A DNA stretch of 64,000 bases from Siphonodentalium dalli (Eukaryota; Mollusca; Scaphopoda; Gadilida; Siphonodentaliidae), in assembly GCA_032622095.1 (NCBI GenBank), contig CP136064.1, forward strand, positions 260,255,863 to 260,319,862. Reading direction: 5' to 3'. Position numbers and translations under genes: made by a program. The notes beneath the pieces were generated by a model, which was not told the DNA's origin, ran no database searches, and worked only from the letters and a program-made list of their open reading frames with translations. Shown here piece after piece: positions 1 to 64,000 of the stretch. Numbering within the stretch: the first letter of the stretch is position 1; every line of letters begins with the position of its first letter.

Positions 1-17
1 TTACATTTATGCAAAAT

Positions 18-271
18 TAAGCCTTGAAATAGGGTGTCTGTCATTTGCAGAATGAGGTTCCCAGAGGGTGAATTTAGTGATGCTACCCCGCATAGTGGGC
101 TAGCATCACCAAATTCACCCTCTGGGGACCTCATTCTGCTTACAACTCAGCAGAATGAGGTTCCCAGAGGGTGAATTTGGTGATGCTAGCCCGCTATGCG
201 GGGTAGCATCACTAAATTCACCCTCTGGGGACCTCATTCTGCAAATGACAGACACCCTATCTCAAGGCTTG
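18..271. mobile_element. hAT-type MITE, copy 1
   Basis: Two hairpins in tandem (GAATGAGG...CCTCATTC arms around a CATAGCGGG-like centre) lie between inverted termini AAGCCTTGAAATAGGG and its complement. The family is classed as hAT-type from the 8-bp target duplications seen at other copies (752-1005, 9182-9435). Here the flanks have decayed and no duplication is visible. It carries no coding capacity. Confidence 0.8.
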
Positions 272-302
272 GCCACATATTTCCCTGACATATCAAAGTT
301 GG

Positions 303-724
303 CTTATAACCTTTCCATGACTGGAGCTTCCTGAAATTTTCTGAAAACCCTGTGCCAATGCATTCTCTTATATATGCGAGTCTCCCATATAAGAAAATGC
401 ACTTGCTTACAAGGTCGAGGTAAATATTGTTAGGCCAATGCATTCTCTTATCCTCCCATAGGGAGCCTCGCATTTATAAGAGAATGTATTGGCACAGGGT
501 TTTCGCAAAATTTCACGAATCTCCAGTGCATTCTCTTATATATGAGATTCTCCCATATGGAGGAGCCTCGCATATATAGAGAATGCACTGGCTTACAAAG
601 TCAAGGTAAATATTGTTAGGCCAATGTATTCTCTTATTCTCCCACAGGGAGCCTCGCATATGAGAATGCATTGGCACATGGTTTTCGCAAAATTTCAGGA
701 ATCTCCAGTCATGAAAGGGTTAAA
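303..724. mobile_element. TTAA MITE family B, diverged
   Basis: The inverted ends read ACCTTTCCATGACTGGAG and CCAGTCATGAAAGGGTTAA. Between them are repeated, partly decayed copies of the CCAATGCATTCTCTTATATATGCGAG hairpin. The right TTAA is intact; the left reads TTATAA. The CCCTTT ends and TTAA target suggest a piggyBac-type origin, which is an inference. Confidence 0.7.
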
Positions 725-751
725 TGTTATGTGATGGTACATATATCTATA

Positions 752-1005
752 CAAGCCTTGAAATAGGGTGTCTGTCATTTGCAGAATGAGGTCCCCAGAG
801 GGTGAATTTAGTGATGATACCCCGCATAGCGGGCTAGCATCACCAAATTCACCCTCTGGGGACCTCATTCTGCTTACACCTCAGCAGAATGAGGTCCCCA
901 GAGGGTGAATTTGGTGATGCTAGCCCGCTATGCGGGGTAGCATCACTAAATTCACCCTCTGGGGACCTCATTCTGCAAATGACATACACCCTATTTCAAG
1001 GCTTG
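752..1005. mobile_element. hAT-type MITE with 8-bp target duplication
   Basis: The full element runs from CAAGCCTTGAAATAGGG to its complement. It is flanked on both sides by TATCTATA (744-751 and 1006-1013), an exact 8-bp target duplication typical of hAT transposition. It inserted into the TATCTATAAATG tandem repeat that continues on both sides. Confidence 0.88.
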
Positions 1006-1130
1006 TATCTATAAATGTTATGTGATTGTATCTAAATGTTATGTGATTGTATCTAAATGTTATGTGATGGTACATGTATCTATAAATGTTATGTGATGGT
1101 ATTTATAAATGTTATGTGATGGTATCTATG
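1006..1130. repeat. 22-23 bp tandem repeat (AAATGTTATGTGATGGTATCT)
   Basis: About five imperfect copies of a unit containing AAATGTTATGTGATGGTA. A further copy sits at 722-745, left of the inserted hAT MITE, so the array predates that insertion. Confidence 0.75.
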
Positions 1131-1197
1131 ATACTGTTGTTGCAATTTCATTTATTGAAAATGATCAGAAAATCCATTCTTTCTTACATTGAGTGTT

Positions 1198-1540
1198 TTA
1201 ACCCTTTACCCAACAGAAGGGCCCTGTGCCAATGCATTCTCTTATATATGCGAGTCGACCATAGGTCGCCTCGCATATATAAGAGAATGCATTGGCTTAA
1301 CACATTAAATTTTTTTAGGCCAATGCATTCTCTTATATATGCGAGGCGACCTATGGCCGACTCGCATATATAAGAGAATGCATTGGCACAGGGCATAACT
1401 GTAACCATCACAATGTGGTCAATGAGCCGGTTCCAATGATATCCATATGTGTATGGTTCTATTGAGACAGACCGAAGATATTTTAGGCTGTTGAAGCTTT
1501 ATTTGGCCGGTTTTGGCCGGTTTGTTGGGTAAAGGGTTAA
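1198..1540. mobile_element. TTAA MITE family A, full copy
   Basis: Bounded by TTAACCCTTTACCCAACA and the complement ending in TTAA. It holds two near-perfect ~70-nt hairpins (1228-1295, 1318-1386). Next to them is a single-copy arm with the family signature ACAATGTGGTCAA...GAGCCGGTTCCAATG. Its right TTAA ends 26 bp before the exon that starts at 1567, so it lies in the distal part of that intron. Confidence 0.85.
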
Positions 1541-1566
1541 AGTGAATTCTCTGGGCTTTTTTTCAG

Positions 1567-2294
1567 AATCCAGCAGTGGTTTGCAAGTTGTAGATGTTAT
1601 GGTACCAAAAACGACACCAAGCTCTAATACAGGGGCTGGTGGCAACAATAGACCTGGTGGCATTCTTGGCAGCCTTTTCGGAGGTGGCAGAGGTGGTAGC
1701 CTCATGGATATGCTCCTGCGAGGACAAACAGGAAGCCCATTAGGCGGAAACATGGGAATATTAAATTCAATTTTGGGCGGAAGAAGTGGAGGAGGTGGTA
1801 CTTCGCAACTATTACAGAGCCTGATTGGTCGAGGCGGTCAGCAGACACAAACAGGAAGTTCATCAAACAATGTCCTGCAAAGCATTCTGGGTAACAGCGG
1901 ACTGGTAAATGGACAAACCCCAGCACTGAATAACCTTCTACAGCAGATAAGGGGCAATGCCGTGTCGACAGGAACACAGGCTAACACTCAAGGCATTCTG
2001 GGTAATGGCGGACAGGCTAATGTACAAAACCCTGCACTGAATACACTTATGCAGCAGATACGAGGTAATGCTGGCTCAACCGGAACACAGACTAACTCGC
2101 AAAACGCTAATTTGAATGCTTTAATGCAAGAAATCAGAGCTCAAGCTGGACAGGCAGCGGCGACGCAACAAAGTGGAGGGGGTATCAACCCACTGTTTGG
2201 ACAGTCGTCATCGAACACCAACTCAAATCAGCCCAACGGAGGAACCAGTAGCAACAGTCTGGCCAGTTTGTTTGGATCATTTGGGCGGAAATGA
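1567..2294 (+). CDS. Terminal exon of a Gly/Asn/Gln-rich repetitive protein
   Basis: This is the last coding exon of a gene whose earlier exons lie left of the window or in repeats here. The acceptor is a run of T followed by CAG, ending at 1566. The reading frame is open from there to TGA at 2292-2294 and enters with two bases of a split codon. The ~242 residues are low complexity. A Gly-rich part contains GGILGSLFGGGRGG. Three imperfect repeats of a block like NPALNTLMQQIRGNAGSTGTQ follow, then a Ser/Asn-rich tail ending SLFGSFGRK. There is no recognisable domain and no membrane segment in this exon. Such composition occurs in secreted structural proteins (shell or byssus matrix) and in disordered intracellular proteins; the sequence does not decide between them. 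The clean frame, the acceptor and a polyadenylation signal 22 bp after the stop make it a credible exon. Confidence 0.72.
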
Positions 2295-2316
2295 GTGGGA
2301 GGGTCCCAATGAAATT

Positions 2317-2322
2317 AATAAA
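2317..2322 (+). terminator. Polyadenylation signal AATAAA
   Basis: AATAAA lies 22 bp after the stop of the Gly/Asn-rich exon. A mariner-like hairpin MITE starts 33 bp further on, so the 3' UTR is probably very short. Confidence 0.6.
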
Positions 2323-2354
2323 CGTTTGAAGTCAGAGACAACAATCTGTAAAAG

Positions 2355-2568
2355 TACAGTAATGCTCTAATTAATCGACCTCTTAACCAAAGCAGAATTA
2401 TGGGTAACTTTTCTGGATTTAGTCAGAAATATGGCTTGTTGCCATTCATCGGAAAGCTCTCGGGGAGAGCTTTCCGATGAATGGCAACAAGCCATATTTC
2501 CGACTAAATCCAGAAAAGTTACCCATAATTCTGCTTTGGTTAAGAGGTCGATTAATTAGAGCATTAAA
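2355..2568. mobile_element. Mariner-like hairpin MITE (family E)
   Basis: A nearly perfect ~100-bp inverted repeat with TACAGTAATGCTCTAA at the left and its decayed complement at the right; the centre reads GGAAAGCTCTC. Other copies are at 24270-24461, 27391-27605 and 41997-42213. TACAGT ends in a TA context suggest a Tc1/mariner-type origin. Confidence 0.82.
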
Positions 2569-2734
2569 GTAGCTTACAGTATGTAATGAGTGTGTGATAA
2601 GTAAAACACTCAACACCATGGTGATATTTTTTGGAGTGTGATTTTATAGTGATCCACTCAGCACCGAAAGCTTGAGTGGCGAGGATTAGCGAGCGCTATG
2701 GTGTGATTAACATGATGGTGGCAGTTTTATTAAA

Positions 2735-3165
2735 ACCTCACTTCATACGACCATGAATCACCACAACACACCATGAATCACCGCAACAAACTATGAATCA
2801 CCGCAACACACCATGAATCACTGCATCACACCATGAGTCACTGCGGCACACCATGAATCATCGCGACTCACCATGATTGATTAATCACTGCAACACACAA
2901 TGAATCACCGCATCACAACATGAATCACTGCGACACACCATGAATCACTGCGACACACAATGAATCACCGCAACACACCATGAATCACTGCGACACACCA
3001 TGACATGACCATGAATCACAGTGACTCAACATGAATCACTGCAACACACCATGAATCACCGTGACACACCAAAAATCACCACAACACACCATGAATCACC
3101 GCAACACACCATGAATCACTGTGACATACCATAGATCACCGCAACACACCATGGATCATCAGTAA
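2735..3165. repeat. 20-bp minisatellite, unit CACCATGAATCACCGCAACA
   Basis: About 20 diverged copies of a 20-bp unit, with substitutions mainly at the CG positions. It reads in the opposite sense to the array at 3240-3510. Confidence 0.85.
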
Positions 3166-3239
3166 TCACCAAGAACATGCTCAACACAATTATCAATATT
3201 TAGTTATTACTGTTATGAAATAAATCAAAATGCCGAAAG

Positions 3240-3510
3240 ATATTCCAAGTAGTAGTCGGTATTTTGCAGCGATTCTCAGTGGTTCACGGTGATTCTTGGT
3301 ATGTCCTGGTCAGTCTCCAGTCTTTAGTGGTGATTCTCAGTGGTTCATGGTGATTCTCAGTGGTTCGCTGTGATTCTCAGTTGTTCCCGGTGATTCTTGG
3401 TATGTTCATGTCAGTCTCCTGTGTTTAGCGGTGATTCTCAGTGGTTCGCTGTGATTCCCTGCGATTCTCAGTGGTTCGTGGCGATTCTCAGTGATTCGTG
3501 GCGATTCTTG
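3240..3510. repeat. 20-bp minisatellite, unit GGTGATTCTCAGTGGTTCAT
   Basis: About 12 copies. The reverse complement of the unit (CACCATGAACCACTGAGAAT) resembles the unit of the preceding array, so the two form a long imperfect inverted repeat. Confidence 0.8.
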
Positions 3511-3516
3511 TTAAGC

Positions 3517-3550
3517 CCTCCAGGCTAGGATTTCTGTCGACTCATATTAA
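3517..3550. repeat. 34-bp direct repeat, left copy
   Basis: CCTCCAGGCTAGG...CATATTAA is identical to 3927-3960, exactly 410 bp away. The two copies bracket a family-A MITE that has lost its right end. Confidence 0.85.
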
Positions 3551-3922
3551 CCCTTTACCCAACAAACCGGCCAAAAAAAGCTTCAACAGCCTAAAATATC
3601 TTCGGTCTGTCTCAATAGAACCATACAAATATGGATATCATTGGAACCGGCTCCTTGATCACATTGTGATAGTTACAGTTATGCCCTGTGCCAATGCATT
3701 CTCTTATATATGCGAGTCGACCATAGGTCGCCTCGCATATATAAGAGAATGCATTGGCCTAAAAAAAATCTTTTTTTAACACTTTTTACCATTTTTTCTT
3801 ACATTCTTTAACAATTTTATAATTTTTAATGTGTTAAGCCAATGCATTCTCTTATATATGCGAGGCAACCTATGGTCGACTCGCATATATAAGAGAATGC
3901 ATTGGCACAGGGCCGTTCTGTT
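3547..3922. mobile_element. TTAA MITE family A with right terminus missing
   Basis: The left TTAACCCTTTACCCAACA end and both ~70-nt hairpins (3682-3757, 3838-3907) are present. The right end stops at CCGTTCTGTT. The final GGGTAAAGGGTTAA is replaced by a second copy of the 34-bp left flank. Confidence 0.8.
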
Positions 3923-4190
3923 CTAGCCTCCAGGCTAGGATTTCTGTCGACTCATATTAATCCGCTCAATGCAAATTCACCATGGATCACAACAAACAAT
4001 AAATCACTGTGAATCCCGATTATCCAGTGTTGAGTGTTTTGCTTATCGCTCACTATTTAAATACTGTATGTGTACACAAACAGCCAGTAAACACATCAGA
4101 ACCCGTCTGTTGGTAGCAAACTCATGTAGCTCAAATAAACACAAATTAACCCCTGCACAAAGAGAAACAACTGCAATGTGTTTATAACTT

Positions 4191-4443
4191 AATCCTTCTA
4201 TGATAGGAGATTCCTGACATTTTGCTAAAACCCTGTGCCAATGCATTCTCTTATATATGTGATTCTCGCATATATATAAGAGAATACATTGGCATTTTCA
4301 TTGTAATTACCATGATCGCATCGTTCATCGACTTGAGTCATAAACTCATTTTCACTATAATTACCATGATCGCATCGCATCGTTCATAGACTCGAGTCAT
4401 AAACTCATTTTCATTATAATTACCATGTTTGCATCGTTCATAG
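4191..4443. repeat. Family-B MITE fragment, then ~60-bp tandem repeat
   Basis: 4191-4292 is a degenerate family-B piece with one hairpin. 4293-4443 holds about 2.5 copies of a unit containing TCATTATAATTACCATG, GCATCGTTCATAGACTCGAG and ATAAACTCATTT. Confidence 0.6.
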
Positions 4444-5046
4444 AGCACAGGAGTGTAGTTTGCACAAATCAATTCATTTGTTTCATAATTCTGTTGAGTA
4501 CACAAGGAGATGGTCCCATAAATGGCCGGATTTATTGTACAGTCCCCCTTTAACCCTGGTTGGTGAAAAGAATAGTGAGATCGGCTTTTATATAGTGCTT
4601 GTTTGGTGAATATGAAATATACATGTATTTATAACTGGACATTAAGAGTATTCAGTCAGTAATACAGACAATGATTGACAACATATTTAATTAAATACAG
4701 GATTTGAACCCAGCAAATGTATGATACAATAAAAATAGATTAGTTTTCATGAAGAGATGATCACATGTTTAAAACACTGCAGGGTATAAAATAATAATTT
4801 TGATGCAAATCTCACACCAACAAATGCTTCTGGCACTAGAAATTGACTTTTCGTTTTATATTTTTCCACACAAATGACTGTGATACAACAATTGTTACTA
4901 TTTTTAAAGCCATAAGCTACACTGCTCAACTATGATCCGTATATGTTGTGATTAAAAATATCTCTATTTTATGTCATTTCTGTTGAATGAATATCACATT
5001 AAATGTTTATCATATCTGTTTTTTTGTTTGGATGTTAATACAAAAC
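4444..5046. other. No gene recognised
   Basis: AT-rich unique sequence. No splice-bounded open frame, RNA gene or repeat was recognised. Confidence 0.5.
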
Positions 5047-5463
5047 CAAGCCTGAGTTCAGTGTGCCTGTCATTTTCAGATTGAGGCACCCAGAGGGTGA
5101 ATTTAGTGACGCTACCCGCACAGTGGGCTAGTATCACCAAATTCAACCTCTTGGGACCTCATTCTACGTTGCCTCATCTGATATGGAAATAGACTCAGAT
5201 TGAAGTTCCCAAATGGTGAATATTCTGATGTACACCCATTGGGAACCTCAATTATGCAATATGTCGTCTGCCAATCTTGGGATATAGAGAAACTAAACTA
5301 AAAAAGAATGTGAAGAAGTTTCTATAGAAGATGAGGCTTAAGCAGAGTGAGGTCCACAGAGGGTAAATTTGGTGATGCTAGCCCACTATGCAGGATAGTA
5401 TAACTAAATTCACCTCTGGGGGACCTCATTCTGCAAATAACAGGCACACTAAACTCAGGCCTG
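5047..5463. mobile_element. Long variant of the hAT-type MITE
   Basis: The termini are CAAGCCTGAG and its complement. The two hairpin arms of the short family are separated by ~200 bp of extra sequence with its own arm (GATTGAAGTTCCCAAATGG). Related long copies are at 6452-6838, 29555-29910, 49285-50219, 52982-53433 and 59221-60082. Confidence 0.75.
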
Positions 5464-5545
5464 TACAAAACATGTCACATTATAAACAGTTCTCCCTTTG
5501 TTGGAAGTGTTGCAACGGATGAGAGACCAATCTTCAAACTCACAT

Positions 5546-5910
5546 TTAACCCTTTACCCAACAGAACGCCCAGAAACGCCCTAACAGCCTAAATTATCTT
5601 CGGTCTGTCTCAATAAAACCATGGAAATATGGGTATCATTGGAACCGGCTCATTGAGCACATTGTGATAGTTACAGTTATGCCCTGTGCCAATGCATTCT
5701 CTTATATATGCGAGTCGACCATAGGTCGCCTCGCATATATAAGAGAATGCATTGGCCTAAAAAAAACTTTTTTTTAACACTTTTTACCATTTTTTCTTTA
5801 ATATGTGTTAAGCCAATGCATTCTCTTATATATGCGAGGCGACCTATGGTCGACTCGCATATATAAGAGAATGCATTGGCACAGGACCGTTCTGTTGGGT
5901 AAAGGGTTAA
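5546..5910. mobile_element. TTAA MITE family A, full copy
   Basis: TTAACCCTTTACCCAACAGA and its complement end at TTAA on both sides. Two ~70-nt hairpins are at 5687-5757 and 5813-5881. Confidence 0.87.
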
Positions 5911-5974
5911 TATTGGTCAGAAACTAAAATGTTGATGGATGGACAAACAATATGGTGTGAAAAAAAAATCAATG

Positions 5975-6343
5975 TTAAAGATGGTCTGTCTCTTCCGGGC
6001 CACAATTACAACAACACCATTTATATAAAACCAGATTTTGTACATTATATGTCTATAAAGCCCCATTAAAGGCATAATAAAGTGGTTTATTCCAGCAAAA
6101 TATCTGAAGTTAAATGGTAGAGTTCTCCCTCTTGCTACGATCCGAATGTGTGTGAAGTTTCTGTTCTAAAAATAGCCTCTAAAACAATCCTGAAAGGTTT
6201 ATGTATTTAACCATAAAAAATCAAAATTAAATCAATATTAATTGATAGAAGCATTTCTGGACAGGTGGCTTCAATTCATATTTATTATTTTATACTCCGG
6301 AAACTATAATAAAACTTGATAGGAAGAGATAGACCATCTTTAA
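5975..6343. mobile_element. TTAA MITE family I
   Basis: The inverted ends are TTAAAGATGGTCTGTCTCTTC and AAGAGATAGACCATCTTTAA, in an element of ~370 bp. A second copy is at 21862-22216. Both lie between TTAA tetranucleotides. Confidence 0.78.
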
Positions 6344-6451
6344 AACCTAAAGAGAAACTTGTAATCTTCAGACCTTAAATTGGACATACAGAGCATCTCT
6401 AATGGGTTGCAATTCTATACACAATATATTAACCGAGTTCACTAAATTTGA

Positions 6452-6838
6452 TTCAAATCAAATTTAGTGACGTTATCCCGAACGGTGGACTAGCATCACC
6501 AAATTCACCATCTGGGAACCTCATTCTGCTTAGGCCTAATTGCTATGGGAGACCTAGGATCAGACTGAAGTTCCCCAGTTGATGTTCAACCATTAATCAC
6601 CTTGATTATGCATTTTATCTTCAGCAAATTAGGCGATAAAGAAACTTCCCAGAAGGGGAAAGTTACCAAAACAATGTTAATTTGAGAATACATACTTCCC
6701 AGAAGATAAAGCCTAAGAAGAATGAGGTAACCAGATGGTGAATTTGGTGATGCTAGCCCACTGTGTGGGGTAGCATCGCTAAATACACCATCTGGGGACC
6801 TCATTCTGCAAATAACAGACACTCTACCTGCATGCTTG
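6452..6838. mobile_element. Long hAT-type MITE, diverged
   Basis: The arms CAAATTTAGTGACG...CACCAAATTCACC and GAATTTGGTGATGC...CCTCATTCTGC surround the long-variant centre. The left terminus is eroded. Confidence 0.65.
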
Positions 6839-7016
6839 TTTATAATTGACGAACCTCAGATTATTGACTGACAGTGGTAACTGGCCAATCGCGTTACAGC
6901 TAACGAAGTTCACGGACGATGCATTGCAAAACAAAAGAACCTCTCGGCGATGCATTTACACTCGTTTTAAAACGTTGTTTAACATGATAATATAACTTCT
7001 TTCCGAGCTTTTAAAG

Positions 7017-7625
7017 ATGTCTATGTGTGCTTATGCATCTTGTAATAGTGACAGTCGTTATATAAAACAAATTGGAGCCAGATTCTAACGTTAAATCAAC
7101 GGTGATATTTTGGCCAATTTCGAAGCCGAAAAACCAACAATGAACGATGTTTACGTTGGATCAGACTGTGTAACAAAAGTCACGAAAACTTCAATATTGA
7201 CAGGATTTCAAGGAATACATACGTTTGTTCAAAGGTATGTTAATATAGTTTATATGTGTATTTCGGATTTTTAAGTGATATAGTTTGCTAAAAAATAACT
7301 TTGGTTTCAAAGAGGGACAAAAAAACAGAACAATGATGCAAACAAATCACCACCGTTCTTTTTCGGTAGACAAATCCTCAAAGAAATCCAACCTTCTACA
7401 ATATTATACCGGATTCAGTAATTATCGTTTCGATGCGGTATACAAGTTTCTTGTTCAAATGATTCTACTCGTCCGTTACCATGTGTACAAGGTAATCAGA
7501 CATGGGGAAGTTAGATTTGAAGGAGCAGTTCTATCTGACATTAATTATGTAACCTAAGACAAAACTTCAACTTTAGACGATGCGTATTATAAACACTACC
7601 GAGATTCGACAACATAAACCGGCAT
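7017..7625 (+). pseudogene. Decayed THAP-domain / DDE_4-type transposase
   Basis: Fragments of a THAP zinc-binding domain can be read in shifting frames. An ATG at 7017 opens MSMCAYASCNSDSRY, with the first Cys pair. A stop follows, then FWPISKPK in another frame. After a one-base shift comes RCLRWIRLCNKSHENFNID...NTYVCSK, ending at a GTATGT donor at 7235. Past a short intron-like gap, 7345-7620 reads SSKKSNLLQYYTGFSNYRFD, then in other frames LDLKEQFYLTLI, LRQNFNFRR and YKHYRDSTT. This resembles the N-terminal part and helix-turn-helix of THAP-fused DDE_Tnp_4 (ISL2EU-like) transposases. At least three frame changes and several stops make it non-functional. The catalytic part is absent or unrecognisable. 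The family assignment is from memory of motifs, not from a search. Confidence 0.62.
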
Positions 7626-9181
7626 TGTTGAATGTACAAATTAAGTCACAGTTAATAGTGATTAAAAATCTATAATAAAAATTAGAGCAAAACATATTGT
7701 TATTAGTCGATGCATATATGTAGATAGTTGGTTGGAAGTACGAACAGTTTAAACAATATCTTTCTTCCAGAAGGCATATAAGTTTATCACTTCCGTGTTA
7801 TTAAAGCTCATTTTGTTATATTATGCAACAACTAAGGTCTAGTGTCGATTGTCAATGCCTTCGCGGATCAAACGTGTGAAAAATCAAATGAAATGCAGCC
7901 TCGTTTCCTGTGTGTTAATCCGACACATCCGTTATAGGTTGTGACATTCATTATTTCGTCACCTCTTTAAGACCAACATATCAGGTTGAATAACACGGGT
8001 GCTTGTCCCGGCGATTCGAAATGGCCATCGGCTTAAAATTACACTCAAAACCAAACACCAAATATTTTAAGAACAGTTTGCTTCCTTTGTGTGGCATCAC
8101 ATCGGTAAATCAAAGAAAAAAGCCGACGCGTAACTCAGATGAATGGTTGTCACTTTATGGCAAAATCTGATTAGCACGTGCACTGCTTTCTGACGTCATT
8201 TATGTTATGATTTCTTTTGAGAAACTGACATGTCTGGCTGGGTAGGGCCAGTTACTTGCTAAAGTACCGGCACATGTGTGGAAATTAAGATTGAAAGGGA
8301 GGACTACTTTCACTACGTATATACATTGGCACCTACATGTTATCCTTTACAAATAGTTTTTCTCACTTCATAATCATTGCTAGGACGGACGAGCGTTACC
8401 GTGCGAATTTCATTCACACCGAAGAAAAAGAAATCACTTAGGACGAAATTATTTTGCATAATTTTTGTCTGGCACATTATTAATTATTATTGTGCGCAGA
8501 CGTGTCCTGGAACATGAATTGAGTCAGTCTTAAATCATATCAAGACATAATAATTTTTCCCTACTTTGTATATCGTTTTTATTTTATGCCCAATCAATTC
8601 CGGCAATTAGCACCATGCACTCACTCCAGCTCACAGTCTCATAAACCGCCCAGCCGCCAGCGCTTGCAAGAGTTAGCGACAGTATCTAGGAAGTAATACA
8701 GAGGCGTGGTTAAATCGGAAACGAGATTCCCCAATTATGTGGTTCATACGAGACGAGGCTGAATGTGAAGCTATCTGTTGTGCTGTGGTTGATCAGATTG
8801 ACGTCTCGGTAGTATATGATTATGCAATCAAGGGGAGTTGATGGCTATCATATATTGGGCACAATTGTTAATCGCCTTCGCATGTAGCAGTATACATGCT
8901 TTATTCACTTCAATCATGGGCAGTGTTTTTGATGAGAGACGGGAAGTATCCACAAGCCCAACTATATCTTCGACAATCATTCCAGCCCAATTATATCTTC
9001 GACAATCATTCCGCAGAGTGTTCATGATATAGTCGTGAGGCGGAGTCGATTGAAAAATGGCAAATATGATTGGGTCAACTATATTGATAATAGTGTTGAG
9101 TCGTAAACGCTACAGCGAAGGTACCATGTGATTTCAGCAATTCCCAAATAAACAATCCGGTTTATAAAATAAGTTGGTGAA
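7626..9181. other. No gene recognised
   Basis: Mostly unique sequence. A ~28-bp tandem duplication (ATATCTTCGACAATCATTCC) is at 8957-9012. No splice-bounded frame or RNA gene was found. Termini of the decayed transposon at 7017 were sought here without success. Confidence 0.5.
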
Positions 9182-9435
9182 CAAGCCTTGAAATAGGGTG
9201 TCTGTCATTTGCAGAATGAGGTCCCCAGAGGGTGAATTTAGTGATGCTATCCCGCATAGCCGGCTAGCATTACCAAATTCACCCTCTGGGGACCTCATTC
9301 TGCTTACACCTCAGCAGAATGAGGTTCCCAGAGGGTGAATTTGGTGATGCTAGCCCGCTATGCGGGGTAGCATCACTAAATTCACCCTCTGGGGACCTCA
9401 TTCTGCAAATGACAGGCACACTATTTCAAGGCTTG
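9182..9435. mobile_element. hAT-type MITE with 8-bp target duplication
   Basis: CAAGCCTTGAAATAGGG to its complement, flanked by TTGGTGAA at 9174-9181 and 9436-9443. The exact duplication supports a hAT-type mechanism for this family. Confidence 0.88.
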
Positions 9436-9528
9436 TTGGTGAATACGAGCCCAGAAGTTTTATTTTTGCAAGAATATAGAGTGGAAGGTATTTTTATCAA
9501 CGGAATGTGACAGGAAATATATTGTTAG

Positions 9529-10466
9529 TTAACCCTTTCAGTGCCAGGGACCGATCTCATTGGCCCTAATTTATGGTCTGTAAAATCGTCCCTAAAAATT
9601 GAATTTTTTTTTTTTTTATAGATTTTTTTGGGTTGATTTTTTTGGGTATGCTTAAAGGCACGTGCGGCCTTAATTGTCGAAAATATTCATATTTGTTCCA
9701 AACACCGTAAACAGAAAAACATTAAAACGCATACAGTTCCGTTCATATATACCATGACCATCGCGTAAACAGCATGTTATCATAAAGACCTACTATATTT
9801 TACCTAAGCAAGAGTCTGATTGTGTTACAGAAGACAGCACAATGCTACTGGCTAATCACACACAAATGGCATAAACGCTCTTTATTAGTTCCATATCAGG
9901 TATTCACCAACAAAGAACGCTCTTTATGTTTACCATCATAATATAAACAAACACCAGAAAAGTTACTTTTTATGCTTTTGTTTACATAACAATGGTCAAA
10001 CTTATGACCATAACATACTGTTTATGCGATATTTCTTATTTGTATACGTACACAGTCTGACTACATTTTGATGTTCTTTCTGTGTGTGGCGGTTTTTGAC
10101 GGGTGTAAATATTTTCACAGGATACCCACCGCCAAGGCCAACCGTAACTTTAAGCATGCTATAGCGAATTTAAAAACAAACTGGTTAAAACCTTAGGGGC
10201 ATGTTATAACTCAAAACTATCACCAAGTATTCATAGTAATAATTTTGATGCCCATGAAAAATGTAAGATTCCCTGGCACTAAACCAACAAAATAAGTTTG
10301 TTAAAGAATATAAGAAAAAATTATTAAAATTGTAAAAAATTGTAAAAAATAATAACAAATAATGAAAAATTGTTAGGCCAATGCATTCTCTTATATATGC
10401 GAGTCGACCATAGGCACAGGGTATATGGGTTGATACAAAAATCGGACCTGGCACTGAAAGGGTTAA
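9529..10466. mobile_element. TTAA MITE family C, long copy
   Basis: Inverted ends TTAACCCTTTCAGTGCCAGG and CCTGGCACTGAAAGGGTTAA enclose ~940 bp. The interior has only half of the shared hairpin (10377-10416) and ~800 bp of sequence absent from the short family-C copy at 52051-52284. The long copy may be closer to the parental transposon, but no transposase frame is seen. Confidence 0.8.
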
Positions 10467-11246
10467 TATGCATCTAATAGTATGGTCATATCATGACATA
10501 AGAGGAGATGGCATTAATCTATTTCTCCACCCTCTTTTAGAAGACTTCTACTTCAGACGGTGACTACCGTGGTCCTATTCTTCACACACCAATCTGGAAC
10601 ATGTCCAAAGTTTTAGAATAAAAATGTGTGCCATCATGCTCACCGAGAGGGGGTGGGGGGTGATAAATTACATGTACTATGTTTGATCTTAAGATCTAAC
10701 TGCAGAACTTTACGAGTCGCTTTAATACTCCACAACCAAGTTAAAAGACGATATAGATGAATGAAATAAAAATTTGCAACATGAGACCACTAAAATAATA
10801 TATATGTGTTCTCAGGCAATTACATCTCAATTTTAAGATGAGGGATGGACGCTATTTATTTTTATTTTTTCTCAAAATCTGGAAAACATACTGCAGAATC
10901 AAAATAAATTGACTTTCTTAGTTCAAACCCAATATTTCTAACAGAAAATATTGAATAACTATTTGCCAAAACTGTTTAAAAGAACATTTCACTGATTTCA
11001 GTAATGAGGGAGGTGCCAGAGAACACAGAAATTTTAGTTATTTAGTCTAATTAAAAGTTAAAACCGTTGTTCTCGGACAGCTTTATCATCACCCAAACAG
11101 GGTCTCATCAAAACTATTCCTTTGAAATTGATCCAGAATTTTCAACGAGTTCAGAACTCAATTTCTAATTTATCAAAATACAATCACGAATTTATCCACA
11201 ATAAGAAATTAAGATATGTGTCTGTTGAAGTTGCAATGGCTAAAAG
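10467..11246. other. No gene recognised
   Basis: AT-rich sequence. CTCAGGCAATTA near 10815 is mirrored by TAATTGCCTGA near 11640. An older inverted-repeat element split by the MITE at 11247 is possible but not proven. Confidence 0.4.
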
Positions 11247-11496
11247 CAAGCCTTGAAATATTGTGTCTGTCATTTGCAGATTGAGGTCCCCAGAGGGTGA
11301 ATTTAGTGATGCAACCCCACATAGCAGGCTACCATCACCAAATTCACCCTCTGTGAACATATTCTGCTGAGGTGTAACCAGAATGAGGTCCCCAGAGGGT
11401 GAATTTGGTGATGCTAGCCCGCTATGCGGGGTAGCATCACTAAATTCACCCTCTGGGGACCTCATTCTGCAAATGACAGACACACTATTTCAAGGC
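11247..11496. mobile_element. hAT-type MITE, right tip trimmed
   Basis: CAAGCCTTGAAATA starts the element. The right end stops at CAAGGC without the final TTG. AATGGCTAAAAG flanks it on both sides (11235-11246 and 11497-11508); the last 8 bp fit a hAT duplication. Confidence 0.75.
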
Positions 11497-11675
11497 AATG
11501 GCTAAAAGGCGTTGGAGGTTAGATTCTACAGATTGGACAGAATTATTCCATAACATAATCCACACAACCGTTACTTTCTGGAATTCTCAGATAAAATAAA
11601 AATAAAATAAATTCTTCCCTCATTCATTTTTCCATATATAATTGCCTGATAACCTGGGGATTTATTTTTAATGAC

Positions 11676-11908
11676 TTAACCCTTTTATGACAGGAGCTTA
11701 CTGAAATTTTGGAAAACCCTGTGCCAATGCATTCTTTTACATATGCGAGTCTCCCATAGGGCCTAACAATATTTACCTTGACCTTGTAAGCCAGTGCATT
11801 CTCTTATATATGCAAGGCTCCCTATGTGAGACTCGCATTTATAAGATAATGCTCTGGCACAGGATCTTTAATGATGAACCAGTGCAGCTCCCGTCATGAA
11901 AGGGTTAA
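11676..11908. mobile_element. TTAA MITE family B
   Basis: TTAACCC at the left and CCGTCATGAAAGGGTTAA at the right, with shortened hairpins inside (CATTCTTTTACATATGCGAG, GGCTCCCTATGTGAGACTCG). Confidence 0.8.
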
Positions 11909-11924
11909 TATGGAATAATTTAGC

Positions 11925-12478
11925 TACCTTACTCGTATTTAAATTCACGCAGTACTATTTTTCGCTCAGTTAAGAATTCGCGCACTTTAAATTCGCACAC
12001 CTAGCTGCACGAATTCAAAACTGAGAAAACTATTTTCGTAATATTTCTGTGATATTTCCGTATATCTTGGAGCTGAGTATATGTGTATATTAAACACCAT
12101 CGCGGCAGATTTGCATCGTGTAGACAATAAACTAGAAACTACACATATCATAATTTTGTGGCGACCTGGACTATTAGCATTTCTTATACAAGCATTTCAA
12201 CAATGTCTATGTTATCATGATTTGTCGCTGGAATTCTGAGCAATGGTCTTGATAGCGGTTAGCCGAATGTAAATATATGCATACATGTATATAGGGGTAA
12301 TTGTCTATTTAACTGTTCATAATATATGTAAACTCAGGAACATAGCACTCTTTTATTTCAAATGGACTGTGGTTTAGATTAAACTTGGCAGTCGTACTAT
12401 TTTTCGCTCAGTTTTAAATTCGTGCACCAATGGGTGCGCGAAAAATAGTACTGCGAGAATTTAAATACGAGTAAGGTA
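11925..12478. mobile_element. ~550-bp MITE family K, copy 1
   Basis: The inverted ends are TACCTTACTCGTATTTAAAT and its complement, followed inside by GCAGTACTATTTTTCGCTCA. An inverted second copy is at 15601-16151. It ends 17 bp from the stop codon of the Spindly gene, so it makes up most of that gene's 3' UTR and contains the only AATAAA found downstream. Confidence 0.82.
12352..12357 (-). terminator. Candidate polyadenylation signal inside MITE K
   Basis: Read on the minus strand this is AATAAA, 139 bp past the Spindly stop and within the inserted MITE. No other AATAAA or ATTAAA was seen between the stop and 12000. Confidence 0.45.
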
Positions 12479-12495
12479 CATGTAAATCTGTACAA

Positions 12496-12926
12496 TTATT
12501 TCTTGTTTATAAGGTCCCTGATGTTTATCTTTTTAGAAGGAACTTTCGCCTGCACGACTTTCACAACTCTCGTTTTACAAGTTGGCGCTCTGTTTTCATT
12601 ATCCACAGAAAATGTCGCATCTGAGAACGGATCATTAAACTCGTAAACTTGAACATCATCGGAGATGGAAACTGTCTTTCTTTGCACTATATCCTTTATC
12701 AGTTGGTCTGCATCTTCTGATTTGTTAGCTAAGTTTAAATCAGACGTTGTGTCATTGAACGGATTCCTAGGAAGTATAGATTTTCTGTCGAAACGCTTCC
12801 GAGATGGTTTCTTGGGACTGATTGTTTCTTCCAGCAGTGATATATGACTGTATTCTCTCTCATGAGCCGGAATCTGTATTTTTTCCATTTTTTTCTTCAC
12901 CACTGGAATTTCTATCTTTGTTGCAT
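12496..12926 (-). CDS. SPDL1: Spindly exon 10 (C-terminal tail)
   Basis: Acceptor TTAATTCCAG, stop TAA at 12498-12496. It opens ATKIEIPVVKKKMEKIQIP, which aligns with human EVPVLKKRREVLPVD. A basic Ser/Pro region (SPKKPSRKRFDRKS) and a disordered tail follow. There is one Cys near the end, in NRAPTCKTR, 27 residues from the C-terminus. No terminal CaaX box is present. Confidence 0.9.
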
Positions 12927-15900
12927 CTGGAATTAAATCATAATGAATATGAGTATTTGATAGTCTGGCAACAATGATGCAAGTTTGCATGCGTTGGGGG
13001 CGATGTCTTCTCCATCAACATTGATGGCAGGAAAAATAAAAATATTTAGATTTTTTTTAAATAACTCCAGCAAAGTGATGTGAATAACATCAGTAGACCC
13101 TCTCTGATAGCAATCAATCAAACAAAATTACACTGAGACCCATTACTACGTCTTAAGGACAACAACCCTCCAACAGCTATTTTTAAATAAAGGAGAAAAA
13201 CAAATTAATTGGGCAATTAAAACAATATGTAAGTGTACAATGAAGAAACCAGTTACAGGTTAACATATCCCATGATGGATGCTATAACATTCAAAATAAC
13301 TTTAAAGTGATGTGAAACGCTCCGGTTGGGTGTTCAAATGGAAATGGAGAATAATCTTGCTGAACCCTTTAACCAACAAAGCGGCCAAAAACGCCCAAAT
13401 AAAGCTTCAACAGCCTAAAATATCTTCGGTTTGTCTCAATAAAACCATACAAATATGGATATCATTGGAACCGGTTCATTGACCACATTGTGATGGTTAC
13501 AGTTATGCCCTGTGCCAATGCATTCTCTTATATATGCGAGTCGACCATAGGTCGCCTCGCATATATAAGAGAATGCATTGGCCTAAAAAAAATCTTTTTT
13601 TAACACTTTTTACCATATTTTCTTACATTCAGGCCCCACGCTAGGAGGCGACTCGGGCGAGAATTTCGCCCTCGGGCCGGCGAAGTCACCCTCGGATGTC
13701 CGCAAGGCGAAAACGAAGTCGCCTTCCAAATTTGACAAAACTAGCTCAGGATTTACGGTAATTTTACCGGTGAAAATTAGACTCGTTTCTGCTCGTTTTG
13801 CAAAACAAATATATATAGTCTCAACTGTTCCAACGAGGCATTTTATTTATAAATTATACATGGTGTACCCTATCCACATATTCTAATCAGATTGGGTGCT
13901 TTTGGAAATGGCAAATTGCGCTGAGCAACGAAGTTTATGATGAGCTACTGGTTCGTTTTAAGGAGACTGGAATTTAGACCTTACTTCCGTCGGGTCATTT
14001 TGTAACCGCAAATTGTATAGCCATACATGGTTTCCACTGCTCATGCAGTAGCCAAAGTGAACAAATAATACTGTCTTTGAAATTAAACTAATACATATCT
14101 ATGAATTTTCACTTTTACAAAAGTAGTTTGTGTCGGATTCCGTTTCCCAATCCAACTTTTTACTTTTTGGAATTGCATTTTATTTTGTTTACAAACAAGA
14201 ACACGTGCTTGCTTACTATTAAACACAGAGGTTTGAATGTGCGTTGGAAGTACTTAATTTAATGTTCTTAGTTAAATCAAAGATCTACATAATAAACTAT
14301 TACTATCCAAACTCATTTAAAAGGATTAATTTGTGTCAAAACTATGTGTTTGCAAATTACAATTGTTGTCAATCTATCGCTCAGACCACGTGCTCCGCGT
14401 ATATACCGGTACGTCTTGCAAATTAATTGCATGTAGGCCTACTTCGTTACAATGCAGGTATTTAAATAACCTGCTGGTGCATATTATAAGCTCAACTGGT
14501 CTCTGTTAAGAACACATTAACCACTATTGTGACACGGCTATCAAACTCGTCAAGTTTATTGCTTTAATCGGATTATAATCAGACAACACTGACGGTCGTG
14601 ATGTAGTCCAGACTAAATTAAAAGCTTTTACACCTCCTTAATTAGTCCTTATTGTTTATTTTAACGGACACCCACATTACAGCAATGGCCAAAAGCCATT
14701 TCCAAAAATTTAAATTTATAATAACAATTCAGATATTAAAAGTTATGAAGTAGACAATTAATTTCTTCAGATAAAAGTCAACAGTTTAAAAAAAAATTAA
14801 AGTGATAAATTTAGTTAAAATTTTAGATTATCGATCTATACAGGTGCTATACTTGTGTTGTATCTTGCTAAATATGTTTTATCTTGTTGTTTTATCTTAT
14901 TTATTGATGTGCAGATAAATAAAGCGAATTTTGAAAATTAGTAAGTATTTTTTTTTATAAGTCTCCCTATTCTGGCTCAAGTCTCCCTAAAATCTGCAGA
15001 GGGAGACTTCATTTCTCCCTGTTTTCAATACCTAGCTTGGGCCCTGCTTACATTCTTTAACAATTTTATAATTTTTAATGTGTTAAGCCAATGCATTCTC
15101 TTATATATGCGAGGCGACCTATGGTCGACTCGCATATATAAGAGAATGCATTGGCACAGGGCCCTTCTGTTGGGTAAAGGGTTAAAGTAGTTATTATTAC
15201 GAATATTAATCCAAATTTCCAGCACACACACCGTCATTCTTATATATTAATTAAATCCAATGACTCACGATGGCAAAATCATTTGCGTTAGTTTATCACT
15301 GATTGTTGCGTCCCGAATTATGATGTAAATATTTACAATTATGCGTAGTTCAAACGATGATAGCTATGGAGTGGTATTGTCGATTTATGTGAGATTTTCG
15401 GGGATGTTAGTAGATTGCTACATTCCCACAGTTGTCATAGCGCCTGAGTACTAACTTATCAGTTTCACACACCCGAACAAGTCCGTAATATGTCTTTAAA
15501 AGATGTTATCAACTCCTCAGTCAATCTGACCTATGCTGAGCTCAAAATATCACAAGAAAACTGTGGTGCTATCTGTTTTTCGTGTGCGGTATTTTCATGT
15601 TACCTTACTCGTATTTAAATTCGCGCAGTACTAATTTAAAACTGAGCGAAATATAATATACGACTCCCAAGTTTAATCTATAAGATAAAATAAAAGAGTG
15701 CTATGTTGCTGAGTTTACATATATTATGAACGGTTGAATAGAAAATTACGCCTATACATGTATGCATATATTTACATTCGGCTAACCGCTATCCAGACCT
15801 TGCTCACGATCCTAACAACAAATCATGGTAACGTAGATATTGTTGAAATGCTTGTATAAGAAATATTAATAGTCCAGGTCGCCACAAAATTATGATGTAT

Positions 15901-18900
15901 GCGGTTACTAGTTTATTGTCTGCACGATGTAAATCCGCCGCGATGGTGTTTAATATACACATATACTAAATCCAGCAATGACTAAGAGCCGAAACTGTCA
16001 TCAGCTCCAAGATAAACGAAAATATCACAGAATTATTACAAAATAGTTTTCTCAGTTTTGAATTCGCGCAGCTAGGTGCGCGAATTTAAAGTGCGCGAAT
16101 TCATAACTGAGCGAAAAATAGTACTGCGCGAATTTAAATACGAGTAAGGTAGGTAACATCTAGACAAACTGAATGGTCAATCGCCTCAAATTTTCAAGCC
16201 TGCTGAGTTAATTTAATCACCTGGTTCATATTTCATGCGTAGCTCTTGATTCTTCAGCGTGATATTCATATTACGGTTTTCCAGTTTAGTCTTCTCTTTC
16301 TCGATCTCAAACAAATCTTTCTGTAGCTGTAAGGCTTTATTCTTTTCATCCAGTAAACTAAGGTTCCTATCGGCTAACTCCTGTCGAAGAGATGTGAGTT
16401 CCTCCCTGTAATGAACAGAAACAACAAGTTCAAGCTGGTGTAATACAAATGTAGAGGTTGTTGGCCTCACGTCCCCCAAGAAGGTGGCTTAATTCGACAG
16501 TTGGCTTTCTTTTATGAACAAGAAAGATAAATTTCAGTCTGAATGAACCCAGACTATTGACAGAGTTCATACAGTAAATTGAAGGCAAATTACCATGACT
16601 ATTCCTGTTTGTTATATGCTTGCAGAACTGTAGATCATAGTATGTATCTCTTAGAAGCCACAGTGAAATAGTGTTGAAACGATTATCCGACTAATCAACG
16701 TCAACGTGATAATTAAATTAGTTATCCCAAAATCTGCTAGTTGTTAGTTGGGGAAAAACTACTACCTATTTGCTATCACGATAGCAGTGCCATTGGACTT
16801 AATTATAACACTTAATTAGCATGCTAGAGCCCTATTGTATTGTTCATTTTGATGATGCCAGCATGGCCGCTGCTGTCAGTCATGCACTAACAATGAACTC
16901 AGTGAACTGAACTCAACTTAAGTGCACATATCGGATTGGTTTCTTTTTTGTTGATCATAAAGACTTCAAAGAATCGGTGCCGATTGCTACACTGTGACGT
17001 AATTGATCAGTGATTATTTATTTTATTGGAAAAAAGTGTACTAGAATAGTCATCCCCATAAAATGGCTCAAAGAATATATGAAATGTCTGTTCACATCGG
17101 GAAGCGATCCATGTTTGATCAGAAGTAAGCACCAGTAGAGCGGATTCAGTGGAACATTTTCACGAAAAATAATTGTTGCCCAGCCACCTGTTTATTTCAC
17201 TTAAATTGCACTTCCGTTTTCGGACTCAAATTATGGAGCCATTCACCAGCATATGTATCTATCAAACACTATTGTGTTTATACCATATGGCGCATTTTAT
17301 ACCTATGTCAATAGAAATAGAAAATTTCAGGACGGGTCCGTCTAATTGACGAGTATTCAATTACCTCTGTCGACTCCTGAAAATTCTAAACTGTTTCAAC
17401 ACAACAGTGAAATACGAATTCATTATTTCACTGTGCATATCTTTTGTTATTTCACTGTAGCTTTATGGCGGCTTATGCAAGTGCAAATAAATATGCCCAG
17501 TACATACCGGACTCTACCTGTTTGTAAACACTGACACATGATCTTCAATTAAGTAGAGTTAATAATTTAATTTAGCAACTTTGAGCATTAACCCTTTACC
17601 CAACAGAAGGGCCCTGTGCCAATGCATTCTCTTATATATGCGAGTCGACCATAGGTCGCCTCGCATATATAAGAGAATGCATTGGCTTAACACATTAAAA
17701 ATTATAAAATTGTTAAAGAATGTAAGAAAAAATGGTAAAAAGTGTTAAAAAAAGATTTTTTTTAGGCCAATGCATTCTCTTATATATGCGAGGCGACCTA
17801 TGGTCGACTCGCATATATAAGAGAATGCATTGGCACAGGGCATAACTGTAACTATCACAATGTGGTCAAGGAGCCGGTTCCAATGCTATCCATATTTGTA
17901 TGGTTTTATTGAGACAGACCCAAGATAATTTAGGCTCTTGAAGCTTTATTTGGCCGGTTTTGACCGGTTTGTTGGGTAAAGGGTTAATAAGGCACATATT
18001 ATAACAAGAGCATCACTAGGGAGTGGCAACATATGCCATAATCGGCTATAACTCAGGTGAAAATTGCAGGCAGAACCCAAATTCAAACTTGACCTGTATT
18101 TTGGGCTAGTAAACTCACCAGATCAGACTTACTAAAGTTATCATATGGAAACGAAAAAAGTGAACGGACGGACAGACCGATGGACCGATAACATAGGTTG
18201 TTTTTTCCCAAAAGTGCCTATAAATAGAATGCCTACTTTTTTGTTTGAATACTTCAAACATCTCAATCTTGTCTGGAAATAAATATTGAATTTTCACTCA
18301 GGGCTCTTTTGATAATTCTTTCCAGAAACTCATGAGATATGTCGGCATTCAAACAAAAACTGTGCGTATTCTCTATTTAGATCTACTCTGATAATCAGTG
18401 TATTTTTAAATCTTCAACCAGGTTTCCATCATCAACTCTGCCAGTGATATTGGTAGATGCTGACAAAATGAACATTCCATCGAGGCCTGAGAATATGGTG
18501 CTGGACATTTGCAGAATAAGGTCACAGCGGGCTAGCATCATCCTCTGGGGACCTCATTCTGCATGGCCGCATCTGCTATGGGAGACCTAGATACAGATTT
18601 AAGTTCCCAGATGGTGATGTTCACCCGCTGGGCACCACCCATTGGGCACCTCAATTATGCATTGTGTAATCTGCCAATTTGGGGATGTAGAGAAACTAAA
18701 CTAAAAAAGAAACTTTCTAAAGAAGTTTCTAAGGAAACTAAAATACTTGATAATTTGATAACAATAATAAGGCCAAAGCATAATGAGGGCCACAGAAGGT
18801 GTATTTAGTGATGCTAGCCCACTGTGCAGGGTAGCGTCACTAAATTCGCCTTCATTTCACAAGTACATGGTCGAGATTTGGTTTATTTTCAATTATTTAT

Positions 18901-21900
18901 CAAAATTTACTGTATTTTATTCTTATACTCAATTTTCTTGGTGATGGTATATTTCAAGTTCATATTCATTCGATTGGATTTATTAGTCACATCTGTGTGG
19001 TCTACTTCATTCATATTGTGTAATCACATACAAACAAATATTTCAGATACTTTTCCTTAACTTTTTTACGCCATGAGTGAGATTTCCGGTCTATTCCAAG
19101 AGCCTTGACTCGTGGGGTAGACCGCCAATATCACAAGTGGTGTAAATTTGTTTTATAGATATACTATCTGTATATTATGCAGTAAGGTCGCGAAAGGTCA
19201 AACTGTCTGTAGTTCCTACTTTGTGTATATACTATTTCAATGAAAAAGAAACGGCGATCTATATACGGGTTGTACCGCTATATACATTTAGTGCCGAATA
19301 GAGCAAATGATTATCCTACTGATGTGCACATGTAGTAAAACACCCGATCGTGGTATATATAACCTTGGTGTGGTCTGCTCTCCTACTTGGGAAATAATAC
19401 TCACTCTTTGCATTTTATGATAGTAGTTAGATATTTTGCGTAATCACTGTCTGAACTAGTGTTCTTTGTATCAGCATGTTCTTGGTTGAATTCTTCCAAT
19501 TTCTCCAAATAACTTTTCTACAATATATAATTAATACCATTGACATATCTATGTTTATCCATATTTTCTCACCACATGCAACTATCACACTCTGCTAATC
19601 CCCAGGTTAATCGGGCAAATAAAAGATTTTCTGAATTTCTGTAAACAATTGCACATGTTAGGATACATTTATATATATTTATATATGTAGTTTTTGTAGA
19701 CATGAGTAGCTCTAATCACCGACTACATTTGACAACATGGTAAGCGACATCTCCCTTCACGTAGGCACCATTTGATTGCACAAAACAGTTCTCATTTCTA
19801 ATTACACGTTCCAATACAGACCCAAGATGCCACCTCAGTGGTGTACCTTAGACATAAAACTTTAGGAGGCTGTAAACGTCACTAATACTGTGTAGACGTA
19901 CCTGTAAACGTCACTAATACTGTGTAGACGTACCTATAAACGTCACTAATACTGTGTAGACGTACCTGTGTCTTTTCTAGTTCATCCTTCTCTTTGAGGA
20001 GTTTCATGATATTGTCCCTGGCCTTCATTAGCTCCTCCTGTAGGTGTTTTACTTGGTCATTGTCTGCCGTTCCAGTGGACATCTGTAGCAATACAACCAT
20101 TTGCATCTGGAGAAGAGAATTTATTATTATCTCAAGCGTGACATACGTTTATAAAATAATTTTGTACTCATTATGTATCTTTAATAGTGTGGCCTTGAAT
20201 ATTCTATGATTTCCCTATGGAAATTTTGAGGAACCGTTCAAGTAGTGCTCTTTCTGAGAGTCTGTATTTGGAATAGAGGACATCAATTGCAATCTTGAGG
20301 CTTCGGAACCTGTTATTGATCGAACTTCAATTAGTTTTTGGATACTTTGTGTCAAGGTTGTTAAAAAAATAGTAAAATTAGGTATATTTGCTTGTTTGAT
20401 AAAAGTATAAATTCTAGTTAGTTTCATTGTGAATATCAGATATTTTTTGCCCATTTGCCTAAGTCTTCATCTGTTCAACACACCCAATGCGGGTTTTGTA
20501 AAATTTCCTCGATAAAAAAATTATGTTTTATTTATGGTTGTAACTATGCTATTTATAGATTACTCTGGTTACCAAAAACATTCTATTCATTTTTGCCCCG
20601 GGTAAATTACCCATTCCACACTAGCGTCATAATTGGAATTAGCCCCTGGTGGTAAAGATAATACACAACAATATGCAAATACTAATCGTGTGAATAAAAT
20701 ACCTGATACCTTAAGCTTGTGGTGTTGTTGTTTCTCTAATTCGTACTTCTTCTTAACGGCGTCATACTCAGCTTTCATATTGATAACAACCTTCTCTGCT
20801 GCTATCCTTCGGTCTTCGACCTATAATGACATCGGTCCAAATTAATAAGAAATAGAATCTGACTGTTCCAAGGTTTGCAGTTTCATACATGAAACTAATA
20901 TAAAACTCTTGGTAAAAACTCTTAGTAAATGCATTAAGTTTCAATAACATTTACCGCCAAATGTAGGAATAAAAGCTCGGACAAATTTCTAAGTTAAAAA
21001 AGGGAACAACTCTACTAAGAAAAGTCATATGGACCTCATAATTGCAGGTGCAGAGGTTCCAACGGTACTAAATATCTGTGCCAAGTCTTTTTTTTTACAA
21101 AAAACATTTCTGAAAAATGTAGGAATACAAGCTTGTGCAAAGTTGTGTCCACGGATGGACAGACACACAGACAAGCTGATTCCTATATACCGCCTCATAA
21201 CTTCTTTACGAGGATATAATTACAATGATTACAAAAATAAAACAATAATTTATCAATTCAGCTCCTGCCTAAAATTTCTGTTCTCACAGACAGCATAGCA
21301 GACGTCAGATATATTAAGATTATTATCGGTGATTTATGTCATACTTCATTCCTTGGGTTTTGTTTGTAGTATCATTTAACCCTTCCATGACTGGAGTTTC
21401 CTGAAATTTTGCGAAAACCCTGTGCCAATGCATTCTATTATATAGAGTCTCCCATAGGGCACCTCGCATATATAAGAGAATGCACTGGCTTACAACATCA
21501 AGGTAAATATTATTAGGCCAATGCATTCTCTTATATATGGGAGGAGTCACCCACAGAGAGCCTCGCATATATAAGAGAATACATTGGCCTAATAATATTT
21601 ACCTTGATGTTGTTAGCCAGTGCATTCTCTTATATATGCGAGGCTCCCTATGGGAGATTCACATTTATAGAGAATGCACTGACACAGGGCAGTTTATGCT
21701 GCACTAGCGCAGCTCCCATCATGAAAGGGTTAAAGATGTTGCATCTCGTCCTGGCCACACTTACAATAACAACATAATTTTTATAAAACCAGATTTCAAG
21801 ACTACAAACAACTATTTCCTAAGGTAACTACTCATCAATGATGCTTTTAGTATAGAAAGGGTTAAAGATGGTCTATCTCTTCTGGGCCACAATAACAACA

Positions 21901-24900
21901 TCATTTTAATAAAACCCAATTTCAAGACTAATTTCAAGAATAAAACAGACAAAACAGAAGATTGTGTATATTATTTGTCTATAAGGCATAATAAAGTGGT
22001 TCATTCATGCAAAATATCTTAATCGAAATGGAATTTTGCCATGATGGAGCATGCGAACACGATAGAAATCTCCCGCTTGCTATGCCCCAAAAGAAGCTGA
22101 AATTACTTTCTAAAAATAGCCCGTAAAACTGTCCCAAAATGTTGAATGTATTATACTAAAAAAAATTGAAATAAAATCAATATAAATCTTTTTAGGAAGA
22201 GATAGACCATGTTTAAATTAATGAACCATGTAACAGTAAGCTCAAACTTGTCAATTTCAAGCGACCACAATGTTTACTCAAACAGCCTTGGCATGAATCC
22301 ATTTCCGACATCGGAGACAGTGTCCATAGTCGCGAAGGGCGAAAAAGTAAGTTGAATTACAGCTCTGCGACATCATTGGGCCTTACACTTTCAAAGCCTC
22401 TTAGATTTTCAATGTTCACTGTAATTCACCGACAGAAGCAGAAATTGTAGAACACTGCTGTGAGGATCTTAAAATTCAACCAATCACGTGACTGAATTCC
22501 CTGTCCCTCTGCTGCAGAATGTGTCAACATGAACACTTTGGATTCATTTAATACTCAGTTGTCTGCCCCACATTATGTCAGACCAGCCAATTAACACAGG
22601 GGAAGTAATCAAGGGTGTGTCATCTGCAACATAAATCTGCCTCGTAACAATGAAATGATTCCTGTTGTAACTGTACTAACCTCAGAGAACAATGAGTTTC
22701 CTTTTTTTTTGTGGTCTCCTGTCTGCATTCGTATAGCATCCATTTCGGCTCGTATTTCCAGATTCTCCATTTTTGCCTCCTGAAAATGGAAGATTTGCGT
22801 TAATATATGTTAATATAGGGACAGGCTTAAAAATCTATTCAGAGTTCCGGGCTATACAAAAATTATTCTGTTTTTGAATCAGATTATATTGTATAAAATA
22901 TCACATTATAGATGATGCACCAAAGAGGCAAGTTTATCTATATAAAAAGCCAAGTGTTTGTCTGTGTGTGTATCTGTATGTTTATCTGTCACACTTTTGG
23001 CACATCTATAATATCTCTCACTTACACCCAATTGCGCTCAAATTTTTAACATGTCATGCTGCATGTCTTAGAATACAAAACACAAAATTACAACCCGATC
23101 GGTTAAATAGGTTTCAAATATAGCACGCTTTCTAAGGGTCATAAAGTGATATGTTTTAATCGGGAGATGAAAAGTGCTGTGTGATAAATTTAGAGTTATG
23201 CCACTTGATCCATAGAGTCATAACTGTGCATGTGCCATCATTGAAACAGTGTACTTTTTACGGGCAATTCCCTCGTACATGTATATAATACATAGAATTT
23301 TCTACCCATATATATTTAGTAACATTGAGAGACACTAACAATAACAACATTAACTTGAGGTGGGACTGTCACAGTTGGACTAAGGATCTAATGACGGCCC
23401 CCACACTATAATTGGGCTGCTGTTAAAGACATGTTATGTACTTGTTCGGGTGCGTAAAACTGATAAGTTAGTATTCAGGCAATATGCCAACTGGAGGAAT
23501 GTAACATTCTACTAACATTGCCTAAAATCTGAAGCTAAACGACCCTACCACTCCATAGAAAATATCGTCTGAACTACGCTTAATTGTAAATATTTACTAC
23601 TCGATACGGGACGCATCTATCTGCAATAAACTAACGAAAACAATTTCCCCATCGAGAGTCACTGCAATTAATTAATATATAAGAATGACGGTGTGTGTTG
23701 TCAATTTGGATATAAATTAAAAATTACTACTTTGAACAAGATTATTCTCTATTTCTAATCGATCACCCTGCTGTAATGTTTCACTTTAAGGGCAGCCATA
23801 TTCAAATATGTGTATTCGTAAAAAGATTAAAACATTAGCTCAGTTCAAAAAATTACAAAATTACTAAGTCAAACAGGGGGATTATAACTATAATAATAAT
23901 AAGCTTTAATGGAACTCATAATTGCAGGTGATCAGGTTCCGATGATTATCAATAATTGTGCCAAGTTTAAAAAACTGAAGTAAAACAAGCTCGGACAAAA
24001 TTATAAGGATGCAATTAATTTGTAAGTTGAAAAAGGGGAATAGCTCCACTAGAAAAAGTTAGACAGATCTCATAATAGCAGGTGCACAGGTTCCTATGGT
24101 AATAAATATCTGTGCCCAGTTTTTAAAACATTTACAGAAAAATTAAGGAATACAAGCTCGGACAAAGTTGCATCCATGGACGGACGGACAAGCTAATTCC
24201 AGCAGAATCTGTTATGTCACTTCACTCATTTTGAAATCTCTAACAGGTCCTTGGAAAACATTGGATTTAGAGTAATGGTCTAAATAATCGACTCCTTAAC
24301 CACAGCAGAATTATGGGTAATTTTTCTGGATTTAGTTGGAAATATGGCTTGTTGCCATTCATTCCGATGAATGCCAACAAGCCATATTTCCAACTAAATC
24401 CTGAAAAATTACCCATAATTCTGCTGTGGTTAAGGAGTCGATTATTTAGAGGATTACTGTAAGTCAAAATATTAATTACAAACCTCAAGAGATCTGAAAG
24501 TTGTAGACATTTGCTGCTGCATTTCCGCCATTTCCTGGTTTTTTGTTTCCAGTCTGCTCTGCATTATCTTACAGTTATTTTTGGCATGATCTAATTCTGT
24601 GTCAAGAGTTATGATGGTGGCTCGTAGCTGGGTCTGAAAAACATTATTTTGGAGCAGTTTTTGCATGGGCTGCTTCTGCATCAGGAGATCTATATTTAGG
24701 ACACACAGTGGGAGGATAACTAATCTTGTCCGGAATAGAAGAACAGACCGTAATAGTAGTACAGGGTGGACAAATAGGCAAATTTCAATAATAGTAAAGA
24801 CCGGAGTAGAAGTACAGGGCAGACACATTATTAGATGTCACAATATTTGAACAAGCCAATCATTGGCAATAAATCTGTTAATTTCTCCCTTTATATTTAC

Positions 24901-27900
24901 TAGTACTAGTACTAGTAATTGTCAGTGAATTTAAATTCAATGACATCCAGTTATTTTCAATACCTACTAATACATGTACAAGTATTAATTAGGGGTGCCA
25001 CGATTAATCGTATAATCGATGAACCGTTGATAAAGCCGATAATCGATTACCATTTCCGTCGTCGATTAATCTGCGTTATTTATTTCGGACGTTGGAAAAT
25101 GCCGGTTATTGTTGAATACCCTGATAAGAGATTCCGACAACTTGAGTACTACTAGTATATGTTGCAAACAGCCGGCAGTTCATTTGATGACATGGTTACT
25201 CTTCGAGTCATTGTATATTCTTCAAATTGCATGGCGCCATGATGGCGCACTGCAGCTTTGAACTTATGCCGACATCGTTGTATATTTCTACAAGAAAGGC
25301 GGCACTACGTCTTTGAAATGGACTGACTGTCAGTGAACTGAATGCCCTCGCCCTTGAATCTCATTGGACCAAAGGGGAGTTGATTGACATTCTCTCGATA
25401 TCAGGGAACCTACGGCATTTTAATCAGCGATATTCTCGGCGGTGTCATTTGCAGCAAGTATACTTTGTTTGTATAAGTATACTTAGATGTTACTAGTACA
25501 GGCTATCGCTTATAGTGTGGTGACTGCTAAATGAAATTAACTATTACCAAATTTGCGGGCAGGGGCCCACCTTTGTAATTGTTATCATGCTCTGGAAGTT
25601 CGCTGAAACTTATAGTTTCCGTAACATTAGATTCCTTTTTTTTAGGAACCACCGTCGGTCCGTCGTGCATTCCTACTTTTATATTGCTTGTATGTTTGGC
25701 TGTTAAATTAATCGCTACGTTCGTTCCAATGAACTCACAAATATTATAACCATGACATCGCCGAGAACTGTGCTTGTATTGAACACATTGTGCTCATTAG
25801 TCATTACCGGTGGTTTATGATGCACTTTATTAACACAAAAATTACATCAGCCGAAGCCTCAAACAAGCAGCGAAAGCAGTTAACCAGCATCCAGCCAATA
25901 TGGCAATAGGCCATATTACGGAATACTTCTACTGATGTTATTATTATTATGTACGATTAATCGATTATAGTCGATTATTGACTACCGATTATCGATTATC
26001 AAAATAAATAATCGTGGCACCTCTAGTATTAATACCGGTTTATGTACTAGTAGTAGTGTTAGATGGGGTTGAGTGTCATGACATTGGTGAATAGTCATAC
26101 TTTTGAGATCTGATGATTAGTTGATGCGGACATACTTGCATCATAAGTCACCCTTTCCAATACTGTTACATATATATATTTTTATAAAAGTGGTGTTTTT
26201 TTTAAATTTCAAATTCCAAACGAGCAAGAGTTTTGGTGAGAGACCAATTCGGTTTTATGCTCGTCTATCATTGATTTCCAGAACAAATTTTATACAGAAT
26301 GAAAATATGCCAGAATATAGTTTACGCGAATGAAACTATGTTTACTAGAAAGTCAAACTTGCTCAGTATTACACTAGTCGCCACTGCCTACTAACACCAG
26401 TAATGGTTTTAAAATAAAAAATTAAATTGATTGAAACACCTCTGCATGCTTTACATCGGCTAAAAAAAGTCTGTATACATCACCATTCAGACCGAGAAGA
26501 ATATTTACATTATTTGCTTTCGGTCATACTAATATATCACTTCTGCTTATTTATCGCGTTATGGCATGTTACATACAATCTTGTTTAAAATTAATAAAAT
26601 TAATAAACCGGAATAAGCTCATATAGGGTGGCAATTTTCATGAAAAAAAATAAATGTACATGTACATGTATTCGGGACACAAGAGTATTAATATGTATAA
26701 ATAGGTATACTTAATCAGCGCTGGTGGTATTACTGTTGTCTTATCAACTCACAAAAGACTCATGGTTAAAACAATGACAGTCTATGTATCAGTCTTTATC
26801 TGACTGTGTAACTTATAAATTACATTAATACTGGTCAGGCCTTAAAATTCTTGCTAGAATCAAAATATAGCATTTCTACAGCAAATCAGCTGCTTTTACG
26901 AGAATTAAATATCACAGATTCATCCGTAGGAACGTCCCTCTATGAGGGTAAAGGAACTGGTCACATTGGTTACTAACCAGCTCATCTTGCAGCTCCATCT
27001 TCTCGTGAGTGAGGACAGCTATTTCCTCATTACAGTGGGACGATGTGGTGATGTCATGCTGTTCTGTCTTCTGTGTCAGAAGCTCTTCAAGCTTCTCAAT
27101 CTTTGAGTTAAGCTGGTCAAGATCATCTACATGCTGCTTGTTGTCCGACTGTAGCTCATTTATCTGAAAATAGACGATTATTAACCCTTCCATGACTGGA
27201 GCTATCTGAAATTTTACGAAAACCCTGTGCCAATGCATTCACTTAACAATACTTGCATAAATAAAAGAATGCACAGGATTTTTAAAGCTGCACCAGCTCC
27301 GGCATTCGCAGCTCCGGTCATGAAAGGGTTAAAGTGATGTGAAACACTCTGCTGAGGTGTTCAGAAAGTAATAACAAATAATCATGCCAATACAGTAATG
27401 CTCTAAATAATCGACTCCTTAACCACATCAGAATTATGGGTAACTTTTCAGGATTTAGTCGGAAATATGGCTTGTTGCCATTCATCGGAAAGCTCTCTGA
27501 GAGCTTTCCGATGAATGGCAACAAGCCATATTTCCGACTAAATCCTGAAAAGTTACCCATAATTCTGATGTGGTTTAGGAGTCGATTATTTAGAGCATTA
27601 CTGTAACTTCATAAATTTTATATCCATATTTTATAGGTCCAGTTTCATGGTTGAGGCGAATGTCATTTACGTCATGTGATGTCAATGGGACGCATATATA
27701 GCACACATGTGGCATAGGGATTTGTATATATTTGTAAATAAATTATTTGTAAATAAAGGAAGAACACTGTAATTCTGGGAACAAGTTTGTAATAAAAATC
27801 TAACTTTAGATGACAAGCCAGGGTATATGGGAGCGCACATCAAGCCTTGAAATAGTGAGTCTGTCATTTGCAGAATGAGGTTCCCAGAGGGTGAATTTAG

Positions 27901-30900
27901 TGATGCTATCCCACACAGCGGGCTAGCATCACCAAATTCACCCTCTGGGAACCTCATTCTGCTTAGGCCTTAGCAGAATGAGGTTCCCAGAGGGTGAATT
28001 TGATGATGCTAGCCCACTGTGCGGGATAGCATCACTAAATTCACCCTCTGGGGACCTCATTCTGCAAATGACAGGCTCATTATTTCAAGGCTTGAAGATG
28101 TCAATAACATTTACAGTGATAATGTGATTGAAGAAGTTGGGAAGGGGAACAAATGGAGCAAATTGCTAGTAAAAGATCACTGGAGCAATTTGTCCCCCTC
28201 CCAAAAACATGGCTTTTTAGATCTAGGTACATTATAATTAAATAAGGCAAACTCAGTACAATTTAATTAGACCTGTACATGTATTCATCTGATATATATC
28301 TACATACCAAAATCTGAAGCTAATTACGAATTAGAGCTTAAGTTATCACCCAGAAACCAAAATAGCTATTTTATTCTAAGTAAGCCAAAAAAAAACCATA
28401 TGATGCTCAGTTGCATAAACAATGGTTTCCACATACCGGTACATTCAGGAATATTTTATGGCTAATATACAAACAGAACAGAAGGCGCATCTTAACCCTT
28501 TCTATACTAAATGGTTTCTCCCAGTCAGTTACAAAAGTATACATTGGCAGGTTCTATTATTTATTTGTAGGGATGTTCAGGAATTAAAGCAGACAACAGA
28601 TAATAAAGTACAAAAGAAATCCTATTCATTGAAGAGAAATGTTCAACTTATTACCTGAACATTTCCGAAGAGATAACTACTCACCAATGAGCATTTAGTA
28701 TAGAAATGGTTAATCGAGAATCTTTTAACGAATGAGTTGCGAATGGCAGAAGGATATATTTCAACTATTTAATCCACACCCTTATAGCTGGTAAGCTTAA
28801 TCCTTAAAGGTACTCAACCCGTAAAGAGGGTCCCCATCTCAACAGATTCCAACAACAACAATCCGATCAGAGGGTCCTATATTACTATTTCTTTGGCTTT
28901 GGGGGTAAAAAATATTTGATTCGAGTCGAGGAACCCATCAAACAAAGCTCAGAGTTATTAGATATTGATTTTTGAAAATTCTTATGCTCTCGAGATGAGT
29001 ACCAATAACTGCCGTCAATTTGGTAACCTGCTCGAGATTTTACGCCAAAATTCTATTCAAACAGACAAGGATGGATAACTCTATAATCAAGGGTAATAAT
29101 AACGAATTTTTGACTGTCTTCTGGGCCAGAAAGAATTCCCGATAATGAAAAATAATAGATTTCTAAAATCGATATCTAACAAATCTGAGCTTTGATGGGT
29201 GACTTCCTCGACTCGAATCAAATATTTTTGACCCCCGAAGCCATTGAAATAGTAATTGAGAGGAGTTTTATCGGGTTGAGTACCTTTAACTGTTAATGTT
29301 GAGATAATAAGTTCAAAAAATGGATTAAGGTCATTTGTTGAACTTAATATTTGAACATTTTAAAAAGGAACTACTCGTCAATGAGCATTTAGTAAAGAAA
29401 GGGTTAATTAAGTCTAATAATAAACCATCAGTTATTGAGGTATCAATGCAGATTCGGAGTAATTTAGGTTATCGCTCCTGGTGACAATGTCAACATATTA
29501 CACCGGCTGCAACTTTGTATGATACATGTGCTTCACGCGAACGGTGTGGACAGGCCTGAATGGAGGGTAATTTAGCAATGCTACCCCGCACTGCAGGCTA
29601 GCATCACCAAATCCTCTGGGGACCTCATTCGGAATGGTCTCATCTGCTATGGTAGACCTGGACACAGATTTGGGTTCCCAGATGATGAAGACAGTGACTT
29701 GGGGATACAGAGAACCAAAACTAAAAAAGAAAACTTTCTAAAAAAGTTTCTGAAGAAACTAAAAAACTTGTTAATTTGATAATAAAGATACTTTCCTGAG
29801 GAGATGAGGACTAAGCAGAATGAGGTTCCCAGAGGGTGAATGGCTAACTCTAAATTCACCCTCTGGAGACCTCATTCTGCAAATGTCTGGCACCATATTT
29901 TGAGGCCATGGTGTGGCATAAATATATGTTACTCACTCTTCTCTTATACCCAGTTATCTGCTGAGTGACTTCATTGTCGATGACAGACTGTTTAACTTGT
30001 CTTTCTTTTTTCAAGTCGCTCTTTGATTGGGTGATTTCTTCTTGAAGCCAGACTTCATTCTTCTCTTTTGTCTCAAGTTTCTGTTGTACTGAATATAACT
30101 CCTGCTCTAGATTCTGATTTTAAATTAAAAAATAAAGATTTTTTTTGGCAGATATTAAAAAAATGACATTGTCCTATTTGTTTTTATATGTTTTTTAACT
30201 TAACTGGTACTGCCGAAACCAATCTCAGTCAGACCACAGCACTTAAATGTCTGGAAGATTCCAGTAGCCCTGTGGCGGTCTTGAAACATATTTTTCTATG
30301 ATTTTATTATGATATTCGGATCAAAACAGGAAGAAATAAAAACTACACTCCCATGCATACTTTTGTTGGTGTAGTAAGTACATAATAAATTATTTATGTG
30401 GCAGAAATTTACCATCTGAAAAGTTTACAGGTTCCCGTTTATTTTTGTTTCCACTGAAATTAAATCACCCAAAAAGGAGAACAATTGCAGGCCTTAACTT
30501 TCCATGCAAAAAATCACCAAATCGATTCATGTTAACATTGGCATGACGAACATTGGCGAGAATAAATAATAATACAAGTGCAAACATCTGATTCGCATAG
30601 CAAACTCTTTACATGGAATAACATCAGAGTAATTCGGCTGAAATGGTGAAAGATGTCAGTCAAATGACTGTTAATCATGAAAACCTTTTTTTTAAATATC
30701 CATTTATGCCTCAATAACATACATAGACATGAACATACTGTATATAGATTGCATCACACAGCTTAGACAAGCAGTTCAAGAAAGCTGACATAATTTCAAG
30801 TAAAAGTACTTGAATTTCCATTTTAAAAATACTGTTGTCATGCTAGTAGTTCCACAAAATCTTCATCAAGTTTATCATAAAAATTAAGACAGTAAAGGGT

Positions 30901-31386
30901 CTCAGATTCATTCTAGAAAGTACTTAATAATTAAAACATTCTGGGGAGAGCTCCCCCTTAACATTCCCTCACGTGACAGCCCCCTGCAGCCATCAGAATC
31001 TGCTTCCATGCGGGATATATTGATTCTGAACTATGAAAATGTCAGAATCTCCTGTACTTCCAATGGATTTTATGCCTTGAATTGGTGGTATTAAAATTGT
31101 GGGGTATAAATAGGTGTGTGCACCTTTCTGTACCGTTTTTTTTTTTTTACAAGATACATCAACACAGAATGTCCATAAGTTTCATAGGGAGCTATGTATG
31201 TTAATTTACCTGTAGTCTACCAGTGTAATGTTTAATGGAAGTGTCATATTCTTCTTTCAATTCACCATTGCTCTCAAGAAGTGATTTACCGATCTTAGCA
31301 GCTCTATGAAGGTCAAACTCTTTCTGCCGTAGTTCATCAGTCAACCTCTGTACTTCTGCCTCCATGTCTGTATTGCATTTACAGCA
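12496..31386 (-). CDS. SPDL1: Spindly homologue, ten exons (whole gene)
   Basis: Adaptor that links dynein-dynactin to the RZZ complex at kinetochores and helps strip checkpoint proteins (known from human and fly Spindly). Coding joins, 5' to 3': 31365-31210, 30113-29937, 27163-26978, 24633-24484, 22779-22681, 20820-20710, 20106-19966, 19517-19405, 16405-16221, 12926-12496. All junctions are GT-AG and all phases match. The product is 582 residues (human about 605), mostly coiled coil. The start MEAEVQRL lines up with human MEADIITNL. The CC1 box has A22, A23, G26, L29, L30 and N33. The Spindly box NSLFSEVEDRR (251-261) matches human NSLFAEVEDRR. KYEPDATKIEIPVVKKK matches human KYEPEETVEVPVLKKR. 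The tail ends LINKK, not in the farnesylated CPQQ of vertebrates. Introns are large and filled with MITEs. The 5' UTR exon upstream of 31386 was not located. Confidence 0.92.
13362..15185. mobile_element. TTAA MITE family A, itself split by a hAT element
   Basis: The left tip has mutated from TTAA to TGAA. The right end TGTTGGGTAAAGGGTTAA is intact. Hairpins are at 13510-13581 and 15087-15155. The 1.4-kb element 13630-15046 lies between them. Confidence 0.82.
13630..15046. mobile_element. Non-autonomous hAT element, 1417 bp
   Basis: The ends are CAGGCCC and GGGCCCTG, flanked on both sides by CTTACATT (13622-13629 and 15047-15054), an exact 8-bp duplication. The GC-rich 5' part (GGCGACTCGGGCGAG) contrasts with its AT-rich body. 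No transposase frame is recognisable. Confidence 0.87.
15601..16151. mobile_element. ~550-bp MITE family K, copy 2 (inverted)
   Basis: TACCTTACTCGTATTTAAAT and its complement. The interior matches 11925-12478 in reverse. It lies in the last Spindly intron, 69 bp past the exon 9 donor. Confidence 0.82.
16221..16405 (-). CDS. SPDL1: Spindly exon 9
   Basis: 185 nt, acceptor TTCATTACAG, donor CCAG/GTGATT. It runs EELTSLRQELADRNLS through NQELRMKYEP and matches the human end of coiled coil KLRAKLDELKLKYEPEE. One base of the next Asp codon is carried over. Confidence 0.9.
16406..17587. other. Spindly intron 8, no gene recognised
   Basis: Mostly unique AT-rich intronic sequence. No further exon with matching phase is needed or seen. 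Confidence 0.5.
17588..17987. mobile_element. TTAA MITE family A, full copy
   Basis: TTAA at both ends, hairpins at 17618-17687 and 17764-17832, and the GAGCCGGTTCCAATG arm at the right. It is in the same orientation as the copy at 1198. Confidence 0.87.
17990..18300. repeat. Dispersed repeat with GGAC-rich tail
   Basis: It contains ATAACTCAGGTGAAAATTGC, GACCTGTATTTTGGGCTAG and the tail GAACGGACGGACAGACC. Matching units form a tandem pair at 56725-57130. Confidence 0.65.
18505..18865. mobile_element. Long hAT-type MITE, fragmentary
   Basis: Recognisable arms are CATTTGCAGAATAAGG, GACCTCATTCTGC and TGATGCTAGCCCACTGTGCA. The termini are lost. Confidence 0.55.
18866..19404. other. Intron 8 of Spindly, no other feature seen
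   Basis: AT-rich intronic sequence. A short hydrophobic open frame near 18900 has no support. Confidence 0.45.
19405..19517 (-). CDS. SPDL1: Spindly exon 8
   Basis: 113 nt, acceptor ATTGTAG, donor GA/GTGAGT, leaving two bases of a Glu codon. KSYLEKLEEFNQ...SSDSDYAKYLTTIIKCK aligns with human NLEKFKNLYDSM...DNTYYTDLLQMKLDN. Confidence 0.87.
19870..19965. repeat. 32-bp unit repeated three times at a splice donor
   Basis: Three adjacent, nearly identical 32-bp copies (19870-19901, 19902-19933, 19934-19965) of a unit ending TGTAGACGTAC. On the minus strand each starts GTACGT, so the exon 7 donor is followed by two duplicate donor-like sites at 32-bp steps. Confidence 0.9.
19966..20106 (-). CDS. 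SPDL1: Spindly exon 7
   Basis: 47 codons, phase 0. It starts MQMVVLLQMSTG (human LQIATLLQMKGS) and ends DELEKTQ. Its donor CAG/GTACGT lies at the edge of a 32-bp triplication (19870-19965) that repeats the GTACGT motif. Confidence 0.89.
20710..20820 (-). CDS. SPDL1: Spindly exon 6 (Spindly box, second half)
   Basis: 37 codons, phase 0, acceptor CATTATAG, donor AAG/GTATCA. VEDRRIAAEKVVINMKAEYD completes the Spindly box and aligns with human VEDRRAAMERQLISMKVKYQ. An intron therefore splits the box between Glu and Val. Confidence 0.92.
20945..21190. repeat. Single ~160-bp dispersed repeat with GGAC tail
   Basis: CTCATAATTGCAGGTGCAGAGGTTCC...CGGATGGACAGACACACAGAC matches the tandem units at 23905-24190. 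Confidence 0.6.
21376..21733. mobile_element. TTAA MITE family B
   Basis: TTAACCCTTCCATGACTGGAG at the left and CATCATGAAAGGGTTAA at the right. It contains hairpins with TATATGCGAGGCTCCCTATG centres. Its right TTAA is also the left TTAA of a family-I fragment. Confidence 0.82.
21730..21865. mobile_element. Fused fragments of TTAA families I and J
   Basis: It starts as the left end of family I (TTAAAGATGTTGCATCTCGTC). It finishes as the right end of family J (ACTACTCATCAATGATGC...TATAGAAAGGGTTAA). Confidence 0.6.
21862..22216. mobile_element. TTAA MITE family I, full copy
   Basis: TTAAAGATGGTCTATCTCTTC to AGAGATAGACCATGTTTAA. Its left TTAA is shared with the preceding fragment. Confidence 0.78.
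22217..22680. other. Spindly intron 5, no other feature seen
   Basis: Unique intronic sequence between MITE I and exon 5. Confidence 0.4.
22681..22779 (-). CDS. SPDL1: Spindly exon 5 (Spindly box, first half)
   Basis: 33 codons, phase 0, acceptor ATTTTCAG, donor GAG/GTTAGT. It ends KKKGNSLFSE. The Ser and Phe equivalent to human S256 and F258, needed for dynactin pointed-end binding, are residues 252 and 254. A run of nine A encodes the three Lys. Confidence 0.9.
22780..23421. other. Spindly intron 4, no other feature seen
   Basis: AT-rich, with a short TGTG-rich stretch at 22955-22985. No repeat or gene was identified. Confidence 0.4.
23422..23789. mobile_element. TTAA MITE family H, inverted copy
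   Basis: TTAAAGACATGTTATGTACT to GTTTCACTTTAA, the reverse of the copies at 57220 and 58747. Confidence 0.75.
23905..24190. repeat. ~155-bp tandem repeat with GGAC tail
   Basis: CTCATAATTGCAGGTGATCAGGTTCC (from ~23915) and CTCATAATAGCAGGTGCACAGG (from ~24070) are about 155 bp apart. The array ends ATGGACGGACGGACAAGC. Unit length and tail resemble bivalve pearl/BIV160-type repeats. Confidence 0.7.
24270..24461. mobile_element. Mariner-like hairpin MITE (family E)
   Basis: Perfect arms around a CATTCCGATGAATG centre, shorter in the loop than the other copies. It ends GGATTACTGTA, 22 bp from the exon 4 donor. Confidence 0.83.
24484..24633 (-). CDS. SPDL1: Spindly exon 4
   Basis: 50 codons, phase 0, acceptor TTTTTCAG, donor GAG/GTTTGT. 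Coiled coil from TQLRATIITLDTELDHAK to STTFRSLE. The mariner-like MITE at 24270-24461 ends 22 bp past the donor. Confidence 0.87.
24990..26025. mobile_element. Non-autonomous hAT element, 1036 bp
   Basis: The ends are TAGGGGTGCCACGATTAATC and ATCGTGGCACCTCTA. They are flanked by GTATTAAT at 24982-24989 and 26026-26033 (8-bp duplication). The subterminal regions are rich in ATCGATTA motifs. No transposase frame. Confidence 0.88.
26034..26977. other. Spindly intron 3, no other feature seen
   Basis: AT-rich unique sequence. Confidence 0.4.
26978..27163 (-). CDS. SPDL1: Spindly exon 3
   Basis: 62 codons, phase 0, acceptor TATTTTCAG, donor CTG/GTTAGT. Coiled coil INELQSDNKQHVDDL to EKMELQDEL, matching the human VNELKTKIEKL...LALQIELTEME segment. 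A family-B MITE begins 17 bp upstream of the acceptor. Confidence 0.88.
27181..27332. mobile_element. TTAA MITE family B, short copy
   Basis: TTAACCCTTCCATGACTGGAG to CCGGTCATGAAAGGGTTAA, with a collapsed interior. The left end is 17 bp upstream of the exon 3 acceptor. The right TTAA is also the terminal TTAA of a family-H end (TTAAAGTGATGTGAAACAC). Confidence 0.8.
27391..27605. mobile_element. Mariner-like hairpin MITE (family E), best copy
   Basis: TACAGTAATGCTCTAAATAA to its perfect complement ending ATTACTGTA, with arms of about 100 bp that are almost identical. It is inserted in a family-H fragment. Confidence 0.87.
27841..28094. mobile_element. hAT-type MITE, short form
   Basis: CAAGCCTTGAAATAG to TATTTCAAGGCTTG with both hairpins. 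No clean target duplication. Confidence 0.83.
28492..28713. mobile_element. TTAA MITE family J
   Basis: TTAACCCTTTCTATACTAAATG at the left; GAGCATTTAGTATAGAAATGGTTAA at the right. Solo right ends occur at 29330-29406 and 61840-61947. Confidence 0.72.
28804..29289. mobile_element. TTAA MITE family F
   Basis: TTAAAGGTACTCAACCCG to TTGAGTACCTTTAA. The inner arms are TTTGATTCGAGTCGAGGAA and complement. Other copies are at 53467-53916 and 54098-54585, with halves at 41775 and 55410. Confidence 0.8.
29555..29910. mobile_element. Long hAT-type MITE, diverged
   Basis: Arms TGGAGGGTAATTTAGC and GACCTCATTCTGCAAATG with the long-variant centre. The right end is about 27 bp from the exon 2 donor. Confidence 0.62.
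29937..30113 (-). CDS. SPDL1: Spindly exon 2
   Basis: 59 codons, phase 0 at both ends, donor AGA/GTGAGT. Charged coiled coil starting NLEQELYSVQQKLETKEK and ending ITGYKRR. A hAT-type MITE ends about 27 bp inside the following intron. Confidence 0.87.
30114..31209. other. Spindly intron 1 (coding), no other feature seen
   Basis: Unique AT-rich intronic sequence with short homopolymer runs. Confidence 0.4.
31210..31386 (-). CDS. SPDL1: Spindly exon 1 (first coding exon)
   Basis: The acceptor TTTCCAG is at 31387-31393 and the donor CAG/GTAAAT is at 31209. Coding starts at the ATG at 31365-31363. The seven in-frame codons upstream contain no stop, so a longer N-terminus cannot be excluded, but the match of MEAEVQRLTDEL to the human start favours this ATG. 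Residues 1-52 include the CC1 box HRAAKIGKSLLESN, which in human Spindly binds the dynein light intermediate chain. Confidence 0.9.
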
Positions 31387-32248
31387 CTGGAAACTGTTAA
31401 AAGAATAGACAGCCCTCTTTATTATACTTCCATGGTGTAACCAAGGAAGAATATTGTTTTTCTATTGGGGTCGTTTTCCGTTTATTTGGAAATACTCAGA
31501 AACTAATTGCAGCAGGAACGCGAAATCTCTAGCGAATGTAGGCATCTAAGGTCTACTGAAAAATAAAGGTATCCGGATTTCGGTCCAATGTTTCATTACG
31601 GAGTTATCGCACTTTTACGATTATTTTTCATTACTATTATTAATATACTCCACGATTTTGCAACGCCTTAATATCTGAAAGTATGAGGAGTAGCAAACTG
31701 AAATTTGGTACGTATGTTGGGGCAGAATGGGGCAAATGAGTTCTAAAAAGTAGTCATATAACGGATATTGTCTGCGTTTTCTCAGCAGAGTTATCTCCCT
31801 TTATCTGAAAAAATGTCATTTTATTATCTCGGAAATTATAAGAGTCTGTGCATCGAAAATTCGACTGTATGCACACCTCGATATGCCCTACTGCCCCCGG
31901 GCATCAAAACTTGTGTCCGCGCTTTCCCTGTGGAGTTACCGCCCTTAGATAGGGACACACTATACACCAGGATGCACAGACCGAGGTTTGTTTGTTTTGT
32001 TTTTATAAGTCCAGCGCTATTTTTTTTTATCGCATATTCCGAATGGGAAGAGTGCTTCGGACCCGAATATACAACTTAAAAGTTTTTTCTCCCAAGCCTT
32101 TCCGATATATGGGGAACGGAAAAATTACACCTATTTTCACCGCCAAATCCAAACGGGCTTATGAAATAGCAAGGTATTGCCGTAGCTGGTATGTCGGCAT
32201 ACTGTACGTACGCATCCAACATTTGACCACTATATTTCAAAAGCAACC
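31387..32248. other. No gene recognised upstream of the Spindly coding start
   Basis: A 5' UTR exon or promoter for Spindly should lie here or further right, but no clear one was seen. Open frames near 31800-32300 are not splice-bounded and match nothing recognised. Confidence 0.35.
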
Positions 32249-33450
32249 TGTCCAACGGAGAGTGCGAGTTGGGTGGGTTGAGACTTTTGGAAAATTCCAT
32301 TGAAAATTGTAAAGGGGCAAAATTCAAACATCGAGATACATTTTTTTTACTAGTGCATCTGAATGGTATTGATCACGCGCATCTAGAATGTGATTTTCTA
32401 ATTTTTAGAGGGAACAGTTTACTCGTGACAACGATATATAACATAAATACATTTGACTGGCCTACTATAAATGCAACCTCCTTAACGGAGAGTTTGTGTC
32501 GGGGTGGGTTCAGATTTGGCAAATTCCACCGAAAATCAAATGGGAAAAATTACTCCAAAAATCAGATATTGAGATAAAAACATTTCGACGAGTGGATGTG
32601 GTTAGTAGTATCCACGCGCAAGATTAGTATGATTTTCAAAGTTTTAGAGTGGACGGTTTAACCCTGGTAGCATCTAACGTTGTTAGCGGGTGATATATAT
32701 TACTCAAATTCAAACCCACCCTTCCTGAGGCAAATTCAAACGGTCTTATCAAGCAGCAAGGCTATTGCAGCTAATGCATGAATATGTTCACTGATATACT
32801 ATTGGTATGTCCGCTCTACTATGAAAGTAAACTGCCCAACGGAGAGGGGGCATACGCCCCGGGGAGGGTCGAGGCTTTTGGCAAATTCCACCGAAACTCG
32901 TAAACAGGAAAAAATGGAAAATAGCGAATCAAGTGTTTTATATTGTAGTGGATTTGGGTATTGTAATTTTACGTCGTGGACTATAAAATAAACACCGTTT
33001 GACCTCGTCTGAAGGCGGTCACATTGCGTCACATTTGACCTCAGTAAACAACTGTGGGACAGCCAATCAACGTGTATGATTCGGCCAATTCCGGGAAACA
33101 TCAAAGATCCCCGATGATGATGACAGAAACACTCGAACCACGACAAAGAACAGTTGAACTTAAACATAACTCTTGAACTTGATACACACTGATGATGATA
33201 AGTTTTAAATGATGTGCACATGTTCCTGATATTAAATATATGTGAGTAATAATGTTGTTCTATAATATTCATTGTAGTAGATAAAACCCATATTCAACTT
33301 TACTACAATATTTTGAACACTGCATGTGTTTGGTAGTATATACTATATACGGACAACATTAGTTTTAGAGCGGACGGTTAAGCACTCAGCTAGCATTATC
33401 GATTGTGATATAGTTATCTCTCGATTACAGTTAACTCTATTACAAAGACG
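32249..33450. repeat. Diverged long tandem repeat, three units
   Basis: Units start near 32249, 32479 and 32830, each with CAACGGAGAG (or TTAACGGAGAG), then GGTGGGTT/GGAGGGTC and GGCAAATTCCACCGAAA. TTTTAGAGTGGACGGTT recurs at ~32643 and ~33363. Spacing is 230-350 bp. Confidence 0.62.
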
Positions 33451-33486
33451 TTAAATGACTATAGTGTAGCGATGACGCACTGAAAT

Positions 33487-33866
33487 ACCCTGCTTGACAA
33501 AACAAGTGTCCATCTAACCGCGGTGCAGTTAGCGTTGCCACCGTGGCTGAAATGCAACTACACCGCGGCTCCACCGGCTAACTACAGTTGGGCCGCGGTG
33601 TACTTGCCGTTCGGCCATGGTGTAATTGCCGCGGTGTACGTTCATTAAACTGAAAAAAGACGATACAAACCAGAAATCTAACCACGGTGTACATGCCGTT
33701 CGGTTGCGGTGTAGTTGCCTTTCGGCCGCAGTGTACTTGCTGTTGGGCCACGGTGTACTTGCCGTTCGGCCACGGTGCTCAACTGCAGTTACAAACTCTG
33801 ACACCGCAGCCGAACGGCAAATACACCGCGGTGCCAATGGACACTTGTTTTGTCCAGCGGGGTACT
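33487..33866. mobile_element. GC-rich foldback element with ~22-bp minisatellite
   Basis: The ends ACAAAACAAGTGTCCAT and complement (33495-33511, 33837-33853), extended by TACCCTGCT/AGCGGGGTA, enclose repeats of GCGGTGTACTTGCCGTTCGG. The element is far more GC-rich than its surroundings. Confidence 0.75.
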
Positions 33867-34710
33867 AATTAATTAACTAAGCGGTCTTTCCTCCGCCATT
33901 AAAACTAAAAGATTCTGAAAGAACTATCCAATAAATGCGAAATAACAGAGTTATGGTACATTTATATGCTTTGCACTCTTTTGATCTACATGTCGATTAC
34001 GATATAATCAGACACGCCAAATTTTGTGACTGAACAGGATTTGGGCATCCTGTGGAGGGGTTATAATTAGCCCTAAAATGTATCCCTACCGAATAAAAAT
34101 GAACTGATTGGCTGGGGTGAATGGTGGCTCAGTTGGCCAGGACCATGATGCATTAGACTGTCATTAATCATCCACGCTGGGTCGAACCAAATGACATAAA
34201 CCTTTGGAATATATATCTTATTTAGAAATGTCAATGCAATTCCACCATCAGATCACAAAGCACCAATATGCATTCGCATGAAGAGGAACACACCGATACG
34301 CATAACACACACATGGAATGGGATACCATGGAAGTATATCTGATTCCATGGAATCTGACCTCTAGTTCAGATTGTTTGGCTTCGGCAACCCTTTGCCATT
34401 GCCCAGTTTGCTTCAGCAAATGTCTTCGCTATTGCTGATTGCCATAGCCAATTATGAGGGATCAAAAGATAAATCATGTAATCATGAGCTGGGACCATGT
34501 ATTGAGGAAATAAATTAACTAAGAAATACATTACCTGCATTATTTTTTCATTATATTATAAAGTTCCCAGGAAAAACCAAAAAGTTCCCACCTTTTGAAC
34601 TGATGGAATGTTATCTACATGTATGATCTAAATGGTGCCCTTCCATCAACATAATTTCTCATGCACAAACATGTAGCACAAGTCATCAAATTGCAAGTTG
34701 TATAAGCCTC
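33867..34710. other. No gene recognised
   Basis: Unique sequence. Confidence 0.4.
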
Positions 34711-34973
34711 ATTTCGTTCAGTTTGGTACCCAGCTTTTTTTAATTTTCAGTTGGGTACCCACCTTTATGCAATCTCTCACAGAACCTGTTAAATTTGTGA
34801 ATACTTTTTTATATATGACAATACCAGCGGAGAAGAATTGTAGGCATCGGACATACATGTATTATATATGTCATACAGACTGCTTTCGTAAAGCTGGGTA
34901 CCCAAATGTAAATTTTATAAAAGCAGGGTACCAACTGAAAATTTAAAAAGCTGGATACCCAACTGAACGAAAG
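34711..34973. mobile_element. Inverted-repeat element (TTTCGTTCAGTTTGG)
   Basis: TTTCGTTCAGTTTGGTACCC at the left and GGATACCCAACTGAACGAAA at the right, with a second internal GGTACCC arm pair. The next element inserted into its right tip. Confidence 0.75.
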
Positions 34974-35155
34974 CACAGTCCCTAGGAATTACTGTTAGTT
35001 AAATAAAATATTATTTAATAATATTAAATCAATATATTATATTATTATATTAATATAAAAACCTTTAGTTATCTCTATATAGTAGAGGTAATATATTTAT
35101 ATATTATATTTTAATCAAGTTGAATATTACATGGACAGTGATTCCTCGGACTGTG
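34974..35155. mobile_element. CACAG element family G with 7-bp duplication
   Basis: CACAGTCCCTAGGAATTACTG to CAGTGATTCCTCGGACTGTG, 182 bp, flanked by ACGAAAG at 34967-34973 and 35156-35162. The same family is at 39803-39989. Confidence 0.87.
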
Positions 35156-35289
35156 ACGAAAGGGGCTGACAGTGACCATTTCAGCATTACTCATTTACTG
35201 TCTGCCCATAATTGATGTTCATCATTGTGTTGTTATGATAAGATAACATTGCAGACTTCACAATTAGCCTACATAAACATTCTCCGATT

Positions 35290-35810
35290 TAAGGCTTCAT
35301 TCAACTCCCATCTATATTAACGGGGCAGACTTCTCTGGGCCAGTCTTCGTATGGTGGTAATGGTATGGGGCCGTCTTCGCGCGGGGCCGACATCTACATC
35401 TACTTGATACTCCATCGCCCTCAATGTGATGAGGATTATGTGGAGGTCCAGGTGCTACCACAGCCGAGTAACTTTATAACCCTGTGGTGACTCCAGTAGC
35501 GTTCTTTAACGTGCACACACCGAGGCGTGTACACGGGTCAGCCATTAATGTCCGCGCCCGATCGGACAGCGTACTGCACCCACGACAACATACCTGGACA
35601 AGTGTTGTAATGGGGGGGAAGTCGGCATTTTGCATTCGGATCTTGATTCAGTGATCTCGAATGAGACTTTTCAGCCTGACAAACTTGGTATCTGACCGAG
35701 TTCTGATTTTTGTCAGAATACCCTGACCAGGTAACGGCAGGTTGCGATCCCCGGTCCGATAGCACGAGAGACCAGTACGCTACCTCTCGGCTACCGACTA
35801 CCATCAGTAG
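35290..35810 (-). mobile_element. tRNA-derived SINE
   Basis: Read on minus from ~35803, GTAGCCGAGAGGTAGCG (A-box-like) and GGGGATCGCAACC (B-box-like, 35752-35740) form a tRNA-like head. A ~400-bp body with CACGTTAAAGAACGCTAC follows. Pol III promoter elements are imperfect; it is not a functional tRNA gene. Confidence 0.7.
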
Positions 35811-35819
35811 GTACGTTAT

Positions 35820-36682
35820 ATGTATGATGTACCTGTCAGATGGCTAAATTTGTCTAAAGCCAATCTATCCCGACCCAAACTAAGCCAGTACCATCCAACA
35901 GCAAAGCGGTTTCAACTTTCAAAACTAATTTTTCTAAAACTGCTGAATCAACTTCAATTTCAAAGTTCAATTTCAAACTTTATTTAATTTTCATTTAGAA
36001 AAACTATCACAAAAGTCAGTGAACAAATAACAAAACACCAGGTGACTAACACCACTTACACTTAGAAATGGTGATATCAATTATAAAGTGTGATCAACGC
36101 ATCTATATGTCAGAAATTACAAAATTACTTTGTTACAACGTTAGCACACAACTGTTTACATTTTCAAATTCCCCTCTAAATGGGAGATAATCCAGTTGTA
36201 AATATTCGAACATTATAAGATACCGTTAGAGACCACTTGAGAACTCTACAGTAGGGAATATCTGCATAATATTCATATGTTGAGGACTCGGTTTTTGGCA
36301 TCAATCCAGGTTGAGCCCATTGTCACTGATACCTAGCTAATCACTCTTTACTAACCACAAATTGGTTTTTCTCCATTTATTTCATAATTCACTATTAGTT
36401 AGCCTGCTGAAACTAATCATGGACAGCTTTATACATACATATAAATCATATATGAGTAAAATTGTGAGGATTCTCTAGGATATTCTAGGATTCCAAGAGC
36501 ACCAGGATTCCACTTAACCAAGTGGTGCCACGAAAAATCAACGTGGGAAATTCTAAGAAGACAAGACAAGACAAGTTGGCAAAATTTGTTAATTGATTTT
36601 ATTAATTTTCGAACCCCAGATAATTTTATATAAAATATATGCCATATTATATACCATTTGAAAGAGGAAGCTCCAGAACATT
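35820..36682. other. No gene recognised
   Basis: AT-rich. A long open frame on minus across 36429-37010 runs through the foldback at 36690 and is not credible. Confidence 0.45.
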
Positions 36683-36689
36683 GTATTAT

Positions 36690-36816
36690 CACAGGAGCTT
36701 GGAATTTGGTCAAAACCCCTCTTTTATTGGCGGAACCACCACCCGGGCCCACCTTTGGTCCCGGTGGTGGTTCCGCCAATAAAAGAGGGGTTTTGACCAA
36801 ATTCCAAGCTCCTGTG
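36690..36816. mobile_element. Compact 127-bp hairpin element with 7-bp duplication
   Basis: CACAGGAGCTTGGAATTTGG to its complement, with nearly perfect ~57-bp arms around CCCGGGCCCACC. It is flanked by GTATTAT at 36683-36689 and 36817-36823. Confidence 0.9.
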
Positions 36817-37325
36817 GTATTATCAACTTTTTCGGTGTAATAAACAGTGAAAATGTTGTTTTGTCGAGATACCGACCTGTGTTCTTTGCTCGAGTTCAAT
36901 GGAATTAGGGAAATAACTATATATATGCTATTATAAACTTTGAAATATATATGTATATCACTTTCCATTGAAAATACGTTTTTAGTTTGAATTCTGTGAC
37001 TGTGAGCCATATGTTGTTGTGTGCTGAAAATTCCTCAGTTGAATCGGAGCACCCTGCTAGATGGAAGTGGAGTTGTTATGTCTGGATGATCTGTATTCGC
37101 TGAACTTCTTTTATAATCATCATGAATCACAAATAAACATTCCATTCATTGAATGAGTGGAGTTAGTTAGAGTCTAGAGTGTTAATGGGAGGTGCGAACT
37201 CTAGTAGATTAGTATGTTAGTGAGAACATCAAAGGTAGCCACATATATGTAAATTGTTTGTAAATCACTGCATTATGCCTCATGATTGAAGAACGAAGTA
37301 TATTGATTTATACAATCCATTAACA
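36817..37325. other. No gene recognised
   Basis: AT-rich sequence between the hairpin element and the LINE tail. Confidence 0.4.
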
Positions 37326-38260
37326 TCATTCTAGTTTGGTTGCCCGCGCATAATGCAGCTCAAACACCTGTGCTCGCACACCTGTGCTAATTATCTCTAT
37401 TTGGAAGGTCAATCCACCGATCTCTTTGAATTCTGAGATAATACTTGGGTGGGAGCAATCCATCAAACGCTGAATCATCAATTCCTGACCATTTATAATC
37501 TGTATCTGTATCTGTAGGTATCTCAGCGCAGGAGCCTTGCGACTGTGGGTGCGCCGTTGGGAGGACTTAAGCTGTTTTGTCTGTTGTTTCTTCACATACG
37601 CTCACATCCAGGCTATTCCATTCGAGAATTGTACGAACAAAGAACGAATTTTCGTACTGTGGTGTTACAGCTCTGATTTGCTCGAATGAATTTGAGTTAG
37701 TACACTCTTGTTTTTCGATGATGTTTGTCGTTTCAAAGCCTGGGAATTTTTTCGCCTTAATTTTTCTACCCTCTTTTTTTGGTTTTAGTATGTCATTTGA
37801 GTTTATAGCTGGCACCAGCCCCTGTGCTACCCTGCTAAAGAGTTTCATCCTGAGCCCGCGTCTTCTTGTTTGGAGTGGTACCATGTTTTCATTGTCCAAC
37901 ATCTCTGTCACTGCACCCTCTTTTCTGTCTGTATACTTTCCGGTGATAAACCTTGCAGCCCTTCTTTGAACCTTCTCTAGTGTCTTGATATCTTCCTTCT
38001 TGTACGGGTCCCATACCTCCGTTCCATAATCTAATGCTGATCTAACCATGGACTCATAGGCCATCTTCTTGTGTTTCTTGTCCGCTTTTCTCAGATTCCT
38101 TCTCAAGAAACCAAGGGTGCTGTTCGCTCTTTTTGCTATTTTGTTTATATGAGATGACCATGTAAGGTTGTTGGAAAAATTGAGCCCGAGATATGGATTA
38201 TCTTCAACCTCTTGGAGAATGCGATCACTGATCGGCAACCTGACTGTCCACAACCTGCTT
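37326..38260 (-). mobile_element. 5'-truncated LINE (CR1/Jockey-like) with RT C-terminal segment
   Basis: An uninterrupted frame at 38253-37567 on minus (228 codons) encodes the region after the reverse-transcriptase palm. It reads NPYLGLNFSNNLTWSSHINK, ANSTLGFLRRNLRKADKK, then YESMVRSALDYGTEVWDPYK and LEKVQRRAARFITGKY, ending EWNSLDVSVCEE. These are the usual C-terminal motifs of CR1/Jockey-group elements. The catalytic YADD region is missing, so the copy cannot move. The 3' end has CAG/CAGAT-rich sequence near 37500. The intact frame over 680 bp suggests a young insertion. Confidence 0.8.
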
Positions 38261-38317
38261 TTAGCAGCTCCCTAAGACTATATGTGTGCTTCTGTCGAGT
38301 GTTGGAGAGCTTCACAT

Positions 38318-39134
38318 TCAATCAGAAAAATGCTGTCTTGTTTCAGGAAGGTGAACACAAGTCGGTTCGACGTTGAATTTGTTAAACCTGTGCCTGTTTG
38401 CTTGGACAATGTTATTCCCGAACAGCAGATTCGCCTTAAAAGAAGCATTTGCCAGTAAATTGCCACTTCCTTGATGGACGATGAGACGGGAGAACATATC
38501 TGGTGTGGAGTTGTCGGATTTTCTTGTATGGTTCAGAGATGACATATTTTCCTTCTCATATATCCATGTTTGTTTATAGCAGTTATTGAAGACGATAAGG
38601 TCATTGTCACAAGGCTCCGGTCACATTCGTAGCCAGCTTTTTAATTCGATCACAAATGTAACCAGCTTTTCACCCGCGATCACATCGTAGCCATCTTTTC
38701 TCATTCCATGCTTTATATGGCGCGATATAAGACGTCATCACGTTCGTGACTAAAATGTCGACGTCATGCTCCAGAAATGACTTCGTTTATCAACCTGTAT
38801 TCATTGGATTATTATTCTAGCATTCTAACGATATTGATCGGACACCTCAGGTTATTAGATGAACTATAACATTATATAACATTAAAATTCAAGTTGTTTT
38901 TCATCCATCAACTCAGAAAAATGAGATTAACCTAATCTTGTTTATTGCGGCTCGCATGAATATGAAAAGCTGGCTACAAATGTGATCGCCATAGAAAATC
39001 TGGCTAAATTTGTGATCGATTTAAAAAGCTGGCTACGAATGTGATCGATGCCTTGTGACAATGATCCCATCAGCGTTATTGAATGCCTTCTCCAGTTCGG
39101 ATATAAAACCACAAAGGTCAAGTTCGGTATCCAT
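38318..39134 (-). pseudogene. Unrecognised reading frame split by a foldback element
   Basis: On minus, ATG at 39134 opens MDTELDLCGFISELEKAFNN and runs into the inverted-repeat element near 39066. Past the element, from 38602, the same frame continues DLIVFNNCYKQTWIYEKENM and stays open to a TGA near 38319. The two pieces are in frame with each other if the element is left out, giving about 118 codons. No domain is recognised. It contains N-x-S/T sites and two Cys. It may be an old exon or part of another transposon. Confidence 0.35.
38602..39066. mobile_element. Foldback element (CATTGTCACAAGGC)
   Basis: CATTGTCACAAGGCTCC at the left and GCCTTGTGACAATG at the right. Several subterminal repeats of GTAGCCAGCTTTTTAA and ATCACAAATGTAACC lie on both sides in opposite sense. 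No clear target duplication. Confidence 0.75.
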
Positions 39135-39342
39135 TAAAACACCTTTCCGTAAAGCTTGGTAGGCCTATAGGCTACCCAAATACAAATATTATTTATTTAA
39201 CCAAAAAATTAATTCCTATTAACAGAAATTCAATTTCTCTCAACAAGTGTCGGATCTGACTCCACATACAACTTTAAGTGGGACCCATTATTGACTCTGC
39301 ACACATCATCAGCTGGAGCGTCATATAACCATGACGGGGTCC

Positions 39343-39421
39343 GTGTCGTTTCGGTCCAGAGTCGTTTCGGCTGGGACGTTTCGGCCGGGACGTTTCGGCT
39401 CAGTTTTAGGCCGAAACGACT
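39343..39421. repeat. Short GACGTTTCGG tandem repeat
   Basis: Five copies of (GT/GA)CGTTTCGG at 10-16-bp steps, then an inverted CCGAAACGAC. A local GC-rich patch. Confidence 0.6.
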
Positions 39422-39781
39422 CACTTATTGAGCCGAATAGTCTCAACTTTATCTGACTTTTGATGATATTTTCTTTGAATATTTCGTGCATTTCGTGCAT
39501 TCCTGGAGTCGAGATTAAGGGGCTTTTAGTCGCATACGGTCCATAAAATGTGTGCATAATTTTGACCAAAACTTCTTGACCAACTTCCGGTAATAATAAA
39601 TATCGTATGAGAATAAATAAATCAAAGCCAGTTTTATTTTCAAACTGCATTTTCCAGTTGAATTTAAGCGGAAAATTCACAAAAAAGGTATAAAATGGTG
39701 ATCCGTTGATAAAGCAACTGAGTACATTCCATGACACCTTTTTGTATACTTTTATATTTAGATATATCACAGGTGTTTGAC

Positions 39782-40098
39782 CACAGGCTTTGGTAGTTTT
39801 ATCACAGTCCTAGGATTAGGAATCACTGTCCATGTAATATTAAATTTGATTAAAATATAACAAATAGATCTAGATATATTACCTCTACTATATAGATATA
39901 TATATTAATATAATAACTAACTATAATATATTGATTTAATATTATTAAATAATATTTTATTCAACTAACAGTGATTCCTAGGGACTGTGGTTTTATATAC
40001 CTTTTTCATGAAAATTTTATCCTATCTTAGTAATACTAATAAAGTAAGATAGGATAAAATTTTCATGAAAAAGGTATATAAAACTACCAAAGCCTGTG
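39782..40098. mobile_element. CACAG hairpin element with 7-bp duplication
   Basis: CACAGGCTTTGGTAGTTTTA to its complement, flanked by GTTTGAC at 39775-39781 and 40099-40105. Its left arm is interrupted by element G (39803-39989). Confidence 0.87.
39803..39989. mobile_element. Element G nested in a related CACAG element
   Basis: CACAGTCCTAGG to CCTAGGGACTGTG, 187 bp, flanked by GTTTTAT at 39796-39802 and 39990-39996. It is in inverse orientation to the copy at 34974-35155. Confidence 0.88.
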
Positions 40099-40158
40099 GT
40101 TTGACTAGTCGAAAATCAACGGGATACTAAAGATATCAATGTATGGTCAATTTTGGAC

Positions 40159-41124
40159 TAGGGTTTGACAAGATGATATTTTTTGATAGTAAATAAAAAA
40201 AATATAATATATATAATAAATATATATATATAATAATATATAATATAAAGTATAGGGTAGCAACTAGAGGATTAGCGATTTACGTCATATTTTTTTTTTT
40301 TTGTAACACGAAAATCAGAAACGCGAAAAAACGTTACCGCTCGTGGCGCTCTCCATATTCATTGCTATTAATATTATGACTGTTATACATCAATCTGACC
40401 GCTGGGATTTACATTTAGCATGGCATTGGCAATATCACCTTATGTTCTCTTTATATCACCGCGACGGCAGGTTTCATTTTCGAACCGTTTTGCTGATCTC
40501 TCTGCCAAGGAGCCAGGTTACTTCTGTCGGCAAGGTGGACTTTCTTCCCTGATGAAGATCCCCGATGATTCCCGAGGCCATTCGGTATGTTTCGGAAATA
40601 CACAAGAATCTCCGTCGCAGGTTCGGTAGTGATGTTCGGGAATCTTCGGAGGATCTTAGCAACGAGTGATGTTCGGGAATCTTCATCAGGGAAGAAGTCC
40701 ACCTTGCCGACAGAAGTCACCTGGCTCCTTGACGGAGACAGACATCAAACGCTTCGCAAATGAAACCTGTCGTCGCGGTGATATAAAGAGAACATATGCG
40801 ATATAGTCAATGCGAAGCTAAATGTAAGTTACATGCGGTCAGATTGATGTATAATAGTATTAATAGCAATGTATCTGAAGATCGCAACGATCGATAACGT
40901 GTTTAACGTTTCCTATTTTCGAGTCATATAGTTATAAATAAATATTTATAGGTCAAATCACTAATCTCCTTGTTTCAATCCTAGTCTTTTATTATTATTT
41001 ATTATTATTTATATTTATTATTATTTGTATATATTTATTATTATTATTATTTATTATCATTCTGACAAACTCCTGTGGATATATTGAGTGTTCAAATCAA
41101 AATCATCTTGTCAAACCCCTATGG
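40159..41124. mobile_element. ~965-bp element with long internal inverted repeat
   Basis: TAGGGTTTGACAAGATGAT at the left and ATCATCTTGTCAAACCCCTA at the right. Inside, AT-rich microsatellites flank a long inverted repeat with arms 40305-40550 and 40660-40925 (for example ACATCAATCTGACCGC and complement). Confidence 0.72.
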
Positions 41125-41338
41125 TCGGATAAACAACTTTGTCTCATATATTATATATTTCTTATTCCAAAACTTGGCAAAAGTGATAGAAGACCCCCAA
41201 TGCCGTGGAATGTTGACATACACCTTATTTTATACTTAGACTGTTAGAGGTAATATAAATGTTTTCCAGCGAGCCTTTGGAATTATCAGAGTCACCATTA
41301 ATCGGCGGCAATTCAATTGTGACCCTCTTTATCATTTT

Positions 41339-41720
41339 GTGGAGTTGGATGGCCGAGTGGTTAGCCTACTGACCAGGTTTCGCTTGGACCCCAGATCGAT
41401 TCATCTCGATCCAAGACAAAACAAAAGTCAGGAGCTCCAAAACAAAAGTCAGGAGCTCCGAGCGTGCCTATATAAAGTATGGTGATTGCCTCGCTGAGAT
41501 GTCGTTAAGTGGTAGGTACCGGTAATCCTCTCCCGCCCAGTGTCATGTACAGGGATGACACTGGTTTGATCACGCCGTCCCATCAGGTGGGGACGTAAAT
41601 GGATGTCCCATCACCCGTGTACAACCATGTGTGCATGATAAAGAACCCTACTGTGGGCAATGCACCATGGGTTAATGGCAAAATTTCCTGTCAAAATTCC
41701 TCCCTTCGGGGCTTAAGTCA
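41339..41720 (+). mobile_element. tRNA-derived SINE
   Basis: The A box TGGCCGAGTGG (41350-41360) and B-box-like AGATCGATTCA (41393-41403) form a Leu/Ser-tRNA-like head. The body has GATCACGCCGTCCCATCAGG and CATGATAAAGAACCCTACTG. It is a different subfamily from 35290-35810. Confidence 0.78.
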
Positions 41721-41774
41721 ATAGACATTTCAGGTGTTGGTGTAATAGAGTTATCTCTCTTCAGTGAAATATGG

Positions 41775-41873
41775 CTTGTTGGGTTCCTCGACTTGAATCA
41801 AATATTTTTTACCCCCGAAGTCAAAGAAATAGTAATTTAGGAGCGTTAAATCGGATTGAGTACCTTTAAACTA
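41775..41873. mobile_element. Half of a TTAA MITE family F
   Basis: TTCCTCGACTTGAATCAAAT through GGATTGAGTACCTTTAA; only the right arm is present. Confidence 0.65.
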
Positions 41874-41996
41874 AACAAGTCCCCAGATGAATATTCCATC
41901 CTTTCCATTATCACTTCACTTTATTAGGTAGCACGTCATCTTTGTTTTCGTAGGGGCGACAGGTAGAGTCCCATCTGGGCCATGCCACTCCTGTAC

Positions 41997-42213
41997 TACA
42001 GTAATGCTCTAAATAATCGATCCCTTAACCACAGCAGAATTATGGGTAACTTTTCAGGATTTAGTCGGAAATATGACTTGTTGCCATTCATCGGAAAGCT
42101 CTCTGCGAAAGCTTTCCGATGAATGGCAACAAGCCATATTTCCGACTAAATCCTGAAAAGTTACCCATAATTCTGCTGTGGTTAAGGGGTCGATTACTTA
42201 GGGCATTACTGTA
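41997..42213. mobile_element. Mariner-like hairpin MITE (family E)
   Basis: TACAGTAATGCTCTAAATAA to GGGCATTACTGTA with ~100-bp arms. Confidence 0.86.
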
Positions 42214-42361
42214 TGTATATAGTGTACATATGCGGTGGTGAGTTTGAAAAGGACATTTCAGATATTGATGTGGTGCGGTGGAGGAGTAAACAGAGGCGTG
42301 GTTGTCCTTAAGGACAAATCGACACCCTTCAGTAAGAAGTAATGGTCGATATTTATGGAAA

Positions 42362-42671
42362 GTTAATAATACTTGGAAATTCTCAAACTGATACTGTTTA
42401 TATATTGTAACACTAACACAGCCGAGTGTACACATTCTGAAGAAGAAAAATAACTTTACCTTAAATACTGCCACAATTTCCTTTTTAGTAACATTTAGTA
42501 ATTTGCATGCTGTTGGAAGTTATTAATACTTCGAAATTCTCATACTGTTTATATATTGTAACACAAAGTGACAAACACAGCCGAGTGCACACATTCTGAA
42601 GAAGAAAAATAACTTCACATTAAATACTGCCATTGTTTCCTTTTTAATAACATTTAGTAATTTTCATGCTG
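42362..42671. repeat. Tandem duplication, unit ~156 bp
   Basis: TTAATAATACTTGGAAATTC (42362) and TTATTAATACTTCGAAATTC (42518) start two copies that share AACACAGCCGAGTG and GAAGAAGAAAAATAAC. Confidence 0.8.
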
Positions 42672-43166
42672 TGAGTGTGATACCAGACTTCGCAGGTGCG
42701 ATTTACAATGATGCCTGACCCATGTTCTGACATGACATGTGTGTTTAATGGACACTGACCAGAAACCACAGCGTCCTTGATTGGTTCACATTATCCACTG
42801 ACGAGTAACATATCACATTGTAGATATTTAGTTAGAGTTACCTGCCTAACAGGGTATGTATGGACATTTCAGGCCTGTCAAGTTGAGACCAAGTACGGTT
42901 CGCAAACACAGTAAAAGGCTCCTCCAGTTCAAATTTATATATATATAAATAGTACAAACAAGTCCTACTAAAACAAATCCCCCCTCTCTAGAATAATACA
43001 TTTAACAAAAGTCTATACAGCTGTGTGGATGTGTATGTCATCTGCGGTTCTCCTGCAATAAGAGGTATATACAATCCAATAGATAGATAGAGTGTAAATA
43101 GCCCAACGGTAAAAGTTTTAGCAGCTGTAGCCTGGGAAGCTCAAATACGACTTCTATTTGTTACGT

Positions 43167-43345
43167 ATACTCTCAGGTGCCAAATAATAGTGTCAGCACA
43201 ATTATTAATTTTAGATAAAATTCCCAATGATCACTATTATTTGGCATTGAAACATAGTATGAAATTGCCATCACTATTATTAATTTCAGCCTAAATCACC
43301 ACCGTCACTATTATTAGGCCATCATGTTTATTAGGCACCTGAGTG
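43167..43345. mobile_element. Inverted-repeat MITE (TACTCTCAGGTGCC)
   Basis: ACTCTCAGGTGCCAAATAAT to TTAGGCACCTGAGTGTA, with internal ATAATAGTG motifs in both senses. Confidence 0.7.
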
Positions 43346-43348
43346 TAT

Positions 43349-43793
43349 CACAGTCCCTAGGGACCACTGTTTGTTAAATGAGTTTACCTATATGTACCAG
43401 TATAATTAACAAATTAGTAGATATATCCAGGCCTGCAAATTTGAGGTGAACCACCGTTCAGTTTGCCTGGAGGTTATCTAAAATTTAAATGCCTCGATCG
43501 AAAAACAGGTCGTGCCAAAGTTTTGTAAATAACTAATTCTCACCTTAATTTTTGCTCAATCAAGTCCCAAAAATGAGACATTCAAATTTATTACTATAGC
43601 TCAATGAGCTGCCCATCTGTTGTTAATATTACCAGTTTTAGTGATTATAACAGTTTGTGTAACTCTCCTGCTAACCTATAGATAATTTTGAAACCTGCAG
43701 GCCTGTATATCTGATAGCAGAGGTAATAATATTTTAATCAAGTTTTATTCAATAAAGACAATATTACAATAAACAGTGATTCCTAGGACTGGC
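43349..43793. mobile_element. Element G, longer diverged copy
   Basis: CACAGTCCCTAGGGACCACTG to CAGTGATTCCTAGGACTG. A CAGGCCTGCAAATTTGAG...CCTGCAGGCCTG insert lies inside, possibly another hAT-type MITE. Confidence 0.6.
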
Positions 43794-44359
43794 CAGTGTG
43801 AGTATAACCGACATTCTCAACCACTCGGCCATTTCCACTTCGCTGGGAAATAACCTCTTCCATAAATAGACACCATATTCTCGCAATGCTACAATACAAG
43901 GCCCTAATAATAAAGCAATTCCCTTCACTTGTTGGTGCATAGATGTGAATGGAATAGAATGTATTCACTGTATGTCAGTACCCAGTATCTGTGAAAAGCC
44001 GATATATGTCATATAATTACAACTAAATACTACGATTCTCTCAAATGTTTACTACCCCAGACATGCACTCCATATTTGGAAATGATTGTTCGTCATCTTG
44101 GGAAAGCCGCATCATCCTAGAAAATGAAAACTGAATCACATAATACAGATCTAGGGACGTAAACCTATTTGGATTAATGTCAGCTTTTCAAAGAGACTGC
44201 ATGGGTAGTACCAAACTTGACAATGCAGTAATAAATAGTAATGCATAGCAATAATTAGTTAAAGTTTAACAGATGAGTATCCCAGTCAAAAGAGGTATTT
44301 CCCAGTAGAATGCACATTATTATATGCCCGTTTGGAAAAAAACGGTCGTATTATATAAA

Positions 44360-44810
44360 TGGGTTGTCCGTCCGTCGTCCATCCGTCTGTCCGCTTTTGG
44401 TTTCCGGATGATAACTTTAGATTGAATGGAGTGAACTGAACCAAATTTGGTATATTAGTTTACCACACCAAAATACAGATCAGGTTCGATTATGGGTTTC
44501 GTCCGCATGATTTTGACTGAGTTATGCCCCTTTATCGACTTAGATTTTACCTGGTTTGCGGTTTCCGGATGATAACTTTAGATTGAATAAAGTGAACTGA
44601 ACCAAATTTGGTATATTAGTTTACCACCCCAAAATACAGATCAAGTTCAAATATGGGTTTCGTCTGCATGATTTTGACTGAGTTATGCCCCTTTTTCGAC
44701 TTAGATTTTACCTGATATGCAGTTTCCAGATGATAACTTTAGTTTGAATCGAGTGAACTGAACCAAATTTGGTATACAGATCAAGTTCAAATATTATTTC
44801 GTCTTAAGTC
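44360..44810. repeat. ~162-bp tandem repeat led by a GTCC-rich motif
   Basis: TTTCCGGATGATAACTTTAG recurs at ~44401, ~44563 and, with one change, ~44727. The array is preceded by GTCCGTCCGTCGTCC. A single related unit is near 48550. Confidence 0.8.
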
Positions 44811-46057
44811 AAAGGTTTCAAACAAATGAATTAAACCTTGCCCCACTCTACTCCGAGACGTTGAGAATGTATATCCTATAGACTATTTTGATTTATTTTC
44901 CTATTATAGCAGATCTTGTTACCAGTTCTGCTACAAAAAATTGTCTGGCTGCGATTGGTAAATTTGCAAGAGGGAAACCAACACAGTTTTGGCATTATCA
45001 TCAGGTGACTCAGGTCTGACACATCCAACAAGATATTTCATTGGCTACGTTCTGTGTTCCCGTTCCGTGTTTTATACTTTTCGTTTACTTCAGGTTATCT
45101 AGCAGCATTCATTTGAACAAATTTTACCGCCCGCTGGTCTATCACATCATTTCTTCCCCACCCACCCTTAATTTCCCATCATGTTAGGAATTTATTCCAA
45201 ATATATTTTCCTAACATAGGACAGGGGCATATTTAGCCAAAAATTTAAAATATCAATTGAATTGAATACATGTACATATCATACTTATTGAATTATCTTC
45301 TATTATTGTATCTTGATACTATTACTATAAATCAAATTAACTCAAATATAATAGAATTGAGATTTTGACATTTTGTAATTTGTTATTCTACTTATTAATA
45401 TGTTATAAACTTGTATATATTGGGGAGCTAGTACTTACGCTCCCCAGTATATTTTGCCAAATAAATACATATAAAATATATCACTTTGAAAGAGTTCTGC
45501 ATTGGAAAAATAGAAGGTTATGGATTTTTGCATCCAAGTTACATGTATTTGCAAAACATTGTAATGTGTGAAACCATTTGATTGAGGGCTACTTACTTTA
45601 TTTTGTATAGCGGGCCAGCATCTTCATCATATTATGGCTGTATAACATTATAAAGATAACATTTTTGTATTGTCTAAACTACATGTATTTTTGAAAAACA
45701 TATGCTCCTGTTATGAAACACTTACTCTTGCATGTACCTAACAATATAAGCATTCCTTATTACACATGTCAGATCTGATAAGTTATCTGTCTGACATGTT
45801 TGATAAAGAAATAACAACCAGGAGAATGTAGGGGGGGGGGGGTATTAAAGTTCAATTTAAATGACATGGAATCCCATATGTTCTAAACAGTCTATATGGG
45901 ATTTGAATATCTGGCAAGTGAAAAGTGACAGTTAGGGATTTAACACTTTTGCTTCCAATGAGTTAACTTCAACTCCTAAATATATCCTCCGAAATCACAA
46001 ACCATTGGATCTCACAGTGAGAGGTCCTTGGATGATGTGAATATTTGTATTTATATA
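44811..46057. other. No gene recognised
   Basis: Unique AT-rich sequence with a G12 run near 45831. Confidence 0.45.
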
Positions 46058-46224
46058 TCAGTACCCAACTTGAATTCAAAAGCTCAAATAATTTGTCTTA
46101 AGAATGGATTGAAATATTTGGGGTGGGTGGGGTTAGTTTTAAATCTCATAACTGTGTCCCTGTATACTTTAACCCCTCCTTAAGACAAATTATTTGAGCT
46201 TTTGAATTTAAGTTGGGTACTGAT
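46058..46224. mobile_element. Short inverted-repeat MITE
   Basis: TCAGTACCCAACTTGAATTC to AATTTAAGTTGGGTACTGA; arms of about 50 bp share GCTCAAATAATTTGTCTTAA. Confidence 0.78.
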
Positions 46225-47215
46225 GTATGGATTGCTGTGATCATATCTTAGATAAATTATCAGTCATATCTAATCGCTATTGGCGAGGTATAGGTTAAAC
46301 ATCTGCCGATCGTGATCGGCCTCTCGTTTTTTTTTTATTTATCTATTTTTTTTTATTTTTTTTTTAATCAATATTTTAAAGGGAAAAAAACTAAATCCGT
46401 TATAACCCCCGACAGGGTATATTCGAGTTTTTAACCGAAAATCTGTCCTTCCAAAGCCAGTGCAGTAAAAAGACTTGTCTAAAAATAGAATGTCACCGCC
46501 TCGCGTTCCGCAACTTCCTGTTTATTGAGGGGTCCGCTTATCCACTGTGATTTTTCACAACCTTGAATATTTGGCGGCCTATCAAATATTCGACGGGCCG
46601 ACCGACATATATAGGCCCACTCCGATAACAAATTGCGTTGATAAATCTGTTGATATATAACACGTTTTGGTAATTTTTTTACTGGAGTTGACAGTGGTTA
46701 GCATTATTTTTTGGTATAATTAATCGATAATCGGTAATATTTATTGCTCGTAGAAAGGTATAGCTAGTGTATTTCTCCACATATTTCGATACCGGGAAAA
46801 ACTCAAAAGCGAATATTATATACAAGGTGTATTTTTGGAACGCAAACCGTAAATTAATTTGGGCACTGTATTCATCGGCGGTATTAATTTTTCTTCACGT
46901 TCCCGGCCAGTCAGCCCCGCCGGCATTATTGCTGAACGAAAACTACTTCATCTTGTCAAGGATTTTTTGTCTAGTTTTAATCTATTTCGCTGTTGCATAT
47001 AAAATTTAAGCCACAGATATTGAGCGCATGTTTTATATCGCACCCTGATTCGCACTGCGGCTGCAGTTGCACAGACGATCATCGTCTGCTGTCGTCTGCT
47101 AAATAGCGAGCGCGAGCTGTCTGGATTCCAACAGCAAATCAAAATATTGGCGCGTGGTTATAGGAGCTCAAAATAAACCCACGCACTGAACAAATTCCCT
47201 GCGAAATAAGCTTGC
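46225..47215. other. Repeat-poor region upstream of the + zinc-finger gene
   Basis: This is the likely promoter and 5' UTR area, richer in CpG toward 47000-47200. A TTGGCGCG motif is at ~47148. No TATA box or upstream exon could be assigned. Confidence 0.4.
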
Positions 47216-47295
47216 ATGGATCCGTGCAGTCTCTTGGATCCGTGGTCTGAGAACTTGAGATTATTTTTAACTAATTGGTTCCTGTTCTCTGACAG

Positions 47296-47534
47296 GCGTG
47301 GATGGAGAATGGAGACACAGGACATGTCCGTTTCTCAGAGCGACTCCGGGATCGTCGTGATAGGGCCGGATAAAATACACAGCTGTCCGGACTGTATGAA
47401 GGTTTTCAGGAGCAAACAACAACTCAATCAACATTCTCTAGTTCATAACGGGATTCGAAAGTACACCTGTACTCAGTGTGAAAAGGCATTCAAACAGCTG
47501 TCCCATCTACAACAACACGCCCGGATACATACAG
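47296..47534 (+). CDS. Zinc-finger gene 1, exon 1
   Basis: The preferred start is ATG at 47309 (context AGAATGG, A at -3 and G at +4). A pyrimidine-rich CCTGTTCTCTGACAG ends at 47295 and looks like an acceptor, so a non-coding exon may lie upstream. If transcription starts nearer, ATG at 47216 (poor context, T at -3) would add 31 residues. It encodes fingers 1 and 2. The donor is ACAG/GTACGT. Confidence 0.8.
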
Positions 47535-50500
47535 GTACGTCTGGTCTGTGACACCCATGAGTATATGTATTTATTATATGACTATCGTTTTTCTTTCCCC
47601 AATACCGCTATTGTATAGCGATAATTTGCAGTTTGATCCGATGTCATACCACCCTTCCTCATCTCGCATACTGCGCATGACCGGAAAAAGCAGGACAGTT
47701 CTTTCTTTATTTTTGATACTAACGAGCGTGTGAATTGGTTTCATTTCATAATTAATGAGAGAAATTGTGCTTTTTAAATAAAAAATCATGTGGTTTTTAA
47801 ATAAAAAGCATTTCATATAATAAACCTGTTATCGCTGCAGTGAATTGATCTGGGCTTCGCATCACGTCTCGTTGAAGAGGTCAGATCGCTGGATCAAACT
47901 CGACGCCTGCGGCGGCTCGTTTGATCCAGCGATCTGACCTCTTCAACTCGACGTGATACTTCGCCCCAGATCAATTCACTGCATCGATAACATGTATGTA
48001 TGGCCTTGAGACACATGCGATAAATACACATACGTCTGATCTCGGCAGGGTCGTGGCGGGTATTTGTTTGGCGTGGGGGGGGGGGTGTTCAACTTCTAAT
48101 TTCGAATCCATGTCCCCCCCCCCCGAGACTAAAACTCCACCTCTTTAGTTGGAATTTTCCAACTCATATATAGCTCAGACTGTAAAACTGGTCGGCTGTA
48201 TGGTTGAACATTTCCATCTGAAAATTTTATTGAAAGTATGATAATACTTAAATATTTTCTGAAAATAACTTATTTTATTTAATTACATAAGTTTTGGCTG
48301 GAAAAGTTATTACACTATTTTCAACCTACTCTTTGGACTGAAATTTCAACCTTGATTTTGGGTAATGTTTGGGGGTGGGGGCTATAGAAATCACCGGTGT
48401 CAGTGTCTTTTTTTATCTTCAATAATAATAGATGAAATAAAAAAAATGAAAAATGTGGTATGTGAGCTTATTGGTAGGGGCTCAGGTCAAGTTCGAATTA
48501 TGGGTGACATTTGCCTTTTTTCTGCAGTTATGGCCCTTGTTGACTTATTTTGGTTTCCGAATGATAACTTTAGTTTTACTAGTAGTTATCTGATTTTTTT
48601 TAAATTTCATATATGGAGTACTCTCATGAAAATATAGGTCATGTTTAATTTGTGATCACCTCATAGACTTAGAATTTACTGATTATTCTGGTGTCTAATC
48701 AAATAAAACCAGGTTCGTTAACAACATAAGATGGCTGGAAGCAAAATTTGATTCAATGATTGTTCCCAGAATAAAAAATTTCATTTCTGAAAAAGTCACC
48801 AGTCAAATTAAGCCACCTTATTCGTGGGGCATGTGGCCTAGCGACCTTTTATCATTGTTGAAATCGGCAAGCTTTAGAATATCATATTCCTTTTATACGC
48901 CCTTTAAAAAAAAAGGTTGTATCATGTAATCAGTCTGTCCGTCCGTCTTTCGTACCATCTTAACATTTTTGGTTTCCAACCGATAACGCCCCAGCAGTGC
49001 ACTTGTTATGTTTTCCTCTCTCTCTCTCTCTCTCTACAGCATCATATGAAATATCAATAAAGTAATCAATCAGTAATTGTCTTGTCCGTTTCAGGTGAGA
49101 AGCCTTATAAATGTCTTGTTACTGGCTGTAACAGAGGCTTTGCTCAGCTGTCCAATCTGCAGCACCATATGCGAAATCATGATGATCAAGTTAAGAAAGC
49201 ATCCTCTAGAGCATACCAGTGTTCTACGTGTCACAGGACATACGCATTCGAGAACAGTCTGAGAAATCACACTCTCAAGGTAAACATGCCTGCAAATAGT
49301 GTGTCTGTCATTTGCAGAATAAGGTCTCCAGAGGGTGAATTTAGTTATGATATCCCACATTGTATATCAAATATGTGACCCGCCATATCAAATCCAGTCG
49401 TAAGTCGGGATTTTTTTCACCCTGTGCCCATGCATTCTCTTATATATGCGAGTCGACCATAGGTCGCCTCGCATATATAAGAGAATGCATTGGCTTAACA
49501 ATTTTTTATCATTTTTTTTAAATAAATGTTTCTTACAATTTTTAGGACATAAAATAAAAAAAATCCATTACCCTGCAGGGAGCCCCACACATATAGAGAA
49601 GCATATAGAAGAGTGTCGTCTGCTCATGTTTGTCTGGGGCTCTGTATGGGTGAAATTATAAAATTGTTAAAGAATACAAGAAAAAATTATTAAAATTGTA
49701 AAAAATTGTTAGGCCAATGCATTCTCTTATATATGCGAGGCGACCTATGGTCGACTCGCATATATAAGAGAATGCATTGGCACAGGTAAAAAAATCCCGA
49801 CTTACGACTGGATTTGATATGGCGGGTCACAATTATCACAGAGGGTTAATTTAGTTATGATATCCCACACAGTGGGAACCTTCTTATGCTTAGGCCTCAT
49901 CTTCTGGAAAGTATCTATAGTCTCAAATTAAATTTATTTTAGTTACTTTTTCCCTTCTGTTCAGTTTCTATGATACCCTTAATTTGCAGAAGATAAAATG
50001 CATAATCGAGGTGACTAACAGGCGAACGTAACCAACTTCAACTGGGGAACTGGGGAATTTCAATTGATCCTAGGTCTCCCATAGCAGTTGAGTCCTAAGC
50101 AGAATGAGGTTTGCAGAGGGTGATTTGGTGATGCTAGCCCTGCATGCGGGATAGTGTCACTGAATTCACCCTCTGGGGAACTTATTCTGCAAATGACAGA
50201 CACACTATTTGCAAACATGAAGATAAAGGCCAAAATCCAAGATGGCTGCTGTCGAAAATAAAAAATCATTCAAATTCTATAGCTCCTATCAAGACGTGAT
50301 CCAAAACATTCCTGTAAATTTTCAAAACAAATTCTCCAATAAATGCTGGTTGCAGGGTGCGCGGTGGATTCAAATTTGAAATCCAAGATGGCTGCTGGTG
50401 GCCATGTTTTTAGCGAATTTCGGGAAAGAAATGACCGCTCCCATCTAGAGGTCACCCTGAAGATCCCTGAGGTTTGGTGATGACCGGACGAGGCAGGTGG

Positions 50501-52936
50501 CCTGTAGGGTGTGCCAAAGGCTTTGGTCATACAAAGATTAAAATCCAAGATGGCTGCTGGCAGTCACAATTTTCAATGAAATATGGAAACAAATTATGGC
50601 TCCCATCTGGAGGTCACCCAAAAGATCCATATGAAGTTTGGTGACAATCAGATGAGGGATGTGGTCTGTAGGGTTTGGCAAAGGATTTAGTCATGCAAAG
50701 AGTAAAATACAAGATGGCTGCTGGTGGCCATTTTTTTCATAAAAAATTGATATCTCCTATCTAGAGGTGATCCAAAACATGCCTGTAAATTTTCAAAACA
50801 ATTCTCCAATGAATGTGGGCTGCAGGGTGTGGCGATGGATTCAAATTTGAAATCCAATTTCACAAAAAAATGATGGCTCCCATCTAGAGGTCTCCCTGAA
50901 GATCCATATGAAGTTTGTTGACGATCGGATAGAGTCATAGAGATGTGACCTGTAGTGTCTGCTAATGGAAATTGTTGACAGACGGACAGATGGTGGACGC
51001 CAACCTATGGCAGTAGCTCAAACTTGATTTCGTCAAGTTGAGCTAACAATAAAGATGTAAAAAAAGATGACTTTAATCATATTTTTAGAAAGGATATTTT
51101 GGGAGGAGCTTTCTCAGCAAGTATACAAATTGATTGGAAATGCATAAGTGCCATAAAAAGTACATGATTTGAACTAGTGAAAGGTTAAAATGACTATTTA
51201 TTTAATTTTTGAAATTTTATTGTTCTATATTATGCTTGATGTGGTCTTCAGTTAGTATAGATTCCTTCATGTGGTGTACTAGCTTATTAATTAAGTAGTT
51301 TTCTGTGTAGGTCACTCTAAACTTTCCATAACCTGAGATAGGCTCGGCGTGGAAACCCCTTAACCCTTTCATGACGGGAGCTGTGCAGTTGCAGCATTAA
51401 ATACCCTGTGCCATTGCATTCTCTTATATATGCAAGTCTCCCATAGGGAGCCTCGCATATATAAGAGAAAGCACTGGCCAACAAGATCAAGGAAAATATT
51501 GTTAGGCCAATGCATTCTTTTATATTTGCGAAGCACCCTATGGGAGACTCTCATATGTAAGAGAATGCATTGGCACAGGGTTTTCGCAAAAAATCAGGAA
51601 GCTTCTGTCATGAAAGGGTTAGTAATTGATTTTATAACTGATGGGAGATTCCATTTAGTATAAAAAGTATTCATGATTCCAGTCTTCGAGTAAAAACATC
51701 ATGCAAGATCTGATTTTAACACAGTTTACATGTATACTTTGTTCTGCTTAAAATAAAATGTTGGAAAGCAAATGTGACATAAAAACTAGACCAAAACAAA
51801 ACTGCATTTTGTTGCAATGTGTTTTTTAGCTCACTGATTTCAACCATTGTTGTTATACAATCGCTTACCACACTGTCTCAAATTAGTGTGAAAATCAGGT
51901 TTATCCCTAGAATGTTGCTGATTTTGGGGTTTCCAGATGGTCACTTAAGTAATTGTGTTCCTACCTGCCCGTGTTTGAATTTGTACCATGGGTGTATGCC
52001 AGCACTGGCAGTGAAACTTCTTGTTTCCGTAAACGATGAACAACAATTTGTTAACCCTTTGAGTGCCAGGGGCCGATCTCATCGGCCCTAAACCTACAAA
52101 ATAAGTCTGTTAAAGATTATAAGAATAAATTATTAAAATTGTAAAAAAAAAAAAAAATTGTTAGGCCAATGCATTCTCTTATATATGCGAGGCGACCTAT
52201 GGTCGACTCGCATATATAAGAGAATGCATTGGCACAGGGTATATGGGTTGATACAAAAATCGGACCTGGCACTCAAAGGGTTAAACTTTATTCTTATCAG
52301 TATCTTCTCTAATTCATTTAACAGGTTCATACGAAGGACAATTCTTCTGAAAGTTTACCGACAAAAACATACGAGCCACCAATAATGGTTCCTGTAACAT
52401 CAGCTCCTGTGTTTTTAGTGAAAAATATTATCAGTGACTCAACTAACTGTGAACAACAAAACTCTGGACGATCTGTTAGCGTCTGTAGTCCAAGAAGAGA
52501 TGGTGCATCAGACCTGACTCCTATACACCACTCTAGTGCGCCAGATTCAACGTTAAATCAGACATCTCTGGAAATGTTATCAGAACTAACTCCTATACAC
52601 CACTCTAGTCATGAGATGAAAGTATTGCCAGATTCATCATTTAAACAGACATCTCCGCAACCGTTCCTTCCAAAACAAATCGGATTAGAATCAAGACACA
52701 ATTATAATCAAAGATATGATGATTATGTCCGGAGTCAACATGGAAGAAGTTCGGAATGTTTCATTTCTCAAAGTAGCATTGCTTCAAGTTCTGACGATGC
52801 TGGCGCTCTGGTGCAAAACTTACCTGTTCACATGGGAGATAACTCTCCTGTGGCAATCACACATCATGAGGTTTCTCTACCAGGAGATATCAGTGATTGT
52901 GTTCAAGAAATTGTTATATCTAGTACAGATAGTTGA
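47296..52936 (+). CDS. C2H2 zinc-finger protein, rotund/LIN-29/ZNF384-like (whole gene)
   Basis: A nuclear DNA-binding protein by its fingers. The coding join is 47309-47534, 49095-49279, 52325-52936, giving 340 residues, with phases matching at both junctions. The four fingers are at residues 26-46, 54-74, 82-104 (C-x4-C type, CLVTGC) and 118-139. Intron 1 cuts exactly inside the TGEKP linker between fingers 2 and 3. Intron 2 falls inside the H-x4-H of finger 4. FKQLSHLQQHARIH and CNRGFAQLSNLQHHMRNH closely resemble the paired fingers of rotund, squeeze, LIN-29, ZNF362 and ZNF384, so that group is the best guess. It has fewer fingers than those proteins. The C-terminal ~200 residues are Ser-rich and disordered and repeat LTPIHHSS twice. 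Upstream ATG at 47216 is an alternative start (371 residues). Confidence 0.85.
47830..47995. mobile_element. Hairpin element in intron 1
   Basis: GTTATCGCTGCAGTGAATTG to CAATTCACTGCATCGATAAC, arms of about 75 bp meeting at CTCGACGCCTGCGG. Confidence 0.78.
48360..49060. repeat. Intron 1 repeats: one ~160-bp-family unit and (TC)n
   Basis: CGAATGATAACTTTAGTTT near 48556 is one diverged unit of the family at 44360. CTGTCCGTCCGTCTTTCG is near 48931. (TC)n is at 49015-49035. Confidence 0.6.
49095..49279 (+). CDS. Zinc-finger gene 1, exon 2
   Basis: Acceptor GTCCGTTTCAG, donor AAG/GTAAAC. GEKPYKCLVTGC completes the linker split by intron 1. It encodes finger 3 and most of finger 4 (YQCSTCHRTYAFENSLRNH). 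A hAT-type MITE begins 5 bp after the donor. Confidence 0.88.
49285..50219. mobile_element. Long hAT-type MITE, interrupted by element D
   Basis: CATGCCTGCAAATAGTGTGT at the left and CACTATTTGCAAACATG at the right; long-variant centre at 49900-50090. Confidence 0.75.
49374..49831. mobile_element. MITE family D, carrying the shared hairpin core
   Basis: TGTGACCCGCCATATCAAAT...GTCGGGATTTTT and its complement form ~42-bp inverted ends. Two ~70-nt hairpins (49430-49493, 49712-49781) are the same as in TTAA family A. A ~32-bp stretch of host (AATTTAGTTATGATATCCCA) is present on both sides, at 49328-49360 and 49839-49872. Confidence 0.85.
50232..51050. repeat. ~160-bp tandem repeat (CCAAGATGGCTGCTG)
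   Basis: CAAGATGGCTGCTG recurs at ~50233, 50388, 50547 and 50710, spacing 155-163 bp. The array ends GACAGACGGACAGATGG at ~50979. Confidence 0.82.
51360..51622. mobile_element. TTAA MITE family B
   Basis: TTAACCCTTTCATGACGGGAG to GTCATGAAAGGGTTAG, so the right TTAA is mutated. Hairpins have GAGTCTCCCATAGGGAGCC-type centres. Confidence 0.82.
52051..52284. mobile_element. TTAA MITE family C, short copy
   Basis: TTAACCCTTTGAGTGCCAGG to CCTGGCACTCAAAGGGTTAA with one ~70-nt hairpin (52163-52231). It ends 40 bp before exon 3 of zinc-finger gene 1. Confidence 0.87.
52325..52936 (+). CDS. Zinc-finger gene 1, exon 3
   Basis: Acceptor TTTAACAG. It starts VHTKDNSSES, giving the last His of finger 4, and stops with TGA at 52934-52936. 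Two similar blocks (LTPIHHSSAPDSTLNQTS and LTPIHHSSHEMKVLPDSS) follow. No AATAAA close to the stop was found before the MITE at 52982. Confidence 0.87.
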   Translation, partial: VHTKDNSSESLPTKTYEPPIMVPVTSAPVFLVKNIISDSTNCEQQNSGRSVSVCSPRRDGASDLTPIHHSSAPDSTLNQTSLEMLSELTPIHHSSHEMKVLPDSSFKQTSPQPFLPKQIGLESRHNYNQRYDDYVRSQHGRSSECFISQSSIASSSDDAGALVQNLPVHMGDNSPVAITHHEVSLPGDISDCVQEIVISSTDS

Positions 52937-52981
52937 AGAGCAATGTTCAATTCTCGATTACACTGCATAGATGACTGGGCC

Positions 52982-53433
52982 CAAGCCTGAGTTTAGTGTG
53001 CCTGTCATTTGCAGAATGAGGTCCCCAGAGGGTGAATTTAGTGATGCTATCCTGCATAGCGGGCTAGCATCACCAAATTCACCATCTGGGGACATCATTC
53101 TGCACAGGCTTCATATTCTCTGTAAAGTTTCTTTATTATCAAATTTCTATAGAAACTTCTTCACATAGATGATATTTCTTTTTTTCAGTTTGGTTTCGCT
53201 ATATCCTCCAAATTGGCAGATGACACATTGCATAATCGAGGTTCCCAATGGGTGCACATGACAATATTCAGCATTTGGGAACTTCAATCTGTGTCTATAT
53301 CTCCCATAGCAGAGGAGGCCATGCAGAATGAGGTCCCCAGAGGTTGAATTTGGTGATATTAGCCTGCTATGTCAGATAGTAACTAAATTCACCCTCTGGG
53401 GACCTCATTCACACATATGACAGACACACTAAT
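52982..53433. mobile_element. Long hAT-type MITE in the 3' region of zinc-finger gene 1
   Basis: CAAGCCTGAGTTTAGTGTGC at the left, GACAGACACACTAATG at the right. It starts 45 bp after the stop codon, so it is probably transcribed in the 3' UTR. Confidence 0.75.
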
Positions 53434-53466
53434 GAAGAGTCTCCAGATAAAATAAGTTTATTTTAT

Positions 53467-53916
53467 TTAAAGATACTCAATCCGATTTAATGTCCCTAAA
53501 TTACTATTTCTTTGGCTTCGGGGGTAAAAAATATTTGATTCGAGTCGAGGAACCCACCCATCAAAGCTCAGAGTGATCAGATATCGATTTTTGTTATTTC
53601 AATTTTTTGTGGCCCAGAAACACGCCATCAAATGGATGGTCTTGGTCAAAATTGCGGATGAAGATGGATAACTCTAAAAACAAGTGGTAATACGGCCAAA
53701 TTTTGTGAATAATCAAGTGATAATACGGCCATATTTCATTGCACAAAATGTTGATAAATAACACGTTTTGGGAAATTTGATACCATAGTTGACAGTGGTC
53801 AGCATTATTGTGTTGCAATTAATCGATTCTGATAACTAAAGTGTATTTTGAAGAAATGTTGTTGTTGTTGTATCTTGATGATACGAGGACCCACTGATCG
53901 GTTTGAGTACCTTTAA
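53467..53916. mobile_element. TTAA MITE family F
   Basis: TTAAAGATACTCAATCCG to GGTTTGAGTACCTTTAA. Confidence 0.77.
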
Positions 53917-54097
53917 TAATGGCACAAGTATGCCTTTCTAAAAGGCATTAACATGATGACACAATTGTCATTCATAACAATATTTAGACCAATTGCATAA
54001 TATTGACTTCCTTATCATGTGCCGTCATCATTAATCATTTTCTGGAGTGATTTGATCAAATTCACAAAACAGCAATATCCATATTGAAGTATTATAA

Positions 54098-54585
54098 TTA
54101 AAGGTACTCAATCCGATAAAACTCCTCTCAATTACTATTTCAATGGCTTCGGGGGTCAAACATATTTGATTCGAGTCGAGGAAGTCACCCATCAAAGCTC
54201 AGATTTGTTAGATATCGATTTTAGAAATCTATTATTTTTCATTATCGGGAATACTTTCTGGCCCAGAACTCAGTCAAAATTGCGTTATTATTACCACTTG
54301 ATTTTAGAGTTATCCATCCTTGTCTGTTTGAATAGTGTTTTGGTGTACACATCTCGCGCAGGTTACGAAACTGACGGCAATTATTAATACTCATCTCGAG
54401 AAACTAACAAATTTCAAAAATCAATATCTAATAACTCTGAGCTTTGTTTGATGGGTTCCTCGACTCGAATCAAATATTTTTTACCCCCAAAGCCAAAGAA
54501 ATAGTAAAATAGGACCCTCTGATCAGATTGTTGTTGTTGGAATCTGTTGAGATGGGGACCCTCTGTTCGGATTGAGTACCTTTAA
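54098..54585. mobile_element. TTAA MITE family F
   Basis: TTAAAGGTACTCAATCCG to GGATTGAGTACCTTTAA, with TTCGAGTCGAGGAA arms. Confidence 0.82.
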
Positions 54586-55237
54586 ATATTGATGACAGCT
54601 TGGAGTTTATGATCAATTTAGCTACGAGATTGAACATACATGAAGGCTTCAATTGGTCATAACGGCATATTGTCATGTGCATTTATATTTTAAAACATGA
54701 CGCATATACATGTGTGTCACTTTGAGAACTATTGTTTTGTTATGCTTATAGATTTTGTTACCTATCTTTTTATAATCTATTCAAGAGTCTCGTTCTTATT
54801 GGTGTCATTAATTATTTTTTTAATCGTAAGATTATGTCTTCTGTTTCTTCTGTTTTTGTTAATAATGTTCCTGTCATTTGCAGATATTTGGTTGGAATTA
54901 ATATCACATCATTAGCTTAACAGGAACTAGTAAAGTTTGTTTATTGCCACTTGTTCTGGTATTGACTGGAGTCTTATGCGGCAATATGCATTGCTTAATT
55001 CTGCTCAATCTACACAACATGAAACGAGGAAATAAATGGTTGCTGGGGATAGCAGGAAGACAGCCTTTTCAGGTTATGCCGTCCCCAATAACTCATTGTA
55101 TAGACTAATTATGTAAATAAAATGTTATATTGAGTTATGAATAAATAATCATAGTCATGGCCATAACACAGGTTCAGACACATGTACGTGTAATGTGTGT
55201 TGCCATTGCCAACGAAAGTCACCTGACTCACGTGACC
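54586..55237. other. No gene recognised
   Basis: AT-rich. Several AATAAA motifs (near 55029, 55112, 55140) could serve as distal poly(A) sites of zinc-finger gene 1. Confidence 0.35.
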
Positions 55238-55560
55238 ATCAAGCCTGCAAATAGCATGTCTGTCATTTGCAGAATGAGGTCCCCAGAGGGTGAATTTAGT
55301 AATGCTATCCTGCACAGCGTGCTAGCATCACCAAATTCACCCATCAGCAATTTCATCCAAGACCGTCAGTTTGATGACTTTTCTGAGCAACAGATAATTG
55401 CACATCTCGAGAAATAACAGACTTCAAAAATTGATATCTGATCACTCCGAGCTTTGATGGGTGAGTTCCTTGACTCGATTCAAATATTTTTCACCCCTGA
55501 AGCCAAAGAAATAGTAATTTGGGAGCATTAATTTGAATAATGCATCTTTAAGCATATCGG
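55238..55560. mobile_element. Truncated hAT-type MITE next to half of a family-F MITE
   Basis: 55238-55345 is the left hairpin of the hAT-type family (CAAGCCTGCAAATAGCATG). 55410-55560 is a family-F right arm (TTCCTTGACTCGATTCAAAT). Confidence 0.65.
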
Positions 55561-55939
55561 TGTTCGCACTGTGGACATGTCCCTTGTCTCTACCACTGGA
55601 TTATTGTTTAAATGTTCTGCTACATGTTGGGCCGATATCTCAAAATGTGTAGCTTTGGCACCATAAAATCACATGAGTTTCCTGTCAAGTTCATGTCCAT
55701 AGCAATACCATAGTAACACATGTTACAAGTTACACGTATGTGTAGTTGAACCTGGCTATTGTTTTCTCACAGTTACCTTTTGATGTATGTCATTTCTCAT
55801 TCCATTAGAATGTCAGAGTGCTTATATTTTAATTGTATACAGATTTTTTTTAAGTTAGTACCGGTGAGTCATGTGTTGTTATTTCGGAAAAAATATAGCG
55901 AAGTTTGATATATCTAGTCCATCTGAAATATTATGATTG

Positions 55940-56340
55940 TTTAAAATAAAAGGACCCAACACGCTCGCAGTTGGTAATGTGAAAAATATAAGTCTAAATA
56001 AATCACCACTAAAAATGACATTGAGAAATAGATAAACTTTGTTCTTATATTCTACATGTATATTGATAGTTCTCCAATAAACGAAATTTTGTGTGTTGAA
56101 CCCATTGTTATGTAAACAGAACTGTTACAGTGATTTGTCAACCAAAATCGCTAATCGTTAAAAATATTTAAAATATTTTAGTCTGAATATGATTTTCAGA
56201 ATATTTTTCAATGCTTTGACCTTTTCCAATGTTTACCGTCAAATTTTTATTAAACTTTGTTTATTTCTGTCCCGGTGCAAATTCAACAGAAATGAGCATT
56301 TTTACTTTATTAGTCATGTTTGTTATGTTGTCATAATCTA
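55940..56340. repeat. Dispersed repeat N, copy 1
   Basis: It contains ATAGTTCTCCAATAA, ACCCATTGTTATGTAAACA and GACCTTTTCCAATGTTTACC. The inverted copy is at 61085-61390. Confidence 0.65.
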
Positions 56341-56724
56341 CCTTTGTGATGTAGATTAGATCTATTTAATTATATCTTTTGATATACATGATTGCTGTTA
56401 TCATTGTGAGAAAGTGAAATTAAAATGAGATTTCTCTGGAGAATTCTATTATCATTTGTTCAATCCCATCAAGCAAGTTCAAATAAATGAGAGGTGTGAC
56501 TGTCCCAATGTTACTAAGGGTATCCCCCCCCCTGAGGTGCACATGGGTTACAAAAAGGTAGCCATAGTAATCCTTTCATTACTATACCTGTAGGCCAGTA
56601 CGAGAAAAATTAATTTGAACCAGCATTCCCGAGCCCTCGATATAATTATCGACAACAACACATTAAACACACTTACTGTTCAAGTATATTGAAGTTAATA
56701 ACCTGTTCTGTACTACATGGATTC
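56341..56724. other. No gene recognised
   Basis: Unique AT-rich intergenic sequence between the convergent zinc-finger genes. Confidence 0.4.
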
Positions 56725-57130
56725 TCATGAGAACAAGAGCATTGCTGGGGTGTGGCACTATACACCTGTGGTAATTCCAACAAAGGGCCATAACTCTGGT
56801 GAAAATTGCTGGGCGGAACCCAAATTCGAACTTGACCTGTATTTTGGACTAGTAAACAGTTAACTCATACCAATTTCATTCAGTTCAGATTTACTAAATA
56901 TATCATCCGGAAATGAAAATTGAGTGCAAATTCCAACATAGAGGCCCATAACTCTTGTGAAAATTGGCGGGCAGAACCCAAATTTGAACTTCAGCTGTAT
57001 TTTGTGCTAGTAAACCCACATAGCAAATTTCATTCCATTCAGTTGAGAATATCTAAAGTTATCATCCGGATGGACAGACAAACAGACCAATAACATAAAT
57101 ACATTCCGTTTTTTAAAATGGCATATAATA
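56725..57130. repeat. ~157-bp tandem repeat with GGAC-type tail
   Basis: CATAACTCTGGTGAAAATTG (~56790) and CATAACTCTTGTGAAAATTG (~56947) start two units. The end reads CGGATGGACAGACAAACAG. Confidence 0.75.
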
Positions 57131-57219
57131 AAAAGGTTCAGGACATGTACGTGGGTCCTATAAACAGAAAATTAACTTTACGTTGCCTAATTGATTCTGG
57201 GTTTATAAGAATGAACATT

Positions 57220-57588
57220 TTAAAGTGATGTGAAACACTCCTCTGAGGTGTTCCGCACAATAACAAATAATCATGCCAAAATAAATTATTTTCATAAATT
57301 TCATATCCAAATAGTCAGAACACAGCGTCATTGTTATAAACAAATTATACGTAGTGACTATTATTGGCACAGTTATTACCGTAATGTTTATGCCCAAAAT
57401 TGCGCCCCGAATAAGACAGTAAATATTTACATTAGTGCATAGTTCAACCATTGCGTTCTCTAAACTGGTCGATGTGGTTGGAATTTTCGACAATGTTAGT
57501 CAATTGCTACATTCCACCAATGGGGATAGTGTTTCAATACTAACTGATGGGTTTTATTCAATGAAATAAGTCCACAATATGTCTTTAA
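57220..57588. mobile_element. TTAA MITE family H
   Basis: TTAAAGTGATGTGAAACAC to CAATATGTCTTTAA. It lies just past the poly(A) signal of the minus-strand zinc-finger gene. Confidence 0.8.
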
Positions 57589-57598
57589 ATATGTCACA

Positions 57599-57604
57599 TT
57601 TATT
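57599..57604 (-). terminator. Polyadenylation signal AATAAA
   Basis: AATAAA on minus, 58 bp after the stop codon of zinc-finger gene 2. Confidence 0.65.
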
Positions 57605-57662
57605 TTTGGCTAAATGAGCCTACATTAGCCCTTTGCAAATATATATGAAATTGATATTGGGC

Positions 57663-58717
57663 TCACATAGGAGGGCCGACACTTGTGTTATCTTGCGCAG
57701 AAATGTTTTTATGATTCTGCTGATTTAACAAGCACACCTTGAAATGAGCTTGTATGTCACTGTAAGTGTTAAAAGTCATATTACACTCCGTACACATGTA
57801 AACTTTGATTATTCCTGTCTGAGCTAGTGCCTTAAAAGTCACAGGAGTCTGATTTTGAGCAGTAGTGTGTCTCGTCACAGTATGCTGGTTAAAGGCATTA
57901 ACAGTCTCAAATATTTCTTCACACGGGTCGCATCTCAGAGGATCAAGGCTATGCATGTTCTTGAGATGGTTGATATATTCCGTGTAACAGTACGTCAGAA
58001 AAGGGCATAACAAACATCCATGTTCTTTGGTTGATGGTTGAGTGCTTGGAGTTGAAACGTTGGCTTTCGCTTGCATTAATGGTGGATTTTGCAGTAGAGA
58101 AACACCTTGCATGAGAGAACCAGGTTGCTGAACGTTTGTGGGATCTCTCAAACTTCCCTTAATATGAAGTATGGGAGTATTTTGTACAACTGAAACAGCT
58201 TGCATCACTGAGTCCAAAGGCGCAGTATTTGTAGCTGGGACATTAATATGAAACATTGGAGTATTCTGTGCCACAGGAATTGCCTTCATCACGTTCGATC
58301 TCGGTAGAATACTTCTGATGCTAGGTGCGACTCCATGAACATTTGGAATAACTTGCTGAATAACTGGCGAACTTAAAGGCAAATTTTGTACCACTTGAGG
58401 ATTTGTCTCAACCTTTTGAAAAATCACAAGATTTGGTTGACGATTTTGATATCTTGGTTGAAGATCTTGACCTGTAGAAATTGGATTTTGAGCTGTAGAA
58501 ACTGCATTTTGATCTTGTGTATTGTTCATGTTGTGTGAGGAATCATCTATTTCAGCACTGTCGTCTTTTTCATCTGCTATGATTTCAGGTTCTATTTCTT
58601 TCTTTAGATTTGGTTTAAATACAACCAATGGTATCTTAAATTTATCCACATATACTGGTGTAGTCGCGTCACTTTTATCCTTCTCATCCTCAGAGCCACT
58701 CTCAGCGCTATCCCTCT
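57663..58717 (-). CDS. Zinc-finger gene 2, last exon
   Basis: 1055 nt, acceptor GTTATCTTACAG; TGA at 57665-57663 after VGPPM. It carries the acidic region, the QNTP repeats and all three fingers. A CAG two bases further in could be an alternative acceptor but would break the frame. Confidence 0.86.
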
Positions 58718-61700
58718 CTGTAAGATAACATGAGATAGATTTTACTTTAAAGGGATGTGAAACACCCGGTAGGGTGATCAAATAGAAATGGACAATAATC
58801 TTGTTCAGAGTAGTTAGTTTAAAAAAAATATTATATTCAATTGACAACGCTATTCTTATACATTAATTCAATGCAGTGACTCTCGATGGCGAAATCGTTT
58901 TCATTAGTTTATCGCAATATATGCATCCCGAATCGAGTAGTAAATATTTACAATTCAGCATAGTTCAGACAAGGGTTTCCATAGAGTGGTACGGTCGATT
59001 TGCTTCATATTTACGGTGATGTTAGTAGAATGTTATATTCCTCCAGTTTGCATGCGCCTGAATACTAATTTATCAGTTTCATGCAACCGAACAAGTACAT
59101 AACATGTCTTTAAGGGGGACTAAAGGCCTTAGAAGTGGGTTGATGTGAAATAACATAAAAGTCTGTAAAACAACTATCATCAACAAGTACATGAAAATAA
59201 TAGTGTCCCTAAAGTCAAGACTTGAAATGGTGTGCCTGTCATTTGCAGAATGAGGTCCCCATAGGGTTAATTTAGTGATACTTTCCCGCACGGCAGGCTA
59301 GCATAACCAAATTCACCCTCTGGGAACCTCATTTTGATGAGGCTTCAACTGTTATGTAATGTAGGCTGGTCGTCAAACCCGAAATGAGGGGTCTACATGT
59401 AAGAAATTTGTAATGAATGTTATTTGATGACATTTGAAGCAGGAATATTAGATTAGATTTTTTCCATTTTGGTGGCCATTTTTGGACAGACATCTACATA
59501 TATGGTTTACAAGTTACAACAAAGCATTGTTTGTGTGTAGTTAATTTTTTACTTATTTGGCATTAGTTGGTGCACCTATCACACAAATTCAACATCAGAA
59601 TGTTCTATACCAACTGCTATCATGGACGCCATTTTGAATAGAAAATTTTACTCAAAGCAGAGTTAAACAGATTTTGGATCTGTGATTCAGGTTTTGGATC
59701 TGTGATTCAGATTTTGGATCTGTGATTCAGGACACATTCCTGCACAAAATGAGACCAAAAACCTTCATTACAAATTTCTTCCAGTCTAACCCTCTGATGA
59801 TCAGCCTTATGGGAGACCAAGGATCAGATTGAAGTTCCCCAGTTGAAGTTGGCGATGTTCACCCATTAGTCACCTCGATTGTGCATTATAACTTTTGCAA
59901 TAGAAACTGAACAGAAGTAACTAAAACAATGTTATTTTGAGACTATAGATACTTCCCAGAATATGAGGTCCCCAGAGGGTGAATTTGGAGATGCTAGCCA
60001 ACTGTTTGGGATAGCGTCACTAAATTCACTCTCTGGGGACCTCATTCTGCAAGTGACGGACACAGTATTTAACGGCTTGCTCAAAGTAGTGTACAGGGCT
60101 GGGAACTTGCGTCATAATTTGCTCGAAAATGGTGGCAAGCTGTCTCACATCGAAGTGAGTTTTTACTGTTTTCTTCGCTATATAAATAATTTCAAATAAA
60201 AAAGATAGCAAATGAGCTATGTATCAATTTGTGCTAGTTCACTATGAATCTGGTCCCCATATAAATATGACTATTGAGAAGTTATAAGTGTTTAAGTTAC
60301 TTCGGTCACCATTTGCTGAAATTTGCCAAAATCTCCTCAGAGGGACTAAAGGCCTTTTTTGTGGGTTTATGTAAAATAACATAAAAGTCTGTAAAAAACT
60401 ATCAACAAGTTATTATTAATAAGTCACTAATAATGAGATTTCCCATGTCAAAACCAATGTGATGTAAACATTACTATTACATTATCACATGTCAAAACCA
60501 TTGTTAAGTAAATATTACTGTTACAGTAGAATTATCTATAAAAGTCAAATTACCAGGTCAGGCACATCCTGAATTCCACTATTATAGTGGTATTTGACCA
60601 TTACCGTTTTGTTAATTTGATAAAAGAGGGATAATCCAAAATCATATTTCCCACAAATATTATTCAAAATCAGATCGCACTAACTCGATACCATGCATAT
60701 AGTTTGTCCAGGAGAATTATTAATCATGACGGCACACGATAAGCAACTCAATTAGCATGTAAAATTAGTTGAAATATTGTTATGAAGGAGCGATTGAGTC
60801 ATCCTGCTATTGTCATTTAGAACAGGATATATTAGTAATATTATAATATTATTGAATATCAAAGCTGGCGCAAAAGATTGCACAACGAATTTTGTCGGAA
60901 GACTGTTCATTCGCTGCGATATTGTTATGAGTGACATTTGACTGTGCACTGGTTTGCGCCGTCTTCTATTCCTGACACAAATAAAGGAAACATGAATATG
61001 TTATAGTCAAATATCACTATAATAGTGGAATATCGCTATAATAGTGGAATTCAGGATGTGCCTGACCTGATTACCGGCAATTAGTCCAAGAAGATGCCAG
61101 TTTAATCAAAACTTGAAGGTAAACATTGGAAAAGGTCAAAGTATAGAAAGATATTCCGAAAATCATATTTAGACTAAATTATTTAATCTTACTACACGTT
61201 TAGCGATGTTTGTTGATGGATAAATTACTGTAATAGTTTTGTTTACATACATGTAACAATGGTTTCAACATGCAAAATTTGATTATTGGAGAACTATCTA
61301 TTTCTCCATGTTCTTCTTAGTGGTGATGTTTTTACAGACGTTTACATTTTTTGCACATTTACTCACTGCGAATTCCTTGGGGTCCTTTAAAGTTAGATAT
61401 AAATAACATGTTTACAAAACACAAATTCTGAAGAGTATTTGATCGACAAAAACAATACTTATGCATTATAATTTAAACACATGGCCATACACTAGTTAAA
61501 AGTTTTAAATATATAAAAAGCACACCAAGGTCCATCTGAGAACATTACAGTGCATAGATGAAAGATGTTGAAAATTAGAGTTGAGTTTCTTATACATGTA
61601 AATCGTGGATAAGAATATATTCCAGTGACTAGGCAGCATCTTCAAGTTAAGTTAAGGTTTGGGATGTCTAAGGTGCTGCATTGCCTTTGGTGGCTTCATT

Positions 61701-62597
61701 GACACATACTCCAACCGAGTAGTCCAGAGACCTCCCAAATCTATTGTGGTTAATATTTAATATAAGCAGACGACAAAGAGAAGGAAAGATTATAAAACTG
61801 CAGAAGGACCCCTGTTTATTGAAATGGAAAATGCTCAGATATTAAATTCAACAAATGGCCTATGGCTGTTTGTTGAACTTATTATCTGAACATTTCCGGA
61901 GGGAACTACTCATCAATGAGTATATAGTGTAGTAAAGAAAGGTTTAAACCTGTAGCCTCCTCATTATATTTTGTTCCTTCCCTCGGCACCGATTTCTTCT
62001 CAATCGTCTGCTTCTCAGTCGTCTTCGTTCCCTCCTTGACGAGCAGCAGCATATTATCACTGTCGTCTCTTTGTAGTAACATTTTCAAATCTCTTATAGA
62101 TAACAGTTTAAGGGTCTCACATTGGACATTATTATCTGTATTAACTGAGTCACTATTACCTCCCTTTGCCACTGCTGCCTTGACAACCCTCTCATCAAAG
62201 CTTGGTTGTGTATTATAAGCTAACGCGACCTGAGACGACATATAGTTGCTGCCGGTTTTAATAAGCTTCTCTTGTCTATGTACTATATCGTCTGTATTTT
62301 TTCTTTTCTGTGCTTGATTCTGACCCACTGAATCATTTGTCTTCTGGCTTTCATTAAGCTTTTCACATGGTTGAGCTAGCGTAACTGTTCTTATATTTGA
62401 AGCAGACGCCGGTTTGACTGTTACATTATTTCCAGCACCTTGACTTGGAGACAGCGTTGATGTTGGAAGATTCCTTTGTTGATATATGTCGGGATCAGAA
62501 TAGACAAGTGACGTTGATCCTGGATGTGTAATTGCTGTTGAGGACTTCTCAATATCTCCTTTTTCATTCGGTTTCTGCCTTGCTTTTTCACCTTCCT
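57663..62597 (-). CDS. Zinc-finger protein of unknown function, last two exons (partial gene)
   Basis: The join is 62597-61950 and 58717-57663, about 566 residues. At least one exon lies upstream, outside the window, since 62597 follows an acceptor and starts in phase 1. The junction ...EEAT-ERDSAES is in frame. Residues from the second exon end in three fingers: CLLCPFLTYCYTEYINHLKNMH, CDPCEEIFETVNAFNQHTVTRH, and a C2HC finger CTECNMTFNTYSDIQAHFKVC. Before them are an acidic stretch (SGSEDEKDKSD) and three repeats like VMQAVSVVQNTPILHIK. The first exon is Ser/Thr/Gln-rich and disordered, with a short leucine-rich helix (LKLLSIRDLKMLLQ). A nuclear protein is likely. The family is not recognised and no function is assigned. 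Confidence 0.8.
58747..59113. mobile_element. TTAA MITE family H
   Basis: TTAAAGGGATGTGAAACACC to ACATGTCTTTAA. It ends 29 bp upstream of the last-exon acceptor of zinc-finger gene 2. Confidence 0.8.
59221..60082. mobile_element. Long hAT-type MITE with inner insertions
   Basis: AGACTTGAAATGGTGTGCC to GACACAGTATTTAACGGCTTG. An inner inverted repeat (AAGAAATTTGTAATGAATG at ~59400 and complement at ~59765) marks another insertion. TTTTGGATCTGTGATTCAG is repeated three times at 59672-59728. Confidence 0.65.
60345..60425. repeat. ~75-bp direct repeat of 59112-59190
   Basis: GGGACTAAAGGCCTT, GTGGGTTTATGTAAAATAAC and AAAAGTCTGTAAAA match 59112-59190 and flank the long hAT-type MITE. Confidence 0.65.
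60552..61070. mobile_element. Inverted-repeat element (CAGGTCAGGCACATCC)
   Basis: CAGGTCAGGCACATCCTGAA with CACTATTATAGTGGTATTTG at the left and the complement at the right, where the ATATCACTATAATAGTGGA module is doubled. Confidence 0.75.
61085..61390. repeat. Dispersed repeat N, copy 2 (inverted)
   Basis: Reverse complement of 55940-56340 with about 80 percent similarity by eye. Confidence 0.6.
61840..61947. mobile_element. Solo right end of TTAA MITE family J
   Basis: GAACTTATTATCTGAACATT and AACTACTCATCAATGAG, then TAGTAAAGAAAGGTTTAA. It touches the donor of zinc-finger gene 2. Confidence 0.7.
61950..62597 (-). CDS. Zinc-finger gene 2, penultimate exon
   Basis: 648 nt, acceptor TTCTGTTTTACAG, donor ACAG/GTTTAA, phase 1 at both ends. 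It encodes EEGEKARQKPNEKGDIEKSS to REGTKYNEEAT, with no finger. Intronic bases from +3 are the TTAA and ACCTTTCTTTACTA tip of a family-J MITE. Confidence 0.8.
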
Positions 62598-62689
62598 CTG
62601 TAAAACAGAAAATGGATGGACTTAGATCATTTAGATAAGCAAATGTCATGTGCTATGCAACACAGATAATATAATTATTAATTATACCC

Positions 62690-63330
62690 CCACTCTCGAA
62701 GAGAATGAGGGGTATACTGGATTGACCTCGTCCGTCCATCCGTCTGTCTAGCTATCGTCTGTCCGTCCATCTATCCCTCCGTTTTTTCGTCCATCCATCC
62801 GGGCAGATATCTCAAACACCAGTTGTCGGATCTGAATGTAATTTAGTATGGATGATCACTACTATGAGGACATTCAACAGTGTTCAATTGTTTTTTCCAG
62901 ATTTTCCATTTTAAAAGTTATTCATCTGGAAATATTGTTATTTTGTCCGTCCGAGGAGATATCTCCACCACCAGTTGACAAATCTCAATGAAATTTGGTA
63001 TGGATGTTCACTACTATGAGGGCAATCAATTGAGTGTTCAATCATTTTATTGAGTGTTCAAACATTTTTTCCCCCGGTTTTTCATTCTAGAGTTATTCAT
63101 CTTTGTAGATTTGGAAGTGTTGGTTTTTTGTCCGTATCCCACCACCGGTTGACGGATATCAATGAAATTTGGTATGGATGTCCACTATTATTACGGCAAT
63201 CAATATTCAATCATTTTGTTCATGTTTTTCCATTCTACAGTTATTTATCTTTTTTTATATGAAAATGTTGGGGGTTTTTCCTGTCCAAGCAGGTATCTCA
63301 CCCATACTTCGTCAGTTCGATTTTGCCAAC
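62690..63330. repeat. ~150-180-bp tandem repeat with GTCC-rich lead
   Basis: CGTCCGTCCATCCGTCTGTC at ~62727, then units with ATATCTCAAACACCAGTTG (62810), ATATCTCCACCACCAGTTGAC (62959) and CACCACCGGTTGACGG (~63140). Each is followed by GGTATGGATG. Confidence 0.75.
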
Positions 63331-63362
63331 GTTGGGGTATGCCAGCACCGCCGGTGCAATCT

Positions 63363-64000
63363 CTTGTTGCTATCTAGGTCACTATCAGTCAATGATATCT
63401 AGTACTCATTTTTAAACACTTGTTGAATCTAGGTTTTTATTAGTCAATGATATTTAGTACTGGTTTTTATATGCCCATTGAATCTAGGTTTTTATCAGTC
63501 AATGATATTTAGTACTGGTTTTTATATGCCCATTGAATCTAGGTGTTTATGCCTGTTGAATCTAGGTTTTTATCAGTCAATGGTATTTCATACTTGTTTT
63601 TATATGCCTGTTGAATCTAGGTTTCTATCAGTCAATGATATTTAGTACTGGTTTTTAAACACCTGTTGAATCTAGGTTTTTATTAGTCAATGATATTTAG
63701 TACTGGTTTTTATATGCCCATTGAATCTAGGTTTTTATCAGTCAATGATATTTAGTACTGGTTTTTATATGCCCATTGAATCTAGGTGTTTATCAGTCAA
63801 TGATATTTAGTACTGGTTGTTATATGCCCATTGAATCTAGGTTTTTATCAGTCAATGATATTTAGTACTGGTTTTTATATGCCCATTGAATCTAGGTTTT
63901 TATCGGTCAATGATATTTAGTACTGGTTTTTATACGCCCATTGAATCTAGGTTTTTATCAGTCAATGATATTGCTGGTTTTTAAACGCCTGTTGAATCTA
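63363..64000. repeat. 55-bp minisatellite, continues past the window
   Basis: About 11 copies of a 55-bp unit containing TTGAATCTAGGTTTTTATCA, GTCAATGATATTTAGTACTG and GTTTTTATATGCCCA. Some units are shorter (for example near 63540). Confidence 0.88.

What the first reader, a model, noticed from the sequence alone, without database searches (positions are those of the whole stretch)
354..52231. One ~70-nt hairpin shared by MITE families with unrelated ends
GCCAATGCATTCTCTTATATATGCGAG, a short GTCGACCATAGGTCGC-like centre and its complement occur nearly unchanged inside four element types. These are family A (ends TTAACCCTTTACCCAAC), B (TTAACCC...CATGAC, with a variant centre), C (TTAACCC...AGTGCCAGG) and D (TGTGACCCGCC). 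Other sequence in these families has diverged more, and the termini of D are not even of the TTAA type. The hairpin may be a unit that is captured or copied between families, or it may be kept by selection, for example as a source of small RNA, a fold that helps replication, or a protein-binding site. Near-perfect copies: 1228, 1318, 3682, 3838, 5687, 5813, 13510, 15087, 17618, 17764, 49430, 49712, 52163.
Basis: partly seen in the sequence, partly recalled or inferred. Interest (0 to 1): 0.8.

Follow-up and report, generated by a model that had tools for sequence, protein, structure and literature searches.

The report
Hairpin core swapped between transposon families

Summary
The hairpin is not a free unit. 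Two inverted hairpins bracket an AT-rich spacer and start sharply at CCCTGTG. This core lies in three TTAA families (A, B, C) and in D, whose target duplication is mostly ATAT. The 75-nt consensus is identical in A, C and D. Transfer is shown best by an A-ended element with a D-type core: 28 places match; 11 were read, all with different flanks, 9 with TTAA at both ends. C ends with a D-like interior match at 24 places; ordinary C copies leave that sequence at a TTAA. Dead copies lose the hairpin at about half to two thirds of the rate of neighbouring DNA, yet the aligned copies show no subfamily change in it. So cores are exchanged between families, and amplifying sources seem to keep the hairpin. 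Unresolved: how D gained it, the transposases, and two candidate solo cores with TA at every joint read. I call it a new variant of chimeric foldback-like elements such as Galileo.

The parts
1198..1540 (+). Family A element, two hairpins (1228-1296, 1319-1387), TTAA at both ends
3547..3923 (-). Family A element, two hairpins (3690-3758, 3838-3906); short end altered (outer limits approximate)
5546..5910 (-). Family A element, two hairpins (5688-5756, 5812-5880)
13361..13630 (-). Broken family A element, one hairpin (13514-13582); right limit approximate
15050..15186 (-). Broken family A element, one hairpin (15087-15155); left limit approximate
17588..17987 (+). Family A element, two hairpins (17618-17686, 17766-17834)
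49374..49831 (+). Family D element (TGTGACCCGCC ends), two hairpins (49426-49494, 49713-49781) around the D-type middle
52051..52284 (+). Short family C element, one hairpin (52165-52233)
9529..10466 (+). Long family C element; hairpin at 10377 partly deleted and turned round
11676..11908 (+). Old family B element with CTCCC/GGGAG-type centres
21376..21733 (+). Old family B element, four arms matched
51360..51622 (+). Old family B element, two hairpins with CTCCC/GGGAG-type centres; one joint reads AAATA|CCCTGTG
300..700 (.). Rearranged old family B copies with several arms (354, 467); outer limits approximate

Best explanation
The hairpin is the flank of a core cassette (CCCTGT, 69-nt hairpin, AT-rich spacer or longer middle, inverted hairpin, ACAGGG) that lives inside several families of short elements without coding capacity. 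SHOWN: A, B, C and D carry it; D uses another target site; elements with A ends and a complete D-type core lie at many places, and 11 that were read sit at different sites with one and the same joint, so this chimera transposed; C ends with a D-like interior occur too. INFERRED: the many dispersed, near-identical hairpins and spacers act as homology. A break in one element (excision gap, or a break at the palindrome) is repaired from the core of another family, so insides and ends reassort. TTAA sites in the spacer also take nested insertions of TTAA elements, and one end of the guest plus one end of the host can move on together; this probably made ordinary C. A chimera that still has two ends accepted by a transposase is amplified. 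INFERRED, weaker: the hairpin is kept in amplifying sources because it helps mobilisation, for example as a subterminal palindrome bound by a transposase as in piggyBac, or because it helps exchange. How D first acquired the core is not known.
For: A/D chimera: L067; 28 of 40 scored candidates match the 180-nt A-end + hairpin + D-middle query throughout (27 at 97-100%, one at 93%), on all nine contigs; 11 read, with different flanks, TTAA at both ends in 9 of 11, and the joint CCTAAAATA|CCCTGTG in 11 of 11, one with a base change. C with D-like interior: 24 of 40 scored candidates match C end + hairpin + D-like middle throughout (87-100%; some are probably duplicates of each other); 11 of the other 16 stop at query base 188 and 5, from one array, at 200; the TTAA is at 183-186. 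In L016, L041 and L080 a C terminus abuts this point, though the TTAA itself is intact only in L016. D without core: 0 matches to one exact pattern. 67 of 67 true outer joints of the first set lie in A-D ends, several loci of that set having been picked by D ends. Hairpin orientation: outer T in 103 of 105, inner G in 97 of 103 exact arms. Same 75-nt consensus in A, C and D; 27/27 arm consensus in 24 old B arms.
Against: The A/D joint on the long side sits exactly at TA|CCCTGTG, where homologous repair inside the hairpin would not put it; microhomology or insertion of the core is needed. Of the 24 C places only L072 was read through, and it is broken on the far side; they may be the parent form of C and not later recombinants. 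Two candidate solo cores (three places) lie outside A-D ends. Stop points come from the best 40 candidates only. The spacer motif shared by A, C and D differs by 1-2 bases in 21, so the hairpin is not much better kept than the spacer; the D middle has no subfamily columns either. In B arms base 5 is G in 9 of 24, so the arm did change in one lineage. No transposase locus with A/B/C/D ends was found among 23 piggyBac loci read. Constraint in sources could be repeated exchange and not selection.
Confidence: 0.68

Rival explanations
1. The core is a mobile element of its own (ends CCCTGTGCC, target TA) that inserted into other MITEs and was then carried along by them.
For: The boundary is CCCTGTG at every kind of joint seen. 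TA lies just outside it in D (TTTTA|..|TAAAA), C (CATATA|), the A/D chimera (AAAATA|), the L162/L163 core with unrelated flanks (TTTTTTA|..|TAAAAATA) and L140/L146. TA is 8.3% of window dinucleotides; 5 of 9 distinct joints with TA has p=0.0004 under independence (I chose the list of joints after seeing them).
Against: A (GG|, TG|) and most B joints (AAAA|, AAGA|) are not TA. Solo cores are rare: 0 of 67 joints, then 4 of 40, which are three places and two distinct insertions. They share a T-run with D, so they may be D remnants, although their flanks do not match the D end beyond it. No empty site seen; the interior of L162/L163 and the second end of L140/L146 were not read.
Confidence: 0.3
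2. Plain common descent: one ancestral element kept its core while its ends drifted into A, B, C and D, without exchange.
For: A, B and C share TTAACCCTTT. B1 elements (L008, L042) join B ends to an A/C/D-type core. The hairpin pair keeps one orientation.
Against: D ends are unrelated, and D shows matching 4-base flanks in 15 of 19 rows, 13 of them ATAT, none TTAA. A ends with a complete D-type core at 28 places. Similarity ends sharply at CCCTGTG, not in a gradient.
Confidence: 0.08
3. The hairpins are kept alike by gene conversion or by palindrome self-correction, without any function.
For: Palindromes and high copy number favour both. Hairpin singletons are about half those of the neighbouring arm in A and two thirds of the middle in D. 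B and A/C/D centres differ by paired changes (CTCCC/GGGAG against CGACC/GGTCG).
Against: Dead copies of C and D carry 1.2-1.4% private hairpin changes, so correction is weak. The T/G asymmetry of the stem persists, which self-correction should erase.
Confidence: 0.2
4. The hairpin is kept because it makes small RNA or is bound by a host factor.
For: Near-perfect 69-nt stem, -54.3 kcal/mol as RNA; very high copy number.
Against: No expression data on hand; no Rfam match in the window at gathering thresholds. A need for mobility would explain the conservation in sources as well.
Confidence: 0.08

Closest known systems
Galileo of Drosophila (P superfamily, foldback-like; PMC3573991, found passages including parts of the abstract)
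   Same: Many short copies dominated by inverted repeats; chimeric copies, including copies with two ends of one subfamily and the middle of another; exchange proposed as a source of new subfamilies.
   Different: There exchange is between subfamilies of one transposon, and 170 copies were studied. Here the partners have unrelated ends and different target sites, the shared part is internal, and hairpin arms number hundreds of thousands.
piggyBac and piggyBat subterminal palindromes (PMC11707139, found passages)
   Same: TTAA-type transposons; palindromes inside the ends, bound there by cysteine-rich domains of the transposase.
   Different: Those palindromes are 14-19 bp; here the stem is 69 nt and is shared with a non-TTAA family. 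Binding was not tested.
Tm1 of root-knot nematodes (Mutator/foldback; PMC3169594, abstract and section headings)
   Same: One family with composite, foldback-like inverted repeats includes a hairpin-motif group and a MITE-like group.
   Different: Low copy, a histone hairpin motif, 9-bp target duplication, one superfamily.
SINE families sharing a conserved central domain (recalled; PMC3272025 seen only in a search listing with the start of its abstract)
   Same: One conserved internal domain with differing flanking parts.
   Different: Those are retrotransposons.

Membership tests
piggyBac-type MITE (A, B, C) | TTAA at both ends of the element | tested here: met
   One search lists 18 facing TTAA-type pairs in the window and 20 random loci, 15 with arms; 4 of the 15 are chance inner or wrong pairs by my reading, leaving 11 real A, B or C elements. 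TTAA at both ends in 9 of 11 A-ended chimeras with different flanks.
piggyBac-type MITE (A, B, C) | An autonomous element in the same genome with the same ends | tested here: inconclusive
   128 matches to PF13843, some elements counted twice, many with open frames; 23 loci read (3 with 1.5 kb on each side, 20 as 800-base stretches downstream), none with these ends or the hairpin.
piggyBac-type MITE (D) | TTAA target duplication | tested here: not met
   19 rows from 18 D elements: 0 TTAA; 15 with matching 4 bases, 13 of them ATAT.
Galileo / foldback elements | Chimeric copies joining parts of different groups | tested here: met
   A ends, D core; C end, D-like interior.
Galileo / foldback elements | P-superfamily transposase | not tested
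   No search for this transposase was run.
TA-target (Tc1/mariner-like) MITE, for the core alone | Solo copies flanked by TA on both sides | tested here: inconclusive
   One core with both joints read has TA on both sides (L162/L163); rare, interior not read, and no empty site seen.

The most novel reading that the evidence does not exclude
The core is a parasite of transposons: a hairpin-ended mobile cassette with ends CCCTGTGCC and target TA that jumps into other MITEs of different superfamilies, is amplified by their transposases, and through its palindromes makes its hosts recombine, so that new MITE families arise by pairing the same core with new ends.
Probability: 0.27. Interest if true: 0.8.

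Novelty: new variant of a known kind. Interest (0 to 1): 0.6.

Why it matters
New MITE families are usually traced to deletion of an autonomous parent (recalled). Here one internal cassette is combined with at least four sets of ends, across two target-site types, and a chimera is seen to have spread. That makes family birth by exchange directly testable, shows that classing elements by ends alone can mislead, and gives a natural experiment on which internal sequence an amplifying MITE must keep.

Tried and rejected
A fifth MITE family as the home of the L140 flank: 2 exact matches in the genome (the two places already seen) and 7 more at 2-3 mismatches, so not a high-copy family. A symmetric C parent with C joints on both sides: no facing pair within 500 bases among the 100 exact C places listed; not excluded. 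D ends without a core: none by one exact pattern. A without a core: the pattern search did not complete. Autonomous partner: none among 23 piggyBac loci read; the other matches were not read. An Rfam family in the window: none. Naming the species: one paper search gave no fit. Three arm strings are in no held paper. Two paper searches aimed at MITEs sharing an interior but not ends and two wider ones showed no such case in titles and abstract starts, which is all I saw of those hits apart from PMC11707139; the library lacks most subscription papers.

Not used: the mean divergences (its 45-nt flanks include genomic DNA and its cores include indel copies; only its consensus is used) and for D (two copies lay in the opposite orientation; one search replaces it). 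One search stopped with an error after the A part; one search repeats the same A counts for hairpins, spacer and long arm, and differs only in the short end. In one search the script filed 10 chimera long-side joints (AAAATA) under A_short, and some elements count twice; I use its joint letters, not its totals. In one search three of the 24 arms have 7-9 differences because of indels, which inflates the 10.5%.

Rows dropped. A set: 21 copies = 8 from the window and random loci + 13 of the 20 fetched (dropped: L059 cut short, L060 and L061 near-identical in flank to L055 and L056, L065-L068 rearranged). D set: 15 copies; L030-L035 and L045 (truncated, rearranged, nested or duplicated) and L089 (L029 in reverse) left out. 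C set: 22 copies; L072, L076 (D-like middle) and L085 (6 bases, a slip of mine in the coordinates) left out. L002, L003, L004, L006, L032, L046, L047 left out as repeats of other loci.

Sampling limits: the 20 'random' 10-kb stretches lie in the first 150 Mb of the contigs; 5 of 20 hold arms. Most other element loci are from contig C1 and were chosen by exact matches to an arm or an end, so divergence in the matched stretch is biased low, and joints of loci picked by A, C or D ends say nothing about solo cores. In the 40 joints several are second ends of elements already read.
Full report
WHAT IS THERE. The window is bases 260,255,863-260,319,862 of contig C4 of an unnamed 2.23-Gb genome in nine contigs, each 190-301 Mb long. 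All 13 positions named are full hairpins within 8 nt. In the whole genome the arm matches 240,072 times forward and 238,964 times reverse, control 0. Of 20 random 10-kb stretches 5 hold arms.

ANATOMY. The hairpin is 69 nt: a 27-nt arm, a centre (T-CGACC-ATA-GGTCG-C) and the second arm; as RNA it folds into one stem at -54.3 kcal/mol. It usually comes as an inverted pair: CCCTGT, hairpin, an AT-rich spacer or a longer middle, inverted hairpin, ACAGGG. The stem is not a perfect palindrome: after an exact outer arm the next base is T in 103 of 105, after an inner arm G in 97 of 103. So the pair is inherited as an oriented unit and not as loose hairpins. I call this unit the core. Family A has one short and one long flank; B is old and diverged; C has one hairpin; D is symmetric.

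ENDS. A, B and C begin TTAACCCTTT and are bounded by TTAA. D begins GTGACCCGCC. Of 19 rows from 18 D elements 15 have the same four bases on both sides, 13 of them ATAT, one AATT and one ATTT; 4 do not match. None shows TTAA.

NUMBERS. With up to 3 mismatches: outer joint plus arm 239,165; A short joint 52,894; D end 26,708; C joint 18,135. B and the A long joint were not counted genome-wide.

IS THE CORE EVER ALONE? In the first set, 68 candidate outer joints after dropping 7 redundant loci, 4 were unclassed by the script; by eye these are one inner arm, one altered A and two B, so 67 of 67 true joints lie in A-D ends. That set includes loci picked by D ends. In a second set of 40 joints from C1, picked by the core alone, 36 lie in A-D ends and 4 do not. 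L162 and L163 are the two ends of one core of about 355 bases with unrelated flanks, TTTTTTA|core|TAAAAATA; its interior was not read. L140 and L146 share one flank at two places, one end read at each. These flanks do not match the D end beyond the T-run, and the L140 flank has two exact places in the genome. I treat these as two candidate solo cores. D without a core was not found with an exact palindromic pattern; the tool warns that absence is not proof.

DIVERGENCE. Private changes (singletons) per site. A, 21 copies: hairpins 12/2731, spacer 22/1403, long arm 29/2976 (hairpin against long arm p=0.018). D, 15 copies: hairpins 25/2055, middle 63/3262 (p=0.047), terminal repeats 10/1508. C, 22 copies: hairpin 20/1473, tail 16/660, terminal repeat 9/1072. 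Terminal-repeat values are biased low because most of those copies were picked by exact ends. So dead copies lose the hairpin at about half to two thirds of the rate of their surroundings; protection is weak. Counting instead columns where at least three copies share a minority base (subfamily changes): hairpins 0 in A, C and D; A long arm 8 of 153; C AT-run 8 of 68; A spacer 1 of 79; C terminal repeat 1 of 50 and left D terminal repeat 1 of 52; but D middle 0 of 231 and C tail 0 of 42 (A hairpins against A long arm p=0.008). The 75-nt consensus is identical in A, C and D; that of the B1 copies differs by one base. In the old B family 24 arms differ from the arm by 10.5% on average, yet their consensus equals it at 27 of 27 positions; base 5 is split, A in 14 and G in 9. 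The B centre differs by two paired changes (CTCCC/GGGAG). An unconstrained lineage drifting that far would keep all 27 bases with a chance of about 5%, so this alone is modest. Amplifying sources seem to keep the hairpin; selection and repeated exchange cannot be told apart here.

CHIMERAS. L067 has A ends, TTAA on both sides, and inside them the complete D-type core with D middle. A 180-nt query across A end, hairpin and D middle gave 28 matches over its whole length among the 40 candidates scored (27 at 97-100%, one at 93%), on all nine contigs; the other 12 begin at the core boundary, without the A end. I read 11 of the 28: different flanks, TTAA at both ends in 9, and the joint CCTAAAATA|CCCTGTG on the long side in all 11, one with a base change. 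So one chimera formed and then transposed. L072 and L076 join C ends to a D-like middle; both are broken on the other side. A query from L072 matched over its whole length at 24 of 40 scored places (87-100%; one begins at base 6; some look like duplicates of each other), of which I read only L072 through. Of the other 16, 11 stop at base 188 and 5, in one tandem array, at base 200. Base 188 lies two bases past the TTAA at 183-186, and those two bases are the same in both sequences. In L016, L041 and L080 a C terminus abuts this point, with the TTAA itself intact only in L016. The simplest reading is that ordinary C arose when a C-type element inserted in the TTAA of a D-like core that already had a C end on its far side, and the outer ends then moved together; the 24 may then be the parent form. 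Related oddities: a D inserted in a B hairpin (L031), an A with a single merged hairpin (L065), an A with about 300 other bases between its hairpins (L068), and two nested D whose outer ends share ATAT (L034).

MECHANISM. Shown: shared core, unrelated ends, an A/D chimera that spread, C joints at a TTAA. Inferred: exchange by repair of breaks from another element's core and by nested insertion followed by joint movement; amplification of a chimera with two usable ends. Not explained: why the outer boundary is always CCCTGTG, and how D got the core. TA stands just outside that boundary in D, C, the A/D chimera and both candidate solo cores, but not in A or in most B. This is the basis of the novel reading that the core itself can move to TA sites; the joints were listed after the fact, so the p-value is only a guide.

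KNOWN RELATIVES. Galileo copies in Drosophila mojavensis include chimeras, some with ends of one subfamily and the middle of another, and its authors propose exchange as a source of new subfamilies (PMC3573991, found passages). piggyBac carries 19-bp and piggyBat 14-bp subterminal palindromes bound by the transposase (PMC11707139, found passages). Tm1 of nematodes is a foldback-like family with a hairpin group (PMC3169594, abstract and headings). I found no printed case of one hairpin core shared across TTAA and non-TTAA MITEs in the searches named in Tried and rejected, which cover open papers only.

VERDICT. Real, genome-wide, and more informative than first read: a core cassette exchanged among families with unrelated ends. 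It works like Galileo-type chimera formation; I do not file it as Galileo. A, B and C fit piggyBac-type MITEs by target site, D does not; the transposases are unknown.

Noticed in passing
window 3547-3923: The A copy here has about 34 bases of flank (TTAATATGAGTCGACAGAAATCCTAGCCTGGAGG) on both sides and lacks its short terminus, as if repaired by a template switch.
   Followed up: no
G000:C1 about 0.73-0.92 Mb: Core hits recur with periods of about 14.5 kb and 11.2 kb: large tandem arrays that contain these elements.
   Followed up: no
L068: An A element whose hairpins enclose about 300 bases that do not look like the spacer: perhaps a captured stretch.
   Followed up: no
L034 52-718: Two nested D elements; the outermost pair of ends is flanked by matching ATAT, as if the composite had moved as one.
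   Followed up: no
window 28492-28713 and L014 9006-9403: Another TTAACCCTTT family (CTATACTAAATG or CTACACTAAATA ends) in which no hairpin arm was matched.
   Followed up: no
window 19-1004, 9180-9437, 27391-27605, 27840-28095: Other long, 94-99% complementary inverted repeats, perhaps further foldback elements.
   Followed up: no
G000, for example C6:111404378-111405448: 128 matches to the piggyBac transposase domain, many in open frames of about 600 codons.
   Followed up: partly
L030 and L032: The same D insertion at C1:12475410 and, in reverse orientation, at C1:12528297: an inverted segmental duplication.
   Followed up: no
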